Shown in pieces: positions 1-64,000 of a DNA stretch of 64,000 nt; position 1 is the stretch's first letter, and each line of letters begins with the position of its first letter. The translations under genes were made by a program, and so were the position numbers. Under the pieces are notes generated by a model. It saw only the letters and a list, made by a program, of their open reading frames with translations. It was not told the DNA's origin and did not search any database. Source of the stretch: Bacteroidales bacterium (lineage in GTDB: Bacteria; Bacteroidota; Bacteroidia; Bacteroidales; VadinHA17); assembly GCA_022865305.1 (NCBI GenBank), contig JALHSP010000081.1, forward strand, positions 1-64,000. The letters run 5' to 3'.

Positions 1-103
1 CACTAAGATGGGTGCCAGAATTATAGAATGTATCGGGCAAATCATGATCAATGTTTTTCCCGGGAAAGAATACCAGTTTAAAAAAATGGAGGTAGAATAT
101 TAA
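1..103 (+). CDS. C-terminal tail of an unidentified protein (partial, runs off the left edge)
   Basis: An open frame entering at base 2 runs to a TAA at 101-103 and encodes about 33 residues ending FKKMEVEY. There are no internal stops and codon use is ordinary. The start lies outside the window. The tail has no motif that I recognise, so no function is proposed. It is convergent with the DUF721/recF pair on the other strand. The 74-base gap between them holds a G-rich stretch (GGGGTGTTGGGGGG near 156-170) that resembles the G-run halves of repeats seen elsewhere in this window. Confidence 0.6.
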   Translation, partial: TKMGARIIECIGQIMINVFPGKEYQFKKMEVEY

Positions 104-177
104 AATCTACTTTATCAGCAAACCTTAATTAGTAAGAAAGCTTTAGCCTCCAGTCAGGGGTGTTGGGGGGTTTAAGC

Positions 178-468
178 TTATTTCAGGACTATCTCTTTAA
201 TCACCTCCCTGCCAGCTTTCTCATTAAGTTTATTTTTCAGTACCTCTCTTAACATAAGAAGCTCACTTCTTACAACAGAAGAATTCAATTGAATATAGAG
301 GACATGATCTCTAAAATAGATTTTCGATGTATGCAAGGCAATAGCTTTACCGACCGTTTCTTCCCAGGAATTGATTATCCCAATTTCACTAAGTTTGCCC
401 TCCAGGTTCATCTCTTTTATATAATCCTGTATAGCTTCGGCAAGTGATATGGTTTTACTTCGTCTCAT
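178..468 (-). CDS. DUF721 protein, DciA-like
   Basis: A 96-residue protein of the DUF721 family. Related DciA proteins load the replicative helicase DnaB in bacteria that lack DnaC/DnaI. The family core is visible as SWEETVGKAIALHTSKI followed by a basic and hydrophobic strand (RDHVLYIQLNSSVVRSEL), which is the KH-like fold of DciA. The length is typical for Bacteroidota members. It lies 17 bases downstream of recF on the same strand, so both are probably one transcript. This recF-DUF721 order is common in the phylum. The helicase-loading role is inferred from the family and is not visible in the sequence. Confidence 0.85.
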   Translation of the reverse strand: MRRSKTISLAEAIQDYIKEMNLEGKLSEIGIINSWEETVGKAIALHTSKIYFRDHVLYIQLNSSVVRSELLMLREVLKNKLNEKAGREVIKEIVLK

Positions 469-485
469 TACTGGTTTTTCTGTTG

Positions 486-1592
486 TTAAATTGCCTCTTC
501 AACTATATTTTCGTTGATTCTGAAAAGCTTATATTCTGTTTTATGAGATGCCAGTATTTCATGTAACCTGCTCTGGTGAGTGTCTGTAATAAATATCTGA
601 CCAAACCTGTGGTTTCCGACAAGCCGTATTATCTGTTCAACCCGTTCGGCATCAAATTTATCGAAAATATCATCAAGCAGAAGTATGGGGGCTAAACCTG
701 CTTTTCTTTTTATATAATCAAATTTTGCCAGTTTAAGTGCAACAAGGTATGATTTCTGCTGCCCCTGGGATCCCAGGGATTTCACAGGGTAATTATTCAT
801 TTCAAGAATAAGGTCATCTTTATGAATACCTACAGTTGTGTACTCCAGAATCCGGTCTTTGTCAACAGAATTCTGCAATGCTTCAGTAAAATCACCTTCC
901 GACAGATGGGAACGGTATGACAGCGTTACCTCCTCTTTTTCTGAGGAGATCATCGAATAATATTCCTGAAAGACCGGGATAAGTTCATTCACCAGGACAT
1001 CTCTTTCTTTATATACGTAACTGCCATATTTCACAAGTTGTGAATCCCAAATCGAAAGAACTTCATTTTCAAACGTGCCGGATGATTTAAAATCCTTGAG
1101 CAGCTTGTTCCTCTGCTGAAGGGCTTTGTTGTATTTAAGTACAGAATCAAGGTACTCAGCATTATACTGACTTATGATCTTATTGAGAAATTTACGGCGT
1201 TCTTCACTGCCTTCCGAAATAATTGCGCTGTCAGCAGGAGATATCATAACGACAGGATATTTCCCCACGTGATCCGAAAGCCGTTGATACTCTTTGCTGT
1301 TTTTCTTTAATGCCTTTTGCTTCAGCTTATGAAATGCACAGTAAATCTGATCTTCCTCGCCATCCCTGACAAGAGTTCCCTGGATAATAAAATAGTCTTC
1401 ACCATGTCTGATGCTTATGCTGTCGATATTGTTGAAAAAGCTTTTTGTAAGAGAGATGTAATGTATTGCATCAAGAATATTTGTTTTACCGACCCCATTA
1501 TTGCCAACAATACAATTTATTTTAGGCGAAAATTCCAGGTCAGTCTGTTCGTAGTTTTTAAAATTGGTCAGGGAGAGTTTCTTAAGGTACAT
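486..1592 (-). CDS. recF: DNA replication and repair protein RecF
   Basis: A 368-residue SMC-like ABC ATPase that binds single-strand/double-strand junctions and, with RecO and RecR, loads RecA at gaps. The N-terminus has the classic RecF start (MYLKKLSLTNFKNYEQ). The Walker A motif GNNGVGKT lies at residues 30-37. A signature region (SLGSQGQQKSYLVALKLA) and a Walker B (PILLLDDIFDKFD) lie in the C-terminal third. Full length. The DUF721 gene follows immediately. The 5' side is odd: a 15-unit heptanucleotide array begins 9 bases upstream of the ATG, and the only good -7 box lies beyond it, so the array would be in the mRNA leader. Confidence 0.97.
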   Translation of the reverse strand: MYLKKLSLTNFKNYEQTDLEFSPKINCIVGNNGVGKTNILDAIHYISLTKSFFNNIDSISIRHGEDYFIIQGTLVRDGEEDQIYCAFHKLKQKALKKNSKEYQRLSDHVGKYPVVMISPADSAIISEGSEERRKFLNKIISQYNAEYLDSVLKYNKALQQRNKLLKDFKSSGTFENEVLSIWDSQLVKYGSYVYKERDVLVNELIPVFQEYYSMISSEKEEVTLSYRSHLSEGDFTEALQNSVDKDRILEYTTVGIHKDDLILEMNNYPVKSLGSQGQQKSYLVALKLAKFDYIKRKAGLAPILLLDDIFDKFDAERVEQIIRLVGNHRFGQIFITDTHQSRLHEILASHKTEYKLFRINENIVEEAI

Positions 1593-1600
1593 GTGGGAAG

Positions 1601-1705
1601 GTTCAGGGTTCAGGGTTCAGGGTTCAGGGTTCAGGGTTCAGGGTTCAGGGTTCAGGGTTCAGGGTTCAAAGTGCCGGGTGCCGGGAGCCGGGTTCCGGGT
1701 TCATG
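1601..1705. repeat. Heptanucleotide array, 15 units (GTTCAGG type)
   Basis: Nine perfect GTTCAGG units (1601-1663) are followed in the same register by GTTCAAA, GTGCCGG, GTGCCGG, GAGCCGG, GTTCCGG and GTTCATG, ending at 1705. Every unit keeps the 7-base step and begins with G. Read as GGG-TTCA-GGG, the perfect part has the spacing of a G-quadruplex-forming run on the + strand, which is the template strand for recF. It lies between the recF ATG and its likely promoter. Confidence 0.95.
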
Positions 1706-1766
1706 CGATAGTGCGATTGTATCAGGACTTTAAGGTACAAAAGGTTCAATGATTAATTTTAATATA

Positions 1767-1774
1767 CAAAGTTA
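1767..1774 (-). promoter_or_regulatory. Candidate -7 box for recF
   Basis: CAAAGTTA on the + strand reads TAACTTTG on the - strand, a full match to TAnnTTTG. No convincing -33 box at the usual distance was found. If it is used, the recF leader is about 165 bases and contains the heptad array. Confidence 0.4.
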
Positions 1775-1860
1775 TGAAAAGAATTGATCAATGGATTAAT
1801 TACATTTTTACACTGAAAATCAGTTTTATGACAGCATATCTATACCTCCGTTTTTTAATT

Positions 1861-1888
1861 AACCAGCAACCAGGAACCAGTAACCAGC
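1861..1888. repeat. Heptanucleotide array, four units (AACCAGn)
   Basis: AACCAGC, AACCAGG, AACCAGT and AACCAGC follow in perfect 7-base register. The word differs from the GTTCAGG array 150 bases away but the period is the same. Confidence 0.9.
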
Positions 1889-1930
1889 AACTTAGTTTAA
1901 TTAATTGTTTTAAAATAATTTGAAAAAAAT

Positions 1931-1938
1931 TACTTTTG
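1931..1938 (+). promoter_or_regulatory. Candidate -7 box for the TPR gene
   Basis: TACTTTTG matches TAnnTTTG and lies 33 bases before the ATG at 1972. An ATTG at 1904-1907 is a possible but widely spaced -33 element (23 bases). Confidence 0.55.
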
Positions 1939-1971
1939 CGGTGGAAATTTTAAAGTTATATATAAACTGAC

Positions 1972-2658
1972 ATGGCAAAGAAGACAAAGGATGCTAATCC
2001 GCAAACCATAAAGAATGTTGAACAGACCCTCACAAAAACAGAGCAGTTTCTTGAAGAGAATTATAAACCTCTGCTGATAGGATTAGGAGTAATTGTTGCG
2101 CTGGTTGGAATTTTCTGGCTTAGCAGGATCTACCTGAGTAAAAGAAACAACGAAGCACAGGCACAGATGTACCAGGCTGAAAGATATCTTGAAATGGATT
2201 CATTGAATCTTGCCTTATATGGTGACGGCAACTACCTCGGATTTCTTGATATTGCCAATGATTACAAGTTTACCAGAGCAGGTAATCTTGCCCGATATAG
2301 TGCCGGAGTATGTTATCTTCACCTTGGACAGTTCCAGGATGCCATTGATTTCCTCGACAAATATTCAAAGAAAGATAAGGTTCTCGGATCATTGGCCATC
2401 GGTGCTACAGGTGATGCTTATGTCGAACTTGGCGATCTTGACAAAGGGATTGAAAAATATATTGAAGCTGCCGATTTCGCCGGAAATTCATTCAACACGC
2501 CGTTATTTTTAATGAAAGCCGGTGAGATCTACGAGTTAAATGGTAAATTCTCGGAAGCTCTGGAAATTTATGAAAGAATTCAGAATAAGTATCCGGAAAG
2601 CACTGAAGGGGCATCAATAGAAAAGTATATTGCCAGAGTAAAGCTTCTGATGAAATAA
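1972..2658 (+). CDS. Membrane-anchored tetratricopeptide repeat protein
   Basis: A 228-residue protein with a charged cytoplasmic N-terminus, a single transmembrane helix at about residues 35-54 (LLIGLGVIVALVGIFWLSRI) and a C-terminal domain of TPR helices (AGVCYLHLGQFQDAIDFLDKY, then GDAYVELGDLDKGIEKYIEAAD and GEIYELNGKFSEALEIYERI). This matches the YfgM-like TPR_21 group, which acts as a periplasm-facing partner of envelope proteins. The start follows a TAnnTTTG promoter. ribH follows by 89 bases, and the TPR-ribH order is common in Bacteroidota. The exact partner is unknown. Confidence 0.8.
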   Translation: MAKKTKDANPQTIKNVEQTLTKTEQFLEENYKPLLIGLGVIVALVGIFWLSRIYLSKRNNEAQAQMYQAERYLEMDSLNLALYGDGNYLGFLDIANDYKFTRAGNLARYSAGVCYLHLGQFQDAIDFLDKYSKKDKVLGSLAIGATGDAYVELGDLDKGIEKYIEAADFAGNSFNTPLFLMKAGEIYELNGKFSEALEIYERIQNKYPESTEGASIEKYIARVKLLMK

Positions 2659-2747
2659 TTGTTACTGGAATTTACTTTTTTTAGGGGATTTCGCGCATCC
2701 GGCCTCTTTCTTTCGATGGACAGATGCGTTTTTTATGAATAAATATT

Positions 2748-3236
2748 ATGGGGACCAGCAATTTATCAGCTTATGATCCGGGAAGCATTCCGAATGCCGG
2801 AAACATGAAGTTTGGCATTGTCGTAGCGGACTGGAATGCGGATGTTACAACAGCTTTGCTGGATGGGGCAATAAGAACTCTTGAGAAACACGGAGCAACT
2901 GAAGAAAATATTGTTGTTAAGCATGTACCCGGCAGTTTTGAACTTACGCTTGGCGCACAGTTCCTTGCTGAATATGATGACCTTGATGCTGTAATTTGTC
3001 TTGGTTGCGTCATTCAGGGTGAGACTCCCCATTTTACATTTATATGCCAGGGAGTAGCACAGGGCATAACTCAGCTAAATCTCGATTATAATATACCTTT
3101 CATTTTCGGTGTCCTTACAACGGGGACCAAACAACAGGCAATTGACAGAGCCGGAGGAAAACACGGCAATAAAGGCGATGAAGCTGCTGTTTCAGCAATT
3201 AAAATGGCAGCGCTTCAGCGAAGCATGGAGAAATAG
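2748..3236 (+). CDS. ribH: 6,7-dimethyl-8-ribityllumazine synthase
   Basis: A 162-residue lumazine synthase. It condenses 5-amino-6-ribitylamino-uracil with 3,4-dihydroxy-2-butanone 4-phosphate in riboflavin synthesis, usually as a 60-mer capsid in the cytoplasm. The family blocks are all present: [45 protein letters not shown] and the phosphate-binding GNKGDEAA. It may be co-transcribed with the TPR gene upstream. No FMN riboswitch-like structure is evident before it. It is convergent with the AddB-like gene, whose stop lies 20 bases away. Confidence 0.97.
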
Positions 3237-3255
3237 TAAAATCTGACAACCTTGC

Positions 3256-6156
3256 CTACCGCATACATAATGCGTTGTAAGGACAATAAGGACATTTGTT
3301 CCATCTATCAGAGGTCATTACAAATGGTTCACTGCTGCTGAATATTGCCTGAACTGTCTCCTTAAGACCATCAATGAACTCCTTCCTGACCTTGCTATAA
3401 TTATCTATAATTACTTCACTGTTCCTGTCAGCCTTTATCCTCAGCTGATCGTCAGGCTGATCTGCCGGAAGTTTTTTTATTTTATATATTGATGGACGCA
3501 CCGTCAGTTCCGGATTTTCCGCAAGGTATGCTTCACAATAAAGCATTGTCTGAAGCCATCCGTCAGGATCTTTTTTCCTGTCATCAGTAAAAAGAAGATT
3601 TATTGAATTAATGCTGTCAGCAACTGTTCCGGTCTTATAATCCACGATCCTGACCACACCATCTTTTAAATCTATCCGATCGATCCTGCCACCTGTAATA
3701 ATCTCTGCTTCGGTATTATCCGACATCCTGAGAGCCATCCTGAAACTATAAGGTTTCTCAACATCAAGCAAAGTGAATGGGGTAAAGGCTTTGTCAATAT
3801 TCAGAATCCTTATCAGGTAAACCATTAATACATCTCTGACAATAAGTTCATTTCCAGTGATATAGTTATTATCACTTCTTTTAAGTTTTTCATTAATTGA
3901 TTGCCGGATAATTGCCGCAAGCTTTTGCCTGTTGCTGACTAATGCGTTTAACATTTCGGTATTAAGAACCTGTCCAACATACTTTTTGAAGAGGTTTTTC
4001 ATTATTTCATGCAAAAAGCTGCCAAGCATTGAGGGGTCGATATCCGCGGAGATCTTATCAGGTTCTCTTAAGCGGTTTACATACCGGTAATAAAACCTCA
4101 TCCTGCAATTGAGCCACGTATTTATAGCTGAAGGGGATAATATCCTGGCATCATTTTCATTAAAAAACAATGAGAATAACTGGTTCGAATGATCTTCAGT
4201 ACGCTCGACTATTGTTCCGACAGAACCATGCGTTTTTATTTCGAAGCTCAGATTCAGAAAATCAGGCTTAAGTGAGGGTTCATATTTCAGCTGCTGGAGA
4301 AATCTGCTCATCTCCCCGCTTCTCAATCCTTCCGGATTGGAGTTATATACAAAAGTTATATTTTCTGCCCGTTGAAGAAGACGGTAGAAGTGGTATGCGT
4401 AAATTGATTCCTGATGATTAATTGAAGGCAGTCCGAATGCTTCCCTGAGACTAAAAGGAATAAAAGATGAACCTGCAGTTACAGACGGCAATATACCTTC
4501 GTTTACAGAAAGAATTATAAGGTTTTTAAAATCAAGAGTCCGTGTTTCAAGTATACCCATAATCTGAATTCCCGAAAGAGGTTCCCCTGAAAACGGAACT
4601 GACTGATTTCTTAACAGCCTGTCAAGGATCCTCATCCATGTATCTGTAGTAAAACTTATATCAGGATTATTTGCAACAGCATCAAGCCTGTTTAAAGCTA
4701 GAATTACCCTGTATATAAACTCATTCGTGATATTTTTCTGAACAGGTATATTTTCCATGATATCCCTCTCTTTTTCTTTATAAGAAATAACCAGGATCAG
4801 TATACTTTTCAGATAATCTGAAAGCAAAGCCGGATTAACCGGTTTTATAAAGATTTTGGAGAGATGTTCTGATTTTTCAAAAATATCAGATGGAACCCAG
4901 ATAAGATTAGCATTAATTATTTCCTTATTTATTTCATTATCAGCATCATTCAATAAACCAGAGATAAGCGGGCCTTTCAGAATACCCATAACATCCTGAT
5001 AACTGAAGAGGATGATTCCATCTCTGATAACGGAGTTTCGCTGAAGGTCAAGGAGACTTCTTACCAGAGAATAAACCAGACTTTGCCTCAGAGGATAACC
5101 CATAGTAATATTGACGTCCTGTATTGTTTCCGGAAGGCTTGTCAGTACAGGCATTAAAAGGTTCTCGTCAGCAAGAACAATTGCTGTGTGATGAGCATTA
5201 TCTTCAGTAAGATCAGGCAGCTCTTCAATTAACCCGGGAATAAGTTTTACCTGTGCGACATCAGAAGAAGTGTCAATAATACGACGTGCAACTGAACCTG
5301 ATCCTTTTGAAAGCAATGTATCAAAACTCCAGTCCCCGGGCATATCATTTCCAAACAGCCTGATGTTCTCTTTCAGAAAAAAGCCAGCTGAATTTAGTTT
5401 TTCTTTTTTTATGTATGAATTATCATAGTCCCAGTAAAACCTTGCATTCCCTATTTTTTTAAGCCGGATCATTAATGCCTTTTCACATTCGTTCAAGGCA
5501 TTGAATCCTATAAAATGAACCATCTCCCACCTGATTACTGGCATGTTTCCGGTTGCGGAGTTTTCAATAACATCCCTGAATATCATGCCTTCATATCCCA
5601 GGTTTTTATCTTTTAAAGAATTTCTTAATCCATTATAGAGATCATTAAGAATTGACCAGATCCTGCTGAATTCCGATTTTTCATCTGTTTGCTTTTCAGG
5701 ATTAAAGTTGACCCAGAACCTTTTAATAATTTCTGCTTGTTCCGGTGTAAGACCTCCAAACTGCTGGTCAATTTTCCTGATATCTTCGACATTTCTATAT
5801 AAGAGAGAAGCATTGACAAGATATTTGTCAACATCATCAAAATCGTTAAGAAGCATGTCACCCCAGAAATAGAAATCATCAAAACTCTCTGGAGATTTTC
5901 TTATTCTCCGATAGATTTTGTAAAGTTCAAAAAGAAGAATTTCATTTTCTGCCAGCTGAAGTTTGGATAATGACCTGAACAAATCATTTATTGTCGTGAT
6001 GGAAGGAGTCCATACAGGTTTGCTTATCTCTGCAGCCAGGTATTTTCTGAAATATAATCCAGCCCTTCTGTTTGGAAATACAAGGCAATGTTTTCGTAGA
6101 TTATTGCCAATCTCAGCATGTAGCGCTCTTGCTATGCGTTGAAGGAAGTATTCCAT
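3256..6156 (-). CDS. addB: AddB-like PD-(D/E)XK nuclease, double-strand break repair
   Basis: A 966-residue protein of the AddB/RexB type, partner of AddA in end resection for recombinational repair. The N-terminal helicase-like fold lacks a good Walker A motif (PNRRAGLYFRKYL replaces it). The C-terminal nuclease has the signature GGRIDRIDL followed by VRIVDYKTG. The four-cysteine iron-sulphur staple of AddB is visible as Cys in WLNCRMRFYYR and then CPYCPYNALC at the end. The matching AddA-like gene lies 2.9 kb further on the same strand, so the pair is split by an unrelated + strand gene and by yhcC. A three-unit heptad array sits just before the start codon. Confidence 0.85.
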   Translation of the reverse strand: MEYFLQRIARALHAEIGNNLRKHCLVFPNRRAGLYFRKYLAAEISKPVWTPSITTINDLFRSLSKLQLAENEILLFELYKIYRRIRKSPESFDDFYFWGDMLLNDFDDVDKYLVNASLLYRNVEDIRKIDQQFGGLTPEQAEIIKRFWVNFNPEKQTDEKSEFSRIWSILNDLYNGLRNSLKDKNLGYEGMIFRDVIENSATGNMPVIRWEMVHFIGFNALNECEKALMIRLKKIGNARFYWDYDNSYIKKEKLNSAGFFLKENIRLFGNDMPGDWSFDTLLSKGSGSVARRIIDTSSDVAQVKLIPGLIEELPDLTEDNAHHTAIVLADENLLMPVLTSLPETIQDVNITMGYPLRQSLVYSLVRSLLDLQRNSVIRDGIILFSYQDVMGILKGPLISGLLNDADNEINKEIINANLIWVPSDIFEKSEHLSKIFIKPVNPALLSDYLKSILILVISYKEKERDIMENIPVQKNITNEFIYRVILALNRLDAVANNPDISFTTDTWMRILDRLLRNQSVPFSGEPLSGIQIMGILETRTLDFKNLIILSVNEGILPSVTAGSSFIPFSLREAFGLPSINHQESIYAYHFYRLLQRAENITFVYNSNPEGLRSGEMSRFLQQLKYEPSLKPDFLNLSFEIKTHGSVGTIVERTEDHSNQLFSLFFNENDARILSPSAINTWLNCRMRFYYRYVNRLREPDKISADIDPSMLGSFLHEIMKNLFKKYVGQVLNTEMLNALVSNRQKLAAIIRQSINEKLKRSDNNYITGNELIVRDVLMVYLIRILNIDKAFTPFTLLDVEKPYSFRMALRMSDNTEAEIITGGRIDRIDLKDGVVRIVDYKTGTVADSINSINLLFTDDRKKDPDGWLQTMLYCEAYLAENPELTVRPSIYKIKKLPADQPDDQLRIKADRNSEVIIDNYSKVRKEFIDGLKETVQAIFSSSEPFVMTSDRWNKCPYCPYNALCMR

Positions 6157-6163
6157 TAGAAGT

Positions 6164-6191
6164 GTTTAGCGTTTAGCGTTTAGCGTTTGAA
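6164..6191. repeat. Heptanucleotide array (GTTTAGC, three units plus a variant)
   Basis: GTTTAGC occurs three times (6164-6184), followed in register by GTTTGAA. The array begins 7 bases upstream of the addB-like ATG and lies between it and the candidate promoter at 6206-6213, repeating the arrangement seen at recF. Confidence 0.9.
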
Positions 6192-6205
6192 AAAGTCTAA
6201 TAGTT

Positions 6206-6213
6206 CAAATTTA
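6206..6213 (-). promoter_or_regulatory. Candidate -7 box for the addB-like gene
   Basis: CAAATTTA on the + strand reads TAAATTTG on the - strand, a full TAnnTTTG match. The predicted leader is about 43 bases and contains the GTTTAGC array. Confidence 0.5.
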
Positions 6214-6247
6214 ACGAAAAGGGTATTCTTTGACACTCTAAAGTGGA

Positions 6248-6255
6248 TATATTTG
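6248..6255 (+). promoter_or_regulatory. Candidate -7 box for the lipoprotein gene
   Basis: TATATTTG, 24 bases before the ATG at 6280. TTTG at 6229-6232 is a possible -33 element, but the spacing (15) is short. Confidence 0.5.
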
Positions 6256-6279
6256 TCTGGCCGTTAAACTTGCCCGGAA

Positions 6280-7899
6280 ATGAAAAAGATTAAATTACTT
6301 TTTTACTTGTTTGTGCTGATATTTCTCATTTATGCCTGTAAATCAGATATAACTTTTCCTTTAGAACAGGAAGAATTATTCACTCAGGCCTCTGAAAACG
6401 GGATCCTCGTGAATGAGGGTTTTAACCGTTGTCTGAAATATCTGAACGGATGGCTCGGGTTAACGGATTCTGTTACAGGACTATTCCCCCGTAATATCAA
6501 TGACAATCGGAGTAAAGATATCTGGAATGCAAAAGATTGCGCAGCAGACAATTATCCTTTTATGGTCTTGACTTCTGCCCTGCTGGACAGGGAAAAATTC
6601 AACGGACCTATGATTGAAATGCTGAGAACAGAGACAAAACTTACTTCGCGTATCGGTTCCATGCCCGATACTTATTCATTTTCAAAGAAGAATTTCACAA
6701 ATAATGATACGATCCTTGCAGACATTATTTTTGGTTCGGCAGAATATATAAAAGATGGACTGATTCCTCTTACAGAATGGCTCGGACCAAGTCCATGGTC
6801 GGAAAGGATGATCTCTATCCTTGATGACATATGGAAATATGCACCTGTTGAAACCCCATATGGAAATATCTGTTCTGATAATCCTGAAGTTAATGGTGAT
6901 ATGCTGCAAAGTCTGTCGAGAATTTACTGGACCACCGGTGAAAGAAAATATCTGGAATGGGCTGAAAGACTTGGAGATTATTACCTCCTTGGCAACAACC
7001 ATCCGACGAAGAACTTTAAGGTTTTGCGCCTCAGGGATCACGGCTGTGAGATCGTATCCGGACTTTGTGAGCTTTATGCTACAGTATCTTATGCTGATCC
7101 ATCAAAAAAAGAAGTGTACAAAATACACTTAATTTCAATGCTCGACCGGATACTTGATGTAGGGCGGAATAAAGACGGATTATTTTATAATTCAATCGAT
7201 CCGGTTAAGGGAATACCGGTCGACAGTGCCATTGCGGATAATTTTGGTTATACACTTAACGGTTATTATACTGTTTACCTGATAGATAAGATTGAAAAAT
7301 ACAGGGAACCTGTAATTAAAGCCCTGAATATCCTCAACGAAAAATACAGGAACTTTGCATGGGAAGGAACAAGTTCTGATGGCTATGCCGATGCTATTGA
7401 AGGAGCTTTGAACCTTTTTGCACGGGAGTCAGTTCCATCTGCAAAAGAATGGATTGACAGCGAAATAAAAGTAATGTGGAATAAACAGCAGCCATCAGGG
7501 ATTATTGAAGGCTGGCATGGTGATGGAAATTTCGCACGTACTACCATAATGTATTGTTTGTGGAAAACAGGTGGTGCTTACCTTTCCCCGTGGACTGAAG
7601 ACCTGAGGATAGGTGCAGTTCATAAAGAAAACAAGCTGTATCTTACAATATCTTCAGAAAAAGGCTGGAAAGGCAAACTGAATCTGGATAAAAAAAGGCA
7701 CTTTGAATTTATGCATTTACCGTTAGACTGGCCGAGGATCAACCAGTTTCCTGAATATTTTACAATGGAGAAAGAAAAAAGCTACAGTGTCAGCTCAAAT
7801 ATAAGCCATTTAAATCAGATAATCAGCGAAGAGGAGCTTCAGGAAGGATTACCTGTTAAAATTAAAGCCGGGAGTACCGTTAAGCTTATTATTCAATAA
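6280..7899 (+). CDS. Exported lipoprotein with a six-hairpin-type glycosidase fold
   Basis: A 539-residue protein with a lipoprotein signal (MKKIKLLFYLFVLIFLIYAC; predicted lipidated Cys20), so it is probably anchored in the envelope. The body is helical with repeated Trp/Tyr-rich hairpins (YWTTGERKYLEWAERLGDYY, TLNGYYTVYLIDKI, GIIEGWHGDGNFARTTIMYC), as in (alpha/alpha)6 enzymes such as unsaturated glucuronyl hydrolases and heparinase-like proteins. No family can be named with confidence and catalytic residues are not assigned. A C-terminal beta domain of about 110 residues follows. It stands alone between two - strand repair genes, with a repeat block and strong hairpin downstream. Confidence 0.6.
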   Translation: MKKIKLLFYLFVLIFLIYACKSDITFPLEQEELFTQASENGILVNEGFNRCLKYLNGWLGLTDSVTGLFPRNINDNRSKDIWNAKDCAADNYPFMVLTSALLDREKFNGPMIEMLRTETKLTSRIGSMPDTYSFSKKNFTNNDTILADIIFGSAEYIKDGLIPLTEWLGPSPWSERMISILDDIWKYAPVETPYGNICSDNPEVNGDMLQSLSRIYWTTGERKYLEWAERLGDYYLLGNNHPTKNFKVLRLRDHGCEIVSGLCELYATVSYADPSKKEVYKIHLISMLDRILDVGRNKDGLFYNSIDPVKGIPVDSAIADNFGYTLNGYYTVYLIDKIEKYREPVIKALNILNEKYRNFAWEGTSSDGYADAIEGALNLFARESVPSAKEWIDSEIKVMWNKQQPSGIIEGWHGDGNFARTTIMYCLWKTGGAYLSPWTEDLRIGAVHKENKLYLTISSEKGWKGKLNLDKKRHFEFMHLPLDWPRINQFPEYFTMEKEKSYSVSSNISHLNQIISEEELQEGLPVKIKAGSTVKLIIQ

Positions 7900-7920
7900 A
7901 CTCCCCTTCTGCGTTTTTGC

Positions 7921-8015
7921 CTCATCCCCCTTCCCCTTCTTCTGAGTTTTCTACCTCATCCCCCTGCCCCCTTCTCCTGAGTTTTCTACCTCATCCCCCT
8001 GCCCCCTTCTCCTGA
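7921..8015. repeat. C-rich tandem repeat, three units of about 35 bases
   Basis: Units of 34 and 35 bases (7921-7954, 7955-7989) and a partial third (7990-8015) begin CTCATCCCCC and end TCTGAGTTTTCTAC or CTCCTGA. It lies in the 188-base gap between two convergent genes. The same CCTCATCCCC wording recurs in inverted form at about 8077-8088. Confidence 0.85.
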
Positions 8016-8052
8016 AATAGAAGGGGGTAATATACTGTTAATTAATGGATTA

Positions 8053-8078
8053 AACCCCTCTCCTTCAGGAGAGGGGTT
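8053..8078. terminator. Strong hairpin between convergent genes
   Basis: An 11-base perfect stem (AACCCCTCTCC at 8053-8063, GGAGAGGGGTT at 8068-8078) closes a TTCA loop. Its place between two convergent stops suggests a bidirectional terminator, but there is no clear T-run. The same C-run/TTCA/G-run plan recurs at 12557-12575 and 31468-31485. Confidence 0.55.
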
Positions 8079-8087
8079 GGGGTGAGG

Positions 8088-9080
8088 TCAAATGGAGAGG
8101 GGTTTGGGGAGAGGTGGGTTATATAATTTCCCCTGCCAGGTATCAAGTTCTTCAAGCCGTTTTTCAATAAGGTTTACTATCTGGTCGGTACGTTTCTTAC
8201 CCCACATATTCTTAGTCAGAAAACCCGGAGGAGCCTCACCGGTAAAGCGTTCCACAATAAAAGCAGGATTAAGCCTTTCGAGGAATTTTATAAAGAATTC
8301 AAGATACTCATCCCATGAAAACGAGTGAAAGGTATTGGGATTTTTCCTGAATTCTTCCTCTATTGCTGTTCCTTTGATTATCTGCAGCTGATGGAATTTA
8401 ACGGTTTTCAGAGGCAGGCGGGAGATAATTTCTGTTTCCGCTAACATTTCTTCTTTTGTCTCTCCAGGAAGTCCGAAGATAAAATGTGCACCCGTATTTA
8501 TTCCAAGTTCATCTGTTGTCTTAACCGCATTTACAGCCTCTTCAAATGTATGTCCCCTGTTAATCCTCTTAAGTGTTTTATTATAACATGACTCAATTCC
8601 ATATTCGACCACGAGGTAATATTTTTCCGAAATTTCTTTCAGAAAATCAAGCTTTTCTTTATCAATACAATCTGGTCTGGTTCCGATTATAAGACCAACC
8701 ACTCCCGGATAGCTTAATGCCTCATGAAATAGCTCCCTGAGCTTTTCCAATGGCGCGTAAGTATTGGAATATGCCTGAAAATAAGCAAGGTATGAGACAG
8801 CTCTGCTATATCTCCATTTATGGAATTTTATTCCCTCCCCTATCTGTTGGTTAATTGATTTTTCAGGAGTACAATATGAAGGATTAAAAGCGTCATTGTT
8901 GCAGTAGGTACAACCTCCGGTGCCTTTTGTGCCATCGCGGTTGGGACATGTGAATCCGGCATCAATTGAAACCTTCTGGATCCTTGCACCATAAATATTC
9001 CTTAAATAGTTTGAATAAGCATTGAATCTCCTGTCATGTCCCCATGGATACAATATTTTGTCTTTAAGATTGGCGGTCAT
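8088..9080 (-). CDS. yhcC: Radical SAM protein, YhcC family
   Basis: A 330-residue radical SAM enzyme of the YhcC/YtqA type. The [4Fe-4S] ligand cluster is in FTCPNRDGTKGTGGCTYCNN, the extended spacing characteristic of this family. Further family blocks are GLIIGTRPDCIDKEKL, VEYGIESCYNKTLKRINRGH and GAHFIFGLPGETKEEML. The substrate of the family is unknown. Its ATG at 9080 directly abuts the stop of the AddA-like gene at 9081, so the two are surely co-transcribed. Confidence 0.9.
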   Translation of the reverse strand: MTANLKDKILYPWGHDRRFNAYSNYLRNIYGARIQKVSIDAGFTCPNRDGTKGTGGCTYCNNDAFNPSYCTPEKSINQQIGEGIKFHKWRYSRAVSYLAYFQAYSNTYAPLEKLRELFHEALSYPGVVGLIIGTRPDCIDKEKLDFLKEISEKYYLVVEYGIESCYNKTLKRINRGHTFEEAVNAVKTTDELGINTGAHFIFGLPGETKEEMLAETEIISRLPLKTVKFHQLQIIKGTAIEEEFRKNPNTFHSFSWDEYLEFFIKFLERLNPAFIVERFTGEAPPGFLTKNMWGKKRTDQIVNLIEKRLEELDTWQGKLYNPPLPKPLSI

Positions 9081-12000
9081 TCAGGCAGATAAAATTTTAT
9101 TCTTATCAATATACCAGATGTAACCTTCGATATTGCTGTATCCCATTTCAAGTAATAAATTGCGATATTGGTTAACCTGGTCAGAATGACCGGGATTCTC
9201 TTCTCCAAATTTAAAATCAATAATAATAGTCTTATCCTTCCTGAAAATGACTCTGTCGGGACGTCGTGAATTACCTGTTGGCAACAATATTTCTGCTTCT
9301 GCCATCACAATATTTCCTGGTTTGAACCAGTCAGAAACAGGCGGAGCCTTGATCAGGGAATTCAGTCTTTTTTCCAGTGACGCTGATTCAGATGTGTGTA
9401 TCTTACCGGTAAGAGTCAATCTCCTTACAGCAAGAGGAATATCATCAGCGGAATTTATACTTTCAAATACTTCGTGCATCAGTCTTCCGTAATTTATCTT
9501 TTCCCGCGCAGCTTTGTCCTCAGGGGAAAAATAGTTTTCCCCGTGCAATTTAAGTCTTAGCGATTCAATTTTATGGCTCACAGGGTAATTTAGTGAAATG
9601 ATACTTTCACTTTCTGCAGGTTGCCTGGGATAGTCAGGTATCTCTCCGAATTCGAAGACATTTTTCCCTTCGTTGAACTTGCTTTTCAGGTTGATCCCTG
9701 ATTCACCTGCAGGATTTTTATCTGTGTTAACAGCATTCTTAAGAACTTCAGCTATCTCGTTATATGAGCCAGGGGAGTCAGGTGTATATGCAAAGATTAC
9801 ATCCTTTGCCCGTGTCATTGCCACGTACAGCAGATTTATATTATCAAGGTATGCAGAGCTTTTTTCTTTCCTGTAACTGTCAGCAAAAATCGTCTCAACC
9901 AGATCGGCTTTATATCTGACTGGGACAATTCCAAGTTCATTAAACGGAGGTTCCGCAGGTTTTACCCACATTACGGGCTGTTGTGAAGGTTTATGATTAA
10001 GGTTCCATGACAGGAATGGCAATATTACCGCTTTGAATTCAAGGCCCTTTGATTTGTGAATAGTAAAAACTCTCGCAGCATCCTGATGAGCCGGTAATAC
10101 TACTGATTTTGTTCTTCCGGTAGTTTCCCACCATTCCAGAAATGTCTGAATATCTGCATTTTTACCCCCGGCGAAATTTATGATCCAGTCCTGAAACGTA
10201 TTAAGGTATGCTACATTCCATGAATATTTTCCAATACCGAAGAAACTGATAATATTTTCCGTTGCTTCAAATAGCGGAAGATTCCTGACATTTTCCAGAA
10301 ACTGATCATACCCCTGTGGAAAATAACCATGCGTACCACTGTCAAGGATATTGCTGAACAAAGGAACCGAATCAGCATTTTTTACTCCGGTTGCAAGCAG
10401 GTAAAACCTTAACATCTGTGCCTTGCTTATCATATCTGACGGATTATCAAGCACTCTTATCACGGCAATTATAAAACTGATAGCATGGGAGTTAGAAAGC
10501 AACAATGAATCGTTAGAAAAAATGTTATAATTATACCGGTTCCTTTTTTCAGCAGGGCAGTTATTGCTATAGTCGACTAAAGAATTCAGAACAGCTTCTC
10601 CCTCCTTCCCTTCCCTCACAATAATGCCTATATCTGATGAATTAAATCCTTTGTCCTGGAGAGTCTCAATTACATATGGTAATTTTTCAAGCACTAATTC
10701 GTTCCATTTTTTTGTTACCCGTTTTCTCTTTCTTTTATTTTCTTCTTCTTGATTATCCCGTTCATCTTTAATAAATTCCAGTCTGACATATCCTCCGTCG
10801 GATTTACCCGGATTACCCTGAACTGCTTCAGCATAAAGTTCTTTAAAGCTAACAGGAACAGAGTCCCCGGCTAATAATTCGTCAATCTGTTCAGGAATTA
10901 CTGAGAACAGGGTGTTGTTGAATCTGATAATGTCAGAGCGACTCCTCCAGTTTGTTGTCAGTGGTTCACTCAGGAATCTTTTGTGATCAATCAGTTCGGC
11001 CTTCATTTTCCCTAAGATCTGCCAGTCACTGTTTCTCCACCTGTAAATAGATTGTTTCACATCGCCTACAACCAGGTTGTCAAAACCCTCCGACATGCTG
11101 TTATTGATAAGCGATTCAAAATTATTCCATTGCAGCAATGATGTATCCTGAAACTCATCTATCATGAAATTTTCGAACCTGTTCCCAATCTTTTCATAAA
11201 TAAAAGGAGACTGGTCTTTACCGGTTATTGCGCTGAGTAATTCTCCGGCATCAGCAAGCAGAAATGTATTTTCAGAGGCAGTTACCTGACGCACTTTGCG
11301 TAAAACATCTGATAATATTCCTAAAGCATAAATATTTGAAAGAATTGTAGTCGCACTATTATACGAAAGGATATTATCGTCATAAAACTTTAAAGTCTCT
11401 TTAAGTGTTCTGTCCAGACCTCCCTTAATCGCATCATTAAGCTGAGGAGACAGAGGTCCTGTTGACCACCTTGGTGGATCTTTTTCAATTTCACGGACTT
11501 TATTACCCGGCTTAATTATTTTACCGCCCGCAAGTGACCTGATATATCCGGGAACTCCCCTGCTCCGGTAATAAAACATTTCGTCAGACAAACCATAATC
11601 ATTATAAATCTTTTCACATTTTTTCCCAAATTCCAACATTTTTGCCACAAAGGAATATGAAAAAGATTTTATCTTTTTAATATAGTTAAGCAGGAATTCC
11701 TTGTTTTCAAGGTTTGACCTTTCTTCAGCAGACAGGATCTTGAATTTCTCCTTGAAGAGCTCCCCTGCCAGCTCCATTATTTCCTCTTTCAGATTCCAGC
11801 TCTTCTCTTCCTCCAGATTAGACATCGCAAAATGAGAGAGCCAGTTTGTAAGCTCAGGATCATCAACAGAGGATGCTATCATGTCATCAACAGCAGCAGA
11901 GAGGATAGTGCTGTAATCCAGTTCGATGCTGAATCCTGAATTAAGACCTGCTTCCCTGGTAAAAGCGCGAAGAATCTTCTGAAAGAAGGAGTCAATGGTA

Positions 12001-12320
12001 CATACCGAAAAACGCGAAAAATCGTGTAAAATGGAAAAAAGTATCTCCTTTGCCTCCGTTCTGATTGTCTCTTCTGTTTTATGGGTGTCTTTAAGCAGGT
12101 CGGGCAGGTATTCTGATTTTTCTCCTGTTGCCAGGTTGTAAAGCTGATCAAGTATCCTGCTTTTCATTTCGGCCGTTGCCTTATTGGTAAATGTCACTGC
12201 AAGGATCTTCCTGTACCCGTACCTGGAACTAAACAGATAATTAAGGTATTTTCCGGTCAGCTTATATGTTTTACCTGATCCGGCTGATGCGCTGTATATG
12301 GTTAATGTGCCCTCTCCCAT
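9081..12320 (-). CDS. addA: AddA-like UvrD/Rep helicase-nuclease
   Basis: A 1079-residue superfamily 1A helicase with a C-terminal nuclease. Motif I is SASAGSGKT (residues 10-18), Ia FTNKATAEMK, II MIDEFQDTS, III VGDVKQSIYRWRNSD, V TIHKSKGLEFKAV and VI LLYVAMTRAKD. The C-terminal PD-(D/E)XK core reads RRPDRVIF followed by TIIIDFKFGEE. This is the domain order of AddA, the motor subunit that resects DNA ends with AddB. The AddB-like gene lies downstream on the same strand after yhcC and one intervening + strand gene. No nearby RecD-type gene was seen. Confidence 0.88.
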   Translation of the reverse strand: MGEGTLTIYSASAGSGKTYKLTGKYLNYLFSSRYGYRKILAVTFTNKATAEMKSRILDQLYNLATGEKSEYLPDLLKDTHKTEETIRTEAKEILFSILHDFSRFSVCTIDSFFQKILRAFTREAGLNSGFSIELDYSTILSAAVDDMIASSVDDPELTNWLSHFAMSNLEEEKSWNLKEEIMELAGELFKEKFKILSAEERSNLENKEFLLNYIKKIKSFSYSFVAKMLEFGKKCEKIYNDYGLSDEMFYYRSRGVPGYIRSLAGGKIIKPGNKVREIEKDPPRWSTGPLSPQLNDAIKGGLDRTLKETLKFYDDNILSYNSATTILSNIYALGILSDVLRKVRQVTASENTFLLADAGELLSAITGKDQSPFIYEKIGNRFENFMIDEFQDTSLLQWNNFESLINNSMSEGFDNLVVGDVKQSIYRWRNSDWQILGKMKAELIDHKRFLSEPLTTNWRSRSDIIRFNNTLFSVIPEQIDELLAGDSVPVSFKELYAEAVQGNPGKSDGGYVRLEFIKDERDNQEEENKRKRKRVTKKWNELVLEKLPYVIETLQDKGFNSSDIGIIVREGKEGEAVLNSLVDYSNNCPAEKRNRYNYNIFSNDSLLLSNSHAISFIIAVIRVLDNPSDMISKAQMLRFYLLATGVKNADSVPLFSNILDSGTHGYFPQGYDQFLENVRNLPLFEATENIISFFGIGKYSWNVAYLNTFQDWIINFAGGKNADIQTFLEWWETTGRTKSVVLPAHQDAARVFTIHKSKGLEFKAVILPFLSWNLNHKPSQQPVMWVKPAEPPFNELGIVPVRYKADLVETIFADSYRKEKSSAYLDNINLLYVAMTRAKDVIFAYTPDSPGSYNEIAEVLKNAVNTDKNPAGESGINLKSKFNEGKNVFEFGEIPDYPRQPAESESIISLNYPVSHKIESLRLKLHGENYFSPEDKAAREKINYGRLMHEVFESINSADDIPLAVRRLTLTGKIHTSESASLEKRLNSLIKAPPVSDWFKPGNIVMAEAEILLPTGNSRRPDRVIFRKDKTIIIDFKFGEENPGHSDQVNQYRNLLLEMGYSNIEGYIWYIDKNKILSA

Positions 12321-12436
12321 GATTGTTTAAAGTTACCGTTTTTTATTAAGGGGGATTTTATCATGGGATAATAATTTTACCCGCTACATACAAGTCTTAC
12401 TCCTTTCAGTCGCTGTCTTGCTCACTTTGTTCGCTT

Positions 12437-12475
12437 GTCTTAACACCCGCCAGCCGGCGGGCCGTCTTGAGGTCC
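12437..12475. repeat. Dispersed hairpin element, copy 1
   Basis: GTCTTAAC (12437-12444) is followed by the stem CCCGCC (12446-12451), AGCC loop, GGCGGG (12456-12461), then CGTCTTGAGGTC (ending at 12474). A second copy at 30088-30125 has the same flanks but a different stem that still pairs. Imperfect flanking arms (GTCGCTGTCTTGCTC near 12401-12422 and GAGCAAAGCGACAGAC near 12484-12499) can fold the whole 12400-12500 region into a larger structure. Confidence 0.75.
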
Positions 12476-12556
12476 TAAGACGGAGCAAAGCGACAGACAC
12501 CCTGAACGGGGGATAAATTATATATCTGTATGGATCATGCTAAATAACAATGAATT

Positions 12557-12575
12557 AACCCCGCTTCAGGGGGTT
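12557..12575. repeat. C-run/TTCA/G-run hairpin upstream of mnmA
   Basis: AACCCC (12557-12562) and GGGGGTT (12569-12575) pair around a GCTTCA loop. The next bases (GGGGTTGGGG) recur after the similar hairpin at 8053-8078. The GTTG of this element also forms the -33 box of the mnmA promoter. Confidence 0.65.
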
Positions 12576-12603
12576 GGGGTATAATATTCTTTTACTATCT
12601 TTG
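12573..12603 (+). promoter_or_regulatory. Promoter of mnmA
   Basis: GTTG (12573-12576), a 19-base spacer and TATCTTTG (12596-12603) fit the Bacteroidota housekeeping promoter very well. The -7 box ends 4 bases before the GTG start codon, so transcription would begin at or inside the first codons. Confidence 0.7.
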
Positions 12604-12607
12604 CGCT

Positions 12608-13807
12608 GTGAAAAAGCGAGTTGTCATAGGGCTATCAGGAGGAGTAGATTCAAGCGTCGCTGCCTGGGTATTAAAGGAACAGGGGTATGACGTTATTGGA
12701 CTCTTCATGAGGAACTGGTATGATACCACGGGATTGCTTCAGAGTGATTGCCACTGGGAGGATGACCTGATGTTTGCTGAAATGGTGGCCGATAAGCTAA
12801 AAATACCTTTTCACAAGGTTGATCTAAGCGAACCTTACAGGAAGAGAGTGGTGGATTATATGTTCACGGAATACGAAAAAGGTCGCACTCCGAACCCAGA
12901 TGTACTGTGCAACAGGGAGATAAAATTTGATTCATTTGCTGAGGAGGCTAAAAAGCTCGGAGGGGATTTTGTTGCAACAGGACATTATTGCAGAAAAGAC
13001 AGAATTAAATCAGGCAATAAAACGATCTACAGGCTTCTGACCGGCAAGGATGATAATAAAGACCAGAGTTATTTCCTTTGCCAGTTGAACCAGAAACAGC
13101 TTGCATTTTCCCTTTTCCCGGTTGGAGAAATGCAGAAGGGTGATGTGCGAAATATTGCTGACAGACTTAAATTGCCCACCGCAAACAGGAAAGATTCACA
13201 GGGAATTTGTTTTGTAGGGAAAGTTCATCTGCCGACATTCCTGCAGCAGAAACTTAAAACTAAAGAAGGTGATATTATTGAGGTACCCGGAACATTTAAA
13301 TTCACGACATGGAGGGCAGGATTTCCTGATGATAACGTTTCTGAAAACGGATTGATAGAGGCGGTGAAACCTCATGATTACAATTCCACTTCAGGAAGAG
13401 TAATTGGGAACCATAATGGAGCCCATTATTTTACTATAGGTCAGAGAAAAGGCTTGAACATCGGTGGCTACAAAGAACCTCTTTTTGTAATAGGTACTGA
13501 TGTAAGAAATAATATTCTTTATGTAGGTGAAGGGCAGTCGCATCCGGGTTTATGCCGGAAAGGTTTGTTTGTAAAGGATGACGAGATACACTGGATCAGG
13601 ACGGATAATATGATGAGTTCAGGAGAATGTCGCGAGTATATGGTAAGGATAAGGTATAGGCAGCCCCTTCAGAAAGCCAAGCTCTTCAGAAGAGACGATG
13701 GCATGTATATCATTTTCAATAAATTACAACGTGGTATTGCTCCCGGACAGTTTGCAGCATGGTACGATGGGGACGAAGTGGTCGGGTCGGGGGTGATTGA
13801 CAGATAA
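12608..13807 (+). CDS. mnmA: tRNA-specific 2-thiouridylase MnmA
   Basis: A 399-residue enzyme that installs sulphur at position 2 of wobble uridine-34 in tRNA-Lys, -Glu and -Gln. The ATP PP-loop is GLSGGVDSSVAA (residues 8-19). The catalytic cysteines are in NPDVLCNREIKF and DSQGICFVG. The C-terminal PUA-like block reads VRIRYRQPL and QRGIAPGQFAAWY. The start used is GTG, which gives the canonical MnmA N-terminus (MKKRVVIGLSGG). The promoter -7 box is so close that the mRNA would be leaderless or nearly so. Confidence 0.97.
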   Translation: MKKRVVIGLSGGVDSSVAAWVLKEQGYDVIGLFMRNWYDTTGLLQSDCHWEDDLMFAEMVADKLKIPFHKVDLSEPYRKRVVDYMFTEYEKGRTPNPDVLCNREIKFDSFAEEAKKLGGDFVATGHYCRKDRIKSGNKTIYRLLTGKDDNKDQSYFLCQLNQKQLAFSLFPVGEMQKGDVRNIADRLKLPTANRKDSQGICFVGKVHLPTFLQQKLKTKEGDIIEVPGTFKFTTWRAGFPDDNVSENGLIEAVKPHDYNSTSGRVIGNHNGAHYFTIGQRKGLNIGGYKEPLFVIGTDVRNNILYVGEGQSHPGLCRKGLFVKDDEIHWIRTDNMMSSGECREYMVRIRYRQPLQKAKLFRRDDGMYIIFNKLQRGIAPGQFAAWYDGDEVVGSGVIDR

Positions 13808-13968
13808 TATTTACAGGTAAAAAGTTAAAGGTTTTCCACATTCACTTCCTGAAAACAAAGAGTGATCACATCTATTCCGGTAACCGTCAAAAACATTAGT
13901 ATTTTTTTGCTTTTCAGGATAATCTGCTGTACATTACATCGTTTGCCTCCCCGGTAACTGTACCCGGA

Positions 13969-14005
13969 TTTGCTGACAGAAACAGAAAACTTATAATATA
14001 TTTTG
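13969..14005 (+). promoter_or_regulatory. Weak promoter candidate before the T6SS operon
   Basis: TTTG at 13969-13972 and TATATTTTG at 13997-14005 (one T more than TAnnTTTG) lie 64 bases before the clpV ATG. The 24-base spacer is long. A sigma70-like reading (TTGCTG, 16 bases, TATAAT) overlaps it by chance or design. The rest of the 261-base gap after mnmA shows nothing recognisable. Confidence 0.25.
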
Positions 14006-14068
14006 TAAACACAAGAATTTTATTCTCTTCATGAATGTATATACAATTTAAACCAGAATTATTAAATA

Positions 14069-16555
14069 ATGACAGATTCTGAATTTTCATTTTCCGATGA
14101 CCTTAAACATGCCATAAGTATTGCACAGTCCATCGCTAAAGAATATTCCAATAAGCATATTTCTCCGGCTCATTTGTTAAAAGCGTTATTGCATAAGGAT
14201 ATTGGCCTGATACCATATCTCGAGAATATGGACAAAGATGTATTTTATCTTGAAGAATGGGCAGAGGTCAGGATTGAATCCTATCAAAAAAATTCAAAAG
14301 TGGTAGAGAACCCGCAGGCTGATGATGAACTGCTGTCTGTGATCCGTGAAGCCGACAACATTCGCCTGAAGCTGTCAGTCTCGAATATTGATACAATTTG
14401 TGCGTTGGCCTCATTAAGCACACCAGGTGTCGGATTTACATACGAACAATTAAAAACTTTTCCGCTGCGGGGTGAGGAGATCATCAATTCGATGGTTAAA
14501 GATTCAGACCTTAAGCAGGCAGTAGGTACAACAGTTAAAGATAACAAAACGATAGTTAAAGGGAAAAAACAAAATGCCCTTCTGAAATACTGCATCGACA
14601 AATCGGCCATAGCCCGGCAGGGAAAACTGGATCCGGTAGTCGCCCGCGATAGGGAAATAAGGATGATAGCCGAAGTGCTTGGCAGACGTTCAAAACCCAA
14701 TGTAATCCTTGTCGGAGATACAGGTGTTGGAAAAACAGCCGTTGTAAACGGGCTGGTGCAAAAGCTTGCAGACAACAAAATTGGCGGTACGCTTGCAGGC
14801 ACCCTGGTTTTTGAACTCGATTTTGGTTCACTGATAGCCGGGGCATCCTATAAGGGTGAAGTGGAAGACCGATTGAAGAATATCATTACAGAGATAAAAC
14901 AATACGAAAAGGCTATTCTTTTCATTGATGATATACATTCCTTATTGGATAAACAGGGCGGTGCATCGGGTGCGTCAAGCCTCCTGAAACCCGAACTGGC
15001 CAGGGGTGAATTAACGGTTATTGGTGCAACATCCGTTGACAATTATACCAAATTCGTTGAATCAGACGAGTCTTTCAACAGAAGTTTTGAGATTATCAGG
15101 ATTGAAGAGCCCAATGAAATGATCGCCCTGAGGATGTTAAAAGAGATCATTCCCAACTTTGAAAAACATCATGGATTAAAGGTCGCACCGGATGTCATCG
15201 AGGAAACCATCCGCCTTTCAAAAAGATATCTCAAAGAAAGGGCATTGCCGGACGCAGCCGTTGATCTTCTTGACCGGACCATGGCCGCAGTGAAGATGGT
15301 TTCTGTAAGTTCAGCTGACGATCTGAGGGTTTTAAAAGAGCAGCTTACAGAACTAACAATGAATAAAAAGGGTCTCACTGAGGCTGAACTGATAACTGAA
15401 CTTCAATGGTTTGATGTGCATTTGAGGAACAAGATCAGTGAAGTTCTCTTTGCTGTGATTGAAAACGATAAGGAAGTTGCTGGGATGGAAACTTCAAAGG
15501 AGATTGTTACCTGGCTTGAGGAAGTTATTGTAAAATTAATTGATTTTGCAGGTCAACCCCGTGAATCGATCGAGAAAACTGACGTAGCTGCCGTTGTGTC
15601 CCACAAAACGGGAATTCCTATCGGAAAGCTCCAATCGCAGGAACGCGAAAGGCTCCTTAATACAGAACAATATCTTAAACAACGGGTAGTAGGACAAGAC
15701 CATGCTATAAAAATAATCACCGAAGCTATTCTCGAATCACGATCGGGATTAAGCAAACCGGGACAGCCTATAGGATCTTTCTTCTTCCTGGGACCTACTG
15801 GAACAGGTAAAACTGAGCTTGCCAAGACACTAGCCGAGTTTTTATTCCAGGATGAATCGGCATTGATCCGTTTTGACATGTCGGAATTCAAGGAAGAACA
15901 TTCAGCTGCCCTATTGTACGGCGCTCCTCCTGGATACGTGGGTTATGAAGAGGGTGGTCTACTTGTAAACAAGATAAGGCAACAGCCTTATGCTGTGGTC
16001 CTTTTCGACGAGATTGAAAAAGCCCATACTTCGGTGTTCGACATTTTCCTGCAGATTCTCGATGAGGGGAAACTCCACGACCGTCTGGGTAAGGAAGGCG
16101 ATTTTTCCAATGCAGTGATTCTTTTCACTTCCAACATTGCAAGTCAGGTAATAATTGATTCTTTCAATAAGGGAGTGATACCTAAATCGAACGAGATCAT
16201 GGAGGTCATGTCTGATTATTTCAGACCCGAATTCCTGGGCAGGCTGACTGAGATTGTTCCATTTGCACCAATCAGCAAAGAAGTAATAGTAATGATTTTC
16301 AACATACATCTGAAAAATCTCTATAAATTACTTGAAACACAGGGCATTGAACTGGTAATAGATGATAAGTCAAAGGAAAAGCTTGCCATGTCGGGCTATA
16401 CACCCAAATATGGTGCCCGTCCTTTGATTGGAGTTATACGGAACGAATTACGCAGGCCGCTTTCACGAAAGATTATTTCAGGTGAAGTAACCAGGGGAAA
16501 CCAGGTCAGAATCAGCCTGGACAAAAATGGGCAAATAAAGTGGGAAGTTGCCTAA
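14069..16555 (+). CDS. tssH: T6SS ClpV-type ATPase TssH
   Basis: An 828-residue double AAA+ ATPase of the ClpV group, which strips contracted TssBC sheath for reuse. Order: Clp_N repeats (1-140), D1 with Walker A GDTGVGKT near residue 216, D2 with Walker A GPTGTGKT near 575 and Walker B VVLFDEIEKAH, then the ClpB D2-small domain (GYTPKYGARPLIGVIRNEL). The D1 Walker B reads LFIDDIHSLLD, with Asp where most Clp proteins have Glu. The linker between D1 and D2 is short, as in ClpV rather than ClpB. First gene of the + strand T6SS unit, directly before tssB. Confidence 0.93.
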   Translation: MTDSEFSFSDDLKHAISIAQSIAKEYSNKHISPAHLLKALLHKDIGLIPYLENMDKDVFYLEEWAEVRIESYQKNSKVVENPQADDELLSVIREADNIRLKLSVSNIDTICALASLSTPGVGFTYEQLKTFPLRGEEIINSMVKDSDLKQAVGTTVKDNKTIVKGKKQNALLKYCIDKSAIARQGKLDPVVARDREIRMIAEVLGRRSKPNVILVGDTGVGKTAVVNGLVQKLADNKIGGTLAGTLVFELDFGSLIAGASYKGEVEDRLKNIITEIKQYEKAILFIDDIHSLLDKQGGASGASSLLKPELARGELTVIGATSVDNYTKFVESDESFNRSFEIIRIEEPNEMIALRMLKEIIPNFEKHHGLKVAPDVIEETIRLSKRYLKERALPDAAVDLLDRTMAAVKMVSVSSADDLRVLKEQLTELTMNKKGLTEAELITELQWFDVHLRNKISEVLFAVIENDKEVAGMETSKEIVTWLEEVIVKLIDFAGQPRESIEKTDVAAVVSHKTGIPIGKLQSQERERLLNTEQYLKQRVVGQDHAIKIITEAILESRSGLSKPGQPIGSFFFLGPTGTGKTELAKTLAEFLFQDESALIRFDMSEFKEEHSAALLYGAPPGYVGYEEGGLLVNKIRQQPYAVVLFDEIEKAHTSVFDIFLQILDEGKLHDRLGKEGDFSNAVILFTSNIASQVIIDSFNKGVIPKSNEIMEVMSDYFRPEFLGRLTEIVPFAPISKEVIVMIFNIHLKNLYKLLETQGIELVIDDKSKEKLAMSGYTPKYGARPLIGVIRNELRRPLSRKIISGEVTRGNQVRISLDKNGQIKWEVA

Positions 16556-16578
16556 GCAAAATTAATTTATTATATTTG
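16547..16578 (+). promoter_or_regulatory. Internal promoter before tssB
   Basis: GTTG (16547-16550), a 20-base spacer and TATATTTG (16571-16578), overlapping the end of clpV. It would give a 45-50-base leader and allow the sheath and tube genes to be expressed more strongly than clpV. Confidence 0.55.
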
Positions 16579-16629
16579 GTTAACATTAACAATAGAAAAA
16601 TATTTTGATAAACCTTAAATCTACTTAAT

Positions 16630-17076
16630 ATGGCTATTTACGACATAGGCGGATCCGAAGTAAAAGGTGACGCCAGCGAAGCAATGAGCGAATTACCGCA
16701 AAACAGAACATTGATGGTAGAAAAGCTCACAAAAGATCCACCCATTAAGCCGGAAGTTGTTGAAGGGCTGAAATCGGTTGAGGAAGTTTTTGAACATTTT
16801 TCGCCAAGTGTTGAAATGGAATTTCACGACAGTGAAGGTGGCTCCCGTAAAGAGACCCTCCATTTTAAGAATCTTGGCAATTTTGGTATTAAGGGGATCA
16901 CTAACCAGAGTGAATTCCTGAAGAACCTTACAGCCCAGAAAGAACAAAACCATAAGATCATCAAGCAACTGAAGACCAATAAGCTTTTACAAAAAGCTTT
17001 GGAAAAAGAAGATTACAAAGCAGCCTTGCTGAATGCCATTAATGCTCTGATTAAAGAGCTGAAAGACAACAAGTAA
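16630..17076 (+). CDS. tssB: T6SS sheath small subunit TssB
   Basis: A 148-residue VipA/TssB protein, the smaller subunit of the contractile sheath. It begins MAIYDIGGSEVKGDASEAMSE and contains the TssB block KPEVVEGLKSVEEVFEHFSPSV and the helix FLKNLTAQKEQN. Size and position (34 bases before tssC) agree with the Bacteroidota subtype iii systems. The C-terminal helix that ClpV recognises in proteobacterial TssC is not expected here. Confidence 0.9.
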   Translation: MAIYDIGGSEVKGDASEAMSELPQNRTLMVEKLTKDPPIKPEVVEGLKSVEEVFEHFSPSVEMEFHDSEGGSRKETLHFKNLGNFGIKGITNQSEFLKNLTAQKEQNHKIIKQLKTNKLLQKALEKEDYKAALLNAINALIKELKDNK

Positions 17077-17109
17077 TTATTTGTTAAATACAACTTAAAT
17101 TATACAACA

Positions 17110-18498
17110 ATGGCTGAAGAATCAAAACAAAAACAAGATAAAGATCAATTCAAAGAACATAAAGTATTAGCTGTCGATATGATCGATAAGCCCCAGGAAG
17201 TTCTTGAAGAAAACATTAATGCTCTGGCAGTGGTTGGTGGTTTCGAATTGCTTGAAATGGTTATTGATGGTGTGCAAAATGTCAATCCGGAGCGTAAAGC
17301 CAGAAAGAAAATATTCCTCTCTGAATCAAGTAAAAAGGATGAGCGGGAAGAATTGAAACGTAACCTCGGGATATGGTCTGAAATTCTATCATCGCCCGGG
17401 AGCATATCAGATATGGTGGAAAGATGCGGCAAGCAGGCTGAAGTAGCGGAAACTACCCTGAAAAGTAATCTCAAAAATGCTGTCAAGGAGACAAAAGAAC
17501 TGGAGAAGTCCTATCGCTCTGTGGCATTATTCTTTAAAAATACAAATTTAGACAAACTGAAGAATGTTTCATTCATGAATGCTGATCCCGAGCAGATTAA
17601 AGACCTCGACAACACCCGTTTTTTCGACAAGATCAACGAAGAACTTGTAGCCAATTTCGACAAGCTCGACCTGAAAAATAATTATAGTATCCTTGTTGTG
17701 CCGGGGTACCTGGGTTCAAATAAAGTTGTCGAGAAGTGGGCTAAAATGGCATACGAGAATAAAGTTATGCTTGTTACAGATTTTGAGCACCTGGACAATC
17801 CTGATGATGTGATGGAAATGTTTGAAACGGCTAACCTTACCGGTGGCGATATGTACAGGTCGAACGTTATGATGACTTGTAACTGGCTTGTCGGGCGTAA
17901 AAAATATGAAGAAGTAGGTGAAGAAGATGAGCTATATGTACCGCCTTCGGGAGCACTGGCAGGTACCATCTACAAAACACTTATGTCGCAGGTAGTTGCC
18001 GGGAAAAAGCATGGCAGCCTGAGCGAAGTGGATGGAGTAGCTTTCCCATTGAAAAAAAGTGAAATTGCTAGCCTTGAAAAGATGGGATTGATCCCTATGG
18101 TTAATGAATACGGAAAGGTTATGGCTTTCTCAGCTAAAACACTTTTTAACGGCGATAATCTCGGACTGCAAACCTATTCGGTTGTGAGAGTATTTGATTT
18201 CGTTACAAAAGTATTAATGGATTTTCTTAACAGGAGGGCTTTCGAAAACTTCAATAACGTTACCAAGAAAGAAATACAAAGTCAGATTGTGCGATTTTTG
18301 GGTGACATAACCGGACCAGGTAAACTAATAGAGAACTTTTCGATAAAGAGATTTGAACAGGATCCAAATCAGAAAGACAGGATCTATCTAGATATCAGCA
18401 TGAAACCATACTTTCCCGCCAAAAATTTCATGATTAAGATGGATGGGCAGAAAGGGGATGACGGCAATGAATGGAGTTCCAAATATGATAATGATTAA
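17110..18498 (+). CDS. tssC: T6SS sheath large subunit TssC
   Basis: A 462-residue VipB/TssC protein that forms the outer sheath with TssB. Characteristic stretches are NALAVVGGFELLEMVIDGV near the N-terminus, NPDDVMEMFETANLTGGDMY in the middle and LQTYSVVRVFDFVTKVLMDF near the C-terminus. The PPSGALAGTIYKTLMSQ segment corresponds to the conserved PPSG..AG block of TssC. Translation starts 33 bases after tssB. Confidence 0.92.
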   Translation: MAEESKQKQDKDQFKEHKVLAVDMIDKPQEVLEENINALAVVGGFELLEMVIDGVQNVNPERKARKKIFLSESSKKDEREELKRNLGIWSEILSSPGSISDMVERCGKQAEVAETTLKSNLKNAVKETKELEKSYRSVALFFKNTNLDKLKNVSFMNADPEQIKDLDNTRFFDKINEELVANFDKLDLKNNYSILVVPGYLGSNKVVEKWAKMAYENKVMLVTDFEHLDNPDDVMEMFETANLTGGDMYRSNVMMTCNWLVGRKKYEEVGEEDELYVPPSGALAGTIYKTLMSQVVAGKKHGSLSEVDGVAFPLKKSEIASLEKMGLIPMVNEYGKVMAFSAKTLFNGDNLGLQTYSVVRVFDFVTKVLMDFLNRRAFENFNNVTKKEIQSQIVRFLGDITGPGKLIENFSIKRFEQDPNQKDRIYLDISMKPYFPAKNFMIKMDGQKGDDGNEWSSKYDND

Positions 18499-18558
18499 GG
18501 TACCGATGTTAAATTATTATAAGAAATTCCGGATTATTAATTATTAAATCTGAAAAAA

Positions 18559-18966
18559 ATGGCAACAATTATTAAGTTTAAAGTAGATGGAATAACCGAT
18601 GAAATGATTGTTCCATCGGTCAACTTCGGATTGAACTCATCGGCTGATGTATCTAATCCTACACAGGAAATAGATTTTCAACCTATCAGTGTATCTGAAT
18701 TCTCCTTTTCTATTTTATCACCAAAGCCTGAAACCACACAGAAATTACTTGAGTGGATTACTAATCATGAAGTTAAGAATGAGGCTAAATTCAGTATAAA
18801 CAAACAAGCTATGACCGAATCAGCAAGGGAGATAGTACTGAAGGAAGTCTGTCTGACTAACTATTCTGAAAGCATAGAGGAAAACTTTTCTTCCACCCAC
18901 CTTTCCATTGTCGGACGTAAAGTTAACATTGGAGATATTGAAGTTGACTTATCCCAAAACAGGTAA
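18559..18966 (+). CDS. tssD: T6SS tube protein Hcp/TssD (copy 1)
   Basis: A 135-residue all-beta protein of the Bacteroidota TssD family, whose hexameric rings stack inside the sheath to form the expelled tube. It begins MATIIKFKVDGITDEMIVPS and has the strand pattern EIDFQPISVSEFSFSIL, then REIVLKEVCLTNYSESIEEN. It lies directly after tssC, the usual place of the structural Hcp. A second, diverged Hcp follows, and the two share little sequence. Confidence 0.82.
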   Translation: MATIIKFKVDGITDEMIVPSVNFGLNSSADVSNPTQEIDFQPISVSEFSFSILSPKPETTQKLLEWITNHEVKNEAKFSINKQAMTESAREIVLKEVCLTNYSESIEENFSSTHLSIVGRKVNIGDIEVDLSQNR

Positions 18967-19054
18967 CAAGCTCTGATCATTTACATCCTTAGGATATTTT
19001 AAAGGATGGCATCTTTATATAAAATTATTTTTTTGTTCCAGATGTTTTTAAATT

Positions 19055-19459
19055 ATGGTACTATCTGCAAGATTACATATTGAAGGGCATCAAAATGAGC
19101 AGGAAGGCATTCATTTATACTCCTGCGAATATCGCTTTTATCAGGAAACTGACCAGAAGGGATTGCCGACCTCCAAAGTTCACGGAGGCAAAATTGATCT
19201 TTCATTCGCAAGCATTGAGGATAACGAAATAATTCAATGGATGATATCTGAAGATGCTGATAAGAACGGGAAAATTTCATTTACAGGAGATAACAATACC
19301 AAACCCTTTAAAACACTGGAATTTAAAGATGCCCGGTTGATCTCCTACGATGAATATTTCACTGATCAGTCGCAAATGATAACGAAATTATCTATTTCTG
19401 CCCGTCAGATTATTATCTCAGGGGTAAAGCATACAAATGCGTGGCTGGGTTATAAATAA
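19055..19459 (+). CDS. T6SS Hcp/TssD-like protein (copy 2)
   Basis: A 134-residue beta-rich protein (MVLSARLHIEGHQNEQEGIH, then CEYRFYQETDQKGLPTSKVH and GKIDLSFASIEDNEIIQWMI). This is the TssD family pattern in which the YRF.Q..D..G.P...V.GG segment is most conserved in Bacteroidota Hcp. Copy 1 lacks that segment, so copy 2 is closer to the classic family and may be the tube or tip-adjacent protein. The division of labour between the two is not known. vgrG follows after 154 bases. Confidence 0.82.
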   Translation: MVLSARLHIEGHQNEQEGIHLYSCEYRFYQETDQKGLPTSKVHGGKIDLSFASIEDNEIIQWMISEDADKNGKISFTGDNNTKPFKTLEFKDARLISYDEYFTDQSQMITKLSISARQIIISGVKHTNAWLGYK

Positions 19460-19482
19460 ACCTCAAGCTTTATCCTCAGGGG

Positions 19483-19503
19483 ATACTGGTTACTGGTACT
19501 TGG
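19483..19503. repeat. Short heptanucleotide array (ATACTGG, TTACTGG, TACTTGG)
   Basis: Three units in 7-base register inside the spacer between the second hcp and vgrG. It is degenerate but matches the TACTGGT wording of the arrays near 1861 and 40347. Confidence 0.6.
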
Positions 19504-19613
19504 CATCTGTCTGGTTTTATTGCTTAAAGTATTCATCTTATTGTATACTGAACAAGCACTTTGCATTTTCGGGATTTTTACAATGAGTATTTATTTTTTA
19601 ATAAAATAGTCCT

Positions 19614-21401
19614 ATGGCACTGGCATCAAAGATCCTAATTGAAGTTGAGGGCGAGGAGTTGAAAGACTTTCTGAACCTTACAATCAATCAAAGTATTTAT
19701 ACCCACCATGAATTTGAGGTGGTTTGCCGTATGGATACATTTGAAGACAAAGATGGTTTTGTAATGGAGCAATCGAAAAAGTATATTGGCTCTGTCATAA
19801 ATATTACCATTGAAGCAAAACTGAAAGGGGAATCTCAAGCATCCGATAATCTATTCAAGGGGCTTATTACAGCGGTAAGAACCACCAAATCCCATACAGG
19901 CGAATCAGATCATGTAATACTATCCGGATATAGTCCTGATATTTTGATGAGTGACAATCCGGGATGTTGTTCATTTGAGAATAAAACCCTGAAACAGATT
20001 GCTGATGATATATTAAAACCTTATCCCAAGGATGTATTGAAATCAAAGACTGATCCGGCAAAAAGTGACAGATTATCATATACTGTTCAGTATAATGAGA
20101 GCAGGTATGACTTTATGCGACGTCTGGCAACACGCTACGGAGAATGGTTCTTCTATGACGGGACCCAACTTTTTTTTGGTAAATTACCGGATAATAAAAC
20201 GGATCTAAAACTTGGACAGGATCTTACTGATTTTAATTTTTCAATAGGTATGAATCCCCTTAAGTTCAGGTATGTTGCTTATGATTTCACTTCAGCCGAG
20301 CGTGTGGATGTTGCTTCCGCTAAATCGGGGGGAAAAGACAACCTGAATAAATACGGCGGATTTGCCCATGATATTTCCATGAAGGAATTTGGACAACTAT
20401 CCACTCTGTTTTATAACCACCTGAATGTCCCAGGTAATAATTATAAAAAAGAATTAGGCAATGTGGTTAGCCTGGAGGAAGGAGCTTCAGCTTTGAATAT
20501 GTCTATGATGAAGGGTAGCAGTCAGAATCCCCGGCTGAAACCAGGCAGTAAGGTAAATATCAAGGCACTAAAGGTTCGTCAGGATGGCGAAGTAGATTAT
20601 GGGGAGTATATTATTACCTCGTTATGCCATAAGTGCGATAATACAATGAACTATCAGAACAGTTTTGAAGGAATTCCTGCTGAAGCAAAAATTCCGGATT
20701 ACACCAGTCCGCATGCAATTCCTCATAGTGAAACACAAAGTGCTGTTGTGAAAGACAATAACGACCCTGATAAACTGGGGAGGGTAAGAGTTAATTTCTT
20801 CTGGCAGGATGACAACATGATGAGCCCATGGCTGAGGCCTGTCAATGTGTATTCGGGAGCAGAAAGAGGATTCTATTTTATCCCTGAAATCGGGGATGAA
20901 GTGTTGGTGGGATTTGAAGGAAGTGATGCAGAAAAGCCCTTTTTAATGGGAAGTATGTATCACGGGAAGAACAAACCTCAGGGTTCATTGCCGGATAAGG
21001 ACAACAGTTTCAAGGGTATAATAACCAACAGTAAACTTAAAATACATTTCGACGACAAAAAAAAGATAACAACAATTGAAACGCCTGGCGGCAATAAAGC
21101 TGTCTTGAGTGATGATGGAAAATCGATAGTACTGCAGGATCAGAATAATAACAAAGTTGAGCTAAAACCGGAGGGCATTACGCTGGATAGTCCGAAGGAT
21201 ATAAAAATAGAATCAAAAGGAAGCATCACTATTGATGCGGCCAATACGGTAAAAATTTCATCCAAAGCGGATGTAAAAGTTAACGGGTTGAATATCAATC
21301 TGGAAGCTCAAACAGGTGTGGTGGCAAAAGGTAATGCTACAGCTGAACTTTCGGCATCAGGGAACACTACGATTAAAGGAGCAATGGTAATGATTAATTA
21401 G
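19614..21401 (+). CDS. vgrG: T6SS spike protein VgrG/TssI
   Basis: A 595-residue VgrG. The gp27-like base occupies about residues 1-370 (start MALASKILIEVEGEELKDFL; YNESRYDFMRRLATRYGEWF), the gp5-like OB domain follows (VVKDNNDPDKLGRVRVNFFW, PEIGDEVLVGFE), and the C-terminal beta-prism consists of short strand repeats (KLKIHFDDKKKITTIETPGG to AELSASGNTTIKGAMVMIN). There is no extra C-terminal effector domain. The PAAR gene starts 7 bases after its stop, so the two tip proteins are co-translated. Confidence 0.95.
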   Translation: MALASKILIEVEGEELKDFLNLTINQSIYTHHEFEVVCRMDTFEDKDGFVMEQSKKYIGSVINITIEAKLKGESQASDNLFKGLITAVRTTKSHTGESDHVILSGYSPDILMSDNPGCCSFENKTLKQIADDILKPYPKDVLKSKTDPAKSDRLSYTVQYNESRYDFMRRLATRYGEWFFYDGTQLFFGKLPDNKTDLKLGQDLTDFNFSIGMNPLKFRYVAYDFTSAERVDVASAKSGGKDNLNKYGGFAHDISMKEFGQLSTLFYNHLNVPGNNYKKELGNVVSLEEGASALNMSMMKGSSQNPRLKPGSKVNIKALKVRQDGEVDYGEYIITSLCHKCDNTMNYQNSFEGIPAEAKIPDYTSPHAIPHSETQSAVVKDNNDPDKLGRVRVNFFWQDDNMMSPWLRPVNVYSGAERGFYFIPEIGDEVLVGFEGSDAEKPFLMGSMYHGKNKPQGSLPDKDNSFKGIITNSKLKIHFDDKKKITTIETPGGNKAVLSDDGKSIVLQDQNNNKVELKPEGITLDSPKDIKIESKGSITIDAANTVKISSKADVKVNGLNINLEAQTGVVAKGNATAELSASGNTTIKGAMVMIN

Positions 21402-21408
21402 AGAAACT

Positions 21409-21708
21409 ATGCCAGCAGCAGCAAGACTCACAGATATGCACACCTGCCCGATGCAGACACCGGGTGTACCTCCCATACCGCATGTCGGAGGTCCTATTAC
21501 TGGGCCTGGAGCGCCGACGGTTTTAATCGGAAAATTGCCGGCTGCAGTGGTTGGTGATATGGCTGTCTGCACCGGCCCACCTGATACTATAGTGAAGGGA
21601 TCCGCAACTGTGATGATAAGCGGGAAACCTGCTGCACGAATGGGTGATACAACTGCTCATGGAGGATCTATAGTTCTTGGATGTCCTAATGTTATGATCG
21701 GTGGATGA
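21409..21708 (+). CDS. PAAR-domain spike tip protein
   Basis: A 99-residue PAAR protein that caps VgrG. The metal-binding residues of the PAAR cone are visible: His/Cys in TDMHTCPM, His in PIPHVGGPI, Cys in AVCTGPPD and His/Cys in TTAHGGSIVLGCPN. The repeated beta hairpins (GAPTVLIGKLPAAVVGD, GSATVMISGKPAARMGD) are typical. It is a stand-alone PAAR without an attached toxin domain. The next gene, 93 bases on, is the unidentified 436-residue protein. Confidence 0.95.
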   Translation: MPAAARLTDMHTCPMQTPGVPPIPHVGGPITGPGAPTVLIGKLPAAVVGDMAVCTGPPDTIVKGSATVMISGKPAARMGDTTAHGGSIVLGCPNVMIGG

Positions 21709-21801
21709 TATCAGGTTCTGATTTTTCCATCACAGTAATGCTGGTAACAAGGAATTATAGCACTGAAATAAATACACCTTTTAACAAAGAGAAGATTAAT
21801 A

Positions 21802-23112
21802 ATGGCTGAAATAGTAAAAGATCCGGACATAATCCTAAAGTGGGTGGAGAAGAAGCAAAGAAATGAACAGGCGATGCTGTTCCGTTTGAACAATCTTTTC
21901 AGGGGAAGTATACCCAGAAATAGGATGCGCAAGGTTGTACTGGCAGCCTTCCAGCAAATGTTAGCGGAGGCGGCACTCAGTGATAATTTAAATCCTGCTC
22001 TTACAGCAGCCCTTAATGAAGCAAAGAGACTGGCTGTATGGCATAGACTAAAGCATCCTGCCAACTCTCCAAAGGAATGGTTATGCGGTATGACAAACCA
22101 GCTTGTTTTAGGTGACAGGAATGACCCAAAATTGGATTGCAATGATTTATCTGAGTTAATAAGAGTCATCGGTGAATGGATTGAGAAAGGAGGAGGTAAC
22201 CGGCCACCTGATCTCAATAAACAGTATCGGGTGGGAGTAGCCAGAATAGAGACTCCCAAGGATCCCAGTATAGAGTACCTCCATTATCTTGGCGGACTAA
22301 GAAGAAAATATGGCTGGCAGTATTCAGATCGCCTCAGTGTTGAGGAAACTAAGGAGCTTGAAAGACTCGCCTTCGGAGATGCATATAAGGCGGCGAAAAA
22401 GGCTCGTGACGCAATGGTCTGGTCTGAGGCTGTACGACAAAAGGAGAAACTCCAACAGCATCGTGCAATAGAGGATCATGTCCGCGACTTCTGGGTAAGG
22501 CCGAGGTTTGAAAAGGCCTCAGGAATGATGATGTTTAAGGCAAGCAAGAACGATGTTTGCAAGAAGATTGATCTTTTGTTTGGTCTTATAATCGGTGCAA
22601 CCATTTCAGGTACGACGACAGATACTGTAATGGTGCTTAAAAACTATGGCTCTCAGCTAAGACCTCCCCTTCCTCCCGGATATTTCCTCTTCCCGGTTGG
22701 AACAATCACCGCCAGCCTTCACCATTCATTAGTAGAGGCCGGGCTGGCCCTGACAGTCACTGAATGTATTGATAGTTATTGTGCAGGATTCTACACTACT
22801 TTGATGCCGAAAGGCGGCCTTCCCGGTGAGCTTGAGGATGCTGCCGGAATTCTCAAAGAAGGCGAAGATGACCCGGAAAACCATCATCTGCTTATCTGGT
22901 ATGACGGTAATGAAAAGGTCCCGGTTGGTTGTATCCGCTGGAATAAACCCTATGAGATTAAGCAATACAGAAGACTCGTTGAAGGAAAGGGTCTGCTAAC
23001 CCATATAAATTCTATGCCGAAAGTGCCGGACAAGTGGGCTGTCATGCGCCTGATAAAGACGATGGCACCGAAGCTCTTTGCATATCTGCCGGAGGAATTG
23101 CAATTGAGGTAA
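21802..23112 (+). CDS. Unidentified 436-residue protein in the VgrG-PAAR cargo position
   Basis: I recognise no family. There is no signal peptide. The first 250 residues are mostly charged helix (KKQRNEQAMLFRLNNLFRGS, FGDAYKAAKKARDAMVWSEA). Residues about 255-335 are hydrophobic and Gly/Thr-rich (LLFGLIIGATISGTTTDTVM, then PPLPPGYFLFPVGTITASLH, HSLVEAGLALTVTECIDSYC), which could insert in a membrane or form a catalytic core. The last 100 residues hold His pairs (ENHHLLIWYDG). Hand counts of two 60-base samples give 32 and 33 G+C, above 25/60 in a sample of the first hcp gene, so transfer is possible. The position between PAAR and tssN suggests a T6SS effector, but no separate immunity gene is visible. 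A structural role is the alternative. Confidence 0.7.
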   Translation: MAEIVKDPDIILKWVEKKQRNEQAMLFRLNNLFRGSIPRNRMRKVVLAAFQQMLAEAALSDNLNPALTAALNEAKRLAVWHRLKHPANSPKEWLCGMTNQLVLGDRNDPKLDCNDLSELIRVIGEWIEKGGGNRPPDLNKQYRVGVARIETPKDPSIEYLHYLGGLRRKYGWQYSDRLSVEETKELERLAFGDAYKAAKKARDAMVWSEAVRQKEKLQQHRAIEDHVRDFWVRPRFEKASGMMMFKASKNDVCKKIDLLFGLIIGATISGTTTDTVMVLKNYGSQLRPPLPPGYFLFPVGTITASLHHSLVEAGLALTVTECIDSYCAGFYTTLMPKGGLPGELEDAAGILKEGEDDPENHHLLIWYDGNEKVPVGCIRWNKPYEIKQYRRLVEGKGLLTHINSMPKVPDKWAVMRLIKTMAPKLFAYLPEELQLR

Positions 23113-23240
23113 GGCAGAGGATAATGCTGGGCATCAAAAACATCGATCACTGGCATTTTCTGGAGTATCCCCGTTAACCTGATTTTGTTTTTTAAGATAA
23201 AAAAATTAAATTTGATTATCCATAAACCCTCAAACCTGAT

Positions 23241-24077
23241 ATGATAAACAAAGTTTCATTATTATTCGGTGTTTTCTTTATCCTTGCAGCAGTTTTCTTT
23301 GGGATCTATCTTGCGAAGGTTAAAGATGCAGGTAAAAAGAAGTGGAAACTCCTTTTTTATCTGATCATAGCCGGAATCCTGATTGGACTGACAGGCATTC
23401 TGGGATTCTTTGAATTTGTCAAACTGCCCATCTGGATCTTCATAATTGCACTGATCTGGTTGCTGATCATCGGAATCCTTCATTTCTGGCTTTTTGAAAA
23501 GATAATCGCACTGGAAAATAAAAACACTGGAAAAATACTCTTCACCCTGGCTCTGTGCTTCTTTGGATATGGTCTGGTGATTCTTTCTTATAAATTTTAC
23601 TTTCATACTCCTTTCCCCAGGTTTTATTTATTACCTGCATTCTTTTTCATTTCACCAACATTTGTGCTAATCGCCTTTGGTTATTTTATCAAAATCCCGA
23701 TGAAGATATATAAGGCGTGGGATTTTCCGACACCAGGTACACTCCCCGACCCTAACGACAGCGAAATGGCCGATCCGATTATTATCAATTTCGAGATCTG
23801 CAAGCAAATTAAAGAGAGTCGAACTGTTTTTAAGGCTAAAGCGCCCAAAGCAATGGATCTGGGCAGATTATTCTATTTTTTTATTATCGATTATAATTCA
23901 CGGCATTCTAACAATCCTATATTAATAAATGATAGCAACAATAAGTTATTTAAATGGTCATTTTTCATGACCCCAAATATTATCTCGGGTAAAAAACATC
24001 TTGATCCTGAATTAAGCATTTCAGAGAACAAGTTAAAAGAGAATGCATCGATTGTCTGTGAAAGAATCATAATCTAA
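23241..24077 (+). CDS. tssN: T6SSiii membrane protein TssN
   Basis: A 278-residue inner-membrane protein with five predicted transmembrane helices in its first 150 residues (about 5-24, 36-55, 62-84, 98-117, 127-151) and a soluble C-terminal domain (from KAWDFPTPGTLPDPNDSEM to CERIII). Size, topology and position before tssO match TssN, one of the proteins that replace TssJ/L/M in the Bacteroidota subtype. It probably helps anchor the baseplate to the membrane. It is 128 bases after the unidentified gene and 17 before tssO. Identification rests on topology and context more than on motifs. Confidence 0.72.
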   Translation: MINKVSLLFGVFFILAAVFFGIYLAKVKDAGKKKWKLLFYLIIAGILIGLTGILGFFEFVKLPIWIFIIALIWLLIIGILHFWLFEKIIALENKNTGKILFTLALCFFGYGLVILSYKFYFHTPFPRFYLLPAFFFISPTFVLIAFGYFIKIPMKIYKAWDFPTPGTLPDPNDSEMADPIIINFEICKQIKESRTVFKAKAPKAMDLGRLFYFFIIDYNSRHSNNPILINDSNNKLFKWSFFMTPNIISGKKHLDPELSISENKLKENASIVCERIII

Positions 24078-24094
24078 CCAATAATTCACTTAAT

Positions 24095-24682
24095 ATGAAA
24101 GCTATAAATACAAAGGAAAGAAACTCAGCCATCATAAGATTTTCGTTGTGGTTGCTGATATGTGTTCTTGTCATATGTCTGCCCATAATAATCTCATCTT
24201 TTATCTCTTCTGAACAGAAAAACATTCAGAACAAGGAAAATGAAAATCTGATTGAAGACATAAATTTCGAAAGGGAATATTTTGCTGTGAAAATCCAGGG
24301 AATTATAGATCTGATGAAAAGAAAAGAAGCGAATGAGATAAATTCCGACACTTTCAACGCAGAACTTATGAACCTTATTAATGATATTAAAAAACAAACT
24401 GAGCAAGTCCTTGAATGGCGCGGAGATTTGTACAGAAACACGGTAGCCATCGCTGAATACCTGGTCACTGCGAACAAGGTCATGAGCTCATCTGCTGACA
24501 GTAAAGATAAACAGGTAAGTGACCTGAATAAGGTCATTCTCGAATTTGAAAGTTGCGGGGAGAACCTTGCTGACCTGAGCAGCGAGAAAAAGCGAGATAT
24601 TTACGAAGCAATTGATGAGGTTGAGGGACAGTATAAGAGAGCCCTCAAGATGCTTAATAACTATAAATCCGGTTTAAAATAA
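24095..24682 (+). CDS. tssO: T6SSiii protein TssO
   Basis: A 195-residue protein with one transmembrane helix near the N-terminus (about residues 14-36, FSLWLLICVLVICLPIIISS) and a long, charged, coiled-coil exterior (KENENLIEDINFEREYFAVK, SSEKKRDIYEAIDEVEGQYK). This fits TssO, the small single-pass component of subtype iii systems. It is the last gene of the + strand unit. Its TAA ends at 24682, one base before the tssF stop on the other strand, so the two operons share their 3' boundary with no spacer for a terminator. Confidence 0.7.
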   Translation: MKAINTKERNSAIIRFSLWLLICVLVICLPIIISSFISSEQKNIQNKENENLIEDINFEREYFAVKIQGIIDLMKRKEANEINSDTFNAELMNLINDIKKQTEQVLEWRGDLYRNTVAIAEYLVTANKVMSSSADSKDKQVSDLNKVILEFESCGENLADLSSEKKRDIYEAIDEVEGQYKRALKMLNNYKSGLK

Positions 24683-24683
24683 A

Positions 24684-26522
24684 TCAATGATTAAAAAATA
24701 TCCGGAAAGGGAAGATGTTTGAGGAACGTTCTTCCAGCAAAATCAACAATTTTTGTCTTAATGCATTTTGTTCAGTCAGGCTTATCTCAAGGCCTTTTTT
24801 CAGTTGCAGATAGATATCTATTGTCCGGATTAATCCTTCTGATTGACTGGTCCCTTTATCAATCCCTTTTTCGATGTTTACCTGAGAAACGGATTCACTG
24901 AAGTGTTCGAAACACAAAGCTTTTATATCCTCTCTGGTAACAACCCTGTTGCCAGACTGTAATGAACGCCTATATGTATTTATACGTGCTTCGGTACTGG
25001 GTTTATCCTTGCCTCCTGTTGTAGTAGTCATCAGCTTTGATGCATTGTAATCCAGGTCATCAGCGCGATATAAATTGAGTACGCTGCCAGCTCTGATGTT
25101 ATTAGCTAGAGTGCAGTTAATAGACCAGTATTCCACAAATACCTGCCTGTCTCCATCCTGCGGTTTAAGCATTAAGTAAGCTGTATCCCCTTTTTCAAGC
25201 TTCACATCTTCAATTTTTTTCTCAAGGCGGGCAATTACCTGATTAAGCTCCCTGAGATTGGATGAGATCATATCTGAACCGATTACATTAAAAGCTGCAC
25301 TTTCCTCTTTCATCAGTTCCAGCAAATACTCCAGATATTCCATTGCACTGCGGGCATCAAACCTTCCTACACCTTCCTGCCTGAGCAATGCAGATCCCTT
25401 TGATAAGTCGTCCTGTCCTTTAAAGTGGCTGATCTTATATGCCTCACCGTTACTGTTAGTAACACGTTTCAGATCAAAAAACACGTCTTCTGTATGTAAT
25501 GGAATAATATTGATTATATCGCGGGTGCTGCCTGTAAATTCATTTTGACGCCTGTTGATAACAGGGAAACAGTTTAATGAACAGGTTAAATTCTCAAGTA
25601 ATTCTTCCGACAGGGATGTGTTAAACTGTAATTCGATCCAGATTATATTCTTGTCAATATTTGCCAGTTCTTTTTTTTCAACAGATCTGACAAAGGCATC
25701 AGGTATCTTTTTACTCTCTGTTTCTGAAAATTCTTCAGTATCCTTTAATTTAATGTTTACAAATTGCCGGCTGAAATAACTATTTACATAACAAGATATC
25801 TTTGAAGAAAGGTCCAGTTCCCGATTTATCAACTGATATACGTCATGATCCTGCTGGCCCTGATCTCTAATACCTTTTTTTGCATCAACATATGCACCAC
25901 CGATTTTCCAATGGCAGGCTTCCAGATCATTTAAGAAGGATTGCTTAAGATGATCGCTGATAACATCAAAAAACAAGGTGATATCTGTTAATCTTTCATT
26001 CATTTCCAGTCCGATATATAGTGAAGATGGTGATAACGGAGTTTTAAACATCTCAGCTACAATATCTTTATATTGGTCATCAACCATTTCATAGATCCTT
26101 TTATGAGCAGCCAGGTAACGGACACGTCCATCGGTTAAGTTAAAAGTTCCGGTAGGACTGAAGAATATCTGTTTTTCCTCAACCTTTTTTTCATTCTGAT
26201 CACTCACTTTTATATCAACATAAAATTGATATTCGGGAAAGGCTCTTGCGCCCTTCCTGGATGGTCGGGCAAAGGCAATGCCATATGCGGGATGCGGACT
26301 TGTTATAGGTTGAGGCGTTAAGATATTCACAAGTCGTTCAATAATCCGCGACTCAGTATTATTTATTTCACTTGATATTTTCTCGAGTTCAAATGCACAA
26401 GCACCCAGAAGCAAACTGACGATCGGATCGAAGGAACTTTCAGCCTGGGGCTCCTGAAAGCCCCATATCCTTGCCGCATTCCTAATCATCCTGCTTTTAA
26501 TTTTATCCTTACTTTCCCTCAT
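24684..26522 (-). CDS. tssF: T6SS baseplate protein TssF
   Basis: A 612-residue TssF. The strongly conserved N-terminal region is present (FDPIVSLLLGACAFELEKIS, then IERLVNILTPQPITSPHPAYG), as is the FARPSRKGARAFPEYQFYV stretch. TssF and TssG form the wedge of the baseplate, an analogue of phage T4 gp6. It is the last gene of the - strand unit, 11 bases after tssE. The C-terminus (EERSSNIFPFRIFFNH) is intact. Confidence 0.9.
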   Translation of the reverse strand: MRESKDKIKSRMIRNAARIWGFQEPQAESSFDPIVSLLLGACAFELEKISSEINNTESRIIERLVNILTPQPITSPHPAYGIAFARPSRKGARAFPEYQFYVDIKVSDQNEKKVEEKQIFFSPTGTFNLTDGRVRYLAAHKRIYEMVDDQYKDIVAEMFKTPLSPSSLYIGLEMNERLTDITLFFDVISDHLKQSFLNDLEACHWKIGGAYVDAKKGIRDQGQQDHDVYQLINRELDLSSKISCYVNSYFSRQFVNIKLKDTEEFSETESKKIPDAFVRSVEKKELANIDKNIIWIELQFNTSLSEELLENLTCSLNCFPVINRRQNEFTGSTRDIINIIPLHTEDVFFDLKRVTNSNGEAYKISHFKGQDDLSKGSALLRQEGVGRFDARSAMEYLEYLLELMKEESAAFNVIGSDMISSNLRELNQVIARLEKKIEDVKLEKGDTAYLMLKPQDGDRQVFVEYWSINCTLANNIRAGSVLNLYRADDLDYNASKLMTTTTGGKDKPSTEARINTYRRSLQSGNRVVTREDIKALCFEHFSESVSQVNIEKGIDKGTSQSEGLIRTIDIYLQLKKGLEISLTEQNALRQKLLILLEERSSNIFPFRIFFNH

Positions 26523-26533
26523 TCTGTATGCTA

Positions 26534-26962
26534 TTAGTAGTAAGATAATGGTCCCATAAAAAACACTTCGTGATGAGCGAATGGTTCATTTGTCTTACGG
26601 AGCGTCCCTTCAATACCTATCTGTATTCTTTGCTTAACTCTCCTGTTGTATACTGTAGTTAATACCTGATCGAACCCGACATTCACCCTGACAGCGTTTA
26701 ACCGTTTTTCATGCTGTGTTATAGACTTTTGAAGGGATTCAGACAGTTTTTCCTTAAAGGCCTGTACGTTGTCAATCGTTTCAAAATCATATTCCCAAAG
26801 CTCGTTACCAAAAGAATCATCCTGCTTATTTTCCTCAAAGTGTGTGATTGTTATCAAACGCATCATTCCGGCCACAGACTCATTAAGGGAACAACGCTTC
26901 AGCTGTTTCTTTCTGGTAATCAGTTCGGTTTGTACTGGTATCTGTAAAAAATCGTTTGCCAT
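26534..26962 (-). CDS. tssE: T6SS baseplate protein TssE (gp25-like)
   Basis: A 142-residue GPW/gp25-family protein, which nucleates sheath assembly at the baseplate. Family features are SLNESVAGMMRLITITHFEE in the first half and the conserved EKRLNAVRVNVGF followed by the basic strand RRVKQRIQIGIEG in the second. Subtype iii TssE proteins lack the EPR core of proteobacterial forms, as here. It starts 23 bases after tssK. Confidence 0.82.
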   Translation of the reverse strand: MANDFLQIPVQTELITRKKQLKRCSLNESVAGMMRLITITHFEENKQDDSFGNELWEYDFETIDNVQAFKEKLSESLQKSITQHEKRLNAVRVNVGFDQVLTTVYNRRVKQRIQIGIEGTLRKTNEPFAHHEVFFMGPLSYY

Positions 26963-26985
26963 AAGATAATTTTTTTAATAAAGCC

Positions 26986-28128
26986 TTAATCCTCAGCCAG
27001 GAAGCTTCTCTTTGATTTGCCTTCTTCTTTAATATAGATATGTGTATCCCGACGCTTACCTATATACTCGAGATGACTTAATGTTTCGAAAAGTACCGAC
27101 ATAGTTTCTATAAAAGCCATCATTTTTGATATCACCACTGCTATTTCATAATGATTGTAGTTAAAGTTTACAATATCTGCCAATAGTTTTTCCAGCTCAC
27201 CCTGCTTGAGGTTACACCAGTCGGAGAAATAGTTAATCATTTCCTCTTTCCGTTCCGGAGGTTCGGTATTTATTGTATTCCTTAATAAACGGGCAAATTG
27301 AGAGATAGCTTCAAAAAGTGAGACTGGTGGTTGATACTTCAGGAAGAGGCGTTGCTTAGTCAGCTGTAATCCCTGGAAGGCTGCTATTTTCTCTGCAAGT
27401 AATAACACTGAACCTGCCAGTGGAGTCTTTTGCTGTTTTGTATATATTTTACGGATTATTGCCATTATGTCCAGCTCAAGTTTACTAAAGAACTCGATTA
27501 GTTTATTTTCAGCAGCCAGTAGTCGCTCATCACTTGAAACCCTGGAGCATGGCGATATATAATCCTTATCAAGTTCAGGAATATTATCTTTGATGAGTAG
27601 TTTGCCAATCACCTGGAAAAAATCACCAAATCCGGTTTTGTTCATCTGCTCAACCGGTATGATAGATACACCATACTCAGGGATCACATACGGGTGCCGA
27701 GGAGGATTTTCTGCCGGGTTGGCATTTCCGACAGGTATCCGGCTATATGGATTGATTTTGAGTATAATATAAAATTCACCGGAATTACTTTCAGCAGTTT
27801 TAATATCGAAATCTTTTATACTGATTTCGAATTCAGTTGATTCGGGTAAGGTGCTATCCAGATCAATTATTATTCCACCGGCAGTAACTGCCTTGCAACG
27901 GTTTACTTTGACATTAACGTGATTGCTGGAATCAATTTCACAGGTAATATCAAGAGATGATTCCTCATCTGCCCCCGGTAGTATTCCAAAATTATAAGGA
28001 TTGACCAGAAACTTGCCAACACACTGCTGCTGATAGATCATGGCATTCTCCATACTAATGAAATGATCTTTATTAATCTTCATTCCATCAATCCAATTGA
28101 TGAAATAATGTTTATGTTCATTTGCCAT
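26986..28128 (-). CDS. tssK: T6SS baseplate connector TssK
   Basis: A 380-residue TssK. The N-terminal shell domain begins HYFINWIDGMKINKDHFISM, the Bacteroidota version of the W..G..L.P.HF motif, followed by a beta-rich region (NVKVNRCKAVTAGGIIIDLD) and a C-terminal helical domain (ETLSHLEYIGKRRDTHIYIK). TssK trimers link the TssEFG baseplate to the membrane proteins. It lies 40 bases after tssG in the same unit. Confidence 0.85.
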   Translation of the reverse strand: MANEHKHYFINWIDGMKINKDHFISMENAMIYQQQCVGKFLVNPYNFGILPGADEESSLDITCEIDSSNHVNVKVNRCKAVTAGGIIIDLDSTLPESTEFEISIKDFDIKTAESNSGEFYIILKINPYSRIPVGNANPAENPPRHPYVIPEYGVSIIPVEQMNKTGFGDFFQVIGKLLIKDNIPELDKDYISPCSRVSSDERLLAAENKLIEFFSKLELDIMAIIRKIYTKQQKTPLAGSVLLLAEKIAAFQGLQLTKQRLFLKYQPPVSLFEAISQFARLLRNTINTEPPERKEEMINYFSDWCNLKQGELEKLLADIVNFNYNHYEIAVVISKMMAFIETMSVLFETLSHLEYIGKRRDTHIYIKEEGKSKRSFLAED

Positions 28129-28168
28129 AATTAATATTATCTGGTTACTAATCTGTTTATTGGTAATT

Positions 28169-29116
28169 TTAAATGATCGTACTATAACCCATTATGGATT
28201 GGGCTTTGTCTGACCCGAGCACAAACTCCTGCAGTTCTTTCTGCATAGTCACCTCAAATTCATAATCCATTTCAATAGGTATGAAAAATCTGCAAAAACA
28301 ATCTATGAAGCGGGCAATCTCGCCATTCTCCAGATAAGGGTCGATACCTGTCCTTTTCAGAGGTCCAACAGAGAACCTTATCAATTTACATGTCTCCAGA
28401 AAATGTCCATAAGTGATCATGTTTACCCCTAAGCTTGCTCTACCAAGGGAGTCTCCACCATCAGTTTGACCGTTGAAAGTTTCAGTCCGGGATTCTGATG
28501 TAAACCGGATCATATGAGTCACTTCCTCACCAAGAATAGCCCCAAGGCAATTAGCAGTCATTTTAAAATCTCCGACAATTTCCTTGATAAAAGGCAACAT
28601 GGCAGTGAGTTTAATTATCAACTCCTTAGGTAAGGACCTGTCGATTTTCCAGAAATTCAGAAAGAAATCCTCCAGGCTGTTATCATTCAATTTCTGGAGA
28701 ATTGACCTTTCCAGCAATTCAAGTTGAATTCGCTGATAAAAAAACTCATTTTCAAATGGCTGGAAAAACTTTCTGGTTTCATCTTCAATCCTCGATTCTT
28801 TTCTGGAATCAGTGGCCATCCCTTTACCTGAAGTCACAGCTGCATCCAGCGAAACATGGAATAATCCTTCAGGTAATAAGTCATATAGCCCATCCCTTGA
28901 AAGGTATATTGCCAACGTTTCCTGTACATCATTGATCAATATTTTTTCCGCTTTCAGGATATCCTTGCTGAATCCGCGCCTGAAAAGACTATCATAATAG
29001 ATCAAAATATCATCCTGTGAAAATCCCTCCTGGATTAAATCAGCCATTAAAACTTCCGCTTTGATATCAGCCGGATAGCTGTTAATAATTTGTATCAGTT
29101 GTTCGAGGTTTTTCAT
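28169..29116 (-). CDS. tssG: T6SS baseplate protein TssG
   Basis: A 315-residue protein assigned to TssG from its place at the head of the tssG-K-E-F unit and from the central block LPKELIIKLTAMLPFIKEIV and the C-terminal LETCKLIRFSVGPL with ARFIDCFCRFFIPIEMDYEF. An upstream ATG at 29182 would add 22 residues (MALLMYFYTRINYF...), but the promoter -7 box at 29139-29146 lies inside that extension, so I start at MKNLEQLIQIINSY. Confidence 0.78.
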   Translation of the reverse strand: MKNLEQLIQIINSYPADIKAEVLMADLIQEGFSQDDILIYYDSLFRRGFSKDILKAEKILINDVQETLAIYLSRDGLYDLLPEGLFHVSLDAAVTSGKGMATDSRKESRIEDETRKFFQPFENEFFYQRIQLELLERSILQKLNDNSLEDFFLNFWKIDRSLPKELIIKLTAMLPFIKEIVGDFKMTANCLGAILGEEVTHMIRFTSESRTETFNGQTDGGDSLGRASLGVNMITYGHFLETCKLIRFSVGPLKRTGIDPYLENGEIARFIDCFCRFFIPIEMDYEFEVTMQKELQEFVLGSDKAQSIMGYSTII

Positions 29117-29138
29117 GCAGATTCCAACGTCTATATTA

Positions 29139-29146
29139 CAAAAATA
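29139..29146 (-). promoter_or_regulatory. Candidate -7 box for tssG-tssK-tssE-tssF
   Basis: CAAAAATA on the + strand reads TATTTTTG on the - strand, a full TAnnTTTG match about 22 bases before the preferred ATG. It supports the shorter tssG start. Confidence 0.5.
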
Positions 29147-29355
29147 ATTAATGCGGGTATAGAAGTACATTAATAGAGCCAAGTAAGTTAGGATAAAAGA
29201 ATAGACAAGTCAAGTTTTTTTTGACGAAGAATGGTCGACTCGGGATTAACGACTATGGTTGAACGGTAAAAATATTATAATCCCTGTAATATGCATTGTA
29301 TGCTGTGCATTTTACTCCATTTGCCAAGGCTAGCCTTCTTTTAGTATATTTTGGA

Positions 29356-29363
29356 TATATTTG
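29356..29363 (+). promoter_or_regulatory. Candidate -7 box for the SDR gene
   Basis: TATATTTG ends 10 bases before the ATG at 29374, giving a leader of only a few bases. No good -33 box is visible. Confidence 0.45.
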
Positions 29364-29373
29364 AGTAAAACTT

Positions 29374-30078
29374 ATGAAGAAGATTACTATCATCAGCGGC
29401 GGATCAGGCGGACTGGGACTGGCAATAGCAGAACTGGTTGTGAAATCGGGAAAAGATGTTTTAATACTTGGACGCGATAGTGAAAAGCTTACCCTGACTG
29501 CCAGGAAGCTCAACCGTACTTCGGAAAAAGCTGATATAAGTACTCTCATATGCAATATAGGGAATGAAACAGATGTAAGAAGAGTTGGTAAATACCTGAC
29601 AGAACATAAAATTGTCACAGAGTATCTCTTCAATAATGCAGGAAGAGGGCTCTTTACTAAAGCCAGCACCTCAACAGCCGCAATGATCGATGATGTCTTT
29701 GAAGCCAATTTAAAGGGAATGATACTGCTCACATCTGAAATCCTCAGAATTACTCCTGAACAGGAAGAGCTTACGATAGTTAATATCATGTCAACCTCAG
29801 CGCTGTACGGAAGAGATGAAGAGACAATATACTGCGCTGCAAAATGGGGTGCCAGGGGTTACACTGAAGCCCTAAGGATTGAACTTAAAGGAACAAAACG
29901 GAATATCATTGCAGTTTATCCTGGTGGTATGAAAACAGATTTCTGGAAAGTACCTGGTCAGAACCGGGATATTTCAGGATTCATGGATCCTTCGGAGGTT
30001 GCTGAAAAAATTGTGAATACGGTACTCTTTAATAAAGGATTGGTAGTAAGCGATTTAACTATCAACAGGAAAAGGTGA
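29374..30078 (+). CDS. Short-chain dehydrogenase/reductase
   Basis: A 234-residue classical SDR. The NAD(P)-binding glycine motif is SGGSGGLGLAIAE (residues 8-20), NNAG is at NNAGRGLF, and the catalytic Ser and Tyr-Lys are in MSTSALYG and YCAAKWG. The tail HPGG-type element reads VYPGGMKTDFW. An arginine soon after the first strand (LILGRDSEKL) suggests NADP preference. The substrate cannot be told. It stands alone, divergent from tssG, with a repeat block after it. Confidence 0.9.
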   Translation: MKKITIISGGSGGLGLAIAELVVKSGKDVLILGRDSEKLTLTARKLNRTSEKADISTLICNIGNETDVRRVGKYLTEHKIVTEYLFNNAGRGLFTKASTSTAAMIDDVFEANLKGMILLTSEILRITPEQEELTIVNIMSTSALYGRDEETIYCAAKWGARGYTEALRIELKGTKRNIIAVYPGGMKTDFWKVPGQNRDISGFMDPSEVAEKIVNTVLFNKGLVVSDLTINRKR

Positions 30079-30087
30079 TGTCTTATG

Positions 30088-30125
30088 GTCTTAACGTCCG
30101 CCATCTGGCGGACTGTCTTGAGGTC
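30088..30125. repeat. Dispersed hairpin element, copy 2
   Basis: GTCTTAAC (30088-30095), stem GTCCGCC (30096-30102), loop ATCT, GGCGGAC (30107-30113), then TGTCTTGAGGTC. The flanks match copy 1 at 12437-12475. The stem differs but stays perfectly paired, so the structure is conserved rather than the sequence. A second small hairpin (GCCCTACGGGC near 30131-30141) follows. Confidence 0.75.
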
Positions 30126-30147
30126 TTGACGCCCTACGGGCTGTCTA

Positions 30148-30219
30148 ACCCCCCTGCCCCCCTTCTTCGCCTTCGCGTAGCCGCTTCGGCGGAGCAAGGT
30201 AGGGGGGTTGGGGGGCAAA
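30148..30219. repeat. C-run/G-run repeat block after the SDR gene
   Basis: AACCCCCCTGCCCCCC is followed about 40 bases later by GGGGGGTTGGGGGGCAAA, with CGCGTAGCCGCTTCGGCGG between them. The wording matches the blocks at 7921-8110, 12557-12580 and 31380-31510. It lies between two convergent genes and could end both transcripts. Confidence 0.6.
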
Positions 30220-30222
30220 TCT

Positions 30223-31362
30223 CTAAGACAACTTGTTCTTATAATCCTGATAACTGAATGCACGGATTAACCTGAAATTACCCTCCCTGGTACATATCCC
30301 GATGGAAGGGTGCTGTACACCGTTAAAGGTGGTAGTCTTCACCATTGTGTAATGGATCATATCCCAAAAAATAATCCTGTCGCCCGGTTTGAGTTCCTTA
30401 TCAAACGACCAATCACCCATAAAATCACCCGACAAGCAAGAGTTACCACCCATCCGGTACGTCGGTTTACCGGATTCCGGATCAGTTGCATCTATAATTT
30501 TTGGTTTGTAAGGCATTTCAAGACAATCGGGCATATGTGCGGTAAAAGAGACATCAAGAATAGCTGTTTTAATTCCATGGTTATCAACAATATCTTCTAC
30601 AGTAGCAACCAGTTCTCCCGTTTCCCATGCGAAAGCACTTCCCGGCTCAAGAATAATATGAAGCCCGTATCTCTCTTTAAACTTCCTGAGAATTTTAATA
30701 AGATGATCAACATTATAGCTGTCCCTTGTAATAAGATGACCGCCACCCATATTGATCCATTTTAATTTATTAAGTAACCTTCCGAATTTAGACTCAACTA
30801 CTGAGAGTACTTTTTCGAGAGCATATGAGTCCGATTCAAAAAGAACATGAAAATGTAATCCTTCAATTCCTTCCGGCAATCCATTCCTCAGATCATCAAT
30901 CGTAATTCCAAGTCTGGAACCCGGGGAACAAGGATTGTAAATTCCAAGACTGACTTCTGAGAACTCCGGATTGATCCTTAATCCGGGTGAAATCCTCCCG
31001 GGTTTTTTTTGTAAAACAGCTGAATATTTATTATATTGATTTAACGAATTAAAAGTTACGTGGGAACTATACTTAAGAATTTCTTCAAATTCAGTTTGCT
31101 TAAAAACCGGTGAATATGTATGCGCTTTTGAACCTGTTTCCTCAAAGCAGAGACGCGCCTCATGCAGTGAACTGGCTGCTGCACCGGAAAAATACTCTTT
31201 AAGAATATCAAAGACACCCCACAATGCAAATCCTTTAAAGGCAAGGATAATCTCTGCTCCTGATTCATCAGCAACATGCCTGATAAGAGAAAGGTTTTTC
31301 CGGAATCTTTCTTCATCGATAATGTAACATGGGGATAGTACCTTTGTATAATCTATTGACAT
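30223..31362 (-). CDS. nspC: Carboxynorspermidine decarboxylase
   Basis: A 379-residue PLP enzyme of the alanine racemase-like fold that decarboxylates carboxyspermidine or carboxynorspermidine, the last step of the alternative spermidine route. The PLP lysine is in ILAFKGFALWG (about residue 43), and the glycine-rich phosphate loop is INMGGGHLITRDSY. The conserved tail motif PTYRMGGNSCLSGDFMGDWS carries the active-site cysteine (CLSGD). The partner dehydrogenase lies upstream on the same strand. Confidence 0.92.
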   Translation of the reverse strand: MSIDYTKVLSPCYIIDEERFRKNLSLIRHVADESGAEIILAFKGFALWGVFDILKEYFSGAAASSLHEARLCFEETGSKAHTYSPVFKQTEFEEILKYSSHVTFNSLNQYNKYSAVLQKKPGRISPGLRINPEFSEVSLGIYNPCSPGSRLGITIDDLRNGLPEGIEGLHFHVLFESDSYALEKVLSVVESKFGRLLNKLKWINMGGGHLITRDSYNVDHLIKILRKFKERYGLHIILEPGSAFAWETGELVATVEDIVDNHGIKTAILDVSFTAHMPDCLEMPYKPKIIDATDPESGKPTYRMGGNSCLSGDFMGDWSFDKELKPGDRIIFWDMIHYTMVKTTTFNGVQHPSIGICTREGNFRLIRAFSYQDYKNKLS

Positions 31363-31385
31363 TTCATTCTTGTTTTACCCCCCAT

Positions 31386-31513
31386 CCACTCCTGCTATCG
31401 AGGGACATGCTCTAAAGGGGGGCTAATTCTCATTTATTTTATTGGATCTCATTATTTCCTAAAATTAGTCCCCCTTCAGGGGGACGCCCTGACCGAAGGG
31501 TAAGGGCAGGGGG
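31386..31513. repeat. Inverted-repeat block between CASDH and nspC
   Basis: Arms AAGGGGGGCTAATT (31413-31426) and AATTAGTCCCCCTT (about 31463-31476) pair with one mismatch across a 35-base AT-rich centre. A perfect hairpin, GTCCCCC-TTCA-GGGGGAC (31468-31485), overlaps the right arm. It sits inside a two-gene transcription unit and could attenuate nspC. Confidence 0.7.
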
Positions 31514-31523
31514 TATTAAACTT

Positions 31524-32717
31524 TCACAGTTCCAGATCAACGTCATGGAGTTCTGCCCATGGTAGACCAAGCAGGTTAAGCTGTTCCATGAAAGGATCCG
31601 GATCAAATTCTTCGACGTTGAATACTCCGGGATTTTTCCATATACCTTTCAGGTACATCATTGCTCCTATTGCAGCCGGGACTCCTGTTGTATAACTCAC
31701 TGCCTGAGCTCCCGTTTCTGCATAAGATGCCTCATGACTGCAGTTATTATATATATAGTAAGTTTTCTCCCTGCCGTTCCTTATTCCGCGGATCCGGCAT
31801 CCAATGGAAGTCCAGCCCTTGTAGTTCTCACCTAATTCACCAGGATCGGGCAATACTGCCTTCAGAAACCGGATGGGAACGATCTCCCTGCCGTCGAACA
31901 TAACAGGTTCAATCCCAGCCATACCGATATTCTGAATTACTCTCAGGTGTGTCAGGTATTCCTGTCCGAATGTCATCCAGAATCGGGCTCTTTTAAGGGT
32001 TGGGAAATTCTTAACAAGAGATTCAAGCTCTTCGTGATAGATAATATATGATTCCTTAGGTCCGATATCCGGATAATTTAATGGCTTATGAATCTGGTGT
32101 GGTTTTGTAAAGATCCATTTGCCGTTTTCCCAGTATTTTCCTTTCTGTGTTACCTCCCTGATATTGATCTCAGGGTTAAAGTTTGTTGCAAATGGCTTGC
32201 CATGATCTCCGGCATTGCAATCGACAATATCGAGATACTGAAGTTCATCAAAGTGATGTTTCGCTGCATATGCTGTAAATACAGACGTGACACCCGGATC
32301 AAAACCACAACCCAGGATTGCAGTAATGCCGGCTTTTTTGTACCTGTCATGATATGCCCACTGCCAGCCATATTCATATTTTGCTTCGTCAAGAGGTTCA
32401 TAGTTAGCAGTATCGAGATATGCCACACCGGTTTCAAGACAGGCATCCATGATATGAAGGTCCTGGTATGGTAAAGCAACATTCACAACGATGTCGGGCT
32501 TGAACGATTTAATCAGTTTAACAAGCTGGGGTACTTTATCAGCATCGATCTCTGCAGTCTGCACACGATTTTTCCCTATTCTTTCAGCAATAGCATCGCA
32601 TTTCGATTTTGTCCGGCTGGCTAACAGTATTTCGTTAAAGACGTCTGGCAGAGATGCCATCTTATGAACTACTACTGTTCCGACTCCTCCGGCACCGATA
32701 ACTAACACTTTTCCCAT
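31524..32717 (-). CDS. Carboxynorspermidine synthase (saccharopine dehydrogenase family)
   Basis: A 397-residue NAD(P)H-dependent enzyme that reductively couples aspartate semialdehyde with putrescine or diaminopropane. The Rossmann motif VIGAGGVGTVVVHKM opens the protein (residues 5-19). Other family blocks are LLASRTKSKCDAIAERIG, ALPYQDLHIMDACLETGVAY, LGCGFDPGVTSVFTAYA and GVPAAIGAMMYLKG. The pairing with nspC downstream makes the polyamine role far more likely than lysine metabolism. A well-formed promoter lies 93 bases upstream. Confidence 0.9.
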   Translation of the reverse strand: MGKVLVIGAGGVGTVVVHKMASLPDVFNEILLASRTKSKCDAIAERIGKNRVQTAEIDADKVPQLVKLIKSFKPDIVVNVALPYQDLHIMDACLETGVAYLDTANYEPLDEAKYEYGWQWAYHDRYKKAGITAILGCGFDPGVTSVFTAYAAKHHFDELQYLDIVDCNAGDHGKPFATNFNPEINIREVTQKGKYWENGKWIFTKPHQIHKPLNYPDIGPKESYIIYHEELESLVKNFPTLKRARFWMTFGQEYLTHLRVIQNIGMAGIEPVMFDGREIVPIRFLKAVLPDPGELGENYKGWTSIGCRIRGIRNGREKTYYIYNNCSHEASYAETGAQAVSYTTGVPAAIGAMMYLKGIWKNPGVFNVEEFDPDPFMEQLNLLGLPWAELHDVDLEL

Positions 32718-32809
32718 ATGGCCAGTATTTATTACAAATTAATAAATAATAAGTTCAGATTTTTTTGGGTTCGTCGAATACCTGTTCAGGCACTAACGGT
32801 TAATCTTTT

Positions 32810-32840
32810 CAAATATAAGATATATAAATGACCATTCAAC
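32810..32840 (-). promoter_or_regulatory. Promoter of the CASDH-nspC unit
   Basis: On the - strand GTTG (32840-32837), a 19-base spacer and TATATTTG (32817-32810). It has the same layout as the mnmA promoter. The predicted leader is about 85 bases. Confidence 0.6.
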
Positions 32841-32911
32841 AGATTTATCATATAAAAACCTACCTGTAGGTTCCATGTACCAGGCTCATGAATTTCATTC
32901 CTAATTCTCCT

Positions 32912-32919
32912 TATATTTA
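32912..32919 (+). promoter_or_regulatory. Possible -7 box for the first trkH
   Basis: TATATTTA, one base from TAnnTTTG, lies 25 bases before the ATG at 32945. The second trkH has a perfect box at nearly the same distance (24 bases), which supports both. Confidence 0.4.
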
Positions 32920-32944
32920 CACCATGCATCTCAGGTAGAAAAGT

Positions 32945-34390
32945 ATGAAACTAATCAATCCCTTAGTCATCCTTCGGATATTGAGTACAATTCTCTTTAT
33001 TGAATCGATTTCTTTCCTTATCTGTCTGCCGGTTGTGCATATTTATAATGAGTCCCCATTCCCCTTCCTCTGGTCATCAATAATCACAATTGTTATATCG
33101 GTCATTTTTTTCGGCGTTTCACGAAACACGATTATCGACTCTATAAGTAACAGAGAAGGCTTCCTTACTGTTACATTATCATGGATCCTTTTCTCAGCAT
33201 TCGGTACGCTGCCATATATTTTAAGCGGAACAATTCCTTCATTTATTGATGCGTTCTTTGAGACCTCCTCAGGATTCACTACAACCGGGTCATCAATCCT
33301 GAAAGACGTTGAGGTGCTTCCATATTCAATCCTTTTCTGGAGAAGCCTTACACACTGGATTGGCGGCCTCGGAATAATAGTACTTGTCATAATTATCCTG
33401 CCCTCGCTTAAAATAGCAGGTTTCCAGTTCCTAAGCCTTGAGTCCTCACTTAAGGAAAAAATACATCCGAGGACAAAAGCCATCGGAGTCAGATTACTGT
33501 TTATTTACCTTGGACTAACACTGACCGAAGTGATCTTTCTGGTCTTTGGTAATATGAATTTATTCGATAGTATCTGCCATACTTTTGGAACTGTAGCAAC
33601 AGGAGGTTTTTCAACCAGGAACATCAGTATCGGATATTATTCTCCTTACAGCCAATATATAATTGCCATTTTCATGCTTCTTTCAGGTATAAGCTATGTC
33701 GTCTATTATTATTTATTCAAACTGAACTTCAGAAAAGTCGGGAATAATGAAGAACTATGGTTTTATCTTGGAACAATAACCATTGCAGGGACCATAGTGA
33801 CCAGCATTCTTTTAGCAAAAACGGCTGTAACTCCCGAACTTGCCTTCAGAGAAGGATTCTTTCAGGTAATTTCATTTATAACCACAACCGGTTTTGCAAC
33901 AACAGATTATCTTTTCTGGCCCGGATCCGCTATTATGGTTATGTTTTTATTATTATTTACCGGGGCGAGCACCGGATCATCCACCGGAAGTATTAAAATG
34001 GCCAGGCATCTTATAGTAATAAAAAATATAAGAAGTGTATTTACCAGGATTATTCATCACAACGTTGTCTCACAGATAAAACTAAATGATAAACCTGTTT
34101 CTGAGAGTACCAACATATCTATTATTTCTTTTGTTATTTTATTCCTCTTTATCTTCCTTTCAGGAACGGGCTTGCTGGTACTGACAGGAATTGACCCTGT
34201 TACAGCCGCCAGCGCTTCAGTATCATCATTGAGCAATGTCGGCCCGGGCCTCGGTACGATCGGTCCTATGAGTAATTATGCTCACTTTTCTGATATTAGT
34301 AAACTTATTTGCAGCCTTCTTATGATCATCGGTAGGCTCGAAATTTACACCATATTTATTCTTTTTTCCCGGTCGTACTGGAAAGTGTAA
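32945..34390 (+). CDS. trkH: TrkH-family potassium uptake subunit (copy 1)
   Basis: A 481-residue membrane protein with about ten hydrophobic segments, of the TrkH/KtrB family. The four selectivity-filter loops are recognisable: SGFTTTGSSIL, GTVATGGFSTRN, TTTGFATTDY and SNVGPGLGTIGPM. The glycine-rich intramembrane region GASTGSSTGSIKMARH is present. The transporter needs a cytoplasmic TrkA/KtrA gate, and none is in the window. A close relative of equal length follows in tandem, so this is a duplication. Confidence 0.93.
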   Translation: MKLINPLVILRILSTILFIESISFLICLPVVHIYNESPFPFLWSSIITIVISVIFFGVSRNTIIDSISNREGFLTVTLSWILFSAFGTLPYILSGTIPSFIDAFFETSSGFTTTGSSILKDVEVLPYSILFWRSLTHWIGGLGIIVLVIIILPSLKIAGFQFLSLESSLKEKIHPRTKAIGVRLLFIYLGLTLTEVIFLVFGNMNLFDSICHTFGTVATGGFSTRNISIGYYSPYSQYIIAIFMLLSGISYVVYYYLFKLNFRKVGNNEELWFYLGTITIAGTIVTSILLAKTAVTPELAFREGFFQVISFITTTGFATTDYLFWPGSAIMVMFLLLFTGASTGSSTGSIKMARHLIVIKNIRSVFTRIIHHNVVSQIKLNDKPVSESTNISIISFVILFLFIFLSGTGLLVLTGIDPVTAASASVSSLSNVGPGLGTIGPMSNYAHFSDISKLICSLLMIIGRLEIYTIFILFSRSYWKV

Positions 34391-34403
34391 AGAAGTTTGG
34401 GGC

Positions 34404-34452
34404 GAGTAGCGTGGAGCGTGGAACTTTGAACGTGGAGCTTGGGGCGTGGGGC
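34404..34452. repeat. Heptanucleotide array, seven units (GTGGAGC type)
   Basis: GAGTAGC, GTGGAGC, GTGGAAC, TTTGAAC, GTGGAGC, TTGGGGC and GTGGGGC run in exact 7-base register, each ending in C. The array fills most of the space between the two trkH genes. Confidence 0.88.
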
Positions 34453-34490
34453 AAGCTTCAGGAATAATGATATTCAATGGTAAAACTGTT

Positions 34491-34498
34491 TATCTTTG
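34491..34498 (+). promoter_or_regulatory. -7 box for the second trkH
   Basis: TATCTTTG is a perfect TAnnTTTG, 24 bases before the ATG at 34523. A frame extension to a TTG inside this box is therefore unlikely to be translated. Confidence 0.55.
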
Positions 34499-34522
34499 TT
34501 CCCTGAATTTAGGGTACAAAGT

Positions 34523-35968
34523 ATGAAGCTGATAAATCCTTTGATTATCCTTCGGATTTTAAGTACAATTCTCCTGATTGAGAGTATTGCATTCCTGGTT
34601 TGCCTGCCCGTTGCACTGATATATAAAGAAACTCTTTTTCCTTTCCTCTGGTCGTCTGTCATTACAGGTTTTTTTTATTTTGTTTTCCGGTTTACAAGCA
34701 GGAATGCCGACATAACTAAAATAAGCAACAGGGATAGCTATCTGGCTGTAACATTCTCATGGATTCTATTTGTCCTGATGGGAACTTTACCTTATCTTAT
34801 ATCAGGTACTATTCCTTCATATATTGATGCATTTTTTGAATCGGCTTCCGGATTCACCACGACAGGTGCTTCCATTCTGAGGGATGTTGAAATACTCCCA
34901 TTTTCAATTTTATTCTGGAGGAGTCTGACGCACTGGATAGGCGGGATAGGGATAATTGTTCTTGTGATTATCGTTCTGCCTTCACTTAGAATTACAGGTT
35001 ATCAGCTGTTCACACTTGAATCATCCCTGAAAGAAAAGATCCATCCAAAGACTAAAGCTATCGGATTCAGGATCATGTTTATATATGTAGGGCTTACAAT
35101 CGCTGAAATAATAATGCTGAATCTTGGCGATATGAACATTTTCGACAGTGTATGTCATTCGTTCGGGACAATTGCGACAGGAGGTTTTTCAACAAAGAAT
35201 AACAGTTTGCAATTCTATTCGCCTTACAGTCAATATGTTGTCATGATTTTTATGTTCCTGGCAGGAACAAGTCAGGTAGTATATTATTACTTAGGTAAGC
35301 TCAATTTCTCGAAGGTCAGGAAGAATGAAGAATTATGGTTTTATATTGCCGTTGCAGTTATTGCAGGAGCGATTGCAACAACTATTCTGCTTAGTAATTC
35401 AAGCAGGTCTTTTGAAGAAGCTTTCAGAGAAGGTTTTTTTCAGATTATCTCGATAATAACCTGCACAGGATTTGCTTCTGCTGATTATCTCCTATGGCCT
35501 GTAGCAGGGACTCTCTTAATCTTTGTCATGATGTTCTCGGGAGGAAGCACAGGATCGACAAGTGGCGGTATTAAAATGGCCAGACACCTGATAGTGTTAA
35601 AGAATATTAAAAGTGCGTTTATCAGACTTAATCACCCTAAGGTTCATTCAGTAATTAAACTTAACGGTAAACTGGTAAATGAAAGCACCAATATTTCCAT
35701 TATCTCATTTGTTTTGCTCTATCTTTTTCTGTTTATTGTCGGAACAATAATCATTACATCAACAGGGGCTGATCCCGTCACGTCGGCCAGTTCTGTAGCA
35801 ACCTGTATGGCAGGTATTGGTCCAGGGCTTGGTACTGTTGGCCCAATGAGCAACTTCGCCAATATGCCTGAAATAACCAAGGTCGTTCTGAGTTTACTGA
35901 TGATCATTGGAAGACTTGAGATAATTACGGTATTTGTGTTGTTTACCAGGTCGTTCTGGAAGCTATAA
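34523..35968 (+). CDS. trkH: TrkH-family potassium uptake subunit (copy 2)
   Basis: A 481-residue paralogue of the preceding gene, beginning with the same MKLINPLxILRILSTIL. The filter loops are SGFTTTGASIL, GTIATGGFSTKN, CTGFASADY and AGIGPGLGTVGPM. The third loop differs from copy 1 (TCTGF for TTTGF), which might change selectivity or gating. I start at the ATG aligned with copy 1. The reading frame also opens at a TTG nine codons earlier, inside the promoter box. Confidence 0.92.
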   Translation: MKLINPLIILRILSTILLIESIAFLVCLPVALIYKETLFPFLWSSVITGFFYFVFRFTSRNADITKISNRDSYLAVTFSWILFVLMGTLPYLISGTIPSYIDAFFESASGFTTTGASILRDVEILPFSILFWRSLTHWIGGIGIIVLVIIVLPSLRITGYQLFTLESSLKEKIHPKTKAIGFRIMFIYVGLTIAEIIMLNLGDMNIFDSVCHSFGTIATGGFSTKNNSLQFYSPYSQYVVMIFMFLAGTSQVVYYYLGKLNFSKVRKNEELWFYIAVAVIAGAIATTILLSNSSRSFEEAFREGFFQIISIITCTGFASADYLLWPVAGTLLIFVMMFSGGSTGSTSGGIKMARHLIVLKNIKSAFIRLNHPKVHSVIKLNGKLVNESTNISIISFVLLYLFLFIVGTIIITSTGADPVTSASSVATCMAGIGPGLGTVGPMSNFANMPEITKVVLSLLMIIGRLEIITVFVLFTRSFWKL

Positions 35969-35974
35969 CTTAAT

Positions 35975-36037
35975 CAGTTACCCGGTGCTCGGTACAAAGA
36001 CCGAGAAACGAGAAACTAGCAACGAGTACCTGCAACT
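35975..36037. repeat. Heptanucleotide array, nine degenerate units (GAGAAAC type)
   Basis: CAGTTAC, CCGGTGC, TCGGTAC, AAAGACC, GAGAAAC, GAGAAAC, TAGCAAC, GAGTACC and TGCAACT. All but the last end in C. The array fills the whole gap between the convergent trkH and murU-like genes. Confidence 0.8.
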
Positions 36038-36042
36038 TAAAT

Positions 36043-36774
36043 TTAGAAATTTCTCTTCTCGGAAAATAGCTGTCTTCTGACGATCTCCAGGCTTTCAGGA
36101 GTACCAATATCATACCAGTAACCATCATCATACCGGTAAGTAAAGATATTGTGGGATTGTGCCAGCTGCAGGTAGAGAGCAGTCATGGTGTAAATACCCT
36201 CGTTCATGTAATTAAATATTTCAGGATTAATTATATGGATCCCTGAAAAAGCTATTTCATACACTTCTTCTTTTTCAGAACCTGTAATTATCCTATCCCC
36301 GGTAGCTTTATTGCACCACCCTCTAAGCATACCTTCCTGATTAACTAGTAAATATCTGTTCCCTTTACGATTCCTCACCGAAAGGGTTGCTATCCGGTTC
36401 GTTTTTTTGTGGAACCGGTACATTTCAGAAAGTTCCAGATCGGTAACTATGTCAGCATTATATAACAGGAAAGGATCTCTGTTAAAAAAATCTCTGGCCT
36501 TATAAAGTCCGCCGCCGGTTTCAAGAAGCATGGCACGTTCATCGGAAATTGAAATCCTGAATCCCATTTTGTTAAGCTTTCTTATCTCCTCTTCAACCAG
36601 GTCCGCAAAATGGTGGACATTTATAATTATGTCGTCAAATCCTGATGCAGTACATTTCTCAACAGCCAGATGAAGAACACTCTTGCCATTTATATCGACC
36701 AGAACCTTGGGAATTTTTTCGGTGATTTTACCACGTCTTGTTCCTTTTCCTGCCGCCAGGATCATTGCTTTCAT
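36043..36774 (-). CDS. murU: MurU-like sugar-1-phosphate nucleotidyltransferase
   Basis: A 243-residue nucleotidyltransferase with the signature MILAAGKGTRRGKITEKIPK at the N-terminus, a metal-binding Asp in LLYNADIVTD, and YWYDIGTPESLEIVRRQ near the end. In Pseudomonas, MurU makes UDP-MurNAc from MurNAc-1-phosphate and so recycles wall sugar past the fosfomycin-sensitive step. The gene starts 10 bases after the AmgK-like kinase gene, the same pairing as in Pseudomonas. Other sugar-1-P substrates are possible, but the wall-recycling neighbourhood favours MurNAc. Confidence 0.8.
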   Translation of the reverse strand: MKAMILAAGKGTRRGKITEKIPKVLVDINGKSVLHLAVEKCTASGFDDIIINVHHFADLVEEEIRKLNKMGFRISISDERAMLLETGGGLYKARDFFNRDPFLLYNADIVTDLELSEMYRFHKKTNRIATLSVRNRKGNRYLLVNQEGMLRGWCNKATGDRIITGSEKEEVYEIAFSGIHIINPEIFNYMNEGIYTMTALYLQLAQSHNIFTYRYDDGYWYDIGTPESLEIVRRQLFSEKRNF

Positions 36775-36784
36775 ACTTCAGAAT

Positions 36785-37819
36785 TTAACGTATATTGGAA
36801 GCAAGCCTTAAGTAAATCTGAGAATTGGGGATAGACCTGATTGTTTGATACAACTCAGGAAGCCCTATATGGTTTTCAGCTGAATCTGCCACATTTAACA
36901 GCAGAGAAACAGCAGGTACTATAGTCTCTGTAAAAGTTGGTTTCTGTTCATACAATCCCCTGAATCCGAATGCACCAAGGGCCTGCATAAGCCTTATCAT
37001 GCTGAATCCTGTATAATATCCTCTGAATTTTTGTTTATCCTCCCTGGAAACTGAACAAAAATTGCCAATATAATATTCGAGAAGCTCTTCCCTGTTGTCT
37101 TGTTTCATTGGGATCTTTGCATCGTAAAGTAATGAAGCAACATCATATTGCGGGGCACCTTTCCTGCCTCCCTGGTAATCGATAAACCATGGATCCTCTC
37201 CTACTACCATAATATTTGCTGTCTGGAAGTCCCTGTAAAGGAAATAATCCTGCCCTGTCTCAAGAAGATAATCAGCCAGTGAATTAAAATCATGTTCAAG
37301 GTGCCGTTCATTAAAAGGTACCGACAAAAGCTTTAACAGCATATACTTGAAATAATTCAAATCCCACATCATTGACTGACGGTCAAAACTTCTGTGGGGA
37401 TAACAGAGGTCGAGGTTCAATCCATCAATTCCTCTGGACTGAAAAAGAATTAAGTTATCAAGGATCTTCTTATATAGTTCTTTAGTTCCATTGTTGAAAT
37501 CCGAAATATCCTGCCTTTTATGTAACCATGTATAAAGATTGAAATCACCAAGGTCCTTTTGAAAATAGACGAATTTATCAGGAAGATATCCATATATCTC
37601 AGGAACCGGAAGGTTTTTATTTCTGAAATGGTTAGTGAAACCTACGAACGCTTCATTCTCATCAAGATTAGCGTTATAAGTTCCGATAATGCTTTTATTT
37701 CCGTCAATAATCCTATAGTACCTCCTGTCGGAGCCTGATCGCGGCAACGGGGTAATCTTCAGATCAGATTTTCTGAAGAGTTCTTTGTAGCCTTCTGATA
37801 TAATTCTTATCTCATCCAT
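36785..37819 (-). CDS. amgK: AmgK-like sugar kinase (aminoglycoside phosphotransferase fold)
   Basis: A 344-residue APH-fold kinase. The catalytic loop is FLYRDFQTANIMV (Brenner-type, with His replaced by Tyr-Arg) and the metal-binding motif is FIDYQGGRKGAPQYDVASLL, the form typical of the AmgK-like and wall-recycling kinases rather than of antibiotic-resistance APHs. In Pseudomonas, AmgK phosphorylates MurNAc and GlcNAc at the anomeric carbon for MurU. It is paired with the MurU-like gene and lies 78 bases after a NagX-like gene. Confidence 0.8.
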   Translation of the reverse strand: MDEIRIISEGYKELFRKSDLKITPLPRSGSDRRYYRIIDGNKSIIGTYNANLDENEAFVGFTNHFRNKNLPVPEIYGYLPDKFVYFQKDLGDFNLYTWLHKRQDISDFNNGTKELYKKILDNLILFQSRGIDGLNLDLCYPHRSFDRQSMMWDLNYFKYMLLKLLSVPFNERHLEHDFNSLADYLLETGQDYFLYRDFQTANIMVVGEDPWFIDYQGGRKGAPQYDVASLLYDAKIPMKQDNREELLEYYIGNFCSVSREDKQKFRGYYTGFSMIRLMQALGAFGFRGLYEQKPTFTETIVPAVSLLLNVADSAENHIGLPELYQTIRSIPNSQIYLRLASNIR

Positions 37820-37897
37820 TGATGACTTTTTTACTTTTGTCTTTTGTCTTTCATTAACCCACCCCTTACCCCCTCACCCATTCTCCCCATCATCTTT

Positions 37898-39010
37898 TCA
37901 TAGTCTTATCATTATCTTCTTCCTATATAGTATTAATGCAATAACCCATATTAACATCATCTGTATCAATGCAAACATAAGGCTTCCAATCATATTGCCG
38001 GCAACAGGTACACAGACTTTTTCATAGAACCAGTTATAAAAAGTCATGGTTGTATCTCCTGTTGGTATCTTTATAATGTACAGCATCAGTCTTGTCCAGA
38101 CACCGGCAAGAAAATATGAAAAAAGTGCATTAGTACCGAAAACAAGGAAAAAGTAGCTCCATTTCTGAAACTTCAGCACATCAGCAACAAGATAGATAAG
38201 TGCCAGAACTACCATCGCTAATCCTGCCGTATAAAGAACATAGGAACTTGTCCATAATGGTTTATTTATCGGTAAAAACAAGCTCCATAAAAGACCAAGG
38301 CCGGTCGAAGAAGCACCCAGCAAAAGAAGCTTCAGAACTGTCTTGCTATCGGTGGAACCTTTTCCAACAATCTCCCCGACATAGTAGCCTATTAAAACTG
38401 TGCAAACAGCCGGTAAAGTGCTTAATAATCCTTCAGGATCGAAAGGGATTCCGAATCCTTTGTACAGATGGTTTGTGCCCAGGATAGCTGCATCTATTCT
38501 GGCAGCTATGTTCCCTTCAAGACTATAGGGTTCTGCTCCGCCAAAAAATCCCAGCAAAGCCCAGTAGGAAAGTAAAAAGACTGCTATTACAACCCATAGA
38601 TAATCACGATTTACTGACAGGCAGATTAGGGTGCCTATTCCGTAAGCAAGAGCAATCCTTTGTAAAACGCCCATGATCCTGAGAGTTGAATAATCCCTGC
38701 TGAAGTAAGGGAATATTGCCAGTAAAAGACCGAGGGCAAAAATTGTTATGGTGCGTCTGAATATTCTGAAGATTGATGCGGTATTTATCTCATATCCGTA
38801 TTTCTTCATAGAGTACCAGATGGAGACTCCGACAATGAAAAGGAAAAAAGGGAAAACCAGGTCGGTGGGTGTGCATCCGTTCCATTCAGCATGACGTAAA
38901 GGAGGATAAACGTATTTCCAGCTCCCGGGTGTATTTACGATGATCATAAAAGCTATCGTTAATCCACGGAAGATATCGAGGGAAACCAGTCTGCTGCCTT
39001 TTTTTGCCAT
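37898..39010 (-). CDS. nagX: NagX-like membrane acyltransferase (DUF5009/HGSNAT type)
   Basis: A 370-residue protein with about ten transmembrane segments, of the heparan-alpha-glucosaminide N-acetyltransferase/YeiB group. The family signature at the start is SLDIFRGLTIAFMIIVNTPG and then HAEWNGCTPTDLVFPFFLF, containing the conserved His. In Bacteroidota such genes accompany GlcNAc and muropeptide utilisation genes, and an N-acetylation role at the cytoplasmic membrane is inferred. A strong hairpin lies between it and the upstream epimerase gene. Confidence 0.82.
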   Translation of the reverse strand: MAKKGSRLVSLDIFRGLTIAFMIIVNTPGSWKYVYPPLRHAEWNGCTPTDLVFPFFLFIVGVSIWYSMKKYGYEINTASIFRIFRRTITIFALGLLLAIFPYFSRDYSTLRIMGVLQRIALAYGIGTLICLSVNRDYLWVVIAVFLLSYWALLGFFGGAEPYSLEGNIAARIDAAILGTNHLYKGFGIPFDPEGLLSTLPAVCTVLIGYYVGEIVGKGSTDSKTVLKLLLLGASSTGLGLLWSLFLPINKPLWTSSYVLYTAGLAMVVLALIYLVADVLKFQKWSYFFLVFGTNALFSYFLAGVWTRLMLYIIKIPTGDTTMTFYNWFYEKVCVPVAGNMIGSLMFALIQMMLIWVIALILYRKKIMIRL

Positions 39011-39079
39011 GACAGATATTAATAGAATTACGTAAAAATAGCAATTTAAAGGATATTGAGTGCTGTATTTCGGATAAGG

Positions 39080-39104
39080 AATAAGTGTACAGAATACACT
39101 TATT
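39080..39104 (-). terminator. Hairpin after the dipeptide epimerase gene
   Basis: AATAAGTGTA (39080-39089) and TACACTTATT (39095-39104) form a perfect 10-base stem with a CAGAA loop, 14 bases past the epimerase stop. T-rich sequence follows on the + strand side rather than the - strand side, so it may be an attenuator more than a strong terminator. Confidence 0.5.
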
Positions 39105-39117
39105 TTTCAGTTCCGGA

Positions 39118-40263
39118 TTATTTTTTTATTTCAATAATTCCTATCCCTGGTCTTTCATTCAGTGTAATTTTACCATCCGAAATTATTATACCATCATAAC
39201 AGTCGTTGCTGATCAGCAGGTTCCCATCCAGGTCTGCCCAGTGTGCCAGAGGTGACAACTGAGCTGCGGCAGATATTGCGCATGAGGTTTCAGTCATACA
39301 GCCTATCATAACCTTCATGTCCATAGCTTTAGCCATCTGTGCCATTTTATAAGCAGCATTCATTCCACCGCATTTCATGAGCTTTATATTGATACCTGAA
39401 TAAATGCCTTTAAGATTTAATACATCGCCAATTGTTTGTACAGCCTCATCGGCTATTACGGGGAGAGGTGAGTTTTGTGTAAGCCAGGCAATATCATCAA
39501 CCTGATTTTTAGGCATCGGTTGTTCAATGAAAATTATATTTTTGTCTTTCAGCCAGTGAGACATCTCCAGGGCATAGTTTTTGTCTTTCCAGCCCTGGTT
39601 GACATCAACACAGATCGGTTTATCAGAAACTGTTCTGATGGTTTCTATCATTTCTTTATCATTTCCCAGGCCAAGCTTTACTTTAAGGACTTTGTATGGT
39701 TCCGCTTCAGCAACTTTCTGTTTTACCACCTCCGGTGTATCAATACCTATTGTAAAACTTGTATCAGGGGTCTTTGCAGGATCAAGTCCCCATAGCCTGA
39801 ACCATGGTTTTCCGACCAGTTTACCGACCAGGTCATGCAGTGCAATATCTACTGAAGCCTTGGCTGCATAATTCCCTGGTGAAATATTGTCAATATATAA
39901 CAGGATATCCTCCATAAGGAAAGGATCATTAAATTGTTCCATGTTTACCCGGGAAAGGAATTTTAAAACAGTCTCATGACTTTCGCCGAGATAAGGAGGC
40001 ATTGAAGCTTCCCCGTATCCTTTTATACCGTCATACTCCATTTCAGTAAGAACCACAGGTGTCGTGGTCCTTGAACCTGAAGCAAGAGTAAACACATGCT
40101 TCAATTGAAGCTCATAAGGTTTATACTTAAGTTTCAGGGATGAAACTCTCTTATTAATCCGGTTTGATTTTTTCATCGATTCATTTATGCACGAAACAGT
40201 ATTGCCTGTAATCATCGCTCCTGCAAGCAAACTACTATATTTAATAAATTCCCTTTTTTTCAT
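39118..40263 (-). CDS. Exported dipeptide epimerase (L-Ala-D/L-Glu type)
   Basis: A 381-residue enolase-superfamily protein. Catalytic and metal residues are visible in order: KVLKVKLG, ICVDVNQGW, IFIEQPMP, VIADEAVQ and INIKLMKCGGMN. It belongs to the muropeptide epimerases that turn L-Ala-D-Glu into L-Ala-L-Glu. An N-terminal signal (KKREFIKYSSLLAGAMITG) followed by Cys in NTVSC suggests export, perhaps as a lipoprotein. The KR pair makes Tat export doubtful. It follows an NlpC/P60 lipoprotein gene, the usual supplier of its substrate. Confidence 0.88.
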   Translation of the reverse strand: MKKREFIKYSSLLAGAMITGNTVSCINESMKKSNRINKRVSSLKLKYKPYELQLKHVFTLASGSRTTTPVVLTEMEYDGIKGYGEASMPPYLGESHETVLKFLSRVNMEQFNDPFLMEDILLYIDNISPGNYAAKASVDIALHDLVGKLVGKPWFRLWGLDPAKTPDTSFTIGIDTPEVVKQKVAEAEPYKVLKVKLGLGNDKEMIETIRTVSDKPICVDVNQGWKDKNYALEMSHWLKDKNIIFIEQPMPKNQVDDIAWLTQNSPLPVIADEAVQTIGDVLNLKGIYSGINIKLMKCGGMNAAYKMAQMAKAMDMKVMIGCMTETSCAISAAAQLSPLAHWADLDGNLLISNDCYDGIIISDGKITLNERPGIGIIEIKK

Positions 40264-40346
40264 TCAATCCTGATTTGTTTATAATTGTCAGATGGCTTGC
40301 CTGGTTTAAGAAACAGAATTCAAATGTTTGAATTTAATTAGCTCAA

Positions 40347-40446
40347 GTTGCTTGTTACTGGTTACTGGTTACTGATTCGGACTTCTGTAGCAAGCTACAA
40401 TCTCATTTCAAATAACTTGCAACCAGAAACAAGTAACTAGCAACTA
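40347..40446. repeat. Inverted pair of heptanucleotide arrays around a palindrome
   Basis: Left array: GTTGCTT, GTTACTG, GTTACTG, GTTACTG (40347-40374). Right array: ATAACTT, GCAACCA, GAAACAA, GTAACTA, GCAACTA (40412-40446). The right array is an imperfect reverse complement of the left, and a perfect palindrome TGTAGC-AA-GCTACA (about 40386-40399) lies between them. The right arm begins 4 bases past the NlpC/P60 stop codon, so the whole forms a long hairpin in the NlpC-epimerase spacer. Confidence 0.85.
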
Positions 40447-40449
40447 AGG

Positions 40450-41634
40450 TTAATTCTGCATATTATACCAGCTATGCTGGGCAACATGCTCAACTCCTTT
40501 TACTGAACCTGTTCCTATTATTCTTCTTGCTCCCCTAATTGTTTCCCCGAGATAACTGCTGTAATTTGAACGGGTTGAATCGAGACTGTTTACTCTTATC
40601 ATACCTGAATCGTGAATAACCTCAGTATCACCGATATACATACCTGTATGCGTTATGATTTTCTCGCCTTTGCTGTTTAAACGTCCGAAAAAGACCAGAT
40701 CTCCAGGTTGAAGCAAGTCAGATGATTTTGAAATATCTATTTCAGTACCATTCCGGAATTGCTGTGATGCATCCCTGGCAAGAATTACTCCACCTGTAAA
40801 ATAGACAGTTTTGACAAAACCGCTGCAGTCAGCCATTTTGGTTGAGGTTCCGCCCCACAGGTATGGTGATCCTTTGAGTGATTTTGCGAAGTCTATCAGC
40901 TTCTCAGCCTCGGGTTTGATTTCAGAGCACCATTTACTAAAGAGATGAGAATCTCTCATATTAATCCGGCCGCACCTGCCATCAGGCAATTCTATAACAT
41001 AATAATTCTTTTGTTCAGCAATAAAATTTACTATAGTTCCTGACACAATATCGGAAACCACCTCACTATCACTCTCTTCAGAAAAAATATCTCCCGATTT
41101 TGCAGTATATATAAGCCGGGCTGACTGTTTCCATTCAGCAATTTGCTCTTCATTGAGTTCTTCAATTCCACTGTCATTAGCCCAGCCAATATAATAGTCG
41201 GGGGTTTGTACAAGCAGCCAGCTCCACTTCTTCTTAAGAATCTTAACCGGAGTACCCATAATTGCCTGGGAAACCATTTCGCTTGAATGGGAAGGCTCCT
41301 TTTTTATATTGCAGACGCTTACAGAAACCAGGCCCCATATCTTACTGATTGCAGAAGTGTCAGGTAAAATATTTATACTATCATGAACCGTTAATCCTGA
41401 TCCGATAAGAAAGTCTGTGATCTCTTTTTTTGCTTCAGGAATATTTGTTTCACCTTTAATCAGGAACTCCTTATCAGATAATATTTTCAGGTCAATGCTA
41501 CAGATACCTTCACGTTCATCCGTAACCCATCTGACCGCAATTGAATCGACACCCTGCCGTATTTGGACCGGTACTTCGGATGGATTGCATCCCGAAATCA
41601 AGAGAAGTGATATAAATGCCGTTAAATACCTCAC
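40450..41634 (-). CDS. NlpC/P60 lipoprotein endopeptidase with SH3 domains
   Basis: A 394-residue lipoprotein (lipobox LISGC, Cys16). After a linker come two bacterial SH3-like domains (SVSVCNIKKEPSHSSEMVSQ at about 105-170; YTAKSGDIFSEESDSEVV at about 180-235) and a C-terminal NlpC/P60 domain with catalytic Cys in KMADCSGFVKTVYF (about residue 268) and His in IITHTGMYIG (about 325). This is the YkfC architecture, gamma-D-Glu-diaminoacid endopeptidases that release L-Ala-D-Glu, which feeds the epimerase next door. Confidence 0.9.
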   Translation of the reverse strand: MRYLTAFISLLLISGCNPSEVPVQIRQGVDSIAVRWVTDEREGICSIDLKILSDKEFLIKGETNIPEAKKEITDFLIGSGLTVHDSINILPDTSAISKIWGLVSVSVCNIKKEPSHSSEMVSQAIMGTPVKILKKKWSWLLVQTPDYYIGWANDSGIEELNEEQIAEWKQSARLIYTAKSGDIFSEESDSEVVSDIVSGTIVNFIAEQKNYYVIELPDGRCGRINMRDSHLFSKWCSEIKPEAEKLIDFAKSLKGSPYLWGGTSTKMADCSGFVKTVYFTGGVILARDASQQFRNGTEIDISKSSDLLQPGDLVFFGRLNSKGEKIITHTGMYIGDTEVIHDSGMIRVNSLDSTRSNYSSYLGETIRGARRIIGTGSVKGVEHVAQHSWYNMQN

Positions 41635-41666
41635 AAAAAGAATGAAAAATTGCGCTATAAATATTA

Positions 41667-41699
41667 CAAATCTAATCTTCTAAAAAGTATTTTCTCAAT
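41667..41699 (-). promoter_or_regulatory. Candidate promoter of the NlpC/P60 gene
   Basis: On the - strand ATTG (41699-41696), a 21-base spacer and TAGATTTG (41674-41667), about 32 bases before the ATG at 41634. Confidence 0.5.
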
Positions 41700-41737
41700 T
41701 TACCTGCTTTAAATTACAACAGCAATTATTAATTATA

Positions 41738-41771
41738 AAATCAGGAGCACCCTGACTGGTGCCCCTGATTT
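41738..41771 (-). terminator. Intrinsic terminator of the susD remnant
   Basis: Arms of 14 bases (41738-41751 and 41758-41771), AAATCAGGnGCACC type, pair with one G-U and enclose a 6-base loop. On the - strand the stem is followed by TTTTATAATT. It starts 18 bases past the stop of the SusD fragment, so the fragment has kept its original 3' end. Confidence 0.75.
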
Positions 41772-41788
41772 CATTACCTGGAATTTTT

Positions 41789-42388
41789 TTACCAGCCAGG
41801 ATTTTGAGTTAATGTATGACCCAAATCGCTGTAAAGCTTAATCTGATCCAGAGGGATGTTATTCAGGTATTGTCTTTCATAATACGAGTCGCCTGGTACC
41901 CAGTCCCTTCTCATATTTAAATCATAGAGATTGTAAATAAATGCTTTCAGAGGTTCTCCCACCGGATCAGGATAAGAGAACCTTACTGCTGCAAGGATTT
42001 TGGTTCTTGTAGCGCTTGGAAACTTGGCAAGATCGACATAAGCTCCCCTGCCTAATGTTGTCGGGCCGGCAGTTTCCGCAGTCTTCAGGTAATCATACTT
42101 TTTCCAGCGTTTAAGGTCATTCTTGCGGAAGCCTTCAAAGATAAGCTCAACCCAGCGCTCCCTGCGGATCTCCCAGAGCAACGGAGAAACAGTGGGATCC
42201 CTGTCAGGATCGACAATTTCAACACCGTTTGCAAGTACTGAAGTCCCTGATACAGTCATCGGAGGAAGTTTTGGCAGAACAGCGCCGGCATTGTTCTTCT
42301 TGATATTCCTGTTGCGAAGTTTGTTGATGGTCTTGTCTGCATCAGCTTGTGTGAACTGACCGAGTTCTGCAGCAGCTTCAGCCATAGT
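41789..42388 (-). pseudogene. C-terminal remnant of a SusD/RagB-family lipoprotein
   Basis: About 198 residues from MAEAAAELGQFTQADADKTI to LGHTLTQNPGW. This is the C-terminal third of a SusD/RagB nutrient-binding protein: the AEAAAELGQ...A....N.LR.R opening, the RRERWVELIFEGFRKNDLKRW block and the closing YLNNIPLDQIKLY..L....QNPGW are all standard. The N-terminal 300 or so residues, the signal and lipobox are missing. The frame starts at a point where a metallophosphoesterase reading frame ends. No SusC partner is present. Confidence 0.85.
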
Positions 42389-42867
42389 AAATCTTCCTGT
42401 TTCGCATGCCCGTCTCCCATCTTCATGAAGGGGCCGGTATTGAAACCCACAAACAGGTTTCCGTTAAAATCAAGCAAAAAACGGTCGTTACCCCAGAGTC
42501 TGTTAAATGTAAGTCCGGCAGATTCAGACCAGTTCGTTTCATGGTTTCCGGGAAGAACATAGCAGGGTTTGATCAGTTTATCAAGTGCTTTCTTCACTGC
42601 CAATAACTCGGCATCTGATCCTGTATTTGTAAGATCGCCTGTAACAACGGTAAAGTCGACTTTTGTCTGGTTTATCTCATCGACCATAAGGTGAAGTGAA
42701 GTATCACTGGAAGATGCCGGATTAACATGCAAATCCGTTAAGAGAGCAAATGTGACAGGTTGCTGTCCCGGGAGTATGACAGTTTTCGTTGTTATTAACA
42801 AAACAAATAAAACTGCGAACTTGCTAAAAAACCTGGTGATATACATACTCATTCTTTTCATCACCAA
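42256..42867 (-). pseudogene. N-terminal remnant of a calcineurin-like metallophosphoesterase
   Basis: A signal-bearing N-terminus and the first half of a metallophosphoesterase: motif I LLTDLHVNPA, motif II VVTGDLTNTG, motif III LPGNHETNWS, then up to KQEDLLWLK at about 42377. From there the frame runs out of phase through susD sequence (LLQNSVSSHKL... to 42256), giving a meaningless tail. The His motifs of the second half are absent. A full -7 box lies upstream (42916-42923), so the chimera may still be transcribed. Confidence 0.85.
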
Positions 42868-43203
42868 TGCTTTAACGGATATATTTCATGTTGGGCAACA
42901 AGTAATATACAACATCAAAAATAAGGTGAGAAACCTCATAAATCAGCAAAAAGATGTATTACATCTTACAAATTTATGAAATTGAATTAAAAAAATTAAC
43001 TATAATTGGTTAAAAAATAGAACAGACAGGCATATTATTACTTTTAAGCAATAAGTGGCTGATTTATAGCAGATTTGTGCTCATTGATATAATTAAGGTT
43101 TAGAGTCAATTACCGTCGGTTTTAACCGAAGGTCTAATGGGCTAAAGCCCTAAAGAATTTTGTTTAAATCTTTGAATTGAATAAGTTTAAAAATCGAATA
43201 AAT
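42868..43203. other. Divergent intergenic region with palindromes (336 bases, no gene)
   Basis: This space holds a - strand -7 box (42916-42923, TATTTTTG on that strand) for the truncated phosphoesterase and two neat palindromes before the namZ-type gene: TCGGTT-TT-AACCGA (43116-43129) and GGGCT-AA-AGCCC (43139-43150). The palindromes resemble short dispersed inverted repeats of Bacteroidales genomes. No gene is visible. Confidence 0.6.
42916..42923 (-). promoter_or_regulatory. Candidate -7 box of the truncated phosphoesterase
   Basis: CAAAAATA on the + strand (TATTTTTG on the - strand), with CAAA at 42947-42950 as a possible -33 element (23-base spacer). Confidence 0.45.
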
Positions 43204-44454
43204 ATGAAACTCAGGTTATTGATAGTCAATTCATTCCTTTGTTTTGTACTGATGATCTTACCATCCTGCAACCTGGATGGTCAACCGGTGGAAACAGGTC
43301 TGGAGATGCTTATCAAAAGCAAATTTGAAGTATTGAAAGGCAAAAAAATCGGATTAATTACAAATCCAACCGGAGTTGACAGAAATTTAAAATCAGCGAT
43401 TGATATCATAAACAATGTTCCGGGTGTAAAACTCGCAGCACTCTATGGTCCTGAACATGGAGTAAGGGGAGAATTCACAGCCGGAGAGATCATCGGTTCA
43501 GCATCTGATCCTTCCACTGGTCTGCCGGTATACAGTTTATACGGGAAAACAAGGAAACCGACAAAAGAAATGCTTCAGGGAATAGATGTTCTTGTTTATG
43601 ACATACAGGATATCGGATCGCGGTCATATACCTATATAAGTACTTTAGGGCTTGCCATGGAGGCTGCAGCGGAGAACAATATCCCGTTTCTTGTCCTCGA
43701 CAGACCAAATCCTCTTGGAGGCATAAGGATGGAAGGTCCACTGGTACAACCGGGATTCGTATCTTTTGTAAGCCAGTATCCGGTACCATATATACATGGA
43801 ATGACTGTCGGGGAACTGGCAATATTTCTTAATGAGGAGGGATTACTCAAAGGCGGTATCAAATGCAAACTGGATGTAATTAAAATGAATGGCTGGAAGA
43901 GAGATATGGATTTTGAAGATACAGGTCTGCCATGGATCCCCTCATCTCCGCACATACCTCATGCACAATCGGCAATTTTTTATCCTGCCACCGGGATAAT
44001 TGGTGAGCTTTATGTTGTCAGCATCGGTGTCGGATATACTTTACCATTCCAGCTTTTCGCTGCGGAATGGTTCAATGCGGATTCACTCGCACAGAATCTG
44101 AACCTGCTTGACATACCGGGAGTAATTTTCAGGCCTGTCCACTATAAACCATATTATAGCGTCTCCATGGGGGAAATGGTACATGGAGTTCAGATCCATT
44201 TAACAGATTATAAAAAAGCTCCGTTGTCCCTGCTCCAGTTTTACATTTTGCAGGAAGCCCATAAACTATGGCCCGGGAAAGATGTTTTTGCATTATGCGA
44301 AAAATCCCGTCTCGATATGTTCGATAAGGTATGCGGAACAGATAAAATCAGGACTGAATTCTTAAAAACCTGGAAAGTAAGTTCCATTCTTGACCTGTGG
44401 ACAAGAGATATCCCTGCATTCAGGAAAAAAGCGGAGAAATATTTCCTTTATTAA
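43204..44454 (+). CDS. namZ: DUF1343 lipoprotein, NamZ-type exo-beta-N-acetylmuramidase
   Basis: A 416-residue DUF1343 protein. Members called NamZ cut MurNAc from the non-reducing end of peptide-free peptidoglycan chains. The family blocks are intact: IGLITNPTGVD, AALYGPEHGVRGE, LVYDIQDIGSRSYTYI, LVLDRPNPLGG and GLPWIPSSPHIPH. The N-terminus is a lipoprotein signal (MKLRLLIVNSFLCFVLMILPSC). I start at this ATG rather than at a TTG nine codons earlier because the signal peptide fits. It is convergent with the 18-kb - strand operon, 3 bases from the stop of its last gene. Confidence 0.9.
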   Translation: MKLRLLIVNSFLCFVLMILPSCNLDGQPVETGLEMLIKSKFEVLKGKKIGLITNPTGVDRNLKSAIDIINNVPGVKLAALYGPEHGVRGEFTAGEIIGSASDPSTGLPVYSLYGKTRKPTKEMLQGIDVLVYDIQDIGSRSYTYISTLGLAMEAAAENNIPFLVLDRPNPLGGIRMEGPLVQPGFVSFVSQYPVPYIHGMTVGELAIFLNEEGLLKGGIKCKLDVIKMNGWKRDMDFEDTGLPWIPSSPHIPHAQSAIFYPATGIIGELYVVSIGVGYTLPFQLFAAEWFNADSLAQNLNLLDIPGVIFRPVHYKPYYSVSMGEMVHGVQIHLTDYKKAPLSLLQFYILQEAHKLWPGKDVFALCEKSRLDMFDKVCGTDKIRTEFLKTWKVSSILDLWTRDIPAFRKKAEKYFLY

Positions 44455-44457
44455 CTA

Positions 44458-45903
44458 CTATCTTGCACCATGGGTGAAATACTCAGGTTCGCTTTCAGTA
44501 TTTGTCTGGCTCTGAGAGGTAACCACATAAAAATACTTGCTGATATCTGTATAATTATTAAGTGTAAAAGTTACACTTATTTCTGAGGTTACCAGGAAAA
44601 TATTTTTTGGATCATTCAGATCAGCAGGCTTCCCTTTTCTTAATTTGTAAATGATAAACTTCTTTGTGTTATCTCCTTTTTCCCAGGAAAGATGGATTGA
44701 ATCACCATTTACTGCCAGGTATGCTTCTGAAGGCATTTGAGGAATGATAGGTACAATACGGCTGTTTGCCGGAGGAAGTGAAGGAAACCTGTACATATCC
44801 CTGCTGAGCCTTTCTTTAAGACGTAAAGGATTGTTGCGGAGGACTTTTGCACTGAAGAACATACTCCCGTTTATATTTGGGAAAGTGCGGTTCATTTCCA
44901 GCTGTCTGACTATTTCTTTTGAGGTTCTCCACTCTTTAGCGGTAACTTTACGTCCGATCCTGTAAGGAGCCTGTCCGATATAAAGCCTGCAACCAGATGC
45001 ATTATGGCTCCACCAGTCTGAAAGAACTGAATAGTCTGCAACTTTAAATCCAATGTGCCAGTAGATCTGTGGCGTAACATAATCGATCCAGTCATTCTTC
45101 TGCCAGAGCAGGATATCTGCAAACAGGTCATCGTAGTTGGTCACACCTGCCTGAGTTGCCGACCCAAGGGTATCTTTATCCCTGTTTCTCCATACTCCGA
45201 AGGGTGAAATACCGAATTCTACCCATGGTTTAATTGCTTTTATGCTGTCGTCAGGGAAACTGACATTAGCAATCCGGTACGGATAAAAATAGTCATCCAT
45301 ATGGATTGCATCTATGTCATAGCGGCGCACCACATCGCTTACGACCTTTGATACATAATCGCGGGTTTCCTGCAGCCCGGGATCAAAATAAACCGTCCTT
45401 CCGTATGTAAGAAACCACTCCGGGTGGATCCTGGTAATATGGTTTGAAGCAGTAGTATCCGCTGTGTCTTTTACAGCCCGGTATGGATTTAGCCATGCAT
45501 GGATATCGAGTCCGCGCTTACGGCATTCTGCAATAACAAATTCAAGGGGATCATAATAAGGTTCGGGTGCTTTACCCTGCACACCATTCAGCCATTGTGA
45601 CCAGGGTTCCAGTGATGATGGATAAAACGCATCAGCTGCCGGTCTTACCTGGAAAACAACCGTGTTCAGGTTATATTCTTTCATTAAGTCGAGAAGCCCG
45701 ATCATCTCCTTTTGCTGTTCACCAGTAGAAAGGTCCTTTTTTGAAGGCCAGTCAATATTGTTTACGGTAGCAAACCACGCGGCACGCATTTCATGCTTCG
45801 GATAATTCTGGGATATGAGATTCTGAGGCAGTATTACAAAGGGGAGCAAAATTGTCAGCCGGAAGAAACAGGTTCTACATAACAGAAAAATCAATCTACT
45901 CAT
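44458..45903 (-). CDS. Exported GH10-like (DUF187) glycosyl hydrolase, DigH type
   Basis: A 481-residue secreted protein with signal peptide (to about residue 32) and a GHL10/DUF187 TIM barrel starting EMRAAWFATVNNIDWPSKKD. Other blocks are VVFQVRPAADAFYPSSLEPW, LDIHAWLNPYRA and AIHMDDYFYPY. A fibronectin III-like domain closes the protein (IHLSWEKGDNTKKFIIYKLR). E. coli DigH (YddW), of the same family, cleaves peptide-free glycan strands. Its ATG overlaps the TGA of the NagB fusion (ATGA), so it is the translationally coupled last gene of the operon. Confidence 0.88.
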   Translation of the reverse strand: MSRLIFLLCRTCFFRLTILLPFVILPQNLISQNYPKHEMRAAWFATVNNIDWPSKKDLSTGEQQKEMIGLLDLMKEYNLNTVVFQVRPAADAFYPSSLEPWSQWLNGVQGKAPEPYYDPLEFVIAECRKRGLDIHAWLNPYRAVKDTADTTASNHITRIHPEWFLTYGRTVYFDPGLQETRDYVSKVVSDVVRRYDIDAIHMDDYFYPYRIANVSFPDDSIKAIKPWVEFGISPFGVWRNRDKDTLGSATQAGVTNYDDLFADILLWQKNDWIDYVTPQIYWHIGFKVADYSVLSDWWSHNASGCRLYIGQAPYRIGRKVTAKEWRTSKEIVRQLEMNRTFPNINGSMFFSAKVLRNNPLRLKERLSRDMYRFPSLPPANSRIVPIIPQMPSEAYLAVNGDSIHLSWEKGDNTKKFIIYKLRKGKPADLNDPKNIFLVTSEISVTFTLNNYTDISKYFYVVTSQSQTNTESEPEYFTHGAR

Positions 45904-48230
45904 ATTGTAATGTCTCCTTCCATGCTTTTCTCAAGTTCACGTGCATGCATCAGGAACTCATTAAGGCTCATCTCTTTATAGAATATCATTCCATGTGTGG
46001 CACGGATTTTCGGACTTTCATTTTCATAGAAGAAATCTTTTCCGAGAATCAGCTGAACACGCTTGAACTGCTCAACCCAGACTTGTTGTGAAAGGTCGCT
46101 GAAGGGCCCGTCAAGTTCATGGCTTGGGAATGATGCATCCACCTGGCTGATATAACAATTTTTAAATGACCAGTTCAGCACGGCCATTGAATTCAAAGAA
46201 ACAGGAGTAAATACATTTGCTTCCGAAGGATGAAATCTGTACCAGACATTTCTATAACCTATTATCCTGAGAGCTGACAGGTCTTTTTCCTTCTTCCATT
46301 GCCGCATGGCTTCAGCCAGTGCCTGAAGGACCTTATAATGAGTACCAGGTCCGGATCCTTCCGGATCGAATGCCAGACTTATCACTGTCGGCTGTATGCG
46401 TTTCAGCATTTTCAGGATTGGTTCCACATCGCGTTTTTTCTGTGGCAGAGGAGTAAACATATCTCCTGTATAAAAACCAAGCCTCAGGTGCCTGATATTC
46501 TGAACTTTAACGCCATAGTGTGCCCATACCAGTTCTTCTTCATATTCACGGAGCATACCTTTAAGTTTCTGGATATCCGGTGGATTTTTCTCTCCGCTGT
46601 AACTTGATCTTAATAAATCGATATTCTTTTCCAGCTGGTCTGTCAGATCCTGTTTAGATCTGAGGTTGTAGATCTCTACCATTACTCTGGTAATGCGATG
46701 ACAGATTCCTCTTAATTTACCCTTTTCATCCCTGGCTGCAATTTTATCAAGATAATGACTGACATCCTTATCAAACTTATACTTAAATCCACTTTTGAAG
46801 AAATCAGGATATTCAAGCATCTGGATCTTTCCCTGGTGTATATGATTCAATGTTTCCTGCAAAAGGTTCTGGAGCATAATATTTGTAACAGCTGTGAACC
46901 CGGAGGTTAATATCGCGAAATGAAATTTATTTGAATGAATACGGAGCTGAGGGATAATGCAGGGAAAAATACCCAGCATAATATCATCATGGTGCGGTCC
47001 TGTATGAAGGAATGTCTGATCATTCTCTTTTTTCACGCCAGCCCCGATCTTCTTTTTTGTCGAATCGATCACCTCTTTCACCCTGGTGATACTAAGATCA
47101 GGAATCAGTGAGCAATATTTATCATTCCTCAGATCGTTGATTACCAGCTTATGAGCATATTTATCGATCCTCTGGCAAAGATCAAAGATCGCTTTTTCTG
47201 TTTTCTCAAAGGTCCATGCTCCTTCCTGGTAATATTTTTCAATACTGTCGTGAAGCTGTACAGCGGCTCCTTCGGTAAGATAAAAACGTGCATTCTTCAG
47301 TCTCTGGAGAACTGTAGCAGGGTATAGATTATCCGGACCATTTTCAAGGGCATTCTTTATAACATGAGCTTTCGCCTCACCGGCAGCAAAAACGATTGAA
47401 ACACATTCCGGATTGTAAGTTATTGTGCCCAGACCTATTGTTATCACAAGCCTGTTTCTTGAAACTTCAATACCCCCCATATCTCCTGCTGAAGCTGCCT
47501 GTGTTTCAAAGTTGGTCGCTGTTAATCGTGTTGATGAGTTGTGATCACTTCCCCTGGTATTAAAAGCTATATGTCCATCAGGTCCGATTCCTCCAAGGAA
47601 AAAGCCAATTCCGCCTAATTCTCTAATCCTGTTTTCATAATCTGTACACCAGTTGTCAATATTGAATACTGAAGCTTGCTGGATCTTTTCCAGCGAGGTT
47701 GTGGCTTCCCTGTTCCTGAGTGAAAGATCTATCCGGTTGTCGGGAAAGACCTCAGAAAAATGCATGCCATCAGATAATGTGATTTTATCAGAGTTAATCA
47801 GTAAAGCATTATCCGGATCAAGATCAAATCCTTTTATATAATAATTAAGGACATAATCATAGAAACTGTTATGCTGTTTTGGCCTGATAGGATAGAATTC
47901 ATCCATCTGGACAAAGTGCAATCTTTTCAGTGAAGGTTTTTTTATAAGATAAAGTCCATTCTCTTCCATTATCTTTCTGTTTTCCCGTTTTCCCCAGCCA
48001 TTTAAAATCCGCTTTGTCCATTTAATAAAATACTCTGGAGTTTTGCCTGTGGGAAGGCTGATTACGCCTTCAGGATTTTGAGCAACCCATTCAATAAATT
48101 TCAAAGAAGTCAATAATCCCAGGCTTGGAAAATTCTGAACAACTACATAGGGGAGCTTTGTGGAATATTCAGTTCTTCCTGAACGCTTAATGAATGATTG
48201 CTCAACCTTTGTTAATCCTTTGATCTTCAT
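45900..48230 (-). CDS. nagB: Glucosamine-6-phosphate deaminase fused to a PIG-L-type deacetylase domain
   Basis: A 776-residue two-domain protein. Residues 1-360 are NagB-like: VISLPTGKTPEYFIKW, FVQMDEFYPI (109-112), FFLGGIGPDGHIAFN (214-220) and the closing helix. Residues about 385-690 are PIG-L-like, with zinc ligands in HTGPHHDDIMLG (413-416) and a later His in PGTHYKVLQAL. NagB converts GlcN-6-P to fructose-6-P. No nagA is in the window, so the second domain may supply GlcNAc-6-P deacetylation, which would make a NagA/NagB bifunctional enzyme. That is inference. It starts 27 bases after the D-lactate dehydrogenase gene. Confidence 0.85.
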   Translation of the reverse strand: MKIKGLTKVEQSFIKRSGRTEYSTKLPYVVVQNFPSLGLLTSLKFIEWVAQNPEGVISLPTGKTPEYFIKWTKRILNGWGKRENRKIMEENGLYLIKKPSLKRLHFVQMDEFYPIRPKQHNSFYDYVLNYYIKGFDLDPDNALLINSDKITLSDGMHFSEVFPDNRIDLSLRNREATTSLEKIQQASVFNIDNWCTDYENRIRELGGIGFFLGGIGPDGHIAFNTRGSDHNSSTRLTATNFETQAASAGDMGGIEVSRNRLVITIGLGTITYNPECVSIVFAAGEAKAHVIKNALENGPDNLYPATVLQRLKNARFYLTEGAAVQLHDSIEKYYQEGAWTFEKTEKAIFDLCQRIDKYAHKLVINDLRNDKYCSLIPDLSITRVKEVIDSTKKKIGAGVKKENDQTFLHTGPHHDDIMLGIFPCIIPQLRIHSNKFHFAILTSGFTAVTNIMLQNLLQETLNHIHQGKIQMLEYPDFFKSGFKYKFDKDVSHYLDKIAARDEKGKLRGICHRITRVMVEIYNLRSKQDLTDQLEKNIDLLRSSYSGEKNPPDIQKLKGMLREYEEELVWAHYGVKVQNIRHLRLGFYTGDMFTPLPQKKRDVEPILKMLKRIQPTVISLAFDPEGSGPGTHYKVLQALAEAMRQWKKEKDLSALRIIGYRNVWYRFHPSEANVFTPVSLNSMAVLNWSFKNCYISQVDASFPSHELDGPFSDLSQQVWVEQFKRVQLILGKDFFYENESPKIRATHGMIFYKEMSLNEFLMHARELEKSMEGDITI

Positions 48231-48257
48231 AACTTATAAAATTCGAAAAACCTTGTT

Positions 48258-51179
48258 TCATATTTTTAAAATCGCTTCATACATTATCTCTGCCGGATGA
48301 TAAGCAGATCTCCCGGTTCCTTCTGTTATCTGATTCCTGCAGGATGTTCCCGGGGCTACAATTATCGTGTCTTCTGATGCAGACCTGACGGACGGGAATA
48401 ATACCATCTCCCCTATTTTCATACTCAGTTCATAGTGTTCTTTTTCGTACCCGAACGAGCCGGCCATACCACAACATCCGCTTGGAATTTCTTCAACTTT
48501 ATAATTTACCGGTATCGTAAGCATTTTTCTGGTAAAAGAAGTGGAAGATATCGCTTTTTGCTGACAATGACCATGCAGCTTCATAAACCTGAAATCCCTC
48601 GTAAACTGGTCAGATCTTATTTTCCCCTTTTCAACCTCCCGGCATATAAATTCATCCAGCATCAAAGCCCGGTTTCCAAGTTTTCTGGCCGCATTCTTTA
48701 ACTGATCATCTACAATTTCCGGGTACTCGTCTCTGAATGTCAGTATCGCTGATGGTTCTATTCCTATAAGCGGAGTATCATCTTCTATGATATCTTTCAG
48801 GAGTAATACATTCTTGTTGGCAATTTTTTTTGCAGTTTTCAGCAATCCTTTTGATAAGAATGTTCTTCCGCTTTCTCTGTGGGTTGGAATAACAACCTGG
48901 TATCCAAGCTTCTCAAGAAGCAGAATTGTTTTAATACCGATGGCGCTTTCATTATAATTGGTAAACTCATCCGCAAAAAGATAAACCTTGCCATTATTGC
49001 TGATCCTGTCCAACGAATCGCGCTGGTTTTTACGTTTCCACCTCCTGAGAGTTATTCCTGAAAGAGAAGGTATTTTCCGATTACCGGCAAAACCGATTAT
49101 TTTTTTAAAGATCAAAGTTCCTGTCACAAAATTGGCAACCGGTCTTACAATCTTACCAAACCTGTTTATCCGGGGCAGCCAGCCGATCAACAATGTGCGG
49201 AATGGAATTCTGTGAATCTCGTAATAGTGCTGAAGGAATTCAGCTTTGAACCTTGTCATGTCAACATTTGACGGGCATTCCGATTTACAGGCTTTACATG
49301 AAAGACAGAGGTCCATTACCCGGTAAATTTCGTCATGATCATACGGGTATTTCTTCCGGGAACGGGTAAGATATTCACGTAAAATATTAGCTCTTCCGCG
49401 TGTTGATTTATCCTCATCCATTGTGGCCATGAAGGTAGGGCACATAGTTCCGCCAATTAATGAGCTTTTACGACAATCGCCTGATCCGCTGCACTTTTCG
49501 ATTGCAAAAAGCAAGGTTCCCTTTTCCGGAAAATTAAAAATTGTATCGAGTGGTTTAGCCTGTTCACCTATAATGTATCTCAGATTCTCATTCATCGGTG
49601 GTGTATCGATAATCTTTCCGGGATTAAGTATGTTTTCCGGGTCCCATGTCCTTTTTAACTCTTTTAATAATCTGTAATTATGTTCTCCCAGCATCAGAGG
49701 GATGAACTCTCCCCTCAAACGGCCATCACCATGTTCGCCGCTCAACGATCCCCTGTACTTTTTCACAAGCATTGCTATATCTTTTGCCAGGTTGCGATAA
49801 ATATCCACATCTGCGGGATCTTTAAGATTTAATAACGGACTAAGGTGCAATTCTCCTGTCGCAATATGGGCATAATATGCACAACTGAGATTGTATTTTT
49901 TCAGAACCTGTTGAAATTCAGCAACATACTCGGGTAAAAATTCCGGCAGAACAGCGGTATCTTCAATTACCTGGACACTTCTTTTTTCTCCGGGGATATT
50001 AAGCAGTACGCCTAATCCTGCTTTCCGCAGATCCCATACCTTCAGCATCTCTTCTTCACCGGTATAAAGAGGGAAATGATAACCATACCCTGATATCGCC
50101 AGTTCTCTTTCAATACTTAAAGCAGCTTCTTTAATCTCTTCTGTGGTATCTCTTAAAATCTCGACGAGTAAAACGATCTTCGGCTCTCCTTTAATAAAAA
50201 ACCGGTTTTTATTTTGCTCGATATTATCCTTAGTACAATTGAGAATAAAATCGTCTATCATCTCAATTGCAGCCGGATTGTGCTTCAGAATTAATATATT
50301 GGCTTTTAAAGCATCATGCAGGCTGGCAAAGTGGGCACATATGAGGCCTGTCTTTTTTGACGGAAGAGGCACCAGATTTAGCTTCATTCTTGTCGTAAAA
50401 GCCAGAGTACCTTCGGAACCTGAAAGCAATCTGCATATATTAATCTTCCTGCCATTACCGTTAAAGGGATCTGAATCCATCAGAGCATCAAGAGCATATC
50501 CATTGTTTCTCCTCTTCAGCTCCGGATGCGGAAACTCTTTTCTGATCTCATCCCTGTTTACCGGGTTTGATAATATTTCACGGATATTTCTGTAAATTAA
50601 AGTCTCAAGAGAACCGGGGTTTTCTTCACATTTACGGTGAAATTCTTCACCTGTTAATTCTTTAAAAGTCACTTCCGATCCATCAGAAAGTATAACATCC
50701 ATTTCAAGAATATGATCCCTCACAGAGCCATAGATCAGAGAATGGAGTCCGCATGAGTTATTGCCAACCATGCCTGCCATGCAGCAGCGGTTGGCAGTTG
50801 ATGTCTCAGGTCCGAATTGCAGACCATGCAGTTCAAGAAATTTATTAAGTTCAGCAAGTATTACCCCCGGTTCAACAACGATCCATTTTTCTGTACGATT
50901 GAATTCAACAATAGCGGTCATGTACTTTGAAACATCAATTACAATACCTGAACCAACAACCTGTCCGGCAAGAGATGTGCCTGCTCCCCTTGGTATTATG
51001 GAACTTTTAATTGATCGTGTAAACTCAATTATTTTTTTAATGTCCTCTTTATCCTTTGGCCTTGTGACAGCCAGAGGCAACTCCCGGTAAGAGGATGCAT
51101 CGGTGGCATAAAGTATTCTCTGAAGATCATCAGTATACAGATCACCATGAAGTTCTTTCTGTAATGTACTGAATATCAT
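48258..51179 (-). CDS. FAD-linked and iron-sulphur oxidoreductase, probable D-lactate dehydrogenase
   Basis: A 973-residue fusion. An N-terminal FAD-binding domain (IPRGAGTSLAGQVVGSGIVI; VGNNSCGLHSLIYGSVRDHI) and GlcD-type cap with SLSGEHGDGRLRGEF are followed by ferredoxin-type cysteines (CSGSGDCRKS; LCLSCKACKSECPSNVDM) and two CCG-type blocks (HGHCQQKA; SGCCGMAGSFGYE). This is the layout of quinone-linked D-lactate/2-hydroxyacid dehydrogenases. MurQ, encoded at the right edge, releases D-lactate from MurNAc-6-P, so D-lactate is the most natural substrate here. It starts one base after the permease stop codon. Confidence 0.87.
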   Translation of the reverse strand: MIFSTLQKELHGDLYTDDLQRILYATDASSYRELPLAVTRPKDKEDIKKIIEFTRSIKSSIIPRGAGTSLAGQVVGSGIVIDVSKYMTAIVEFNRTEKWIVVEPGVILAELNKFLELHGLQFGPETSTANRCCMAGMVGNNSCGLHSLIYGSVRDHILEMDVILSDGSEVTFKELTGEEFHRKCEENPGSLETLIYRNIREILSNPVNRDEIRKEFPHPELKRRNNGYALDALMDSDPFNGNGRKINICRLLSGSEGTLAFTTRMKLNLVPLPSKKTGLICAHFASLHDALKANILILKHNPAAIEMIDDFILNCTKDNIEQNKNRFFIKGEPKIVLLVEILRDTTEEIKEAALSIERELAISGYGYHFPLYTGEEEMLKVWDLRKAGLGVLLNIPGEKRSVQVIEDTAVLPEFLPEYVAEFQQVLKKYNLSCAYYAHIATGELHLSPLLNLKDPADVDIYRNLAKDIAMLVKKYRGSLSGEHGDGRLRGEFIPLMLGEHNYRLLKELKRTWDPENILNPGKIIDTPPMNENLRYIIGEQAKPLDTIFNFPEKGTLLFAIEKCSGSGDCRKSSLIGGTMCPTFMATMDEDKSTRGRANILREYLTRSRKKYPYDHDEIYRVMDLCLSCKACKSECPSNVDMTRFKAEFLQHYYEIHRIPFRTLLIGWLPRINRFGKIVRPVANFVTGTLIFKKIIGFAGNRKIPSLSGITLRRWKRKNQRDSLDRISNNGKVYLFADEFTNYNESAIGIKTILLLEKLGYQVVIPTHRESGRTFLSKGLLKTAKKIANKNVLLLKDIIEDDTPLIGIEPSAILTFRDEYPEIVDDQLKNAARKLGNRALMLDEFICREVEKGKIRSDQFTRDFRFMKLHGHCQQKAISSTSFTRKMLTIPVNYKVEEIPSGCCGMAGSFGYEKEHYELSMKIGEMVLFPSVRSASEDTIIVAPGTSCRNQITEGTGRSAYHPAEIMYEAILKI

Positions 51180-51180
51180 T

Positions 51181-52848
51181 TTATTTGTCTTTCTTTTTTA
51201 TCCCGAAAGCCGGATCGATTCTCAGAAATCTGATAGCAATCAGACCGGGTATTGAACAAAGTATCACATAGATAAAGAAATGCTGGTATCCCAGCAATTC
51301 TTTCATCGATCCCGAGATCATACCCGGCAGCATCATACCAAGTGCCATAAGGGATGTACCGATTGCATACTCAGCAGTTTTGTACCTGCTTTCACCAACA
51401 AAATGAAGCATATACAGCATATATGCAGTAAATCCGAAACCATAGCCGAATTGCTCCAGGGCAATAGAAAGATAAATGGAAATATCACCGGGCATTGGCT
51501 GAACAAACGAAAGATAGATATAGACGCTTATTGGAATATTCATACATAATGCCATAATAAAGATAAGTCTTTTCAATCCGAATTTTGCAGCAGTTATTCC
51601 TCCCAGAATACCTCCAAGAGTTAAACAGGCCATTCCGATTGTGCCGTATGCTATGCCATATTGTGCAGAGGTAAGTCCTATACCTCCTGAACTCCTGGAG
51701 TCAACGAGGAACGGAGTTGCCACCTTAACCAGCTGTGACTCACCCAGCCTGTAGAAAAGGAAGAATAAAAGTGCCGGGATAATGCCGGGTTTTGTGAAAA
51801 ATGAGACAAAGACATCCTTATAAACGCTCCATCCTATTTTCTCCCTGTTACTCTCTTCAACAGGATGTGGAAGCATTATCCTGTTATATATTGCCAGTAG
51901 CAAAAGGACAACTCCAATGATAGCGAGAGAAACAGTCCAGCTGAAAGCAATATTTCCTGCTGTTATTAAGAATCCTGAAGAAGTTCTATCTGTAAGATTA
52001 TGATTTACTTTTACAGAGAGTGCGACCGGTGTATTCCAGTTAATGCTTGTAAATTCAAACCGGCCGGTCTGCTTTTTGGAAATATCGATATCCTTGCTGC
52101 CTGTTTTTCGTATGACATTTACTACAACAGTTTCACCCTCTTCAGGAGGTGCTGAAAGAGCAATATAAATGACCGAAGAATCGATCTCTGACTTACCTGC
52201 CTGAAATACAGGTACCTGCAGTTCTCCGGGAAAAAGAAGTATTGAAGGCTCTTTTTCTGATTTTGAAATATTAATTCCGGAAGGGTCGAAAGGAGTAAAT
52301 TCCTCTGCCGGAACTGATCTTGCTTCGAATGATACAGACTCCAGCCCGGTATTCTTCTGGATAAGCCCGGCGATGACAGGCAGCAATCCCAGAGCTGTAA
52401 GCATCGCAAAACGGTAAAATGTTGAGCGTATCCCAACAAAAAAAGCCTGCTTATGCTGGTCAAGAGCATACATATAAAATCCGTCTGCGGCAATGTCATG
52501 GCTTGCTGAAGAAATTGCGATTACTGCAAAAATTGCTATTGTCAGAGGGTAAAAGACGGGTAATGGCATTGCTATTCCCACTGCAATAAATGCCACACCA
52601 AGCAATAACTGAGTCCATATAACCCAGTTACGCTTGGTGGAAACGACATCAATGTAGGGACTCCAGAGAGGCTTTATTGCCCATGGAAGATAAAGAAGAC
52701 TGGTCCAGAATGCGAATGAGGCAATTGAAATACCCATAGTTTTGTAAATGAGACCTGAGGTTATCATTACAATACTGTAAGGTATTCCCTGGAAGAAATA
52801 AAGAGTCGGAATCCATACCCATGGTGAGCGATCTTTGCGTTGTTCCAT
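51181..52848 (-). CDS. ampG: AmpG/MurT-like muropeptide permease (MFS)
   Basis: A 555-residue major facilitator. The AmpG signature is at the start (WIPTLYFFQGIPYSIVMITS), followed by WAIKPLWSPYIDVVSTKRNW and SHDIAADGFYMYALD. AmpG carries anhydro-muropeptides and related sugars into the cytoplasm. Between the sixth and seventh helices, residues about 165-298 form a soluble insert rich in beta strands (SILLFPGELQVPVFQ, SSVIYIALSAPPEEGETVVV) that is absent from classic AmpG and would face the periplasm. It could be a substrate-binding domain. It lies 10 bases after the GH9 fusion gene. Confidence 0.87.
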   Translation of the reverse strand: MEQRKDRSPWVWIPTLYFFQGIPYSIVMITSGLIYKTMGISIASFAFWTSLLYLPWAIKPLWSPYIDVVSTKRNWVIWTQLLLGVAFIAVGIAMPLPVFYPLTIAIFAVIAISSASHDIAADGFYMYALDQHKQAFFVGIRSTFYRFAMLTALGLLPVIAGLIQKNTGLESVSFEARSVPAEEFTPFDPSGINISKSEKEPSILLFPGELQVPVFQAGKSEIDSSVIYIALSAPPEEGETVVVNVIRKTGSKDIDISKKQTGRFEFTSINWNTPVALSVKVNHNLTDRTSSGFLITAGNIAFSWTVSLAIIGVVLLLLAIYNRIMLPHPVEESNREKIGWSVYKDVFVSFFTKPGIIPALLFFLFYRLGESQLVKVATPFLVDSRSSGGIGLTSAQYGIAYGTIGMACLTLGGILGGITAAKFGLKRLIFIMALCMNIPISVYIYLSFVQPMPGDISIYLSIALEQFGYGFGFTAYMLYMLHFVGESRYKTAEYAIGTSLMALGMMLPGMISGSMKELLGYQHFFIYVILCSIPGLIAIRFLRIDPAFGIKKKDK

Positions 52849-52858
52849 ATTATAAATT

Positions 52859-55330
52859 CTAAAGCCTGTTAAATGAATATCCTTTTGAAGAAAAATAACT
52901 GATTATCTCTCCCAATTTATGATAAAACTTGTCAGTCCGGTCGGGATGAGTACCAAGGTGAATGAGTATAAATGCACCATTGAGGCCACTTGGTTCAGCA
53001 ACTTCAAAACTTTTCAGCCTGTTTAGTAATTCCTCTGAAGACTTATAATTCTGCATATCGGGTGTCGTATAGTCTGCATTAGTACCTGTCCCCGGAGAGA
53101 AATTTATAAGCTTCACCCCCATATCTGCTGCCCATGAAGCGATTACGGAATTGTACCATTCATATGGTGCAAGAAAGTATCTTGTCCCGGAGAGATCAGC
53201 CTTTCTCTTTTCAAGCTCCTTATAATTAGCTTTAAGATCAGCCTGAAAAACACTCTTATTTACCAGTAATGAATCCCTTTTCTCCCACGATGCATAAAGC
53301 AGGTGCTTATCTGAATGAGGGCCAAGGAAATGATTATCGGAAATGATCCGTCTGACAGCAGAAGCATTTTCAGGATTTCTCAGGAACTTACCTGTCAGGA
53401 AAAATGATCCGCCTGCTTTATTTTCGGACAGAACATTTAAGATGTGTCCCGCTCCTTCTCCATATTCATCAGCCGAGAAGATAAGGTATATTTCTTTCCT
53501 GTTAATGTTTTTCCTGATCAATGCATCATATGAATCGACAATTATTCCCGATTCATTCTGTACCTGTTTTAGTCCGTCATTTTCTAAAGTGGAAAGATAA
53601 ATAGTCAGATCCGCAGTGCCGTCCATTGTAGGTTCATTAGTGCTGTAATCACCGATATCATCATGATATACAACTTTACCATTCTGGAAAGCTGTATAGT
53701 CATCGGGGCGTAACAAACCAACTCCCCGTAATCCTTTAAAAATAGTAGTAAAAACAGGTCCGTCTATCAATCCTCCTTCGGGAATTTTTCCTCTCAAATA
53801 TGTAAGTGATGCATGGGGATAAAGCGGATAATCACCGCCCGCCGGTAAGCCGCATATCATTGATGTGCCCCACGGATTGCATCCAAAAAGCCAGTCCCTT
53901 AAAGCTGCTTCAGAATTTTTAAATTGCATATCGCCGGAAGCTTCCGAGTATAACCTGTGCTGTGTCAGAGAAGCTGTTATATAATTATTTGAACACCAGA
54001 TAAATGGTACTTTTACCTGGAAGGGATCTGTTTTTCTTCGTTCTTCCATTAAACGAAGACCTTTCCTCATAAAAGCCAGGTACTTATCAGAATACACGGT
54101 CTGAGATTGTCCCAGTCTGGCATGCCCGAGATTTACAAAAGGATAAAACTGGTAATGCCTGGCAGTGTCTTTTTCAATCCATGGCGATACCGGCTCAAGA
54201 GTACCCCAGTAATCCGCCTGTGCAAGGAAAGCAGAGTCTCCGGTAAGGCTGAACATTTCCCAGGCGGCAAGCTCAAGATCGTCGACATAATTATCTTCCT
54301 CATAAAAATAAGGTGAGACATTACACGCTGTCTGGGTAACCCCGGGATCAGTAAGAGCGAACTCCCACGCGTCTTTTGCCTTGCCGGCCAGCCGGGCAGA
54401 CAAAACCGGATCATAATTTTTAAATATTTCTGACCCAAGGGCAAAAGCGGAAGCATACTTTCCTGCAGCAGATGAAACACCTGTTGTCCTGTTTTTAAAC
54501 CTTGCAAGACCCTGGGATTTTCCTGTTACGAAATATACCGGACGGTATAATCCGTTGCCGTACGATGCAGAGTCTTCAGTCGGTATTCTGAATCCCTTGT
54601 GATCGCGGTCATCGGCGATCTGGTTGTACATTTCACCACTGTCGGGATTCATTTTTATTAGCCAGTCAATTCCCCATTTTGCTTCATCCATGATATCGGG
54701 AATTCCATTACTGCCCTCATCTCCGGATGCATTATAACTATCATTAAATATGCCCGGATTTCTTGAGTAGGCAAAGAGCATCTGGTAGACAGCATTAGCC
54801 GAGGTAGTAACATACTGAAGGTAGTCGCTTGCATCGTGCCATCCCCCGGTAACATCAATTATTTTCCCGGTTTTATCAGGATGATCCACTATGAAACCAT
54901 CATGAGTATGACAAGAATCTGCATAATACGGATTATAGCCACAGCGTTGCTGACGCATATAGCGGAGAAGGAAATCTGCAGTCCCTTTATAAATATCAGC
55001 CGAAATCCTGAATGGATCGGACTTAATACTGTTAGTCATGATATAGTAACCACCGGGCGATTCAACTTTTGAAAAGTCAAGTCTTGCTGCTGATTTCATA
55101 CCCCATTCCTGCCCACTGAATTTCTCAGCCTTACCTTTAAAGATAATTTTATCAGTAACAGCATCATGAATACTGAAATCTTTTAAGGTTATGGATTCTG
55201 TTGAAATAAACACCGCAACTTTAACAGAATTTGGAAGATAACCAAGCTGATTAATTCTGATCCAGTTCTGACTCTTTACTGATGTCATGATCAGAGATAT
55301 TGACAATAAAAAGAATAGTCGCCTACCCAT
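52859..55330 (-). CDS. Exported GH9 hydrolase fused to a polysaccharide deacetylase-like domain
   Basis: An 823-residue secreted protein (signal MGRRLFFLLSISLIMTSVKS). Residues about 20-100 are the Ig-like CelD_N domain (IRINQLGYLPNSVKVAVF). Residues 110-590 are GH9, with the nucleophile/base region DVTGGWHDASDYLQY, FVNLGHARLG and the acid in STNEPTMDGTADL. Residues 610-820 are NodB-like: KEIYLIFSADEYGEG with an altered DD motif, and the metal pair in GPHSDKH. GH9 is mainly a cellulase family but includes exo-glucosaminidases. The deacetylase fusion and the wall operon suggest amino-sugar glycans. A TTG 21 bases upstream would overlap the SpoIID gene. The ATG is preferred for its signal peptide. 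Confidence 0.85.
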   Translation of the reverse strand: MGRRLFFLLSISLIMTSVKSQNWIRINQLGYLPNSVKVAVFISTESITLKDFSIHDAVTDKIIFKGKAEKFSGQEWGMKSAARLDFSKVESPGGYYIMTNSIKSDPFRISADIYKGTADFLLRYMRQQRCGYNPYYADSCHTHDGFIVDHPDKTGKIIDVTGGWHDASDYLQYVTTSANAVYQMLFAYSRNPGIFNDSYNASGDEGSNGIPDIMDEAKWGIDWLIKMNPDSGEMYNQIADDRDHKGFRIPTEDSASYGNGLYRPVYFVTGKSQGLARFKNRTTGVSSAAGKYASAFALGSEIFKNYDPVLSARLAGKAKDAWEFALTDPGVTQTACNVSPYFYEEDNYVDDLELAAWEMFSLTGDSAFLAQADYWGTLEPVSPWIEKDTARHYQFYPFVNLGHARLGQSQTVYSDKYLAFMRKGLRLMEERRKTDPFQVKVPFIWCSNNYITASLTQHRLYSEASGDMQFKNSEAALRDWLFGCNPWGTSMICGLPAGGDYPLYPHASLTYLRGKIPEGGLIDGPVFTTIFKGLRGVGLLRPDDYTAFQNGKVVYHDDIGDYSTNEPTMDGTADLTIYLSTLENDGLKQVQNESGIIVDSYDALIRKNINRKEIYLIFSADEYGEGAGHILNVLSENKAGGSFFLTGKFLRNPENASAVRRIISDNHFLGPHSDKHLLYASWEKRDSLLVNKSVFQADLKANYKELEKRKADLSGTRYFLAPYEWYNSVIASWAADMGVKLINFSPGTGTNADYTTPDMQNYKSSEELLNRLKSFEVAEPSGLNGAFILIHLGTHPDRTDKFYHKLGEIISYFSSKGYSFNRL

Positions 55331-55334
55331 TAAT

Positions 55335-56681
55335 TTAATATCTTTTTTCAAGTATTGAACCTCTGAAGTAGTGATTGAGGATTTGCCGATATGAATATCC
55401 CTTTGAACCCATAACCGCAGCCCCTATCTGGCAGAGCCCCACGCCATGCCCCCACCCGGCACCATGGAGGATAAAAGTAGTCTCTTTAGCATCGCTTGTC
55501 TTCTCGACATAAAAGCACGAGCTGTAAAGATGTGATCTGGAAAGTGATTTCCGTATTTCGAGCTCCTTACCTATTATCATTGTCTTTCGGGTACCTTCAA
55601 TCCTTAACCTTTTTATTCTCCCCGAGACTCCCCTTTCCAGGGGGATAAGATCTGTTATAGTTCCAAAATCAATACCGGTCCGCGTTTTAACCAGATCACT
55701 TAATCCCTCCTGAGTATAAGTTATTTTCCATCTGAAAAAATCATTTGTTTCCTGGTCGTAATCATTAAGCACCTGGGAAAGTATCTTTTTATCAGATGTA
55801 TTACAGAAAGCTTCAGGATTACCTGATATCCATTTCTTTACATTCTCTTCTTTGGAAATGTCAAGACTATATCCTTCGGGAGGTACGTGATTATCAATAA
55901 CTCTCTGAAGATATGGATGACTTACAGGCTCCCATACGTTTTCAAAAAGCTCGCTTATGCCCCCGCAGCATTTGTAATACCTGGTATCACATATAGAACT
56001 GCCGTAAGTAAGCACCTGGCCATATGTGTCTTTAATAACCTGTACAACTATTGGTGTCGAGGCACGTGTGATCCCCTGGTACCTCTGACAATGATCGTCA
56101 GCACAAACGTCATAATTCTGATGATCTTCCCTGTCGTACCAGCGTACAATTTCGCTGTCACTTTTGAAGCGGCTGTTATATGTCCCTGATGTTTCACCAG
56201 ATTTCCTGCTCTTTTCAATCTGCGCTAACAGCCAGCTGCGTGAAATGACAGCATGGGCTTTCAGAAATTCCGGGGATGAAGTGGCACTCATTTCCGATGA
56301 GATCACACTGGTAAGGTAATCTTCGATAGAAAGCACATTAATGGCAGTTACTTTGCCATCTTCAACAATAAGTTTAAGGTTTCCTCTAAAAACCTGATCC
56401 TCTTTGCGTTGCCAGTGAAAATCTTTACCTATTGTAACAGCATGAAGAGTAAAAGAGGGGTCGTAGCCAATTACGGGAGCAAGCATGACCGGACTTGCTG
56501 ACTCCAGTTTTTTAGTCTCATTCTGTAAAAAGACTTTGTGGCCTGAACATCCGGCTCTCCACATGCCAGTAATTGATGTACCTTCTGCACTTTCAAGAAA
56601 AGGTGAGTTCAGCGTGAAGGAAATTTCCTTGTCGGAGAAGATTCCGACACTTAATTGCGGTGCTTGTTTTTTACTTTTCAT
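55335..56681 (-). CDS. SpoIID/LytB-domain protein
   Basis: A 448-residue SpoIID/LytB protein. Family blocks are INVLSIEDYLTSVISSEMSA with the catalytic-type Glu, SPEFLKAHAVISRSWLLAQ, YDVCADDHCQRYQGIT and the closing GWGHGVGLCQIGAAVMGSKG. Sporulation SpoIID is a lytic transglycosylase that acts only on peptide-free glycan strands, so with the amidase at the head of the operon it forms a logical pair. No clear signal peptide is seen, so how it reaches the wall is open. Its ATG overlaps the TGA of the DUF4922 gene (ATGA). Confidence 0.9.
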   Translation of the reverse strand: MKSKKQAPQLSVGIFSDKEISFTLNSPFLESAEGTSITGMWRAGCSGHKVFLQNETKKLESASPVMLAPVIGYDPSFTLHAVTIGKDFHWQRKEDQVFRGNLKLIVEDGKVTAINVLSIEDYLTSVISSEMSATSSPEFLKAHAVISRSWLLAQIEKSRKSGETSGTYNSRFKSDSEIVRWYDREDHQNYDVCADDHCQRYQGITRASTPIVVQVIKDTYGQVLTYGSSICDTRYYKCCGGISELFENVWEPVSHPYLQRVIDNHVPPEGYSLDISKEENVKKWISGNPEAFCNTSDKKILSQVLNDYDQETNDFFRWKITYTQEGLSDLVKTRTGIDFGTITDLIPLERGVSGRIKRLRIEGTRKTMIIGKELEIRKSLSRSHLYSSCFYVEKTSDAKETTFILHGAGWGHGVGLCQIGAAVMGSKGYSYRQILNHYFRGSILEKRY

Positions 56682-57610
56682 ATTAATTCACTAAAAAAAT
56701 CAGGTAACAGAGTTTCTTCCAGGCAAACCTGCCTGAAAATATCTGCAACATCATCCGGACTTATCCTGTTGAAGTCCTCTTCCCTTGGAGTGATAATGAC
56801 ACCTCCAAGGTCTACGGAAGCCGGACTAAGGAGGATCTGATCAATACCTTCTGCATAAAACTGTGTTGGCCGATGCAGTTTTCTTGGAATCAGATGAATT
56901 ATCCATCCTTCCGGGGAATGGTATGCCAGGATATTCAGCATTGGCTCAGGTTTCTGGGGTTGCAGGACTGAAAACCTGTTAAAAAAATGATTGAAAACGT
57001 TAACCAGTTTTTCTTTATCGAATCCTTTCAAAGTTATTACACCCCTGAGATAACTTGTCCATTGCCATATCTCAATACCCGGTTTTACAGATAACAATTT
57101 CGTATGCTTTCCTGCAGAGAAATCTCTTTCGACAGGCATAAATCCTCTGTTCCCTGCCTGGAAATGGAAGTGGTCTGGAGCAGAAGCACCGCATTCCGGT
57201 CCGTTATAAAATATCACATAACCTGGTATAGCTTCGGTCAGAGAAAGCATTTTTCCAAAATTATTCATAATACGCTGATCTGTATGCAGGTCTGAAGGGA
57301 TTGTCAGATGCCTGTTGAAAATAGGAAACGGATTGACAAGAACGGTAAATTCGTCTGCAAAAGTAACGCCGCGTTGCTGTACCGGTCTGTTTATCGGGCA
57401 GAGAAAACATGGCCTTGCTCCAATTGATTTTGAATCAATTTTTGCAGCTGATGATCTCATCCTTTCTGGATTGAATTGAACAAGTATCTCAAAATCTCCA
57501 AAATCAAGTATTTTAGTTTTTACCTTCTCAAGCTGACTGTAATTAACTTTTGCCAGTTCCCATTCAAGGAGCTGTGCAGCAAACAGATCGTTTATTTTGT
57601 CTGAGTACAC
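56678..57610 (-). CDS. DUF4922 protein, HIT-like sugar-nucleotide phosphorylase
   Basis: A 310-residue cytoplasmic protein of DUF4922, related to GDP-sugar and Ap4A phosphorylases of the HIT superfamily. The active-site motif is seen in NGPECGASAPDHFHFQ (H-x-H-x-Q), and an N-terminal zinc-like pair in ARPCFLCPINRP. RHLTIPSDLHTDQRI resembles the H.T...H block of these enzymes. The reaction here is unknown; phosphorolysis of a nucleotide sugar is inferred. It is tightly placed, 14 bases after a GT2 gene and overlapping the SpoIID gene. Confidence 0.78.
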   Translation of the reverse strand: MYSDKINDLFAAQLLEWELAKVNYSQLEKVKTKILDFGDFEILVQFNPERMRSSAAKIDSKSIGARPCFLCPINRPVQQRGVTFADEFTVLVNPFPIFNRHLTIPSDLHTDQRIMNNFGKMLSLTEAIPGYVIFYNGPECGASAPDHFHFQAGNRGFMPVERDFSAGKHTKLLSVKPGIEIWQWTSYLRGVITLKGFDKEKLVNVFNHFFNRFSVLQPQKPEPMLNILAYHSPEGWIIHLIPRKLHRPTQFYAEGIDQILLSPASVDLGGVIITPREEDFNRISPDDVADIFRQVCLEETLLPDFFSELI

Positions 57611-57624
57611 AGTTCGGGTAGAAA

Positions 57625-59112
57625 TTAGTTGTTTCCGGATTCTGTCAATAATTTTTTCCGTGCAAGCAGTTCAATTGTTCTTATCCTGTCCTTATACAGA
57701 TTGTGGGCATTTGTTTTATGTACATCGAGAGCAGCATCAGAATTCTGCTCCCACCGCCTGCACAAATATAACGGCTCATATATCCGCCCTATCTGGTAGT
57801 ATCGGCTTATTGCCAGCCCAAGAGCGTAATCCTCACCATAACTTACATTTGGTACCCTGATACTTCTTATAACAGGTGCATAAAATGCTCTCGGAGCTCC
57901 TAGTCCGTTAATCCTCAACGCATTATTTCTACCGTTTTCAGGAGTCCACTCCTTGTGATCGATCAATCCGGGAGGAATATCTTCAAGGTTGAAATTAACC
58001 ATCTTATAGGAACCGACAACCATTGCACATTGCTGGTCGTAAAAGGCTTCTACAATCCTGGTTATAACACTGTTATCAATATAAAGGTCATCACTGTCAA
58101 GCTGAATAGCAAACTTACCGCACTGTTCGCTAAAAATTCCCTCATTCCAGCATCCGCCAATGCCCAGATCAAAGCGTTCAGGGATGATGTGAATAACCCT
58201 GTTATCTGTTTCAGCAAAAGATTGAATTATATCAGATGTACCGTCAGTGGAGTAATTATCAATCACAATAAGGTTGAATTTAAATTTTGTCTCCTGACTC
58301 AGAACAGATTTTATTGCATCTCCGATAGTCGTTACCCTGTTCTTAACAGGTATAATTACGGAAGCCTCATAAGCGAATTTTTCCGAATCAAACCTTATTT
58401 CCCTGAATTGAGGTTTCAACCAGGCATTAACCTTTTTAAGGTGATCTGTACACGCAAGTTCCATCTCGATCTGAACTGACCTGTTCCTGGGATCAACATA
58501 GTCGAATTGTTTTTCACCTGATTTACGCAAATCAGGCTCAATTTCAGTATAGAGCATTTCAGGAATATGTACAATAATGGATTTCTGTGAAACTTTCAGT
58601 CGCAGGTCATATAATCCCGCAAAATGGAAATCCTGTTCCATGCTCTTACATGCTTCCTTAAATGATGTCGTTTTAATAAGTATAACCGATCCGAAATTAA
58701 AATCATTGCGAAGGCTTCCTTCCTGATAATCGATTACCGGATGAGGAGAAAGACGATTATTCTTGTTCTCGTAATAATCGGAATATACCATCACGGCTCC
58801 TGTGTTTTCACTAACCTGCATCATCCTGCTGAGAGCGAATTTTCCCAGATCGAGAGGAAAGGTCTTGGTGTATATCAGTATGAATTCACTTGTCGCCAGA
58901 TCAGACATCATTTTTAAAGTAGCTGTTGCAGTAAATTTATCGGATCGTATAAATATTACTTCCGGACCGGAATAAACCGGATAAGTTTCATCTTCAGTCA
59001 TTATAACGATTTTTGCAGCCACACCTGATCTTTTGAATGAATCAATAGTACATTCAATAGACTCATTATCGGAGAATGGTATAAAGCATGTAATATTCTT
59101 TTCCATAGTCAT
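57625..59112 (-). CDS. Family 2 glycosyltransferase with two GT-A-like halves
   Basis: A 495-residue protein. The first 230 residues are a degenerate GT-A-like domain (CFIPFSDNESIECTIDSF). The second half is a complete GT2 domain: ASVIIPVKNRVTTIGDAIKS, LIVIDNYSTDGTSDIIQ, the metal-binding FAIQLDSDDLY and a base-type region SYGEDYALGLAISR. There are no membrane segments. The acceptor is unknown. Its presence in a degradative wall operon is unexpected. The ATG overlaps the TGA of the amidase gene (ATGA), so it is translationally coupled to it. Confidence 0.85.
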   Translation of the reverse strand: MTMEKNITCFIPFSDNESIECTIDSFKRSGVAAKIVIMTEDETYPVYSGPEVIFIRSDKFTATATLKMMSDLATSEFILIYTKTFPLDLGKFALSRMMQVSENTGAVMVYSDYYENKNNRLSPHPVIDYQEGSLRNDFNFGSVILIKTTSFKEACKSMEQDFHFAGLYDLRLKVSQKSIIVHIPEMLYTEIEPDLRKSGEKQFDYVDPRNRSVQIEMELACTDHLKKVNAWLKPQFREIRFDSEKFAYEASVIIPVKNRVTTIGDAIKSVLSQETKFKFNLIVIDNYSTDGTSDIIQSFAETDNRVIHIIPERFDLGIGGCWNEGIFSEQCGKFAIQLDSDDLYIDNSVITRIVEAFYDQQCAMVVGSYKMVNFNLEDIPPGLIDHKEWTPENGRNNALRINGLGAPRAFYAPVIRSIRVPNVSYGEDYALGLAISRYYQIGRIYEPLYLCRRWEQNSDAALDVHKTNAHNLYKDRIRTIELLARKKLLTESGNN

Positions 59113-62100
59113 TGTCTATTTTCCAAAAAATTCAATACCTGTTTCATTAACAGATTTCTTTGAGTTTCACTTATTATTGTTTCGAACGGGAATCCAAGAA
59201 TAACTGTCCTGTAATCACCTCTGAATGTCACACCTGCAGATGAATTATTCTCATTATATCTGAAAGTGCAGATTGCGCCCTTGCCTGATGGTTCAATGGC
59301 ATCCGGGGCTTCTACTGAATATACGGATCCTGAATATTCTGTATTAAAGTTAAAGGTTCCTGTAAATGCCGGTTTTCCATAATCTGTTGAATATACTTCG
59401 CCTTTCCTGACTGAATGACCGGTACGTGGAAGAAAATGAAGGTACTGACCTGCAAACTTTATTGCAGCTGAATCATCGGGAATGGCAAGGTCGGATCCTA
59501 CATATGCGCCTGACATAAAGATATTAGTTCCGGATTGTGTTAATTCCATAATTTTCCGCATGAATTCCGGGGTATAAATTTTAAAATCAACCAATGAAGA
59601 GTCATTGAAAAATGGAGTTGATTTCTCCTCACCAAAGATTAAATCGACAATTTTCCATGATGAAGAATTAAATTTATCTGAACAGAAATACTCATCCGAT
59701 GCAGAATAAAAGGAATACCCCGTTGCAATGATGGCTTTGCCATGAAGGTAGGGATAATCGAAGCTGTTTCCCGGAATAATATTCCCTGCCTTATCGGAAT
59801 ATGTTGCTCCCCAGCCTGGCGAGTCATCGTCGAACCATGGATTTTTCCTGTTAAAATCATATTGATCTCCGATAGTTACAATATCGTAATGATCCGCGAC
59901 CCCGCGGTCGTCCCACCAGGCGATCCCGGCCATATTTTCATTATCGAACCATGCCGGTCCTGAGATACGGTCAAAGCCATTAATGACAAGGACCTTTTTT
60001 TCAGTGTCTGCTTTAATTCCGACAGCCAGGATTTCAGAATCAAAACTCTCTCCTCCATCATTGACAGCCGATACTTTAAAACTATATATTGTATCATAAG
60101 ATTCAAGCTCAATTTCACACCAGGGTTTATCTGCTATAATTCCATTATCAAAGCCATTTTCACCCACCCGTTTATAAATTATATATTTATCAGGTTCAGC
60201 GGTCGGCTCATTTTTATCAGGTTCGGGTTCCCAGGAGAGTCTGATGGTTTTTCCGGATACAGGTACAATTGCAAAGTTTGTAACCGGCAAAGGCTGAACA
60301 GCATATTCCCGGTTTTCAACATATGACAGATATTTTAAAATGCCTTTATAAACTGCACGGCATACATGGAATCTGAACCGTGGATCAAGTCCGAATTTCT
60401 GGTCAGCCAGATTCTGATGCGATAACAATTCCAGTAATGTGCCGGGAACATCAGGTCTTCTGACCTCGTAATAAGGCCGGTCCCACAATCCCCTCCTTGT
60501 CCATTGGGCATCAAAAATCTTTCTGATATCCTCAACAACCTGAGTCTGAATAATATCTGAGAGATCTCTGCTGGCCATCCTTGATTTTCCATTCGGGAAT
60601 TTACCTTTGTCAGTTCCGGTTGAATAAATTGCCAGAGTTCCTATCACTGAGTCATTCGGCGTCACCCCTGCGTCTGTATGAAAAGCAAGCGACAGATCCA
60701 CTGGTATGCCTAGTCCTTTTGTCTGCATAGTATTTCCCGATAAATACGGATTACCGATCAGATAATTCACCCATAAGCTTCTGGACTGATAATCATCATT
60801 ATAGTCGTTTTTATAAGTATTCGGACTGTAAACGAGGGTATCAGCCATTCCGGCATACTGAAGGTAATACCTTGCTGCTTCCAGAAAACGCGGCTTTCCG
60901 CTCAGCTTCCATTCAAATTCCGGTTTATTCAGAGAATCTTGAAGAAGCGCTCCTGAAGCTTTTGCTATTGCTGATTGCTGATTTTTAACAATTTCAGGAG
61001 AAGGTCGTCGTGCAACATTGCCCATACCACCTCCAAACCTAACGGCATCAAGCCCGATAAATTCATTGTTGTTATCTGATTTTATTGTAACTGATCCTAT
61101 ACCAGAATTCTTCCCCTGATTAAACTGAAACGTTCCCAGATAGATCCAGGTACCTCCTCCTATTGTTTGATTTACAATATATTCTGTACAGCCGCCGGTA
61201 TGATTAACCCTATATTTTGCTGATTCGCAGTTATCAGGCCTTGCCGGGTAAGAGATATAAACTGCATAAAAACCTTTTTCAGGGATTTCGGGAATATATA
61301 TGGCAGAATCGCCTGAAATAAAAAGTGAAGTTCCATGTTTAAACGGATTATAATCCGCGAAAAGGGTATCAGTCATCTGAAATCCCTCGTTTATTCTCCG
61401 GACAACACTATTAATGTTTAATACAACTTCAGAATTACCGGTTGACCTATCGTTATCAACAATAACCTCCCTGGTCTGTACATCACGTTCACGTGGTAAA
61501 AAAACGTTTGCACCTGCATTTTCCAGCATTTTTGTAAGGTAAGGCATGACATATGCCATAACTGAAATATCCTCCACAGTACCAAATAATTTTGCACGTT
61601 GAAATTCCCATCGGTCAAGGTTCATTTCAAAATAATATCCATGACTGTGCCAGAGTGCAATGGAGTTGCCGGCAAGGCCTTTTTCAGGGTAATTTGTACC
61701 TGATCGGCGAACCAGGATTTTCTTATCGCCACTGATTACGGGAAACCTTGATGAATCAACCAGAGTCTCTTTCCGGTAACAGTTTGGGATCAGCTGGTTT
61801 AAAATGTAATTGTTTGTTTTTACCTCTACCTCATATTTCCTGAATTTTCTCCCAAGAGATTCTTTTAGTGATTGAATAAAAAGATTGCAGCTTTCTTCCC
61901 TGAACGGATAATACGATAATCCGGGTGCAAAAAAAAGAGTTATTGTATCCAGCGTGCCAGCGATTTTAAATGAGTCCGGTTCAGGTTTAGCTATATGTTG
62001 CCAATGAGGCAAAGGATTCTTCCAGCTTTTTAGTTTTTCTGCTGCTACATGGCTGAGCCTGTCAAAATCCTGTGAAAATACTGTAAACGTATTGAATACC

Positions 62101-62147
62101 GTCAGTAAAACAAGTAACAACAGGTGTTTTGGCGGATTAAGATTCAT
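59109..62147 (-). CDS. Exported Amidase_3-type N-acetylmuramoyl-L-alanine amidase, multidomain
   Basis: A 1012-residue secreted protein (signal HLLLLVLLTVFNTFTVFSQ). The amidase core is split: zinc-type His/Glu in SIALWHSHGYYFE and TVEDISVMAYVMPYL lie before, and VDLSLAFHTDAG and the closing Glu in GTLLELLSHQN after, an inserted golvesin-like beta domain (IYIPEIPEKGFYAVYISYPA to GLDAVRFGGG). A fibronectin III domain (TIRLSWEPEPDKNEP) and a C-terminal alpha/beta domain of about 270 residues (KVLVINGFDRISGPAWFDNE) follow. Such proteins are often misnamed xanthan lyases. First gene of the operon. A start 29 codons upstream was rejected for lack of a signal. Confidence 0.82.
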   Translation of the reverse strand: MNLNPPKHLLLLVLLTVFNTFTVFSQDFDRLSHVAAEKLKSWKNPLPHWQHIAKPEPDSFKIAGTLDTITLFFAPGLSYYPFREESCNLFIQSLKESLGRKFRKYEVEVKTNNYILNQLIPNCYRKETLVDSSRFPVISGDKKILVRRSGTNYPEKGLAGNSIALWHSHGYYFEMNLDRWEFQRAKLFGTVEDISVMAYVMPYLTKMLENAGANVFLPRERDVQTREVIVDNDRSTGNSEVVLNINSVVRRINEGFQMTDTLFADYNPFKHGTSLFISGDSAIYIPEIPEKGFYAVYISYPARPDNCESAKYRVNHTGGCTEYIVNQTIGGGTWIYLGTFQFNQGKNSGIGSVTIKSDNNNEFIGLDAVRFGGGMGNVARRPSPEIVKNQQSAIAKASGALLQDSLNKPEFEWKLSGKPRFLEAARYYLQYAGMADTLVYSPNTYKNDYNDDYQSRSLWVNYLIGNPYLSGNTMQTKGLGIPVDLSLAFHTDAGVTPNDSVIGTLAIYSTGTDKGKFPNGKSRMASRDLSDIIQTQVVEDIRKIFDAQWTRRGLWDRPYYEVRRPDVPGTLLELLSHQNLADQKFGLDPRFRFHVCRAVYKGILKYLSYVENREYAVQPLPVTNFAIVPVSGKTIRLSWEPEPDKNEPTAEPDKYIIYKRVGENGFDNGIIADKPWCEIELESYDTIYSFKVSAVNDGGESFDSEILAVGIKADTEKKVLVINGFDRISGPAWFDNENMAGIAWWDDRGVADHYDIVTIGDQYDFNRKNPWFDDDSPGWGATYSDKAGNIIPGNSFDYPYLHGKAIIATGYSFYSASDEYFCSDKFNSSSWKIVDLIFGEEKSTPFFNDSSLVDFKIYTPEFMRKIMELTQSGTNIFMSGAYVGSDLAIPDDSAAIKFAGQYLHFLPRTGHSVRKGEVYSTDYGKPAFTGTFNFNTEYSGSVYSVEAPDAIEPSGKGAICTFRYNENNSSAGVTFRGDYRTVILGFPFETIISETQRNLLMKQVLNFLENRQ

Positions 62148-62245
62148 GCACCGATCTATTAAGGAGGAAATATAAGTATAATAAGCCAAATCTGGAAAGT
62201 TTTTTAAATTTGTCATACATCTTACTAAAAGCAATTATTTTACAC

Positions 62246-62253
62246 TAATTTTG
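62246..62253 (+). promoter_or_regulatory. Candidate -7 box for murK-murQ
   Basis: TAATTTTG, a full TAnnTTTG match, 81 bases before the ATG at 62335. No good -33 element is visible. Confidence 0.45.
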
Positions 62254-62293
62254 TAGAAAAGGTACTGTAGAAAATTATTCTACTAATACATAA

Positions 62294-62301
62294 CAAACTT
62301 A
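62294..62301 (-). promoter_or_regulatory. Candidate -7 box for the 18-kb amidase operon
   Basis: CAAACTTA on the + strand reads TAAGTTTG on the - strand. If both this and the murK box are used, the divergent transcripts overlap by a few tens of bases. Confidence 0.4.
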
Positions 62302-62334
62302 TTTACAGCAACATAAACTATTTTTTTTGAATTT

Positions 62335-63189
62335 ATGGTTTTGTTAGCAGACAGCGGTTCAACAAAGACAGAATGGAAAATAATAAAGGATAACAATCCT
62401 CTGGAATCATTATTCACCTCCGGGATTAATCCATATTTTTTATCCTCAGACGAAATATTTAATCTTTTAGTAAAAGAACTTCGCATTCATAGAAATAAAA
62501 CCTTCGACAGAATATTCTTCTACGGAACAGGATGCAATAGTGAATCAAAAAACCATGTTGTCAGGGAAGCCCTTAATCATTTTGTTTCCGCTGATGAGAT
62601 ATTTATCGGAAGCGATCTTCTGGCTGCTGCCCGTTCTCTGTGTCAGAACAATCCGGGAATTGCCTGTATCATGGGCACAGGTTCCAATTCATGTTATTAT
62701 AATGGCACTGTCATAGTATCGAATGTTTCACCCCTTGGCTATATACTCGGAGATGAAGGCGGTGGAGCTGTTATCGGAAGGAAACTGATATCGGCAGTGC
62801 TGAAGAAACAGGTACCTCAGTCAGTTATTGATATTTTCTTTGACACGTATAAAATAACCGCTGGAGAGATCCTGGAGAGCGTCTACATGAAACCTTTTCC
62901 GAACAGGTTTCTTGGTCAGTATGCCAGATTCATTTCAGACAATATTCATATTCCTGAATTACAGGAAATAATTACTACAAGCTTCGATGAATTCATCAGG
63001 AGAAACATACTCCAATATCCTGAATCGAAAGTATTACCGGTTCATTTTACAGGAAGCATAGCATTTTATTTCCGGCCTTTTCTCGAGGATTTACTAAAGA
63101 AGAATAATCTGACTCCCGGTATGATTACATTAACTCCAATGGTCAACCTTATTAAATACCATATCGCTAATCCTAATCCCGGAACATAA
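62335..63189 (+). CDS. murK: N-acetylmuramic acid kinase MurK (BadF/BadG family)
   Basis: A 284-residue ASKHA-fold sugar kinase. The phosphate-1 motif is LLADSGSTKTEWKII, the adenosine/phosphate-2 region IACIMGTGSNSCYYNG, and the conserved LGYILGDEGGGAVIGRKLI follows. Tannerella MurK of the same family phosphorylates MurNAc to MurNAc-6-P for MurQ, and close relatives phosphorylate GlcNAc. Direct coupling to murQ (its stop overlaps the next ATG) favours MurNAc. Divergent from the amidase operon. Confidence 0.88.
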   Translation: MVLLADSGSTKTEWKIIKDNNPLESLFTSGINPYFLSSDEIFNLLVKELRIHRNKTFDRIFFYGTGCNSESKNHVVREALNHFVSADEIFIGSDLLAAARSLCQNNPGIACIMGTGSNSCYYNGTVIVSNVSPLGYILGDEGGGAVIGRKLISAVLKKQVPQSVIDIFFDTYKITAGEILESVYMKPFPNRFLGQYARFISDNIHIPELQEIITTSFDEFIRRNILQYPESKVLPVHFTGSIAFYFRPFLEDLLKKNNLTPGMITLTPMVNLIKYHIANPNPGT

Positions 63190-64000
63190 TGATGGATCCT
63201 GAAAATATTTTTCAAAAAATAAGCATAACTGAATCGGCTTCAAATTTCGAAAATCTTGACAAGATGACGGTTAAAGAATTACTTACCAGCATAAACCTGG
63301 AAGATTCCAGGGTGCACATAGCAGTCAGGAAAGCTATACCTCAAATTGAGAAGCTGATAAATCGAATTGTAGGAAGGATGAAGAAAGGAGGCCGAATTTT
63401 TTATCTGGGCGCCGGTACAAGCGGAAGGCTTGGTGTACTTGATGCCTCAGAAGTTCCTCCTACGTTCGGGGTTCCGGATACAATGGTTATAGGATTGATA
63501 GCTGGAGGAGAGACCGCTTTGCGTAAAGCGGTTGAATCGGCCGAGGATGATCCGAATAAAGCATGGAAAGAGCTGGAGATATTTGATATTAATACGAAAG
63601 ATACCGTAATTGGTATCGCTGCCTCAGGAACCACACCTTATGTAATTGGTGGAGTAAAAAAAGCCAGGGAGAACGGTATCCTTACAGGATGCATAACATG
63701 CAATCCCGGAAGCAAACTGGTTGAAGTAACTGAGATTCCCATCGTGGTGGTGGTTGGTCCCGAATTCGTTACAAGCAGTACCAGGCTTAAAGCAGGTACT
63801 GCACAAAAAATGGTCCTGAATATGATCACAACAACGGTTATGATAAAGCTTGGCAGGGTAAAAGGCAATAAAATGGTCAATATGCAGCTTACAAACAGAA
63901 AGCTGATTGAACGGGGAATCCGTATGATAGTCGAAGAATTAAACATTCAAAGGGAAGCAGCAAGAATCTTACTGATGCAGCATGGTTCCGTAAAGAAGGC
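63189..64000 (+). CDS. murQ: N-acetylmuramic acid 6-phosphate etherase MurQ (partial, runs off the right edge)
   Basis: The first 270 residues of MurQ, an SIS-fold lyase that removes D-lactate from MurNAc-6-P to give GlcNAc-6-P. The family blocks are GGRIFYLGAGTSGRLGVLDA, SEVPPTFGVP with the catalytic Glu, GGETALRKAVESAEDD with the second Glu, GIAASGTTPYVIGG and SSTRLKAGTAQKMVLNM. The frame starts ATGATG, with the first ATG sharing its A with the murK TAA (63189). Either ATG may serve. The C-terminal 20-30 residues lie outside the window. Confidence 0.95.
   Translation, partial: MMDPENIFQKISITESASNFENLDKMTVKELLTSINLEDSRVHIAVRKAIPQIEKLINRIVGRMKKGGRIFYLGAGTSGRLGVLDASEVPPTFGVPDTMVIGLIAGGETALRKAVESAEDDPNKAWKELEIFDINTKDTVIGIAASGTTPYVIGGVKKARENGILTGCITCNPGSKLVEVTEIPIVVVVGPEFVTSSTRLKAGTAQKMVLNMITTTVMIKLGRVKGNKMVNMQLTNRKLIERGIRMIVEELNIQREAARILLMQHGSVKK

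Follow-up and report, generated by a model that had tools for sequence, protein, structure and literature searches.

A probable peptidoglycan-sugar salvage island of an extended T. forsythia operon type in a Bacteroidales genome

Known MurNAc salvage loci and the locus analysed here

The Bacillus subtilis MurNAc operon has the order murQ-murR-murP-amiE-nagZ-namZ. In the oral bacterium Tannerella forsythia, the published sections on the operon Tanf_08345-08385 give the order xanthan lyase-gtf-gtf-lytB-ampG-ybbC-murT-murK-murQ and describe GppX regulation and AmpG-dependent growth on peptidoglycan (PMC5388701, PMC7670621), with peptide-free disaccharides named as the major substrates of AmpG (PMC7670621). 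In the parts of these accounts that deal with the operon, three of the nine genes (two annotated 'glycosyltransferase' and one 'amidase enhancer') are given no tested role.

The stretch of DNA analysed here, termed the window, comprises 64,000 nucleotides from a Bacteroidales bacterium. An earlier note had read nine minus-strand genes, together with namZ and murK-murQ, as one route for consuming peptide-free peptidoglycan, and this interpretation is partly supported. The gene content was confirmed: the ORF listing contains nine close-packed minus-strand genes (62234-44458), in the order Amidase_3, GT2, DUF4922, SpoIID, GH9, AmpG-like, FAD/Fe-S dehydrogenase, NagB/PIG-L-like and GHL10, with neighbours overlapping or separated by at most 27 bp and with namZ and murK-murQ as flanks (Table 1). 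Orthologs of all nine T. forsythia genes occupy both strands of the window between 36 and 64 kb. The salvage reading thus gains an experimentally studied counterpart, which the earlier note had missed, and since the core is orthologous to a published operon, MurNAc salvage at this locus is known and not new.

The T. forsythia ATCC 43037 record (L156) holds the nine genes in the published order, including a 283-aa protein that matches the published Tf_MurK length and is the one to which the window MurK was compared. The window Amidase_3 protein and the product of the first T. forsythia gene share 43% identity over 961 columns, and the T. forsythia match of the window MurT, for which the Pfam search gave no match, is the ORF between namZ and murK. 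The AmpG-like permease falls below the NCBIfam AmpG cut-off (TIGR00901, 143 versus 350 bits) but matches T. forsythia AmpG with 368 bits summed (best segment 46%). The first four genes are in the same order in both organisms and the window ampG follows after one inserted gene. Unlike T. forsythia, the window has GH9, dehydrogenase, NagB/PIG-L and GHL10 genes added in the operon, a convergent namZ, a divergent murK-murQ pair, and a murT gene that is grouped with AmgK-like and MurU-like genes ~4 kb past namZ. The nine orthologs cannot form a single transcript, as three of them (namZ, murK and murQ) are encoded on the other strand and murT is apart; the nine minus-strand genes could be transcribed together. 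A promoter scan between the divergent genes gave 5 matches versus 3.4 in shuffled sequence (sd 2.2), which is no excess.

In common with B. subtilis, the window has NamZ, GH3, a beta-lactamase-fold protein and MurQ for exo-cleavage, the GH3 and beta-lactamase-fold parts having their counterpart in a GH3-beta-lactamase fusion downstream of murQ. It differs in that MurT and MurK take the place of MurP, the PTS protein of B. subtilis, that murQ has a GntR-FCD regulator beside it, and that AmpG and the three genes for GT2, DUF4922 and SpoIID (here termed the triad) are present.

An in-frame ATG at 43204 is the likely namZ start, and inspection by eye found a lipoprotein-type signal (LPSC) in NamZ, a signal peptide in the GHL10 protein, which scores over the PF02638 cut-off, and a probable start for the Amidase_3 gene near 62148. 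The Amidase_3 domain match is marginal (30.4 bits, Pfam cut-off 27). MurQ passes the TIGR00274 cut-off of 302 bits, and the whole gene in record L172 encodes 283 aa.

Table 1. Features of the island within the window
Feature	Coordinates	Strand	Evidence
MurU-like nucleotidyltransferase	36043..36774	-	Pfam NTP_transferase 85.4 bits
AmgK-like kinase (APH fold)	36785..37819	-	Pfam APH 42.8 bits
T. forsythia MurT (MurNAc transporter) ortholog	37898..39010	-	42% identity, E 8e-89
Dipeptide (L-Ala-D/L-Glu type) epimerase-like enolase-superfamily protein	39118..40263	-	Pfam MR_MLE_C 115.2 bits, MR_MLE_N 41.3 bits
SH3 + NlpC/P60 endopeptidase	40450..41634	-	Pfam NLPC_P60 73.4 bits, SH3_3 47.0 bits
NamZ exo-beta-N-acetylmuramidase	43177..44454	+	Pfam NamZ_N 280.7 bits, NamZ_C 132.6 bits
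GHL10 (DigH-like) glycoside hydrolase	44458..45903	-	Pfam GHL10 217.8 bits
NagB-like + PIG-L-like fusion, divergent class II, 776 aa	45900..48230	-	profile scores under cut-off
FAD + 4Fe-4S D-2-hydroxyacid dehydrogenase (putative), YdiJ family paralog	48258..51179	-	domains, Ser447
AmpG-like MFS permease	51181..52848	-	TIGR00901 143 bits, under cut-off
GH9 + polysaccharide deacetylase, exported	52859..55351	-	Pfam GH9 237.5 bits, Polysacc_deac_1 32 bits
SpoIID/LytB-domain protein without evident signal peptide	55335..56681	-	TIGR02669 170.6 bits
DUF4922, GalT/Ap4A-phosphorylase-fold enzyme with HxHxQ	56678..57610	-	Pfam 208.2 bits
Tandem GT-A-like glycosyltransferase	57625..59112	-	Pfam GT2 74.6 bits, residues 251-385
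Amidase_3 + Golvesin-C + fn3, exported	59109..62234	-	Pfam
MurK MurNAc kinase ortholog	62335..63189	+	40% identical to 283-aa T. forsythia protein
MurQ MurNAc-6-phosphate etherase	63189..64000, runs past window end	+	TIGR00274 304.6 bits

The wider island and the proposed route

The island exceeds the span considered in the earlier note. Genes for MurU-like, AmgK-like, MurT, dipeptide-epimerase and NlpC/P60 proteins lie on one side, and GntR, GH18 and GH3-beta-lactamase genes lie past murQ. The AmgK name is suggested by fold and context and the epimerase's dipeptide substrate by context, while the MurU-like assignment is likewise putative; MurU-like relatives are close to murK-murQ in genomes G309, G204 and G322. 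Because the NlpC/P60 and dipeptide-epimerase genes adjoin, a diet of peptide-free material fails as the whole story, and because a MurT ortholog is present, so does the AmpG-like permease as the only importer. The pathway first drawn had also passed over the adjacent AmgK-like and MurU-like genes, and it gave no place to three of the nine genes, GT2, DUF4922 and GH9. The GHL10 protein was to cut denuded glycan; E. coli DigH is named as specific for denuded glycan in the relevant part of PMC12288456.

One interpretation of these data, which we consider probable, is that this Bacteroidota-type island salvages peptidoglycan sugars and extends the ampG-murTKQ operon type known from T. forsythia, with D-lactate oxidation and a cytoplasmic triad included. 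Outside the cytoplasm, the Amidase_3, NlpC/P60, GHL10, GH9, NamZ, GH18 and GH3-beta-lactamase proteins would strip and cut peptidoglycan. The AmpG-like permease would import disaccharides and the MurT ortholog MurNAc. In a catabolic branch, MurK and MurQ would yield GlcNAc-6-P and D-lactate, the latter to be oxidised by the operon dehydrogenase; AmgK-like and MurU-like enzymes would provide an anabolic branch, and the triad would cleave imported disaccharide in the cytoplasm and capture the sugar by a nucleotide-sugar reaction.

It could be that the locus instead recycles the cell's own wall and not foreign peptidoglycan, the triad and AmpG being an ancestral core and the catabolic genes trimming excess MurNAc. 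This is a possibility that we rate as short of probable. In its favour, the triad occurs in 36 of the 149 genomes surveyed in the order and murQ in only 19 of those 36, AmgK-like and MurU-like genes adjoin, and the ORFs listed for 14000-64000 contained, by eye, no intact SusC/SusD pair but a SusD fragment only. However, use of outside material is suggested by the grouping in one island of NamZ, GHL10, GH9, GH18 and GH3-beta-lactamase proteins that carry apparent signals, and the orthologous T. forsythia operon serves growth on added peptidoglycan in the pertinent section of PMC7670621. Note that AmgK-like genes are present in 130 and NamZ genes in 138 of the 149 genomes, so the proximity of these near-universal genes is less telling.

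A co-inherited triad of GT2, DUF4922 and SpoIID genes

The MurNAc salvage core being already published, the point of interest is the triad, in which the three T. forsythia-type genes form one co-inherited unit and sometimes a single polypeptide. In the order survey, DUF4922 and GT2 were found in an identical set of 36 of the 149 genomes, and SpoIID in those 36 and in G293; this co-occurrence, uncorrected for relatedness, holds even with the genes on separate contigs. The tabulation left out weak rows, namely GT2 in G208 (E 8e-43, 24% identity), SpoIID-like proteins in G240 and G287 (E 8e-11) and a paralog in the window's own genome on contig C125. Of the 30 murQ genomes, 22 passed the cut-off and 8 were accepted by score despite falling short of it, two of the 8 being fragmentary. 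murQ was present in 19/36 genomes with DUF4922 versus 11/113 without (Fisher p = 2e-7, uncorrected for relatedness), and DUF4922 and murQ were at most 20 kb apart in 10 of the 19, several of the stretches being clipped by contig ends. Since 17 of the 36 genomes with the triad lack murQ, the triad is not bound to MurNAc catabolism as such.

Neighbourhoods were fetched for 35 of the 36 DUF4922 genomes of the order besides the window and for 5 of 27 other strong hits in the phylum. To these 40 were added 80 named loci, picked by SpoIID as the best 80 of at least 559 and therefore skewed to close relatives; their stretches end at 10 kb or at the contig edge. The resulting 120 loci are 118 distinct ones, as G303 and G148 appear identical to L152 and L146; neither of these duplicates carries a fusion. 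Of the 120 loci, 107 gave a SpoIID match, and in 19 SpoIID was solitary within the stretch covered. Triad genes were fused to one another in 18 of the 120, and in 12 the fusion joined SpoIID to DUF4922 or to both DUF4922 and GT2. A check of conserved association in the 80 SpoIID-picked loci (best 80 of at least 559) came out unevenly: GT2, DUF4922, AmpG, NamZ and MurK were associated (31 to 59 of 80), while GHL10, GH9 and NagB/PIG-L relatives mostly were not (each in 6 of 80). An unbiased ORF-family survey was not used for gene counts; its counts lie below those of the named loci because some antisense ORFs were picked up.

The operon SpoIID scores over its SpoIID_LytB profile cut-off (83.3 bits), and domain and residue comparison located counterparts of the catalytic and metal residues described for C. 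difficile SpoIID (PMC6221140); E130, H187, C193, H197 and C198 are unchanged in 17 sequences. It shares the domain, the catalytic Glu and the H/C/H/C metal motif with SpoIID of Clostridioides difficile and Bacillus, one motif spacing being shorter by one residue, but unlike these it has no evident signal or anchor and is fused or linked to DUF4922 and GT2. The protein begins at its own domain, and this domain start is conserved. A charge-free hydrophobic core of at least 14 residues was absent from 81/81 operon-type SpoIID sequences (top score 13), while the same test was positive for 23/33 NamZ and 6/7 GH9 in the same loci. The test is strict and misses true signals (positive for Ami3 16/34, NamZ 23/33); as it also leaves unflagged the exported-looking C125 paralog, which scores 10, a cytoplasmic SpoIID is argued more by the conserved domain start and the fusions. 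A cruder first hydropathy score, replaced by charge-free core length, wrongly flagged the first beta strand of SpoIID (20/81).

The operon SpoIID lacks an evident export signal and, judged from its sequence, appears to be cytoplasmic. The earlier proposal that it cuts denuded glycan outside the cell is not supported, because of this and of the fusions to nucleotide-sugar enzymes in some genomes. Export by an unusual route, followed by such cutting, could draw on the preserved catalytic and metal residues and on the failure of the core-length test with the C125 paralog, but it is highly improbable given the 0/81 hydrophobic cores, set against those of NamZ and GH9 in the same loci, and the 12/120 loci (40 fetched and the best 80 of at least 559) with fusions to DUF4922 or GT2-DUF4922.

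By fold and HxHxQ motif, DUF4922 falls in the GalT/Ap4A phosphorylase superfamily: its structure model (pLDDT 93.5) has 4i5t as best Foldseek match (E 4.5e-12), and H147, H149 and Q151 are unchanged in 32 sequences. In the tandem GT, LDSDD, GED and RRW are unchanged in 35 sequences, and the model (pLDDT 89.1) best matches the two-GT polymerases 2z86/2z87. It could be that the triad is biosynthetic, the tandem GT building a glycan or glycoconjugate from DUF4922-supplied sugar nucleotides, the SpoIID-like protein trimming or transferring it and AmpG only supplying precursors. Consistent with this, the folds closest to that of the GT belong to alternating-sugar polymerases (K4CP, heparosan synthase 2) and 17/36 triad genomes are without murQ. 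It is nonetheless somewhat unlikely: degradation is indicated by the AmpG and NamZ-MurT-MurK-MurQ neighbours, alignment to the polymerases over the whole chain gives low TM-scores (0.31-0.41, with an rmsd of about 22 A or more), and no carrier-lipid or glycan-export gene was seen by eye among families in at least 3 genomes, in a survey that misses genes.

Most likely, the triad handles AmpG-imported GlcNAc-MurNAc or GlcNAc-anhMurNAc in the cytoplasm. A more far-reaching proposal, tentative and on balance doubtful, is that GT2, DUF4922 and a cytoplasmic SpoIID would form an undescribed obligate pathway for AmpG-imported GlcNAc-(anhydro)MurNAc that replaces NagZ-type hydrolysis and conserves the bond energy, SpoIID opening or transferring the anhydro sugar and the DUF4922/tandem-GT pair capturing or re-using the sugar via nucleotide-sugar chemistry. 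If so, a peptidoglycan lytic-transglycosylase fold would serve as a metabolic enzyme in the cytoplasm. The fate of AmpG-imported disaccharides becomes a testable three-protein question.

The dehydrogenase and the NagB-like fusion

The operon dehydrogenase carries FAD_binding_4, FAD-oxidase_C (154.6 bits) and 4Fe-4S domains. It shares domain order and family with E. coli YdiJ but lies under the YdiJ equivalog cut-off (NF049975, 608.9 versus 1350 bits) and differs in operon context and in having Ser at position 447, where YdiJ has Arg. Residue 447 is Ser in 4/4 operon copies versus Arg/Lys in 33/33 housekeeping copies examined (the best-matching ones plus five others, of about 96 found, with G344 counted once). 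The site, two residues after the second metal His, separates the operon from the housekeeping groups and corresponds by motif spacing to N443 of human D-2-HGDH. Lys401 and Thr390, signature residues of the human enzyme, were dropped as discriminators because E. coli YdiJ is also without both.

The dehydrogenase has at least two placements. Cluster copies of the window type were confined to the window and 3 of the 80 named loci (best 80 of at least 559). In Bacteroides and Muribaculaceae, a second, distant subfamily lies between namZ and murT-murK-murQ, and type II copies, assigned by eye, occur in 12/30 murQ genomes versus 2/119 others (p = 4e-8, relatedness not corrected). Two different subfamilies are thus placed at the same pathway point. 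The step from MurNAc-derived lactate, already proposed in the earlier note, gains independent support from Ser447 and from these placements, and from context and residue 447 the operon enzyme most likely oxidises D-lactate, a substrate predicted from sequence. The enzyme is a candidate for handling the lactate that MurNAc catabolism releases, with residue 447 implicated.

It could also be a D-2-hydroxyglutarate dehydrogenase like YdiJ that is in the locus by accident, given its family and the statement in section 3.6 of PMC9504171 that E. coli YdiJ is strict for D-2-hydroxyglutarate, with no detectable D-lactate activity. This is unlikely, as a distinct Arg-bearing housekeeping copy is retained in the genome (C96), the operon copies with Ser447 form their own tree branch (97/86), and a different subfamily occupies a similar spot in Bacteroides and Muribaculaceae.

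The finishing of the sugar by NagB is doubtful, because the catalytic Glu is replaced by Thr. The Glu that follows GHIAFN, which we take to belong to the Asp-His-Glu catalytic set of NagB, is present in 3hn6 and 1ne7 (GPDGHIAFN-E) but not in the window (GPDGHIAFN-T), whose NagB part thus lacks the complete set of a glucosamine-6-phosphate deaminase. This part is under the Pfam cut-off (17.5 versus 27 bits), and the fusion stays below cut-off with TIGR00502 (95 bits) and with PRK02122 (190 bits). Pfam reported no PIG-L domain in the fusion; by eye, a PIG-L-like HHDD is present, and His631 is unchanged in 6 sequences. A 74% identical copy adjoins murK-murQ in G309. Replacement of NagA by PIG-L is at most a lead, as class I fusions are not anti-correlated with nagA (p = 0.19) and the window's own genome holds both nagA (C25) and the class II fusion. 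Among the 30 murQ genomes, 22 are without a nagA match of at least 140 bits, and 14 of these 22 have a class I fusion. murQ was found in 18/35 class I NagB/PIG-L carriers versus 12/114 others (p = 1e-6).

Layout and conservation of the salvage island

The earlier note had seen a route for the consumption of peptide-free peptidoglycan, and its nine close-packed genes with namZ and murK-murQ were confirmed. The ORF calls gave overlaps or gaps of no more than 27 bp throughout the array, with a convergent namZ at the operon 3' end and a divergent murK-murQ at its start.

Features of the salvage island and its surroundings
Feature	Position	Strand	Remark
Amidase_3/Golvesin, GT2, DUF4922, SpoIID, GH9-deacetylase, AmpG-like MFS, FAD/Fe-S dehydrogenase, NagB/PIG-L-like, GHL10	62234-44458	-	nine-gene operon, in order from 62234
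MurU-like, AmgK-like, MurT ortholog, dipeptide epimerase, SH3-NlpC/P60	36043-41634	-	island extension on one side
GntR-FCD, GH18 with type IX secretion tail, GH3-beta-lactamase	past window end		island extension on other side
Calcineurin-like phosphoesterase (Pfam Metallophos) start joined out of frame to SusD-like C-terminal part	41789-42867	-
Two potassium transporters in tandem (481 + 490 aa), closely similar	32945-35968	+
Decarboxylase (Orn_DAP_Arg_deC) adjoining saccharopine-dehydrogenase-like protein	30223-32717	-
ORFs resembling type VI secretion locus of Bacteroidota (by eye; ClpV-like, VgrG-like and sheath proteins)	14069-29182		upstream of island

Contig 82 of Tannerella forsythia ATCC 43037 was among the named relatives returned by the search. 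Its ORFs (1047, 488, 311, 438, 433, 412, 390 and 283 aa, then murQ) follow the published order of Tanf_08345-08385, and the length stated for Tf_MurK in passages of PMC5388701 and PMC5790795, 283 aa, equals that of the corresponding ORF. By position, Tanf_08355, published as a 'glycosyltransferase', is the DUF4922 gene, and Tanf_08360, published as an 'amidase enhancer', is SpoIID. Identity between the window and T. forsythia was 43% for Amidase_3, 42% for MurT and 40% for MurK, and the remaining genes were also orthologous. Others have shown co-transcription of the T. forsythia operon, its control by GppX and growth dependent on AmpG, and name disaccharides without peptides as the major substrates of AmpG (PMC7670621). 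The MurNAc salvage core of the window is already known from T. forsythia; the overall salvage reading was right, but largely published.

Conservation was assessed in 80 named loci, chosen via SpoIID as the best 80 of at least 559, in stretches ending at 10 kb or at contig ends. Within these best 80, SpoIID was present in 80, GT2 in 59, AmpG in 58, DUF4922 in 56, Amidase_3 in 34, MurK and NamZ in 31 each, MurQ in 24 and the MurT type in 20. The dehydrogenase was found in 10 (three of the window type and seven of a second, distant subfamily), GH3-beta-lactamase in seven, GH9, NagB/PIG-L, GHL10 and GntR in six each, and NlpC and the epimerase in two each. These counts divide the gene list of the earlier note into a widely conserved core and lineage additions. 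Among the same best 80, GH9, dehydrogenase and NagB/PIG-L occurred together, as in the window, at L091, L094 and L095, the remaining GH9 matches being at L098, L099 and L101. A second MurK-like BadF kinase, which could be a GlcNAc kinase partner, often lay at the opposite side of the cluster (L120, L129, L149, L156, L164, L191).

The GT2, DUF4922 and SpoIID triad

The portion of the locus deserving attention is the triad of GT2, DUF4922 and operon-type SpoIID. Across 149 genomes of the order, the DUF4922 and GT2 orthologs (GT2 at E 1e-100 or better) occurred in an identical set of 36, with SpoIID matches of E 1e-59 or better confined to those 36 and G293, the sole SpoIID carrier without the other two (p = 8e-34, kinship ignored). 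The three genes were not all on a single contig in 12/36 triad genomes, and were on three separate contigs in four. Genus g1 contained both a complete triad (G000) and a genome with none of the three (G309), as did genus g131 (G225 and G339). Since murQ was present in just 19/36 triad genomes, and SpoIID stood alone within the stretch covered in 19/120 loci, the triad is not mere accessory of MurNAc catabolism; the latter count also indicates that it is not always linked.

The catalytic Glu and four metal positions of Clostridioides difficile SpoIID, studied in PMC6221140 (cited from an excerpt), have invariant counterparts in 17 operon-type orthologs, although one metal-motif spacing is a residue shorter in the latter. 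The DUF4922 model resembles Ap4A phosphorylase and GalT in fold, with an invariant HxHxQ. The glycosyltransferase comprises two GT-A-like domains in tandem, the model being nearest by Foldseek to chondroitin polymerase K4CP and heparosan synthase 2; the TM-score was low, so the likeness is one of topology only. Beyond the T. forsythia operon listing, no joint treatment of the three was found among the open-licence papers listed, which is weak evidence of absence.

SpoIID had been assigned the cutting of denuded glycan. Yet an N-terminal hydrophobic core of 14 residues was detected in 0/81 operon-type SpoIID proteins (80 named loci plus the window), while in the same loci it was found in NamZ 23/33, Amidase_3 16/34, GH9 6/7 and GHL10 5/7, and in MurQ 0/25, MurK 0/37, DUF4922 0/56 and GT2 1/60. 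Note that this strict test also missed an exported-looking SpoIID paralog on contig C125 of the window's genome, so the apparent cytoplasmic location leans more on two other features: the orthologs begin right at the conserved first strand, EPxIxVGI, and triad genes are fused in 18/120 loci (118 distinct; DUF4922-SpoIID eight, GT2-DUF4922 six, all three four). Judged from these sequence features, the SpoIID step as originally written is most likely wrong.

The dehydrogenase and NagB/PIG-L proteins

The window dehydrogenase is a YdiJ family member, and because D-lactate activity of E. coli YdiJ was undetectable (PMC9504171 section 3.6, the part cited here), family membership alone counts against the D-lactate dehydrogenase proposed earlier. 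A separate housekeeping copy is, however, present on contig C96 of the window's genome, and the operon copies form their own branch (support 97/86). Residue 447, two past the second metal His, was equated by motif spacing with N443 of human D-2-HGDH, which touches the distal carboxylate (a passage of PMC7801405). It is Arg or Lys in YdiJ and in 33/33 distinct housekeeping copies examined, part of about 96 found, Ser in 4/4 operon copies, and Ile, Val or Leu in 13/13 second-type copies. In Bacteroides and Muribaculaceae loci (L117, L120, L129, L134, L162, L165) and in G306, the interval from namZ to murT-murK carries the gene of a second-type dehydrogenase, about 23-28% identical; in G204, G322 and L137 such a gene lies near namZ. 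On the dehydrogenase tree the cluster label required at least two origins (100/100 branch; the tool warned of long rows for YdiJ and G318). Assigned by eye, second-type copies occurred in 12/30 murQ genomes vs 2/119 others of the order (p = 4e-8, kinship ignored). The separate copy and own branch, residue 447 and the second-type placement together argue for D-lactate as the probable substrate, and strengthen the proposed step. None of the open-licence papers listed linked MurQ of Bacteroides with a D-lactate dehydrogenase, which is weak evidence of absence. Housekeeping YdiJ-type genes lay within ~1 kb of an AmgK-like gene in G345 (C54) and of a NamZ gene in G259 (C137).

NagB/PIG-L proteins of class I (above the PRK02122 cut-off) were found in 35/149 order genomes and those of class II, including the window copy, in about 18/149. 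In class II the catalytic Glu is replaced by Thr, and a PIG-L-like HHDD motif and conserved His are retained (by eye). G309, of the window's genus, carries a 74% identical copy between an AmgK-like gene and murK-murQ, and class II is therefore likely to take part in this metabolism; the deaminase step, with which the earlier note had ended the route, is not assured. A class I copy lies within the cluster of G238, and Marinifilum (L100, L103) has a copy with class I-like motifs. A nagA match of at least 140 bits was absent from 22/30 murQ genomes of the order sample, and 14 of these 22 carried the class I fusion; in these the PIG-L domain may deacetylate GlcNAc-6-P. Class I and nagA showed no anti-correlation in the order sample.

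Other features of the window

The Metallophos/SusD-like join is a broken or rearranged junction, and relatives of the phosphoesterase adjoin the cluster in L117, L134, L136 and L162. The tandem transporters, which are TrkH-like, look like a local duplication. The decarboxylase and its saccharopine-dehydrogenase-like neighbor are paired as in the carboxyspermidine route of polyamine synthesis.
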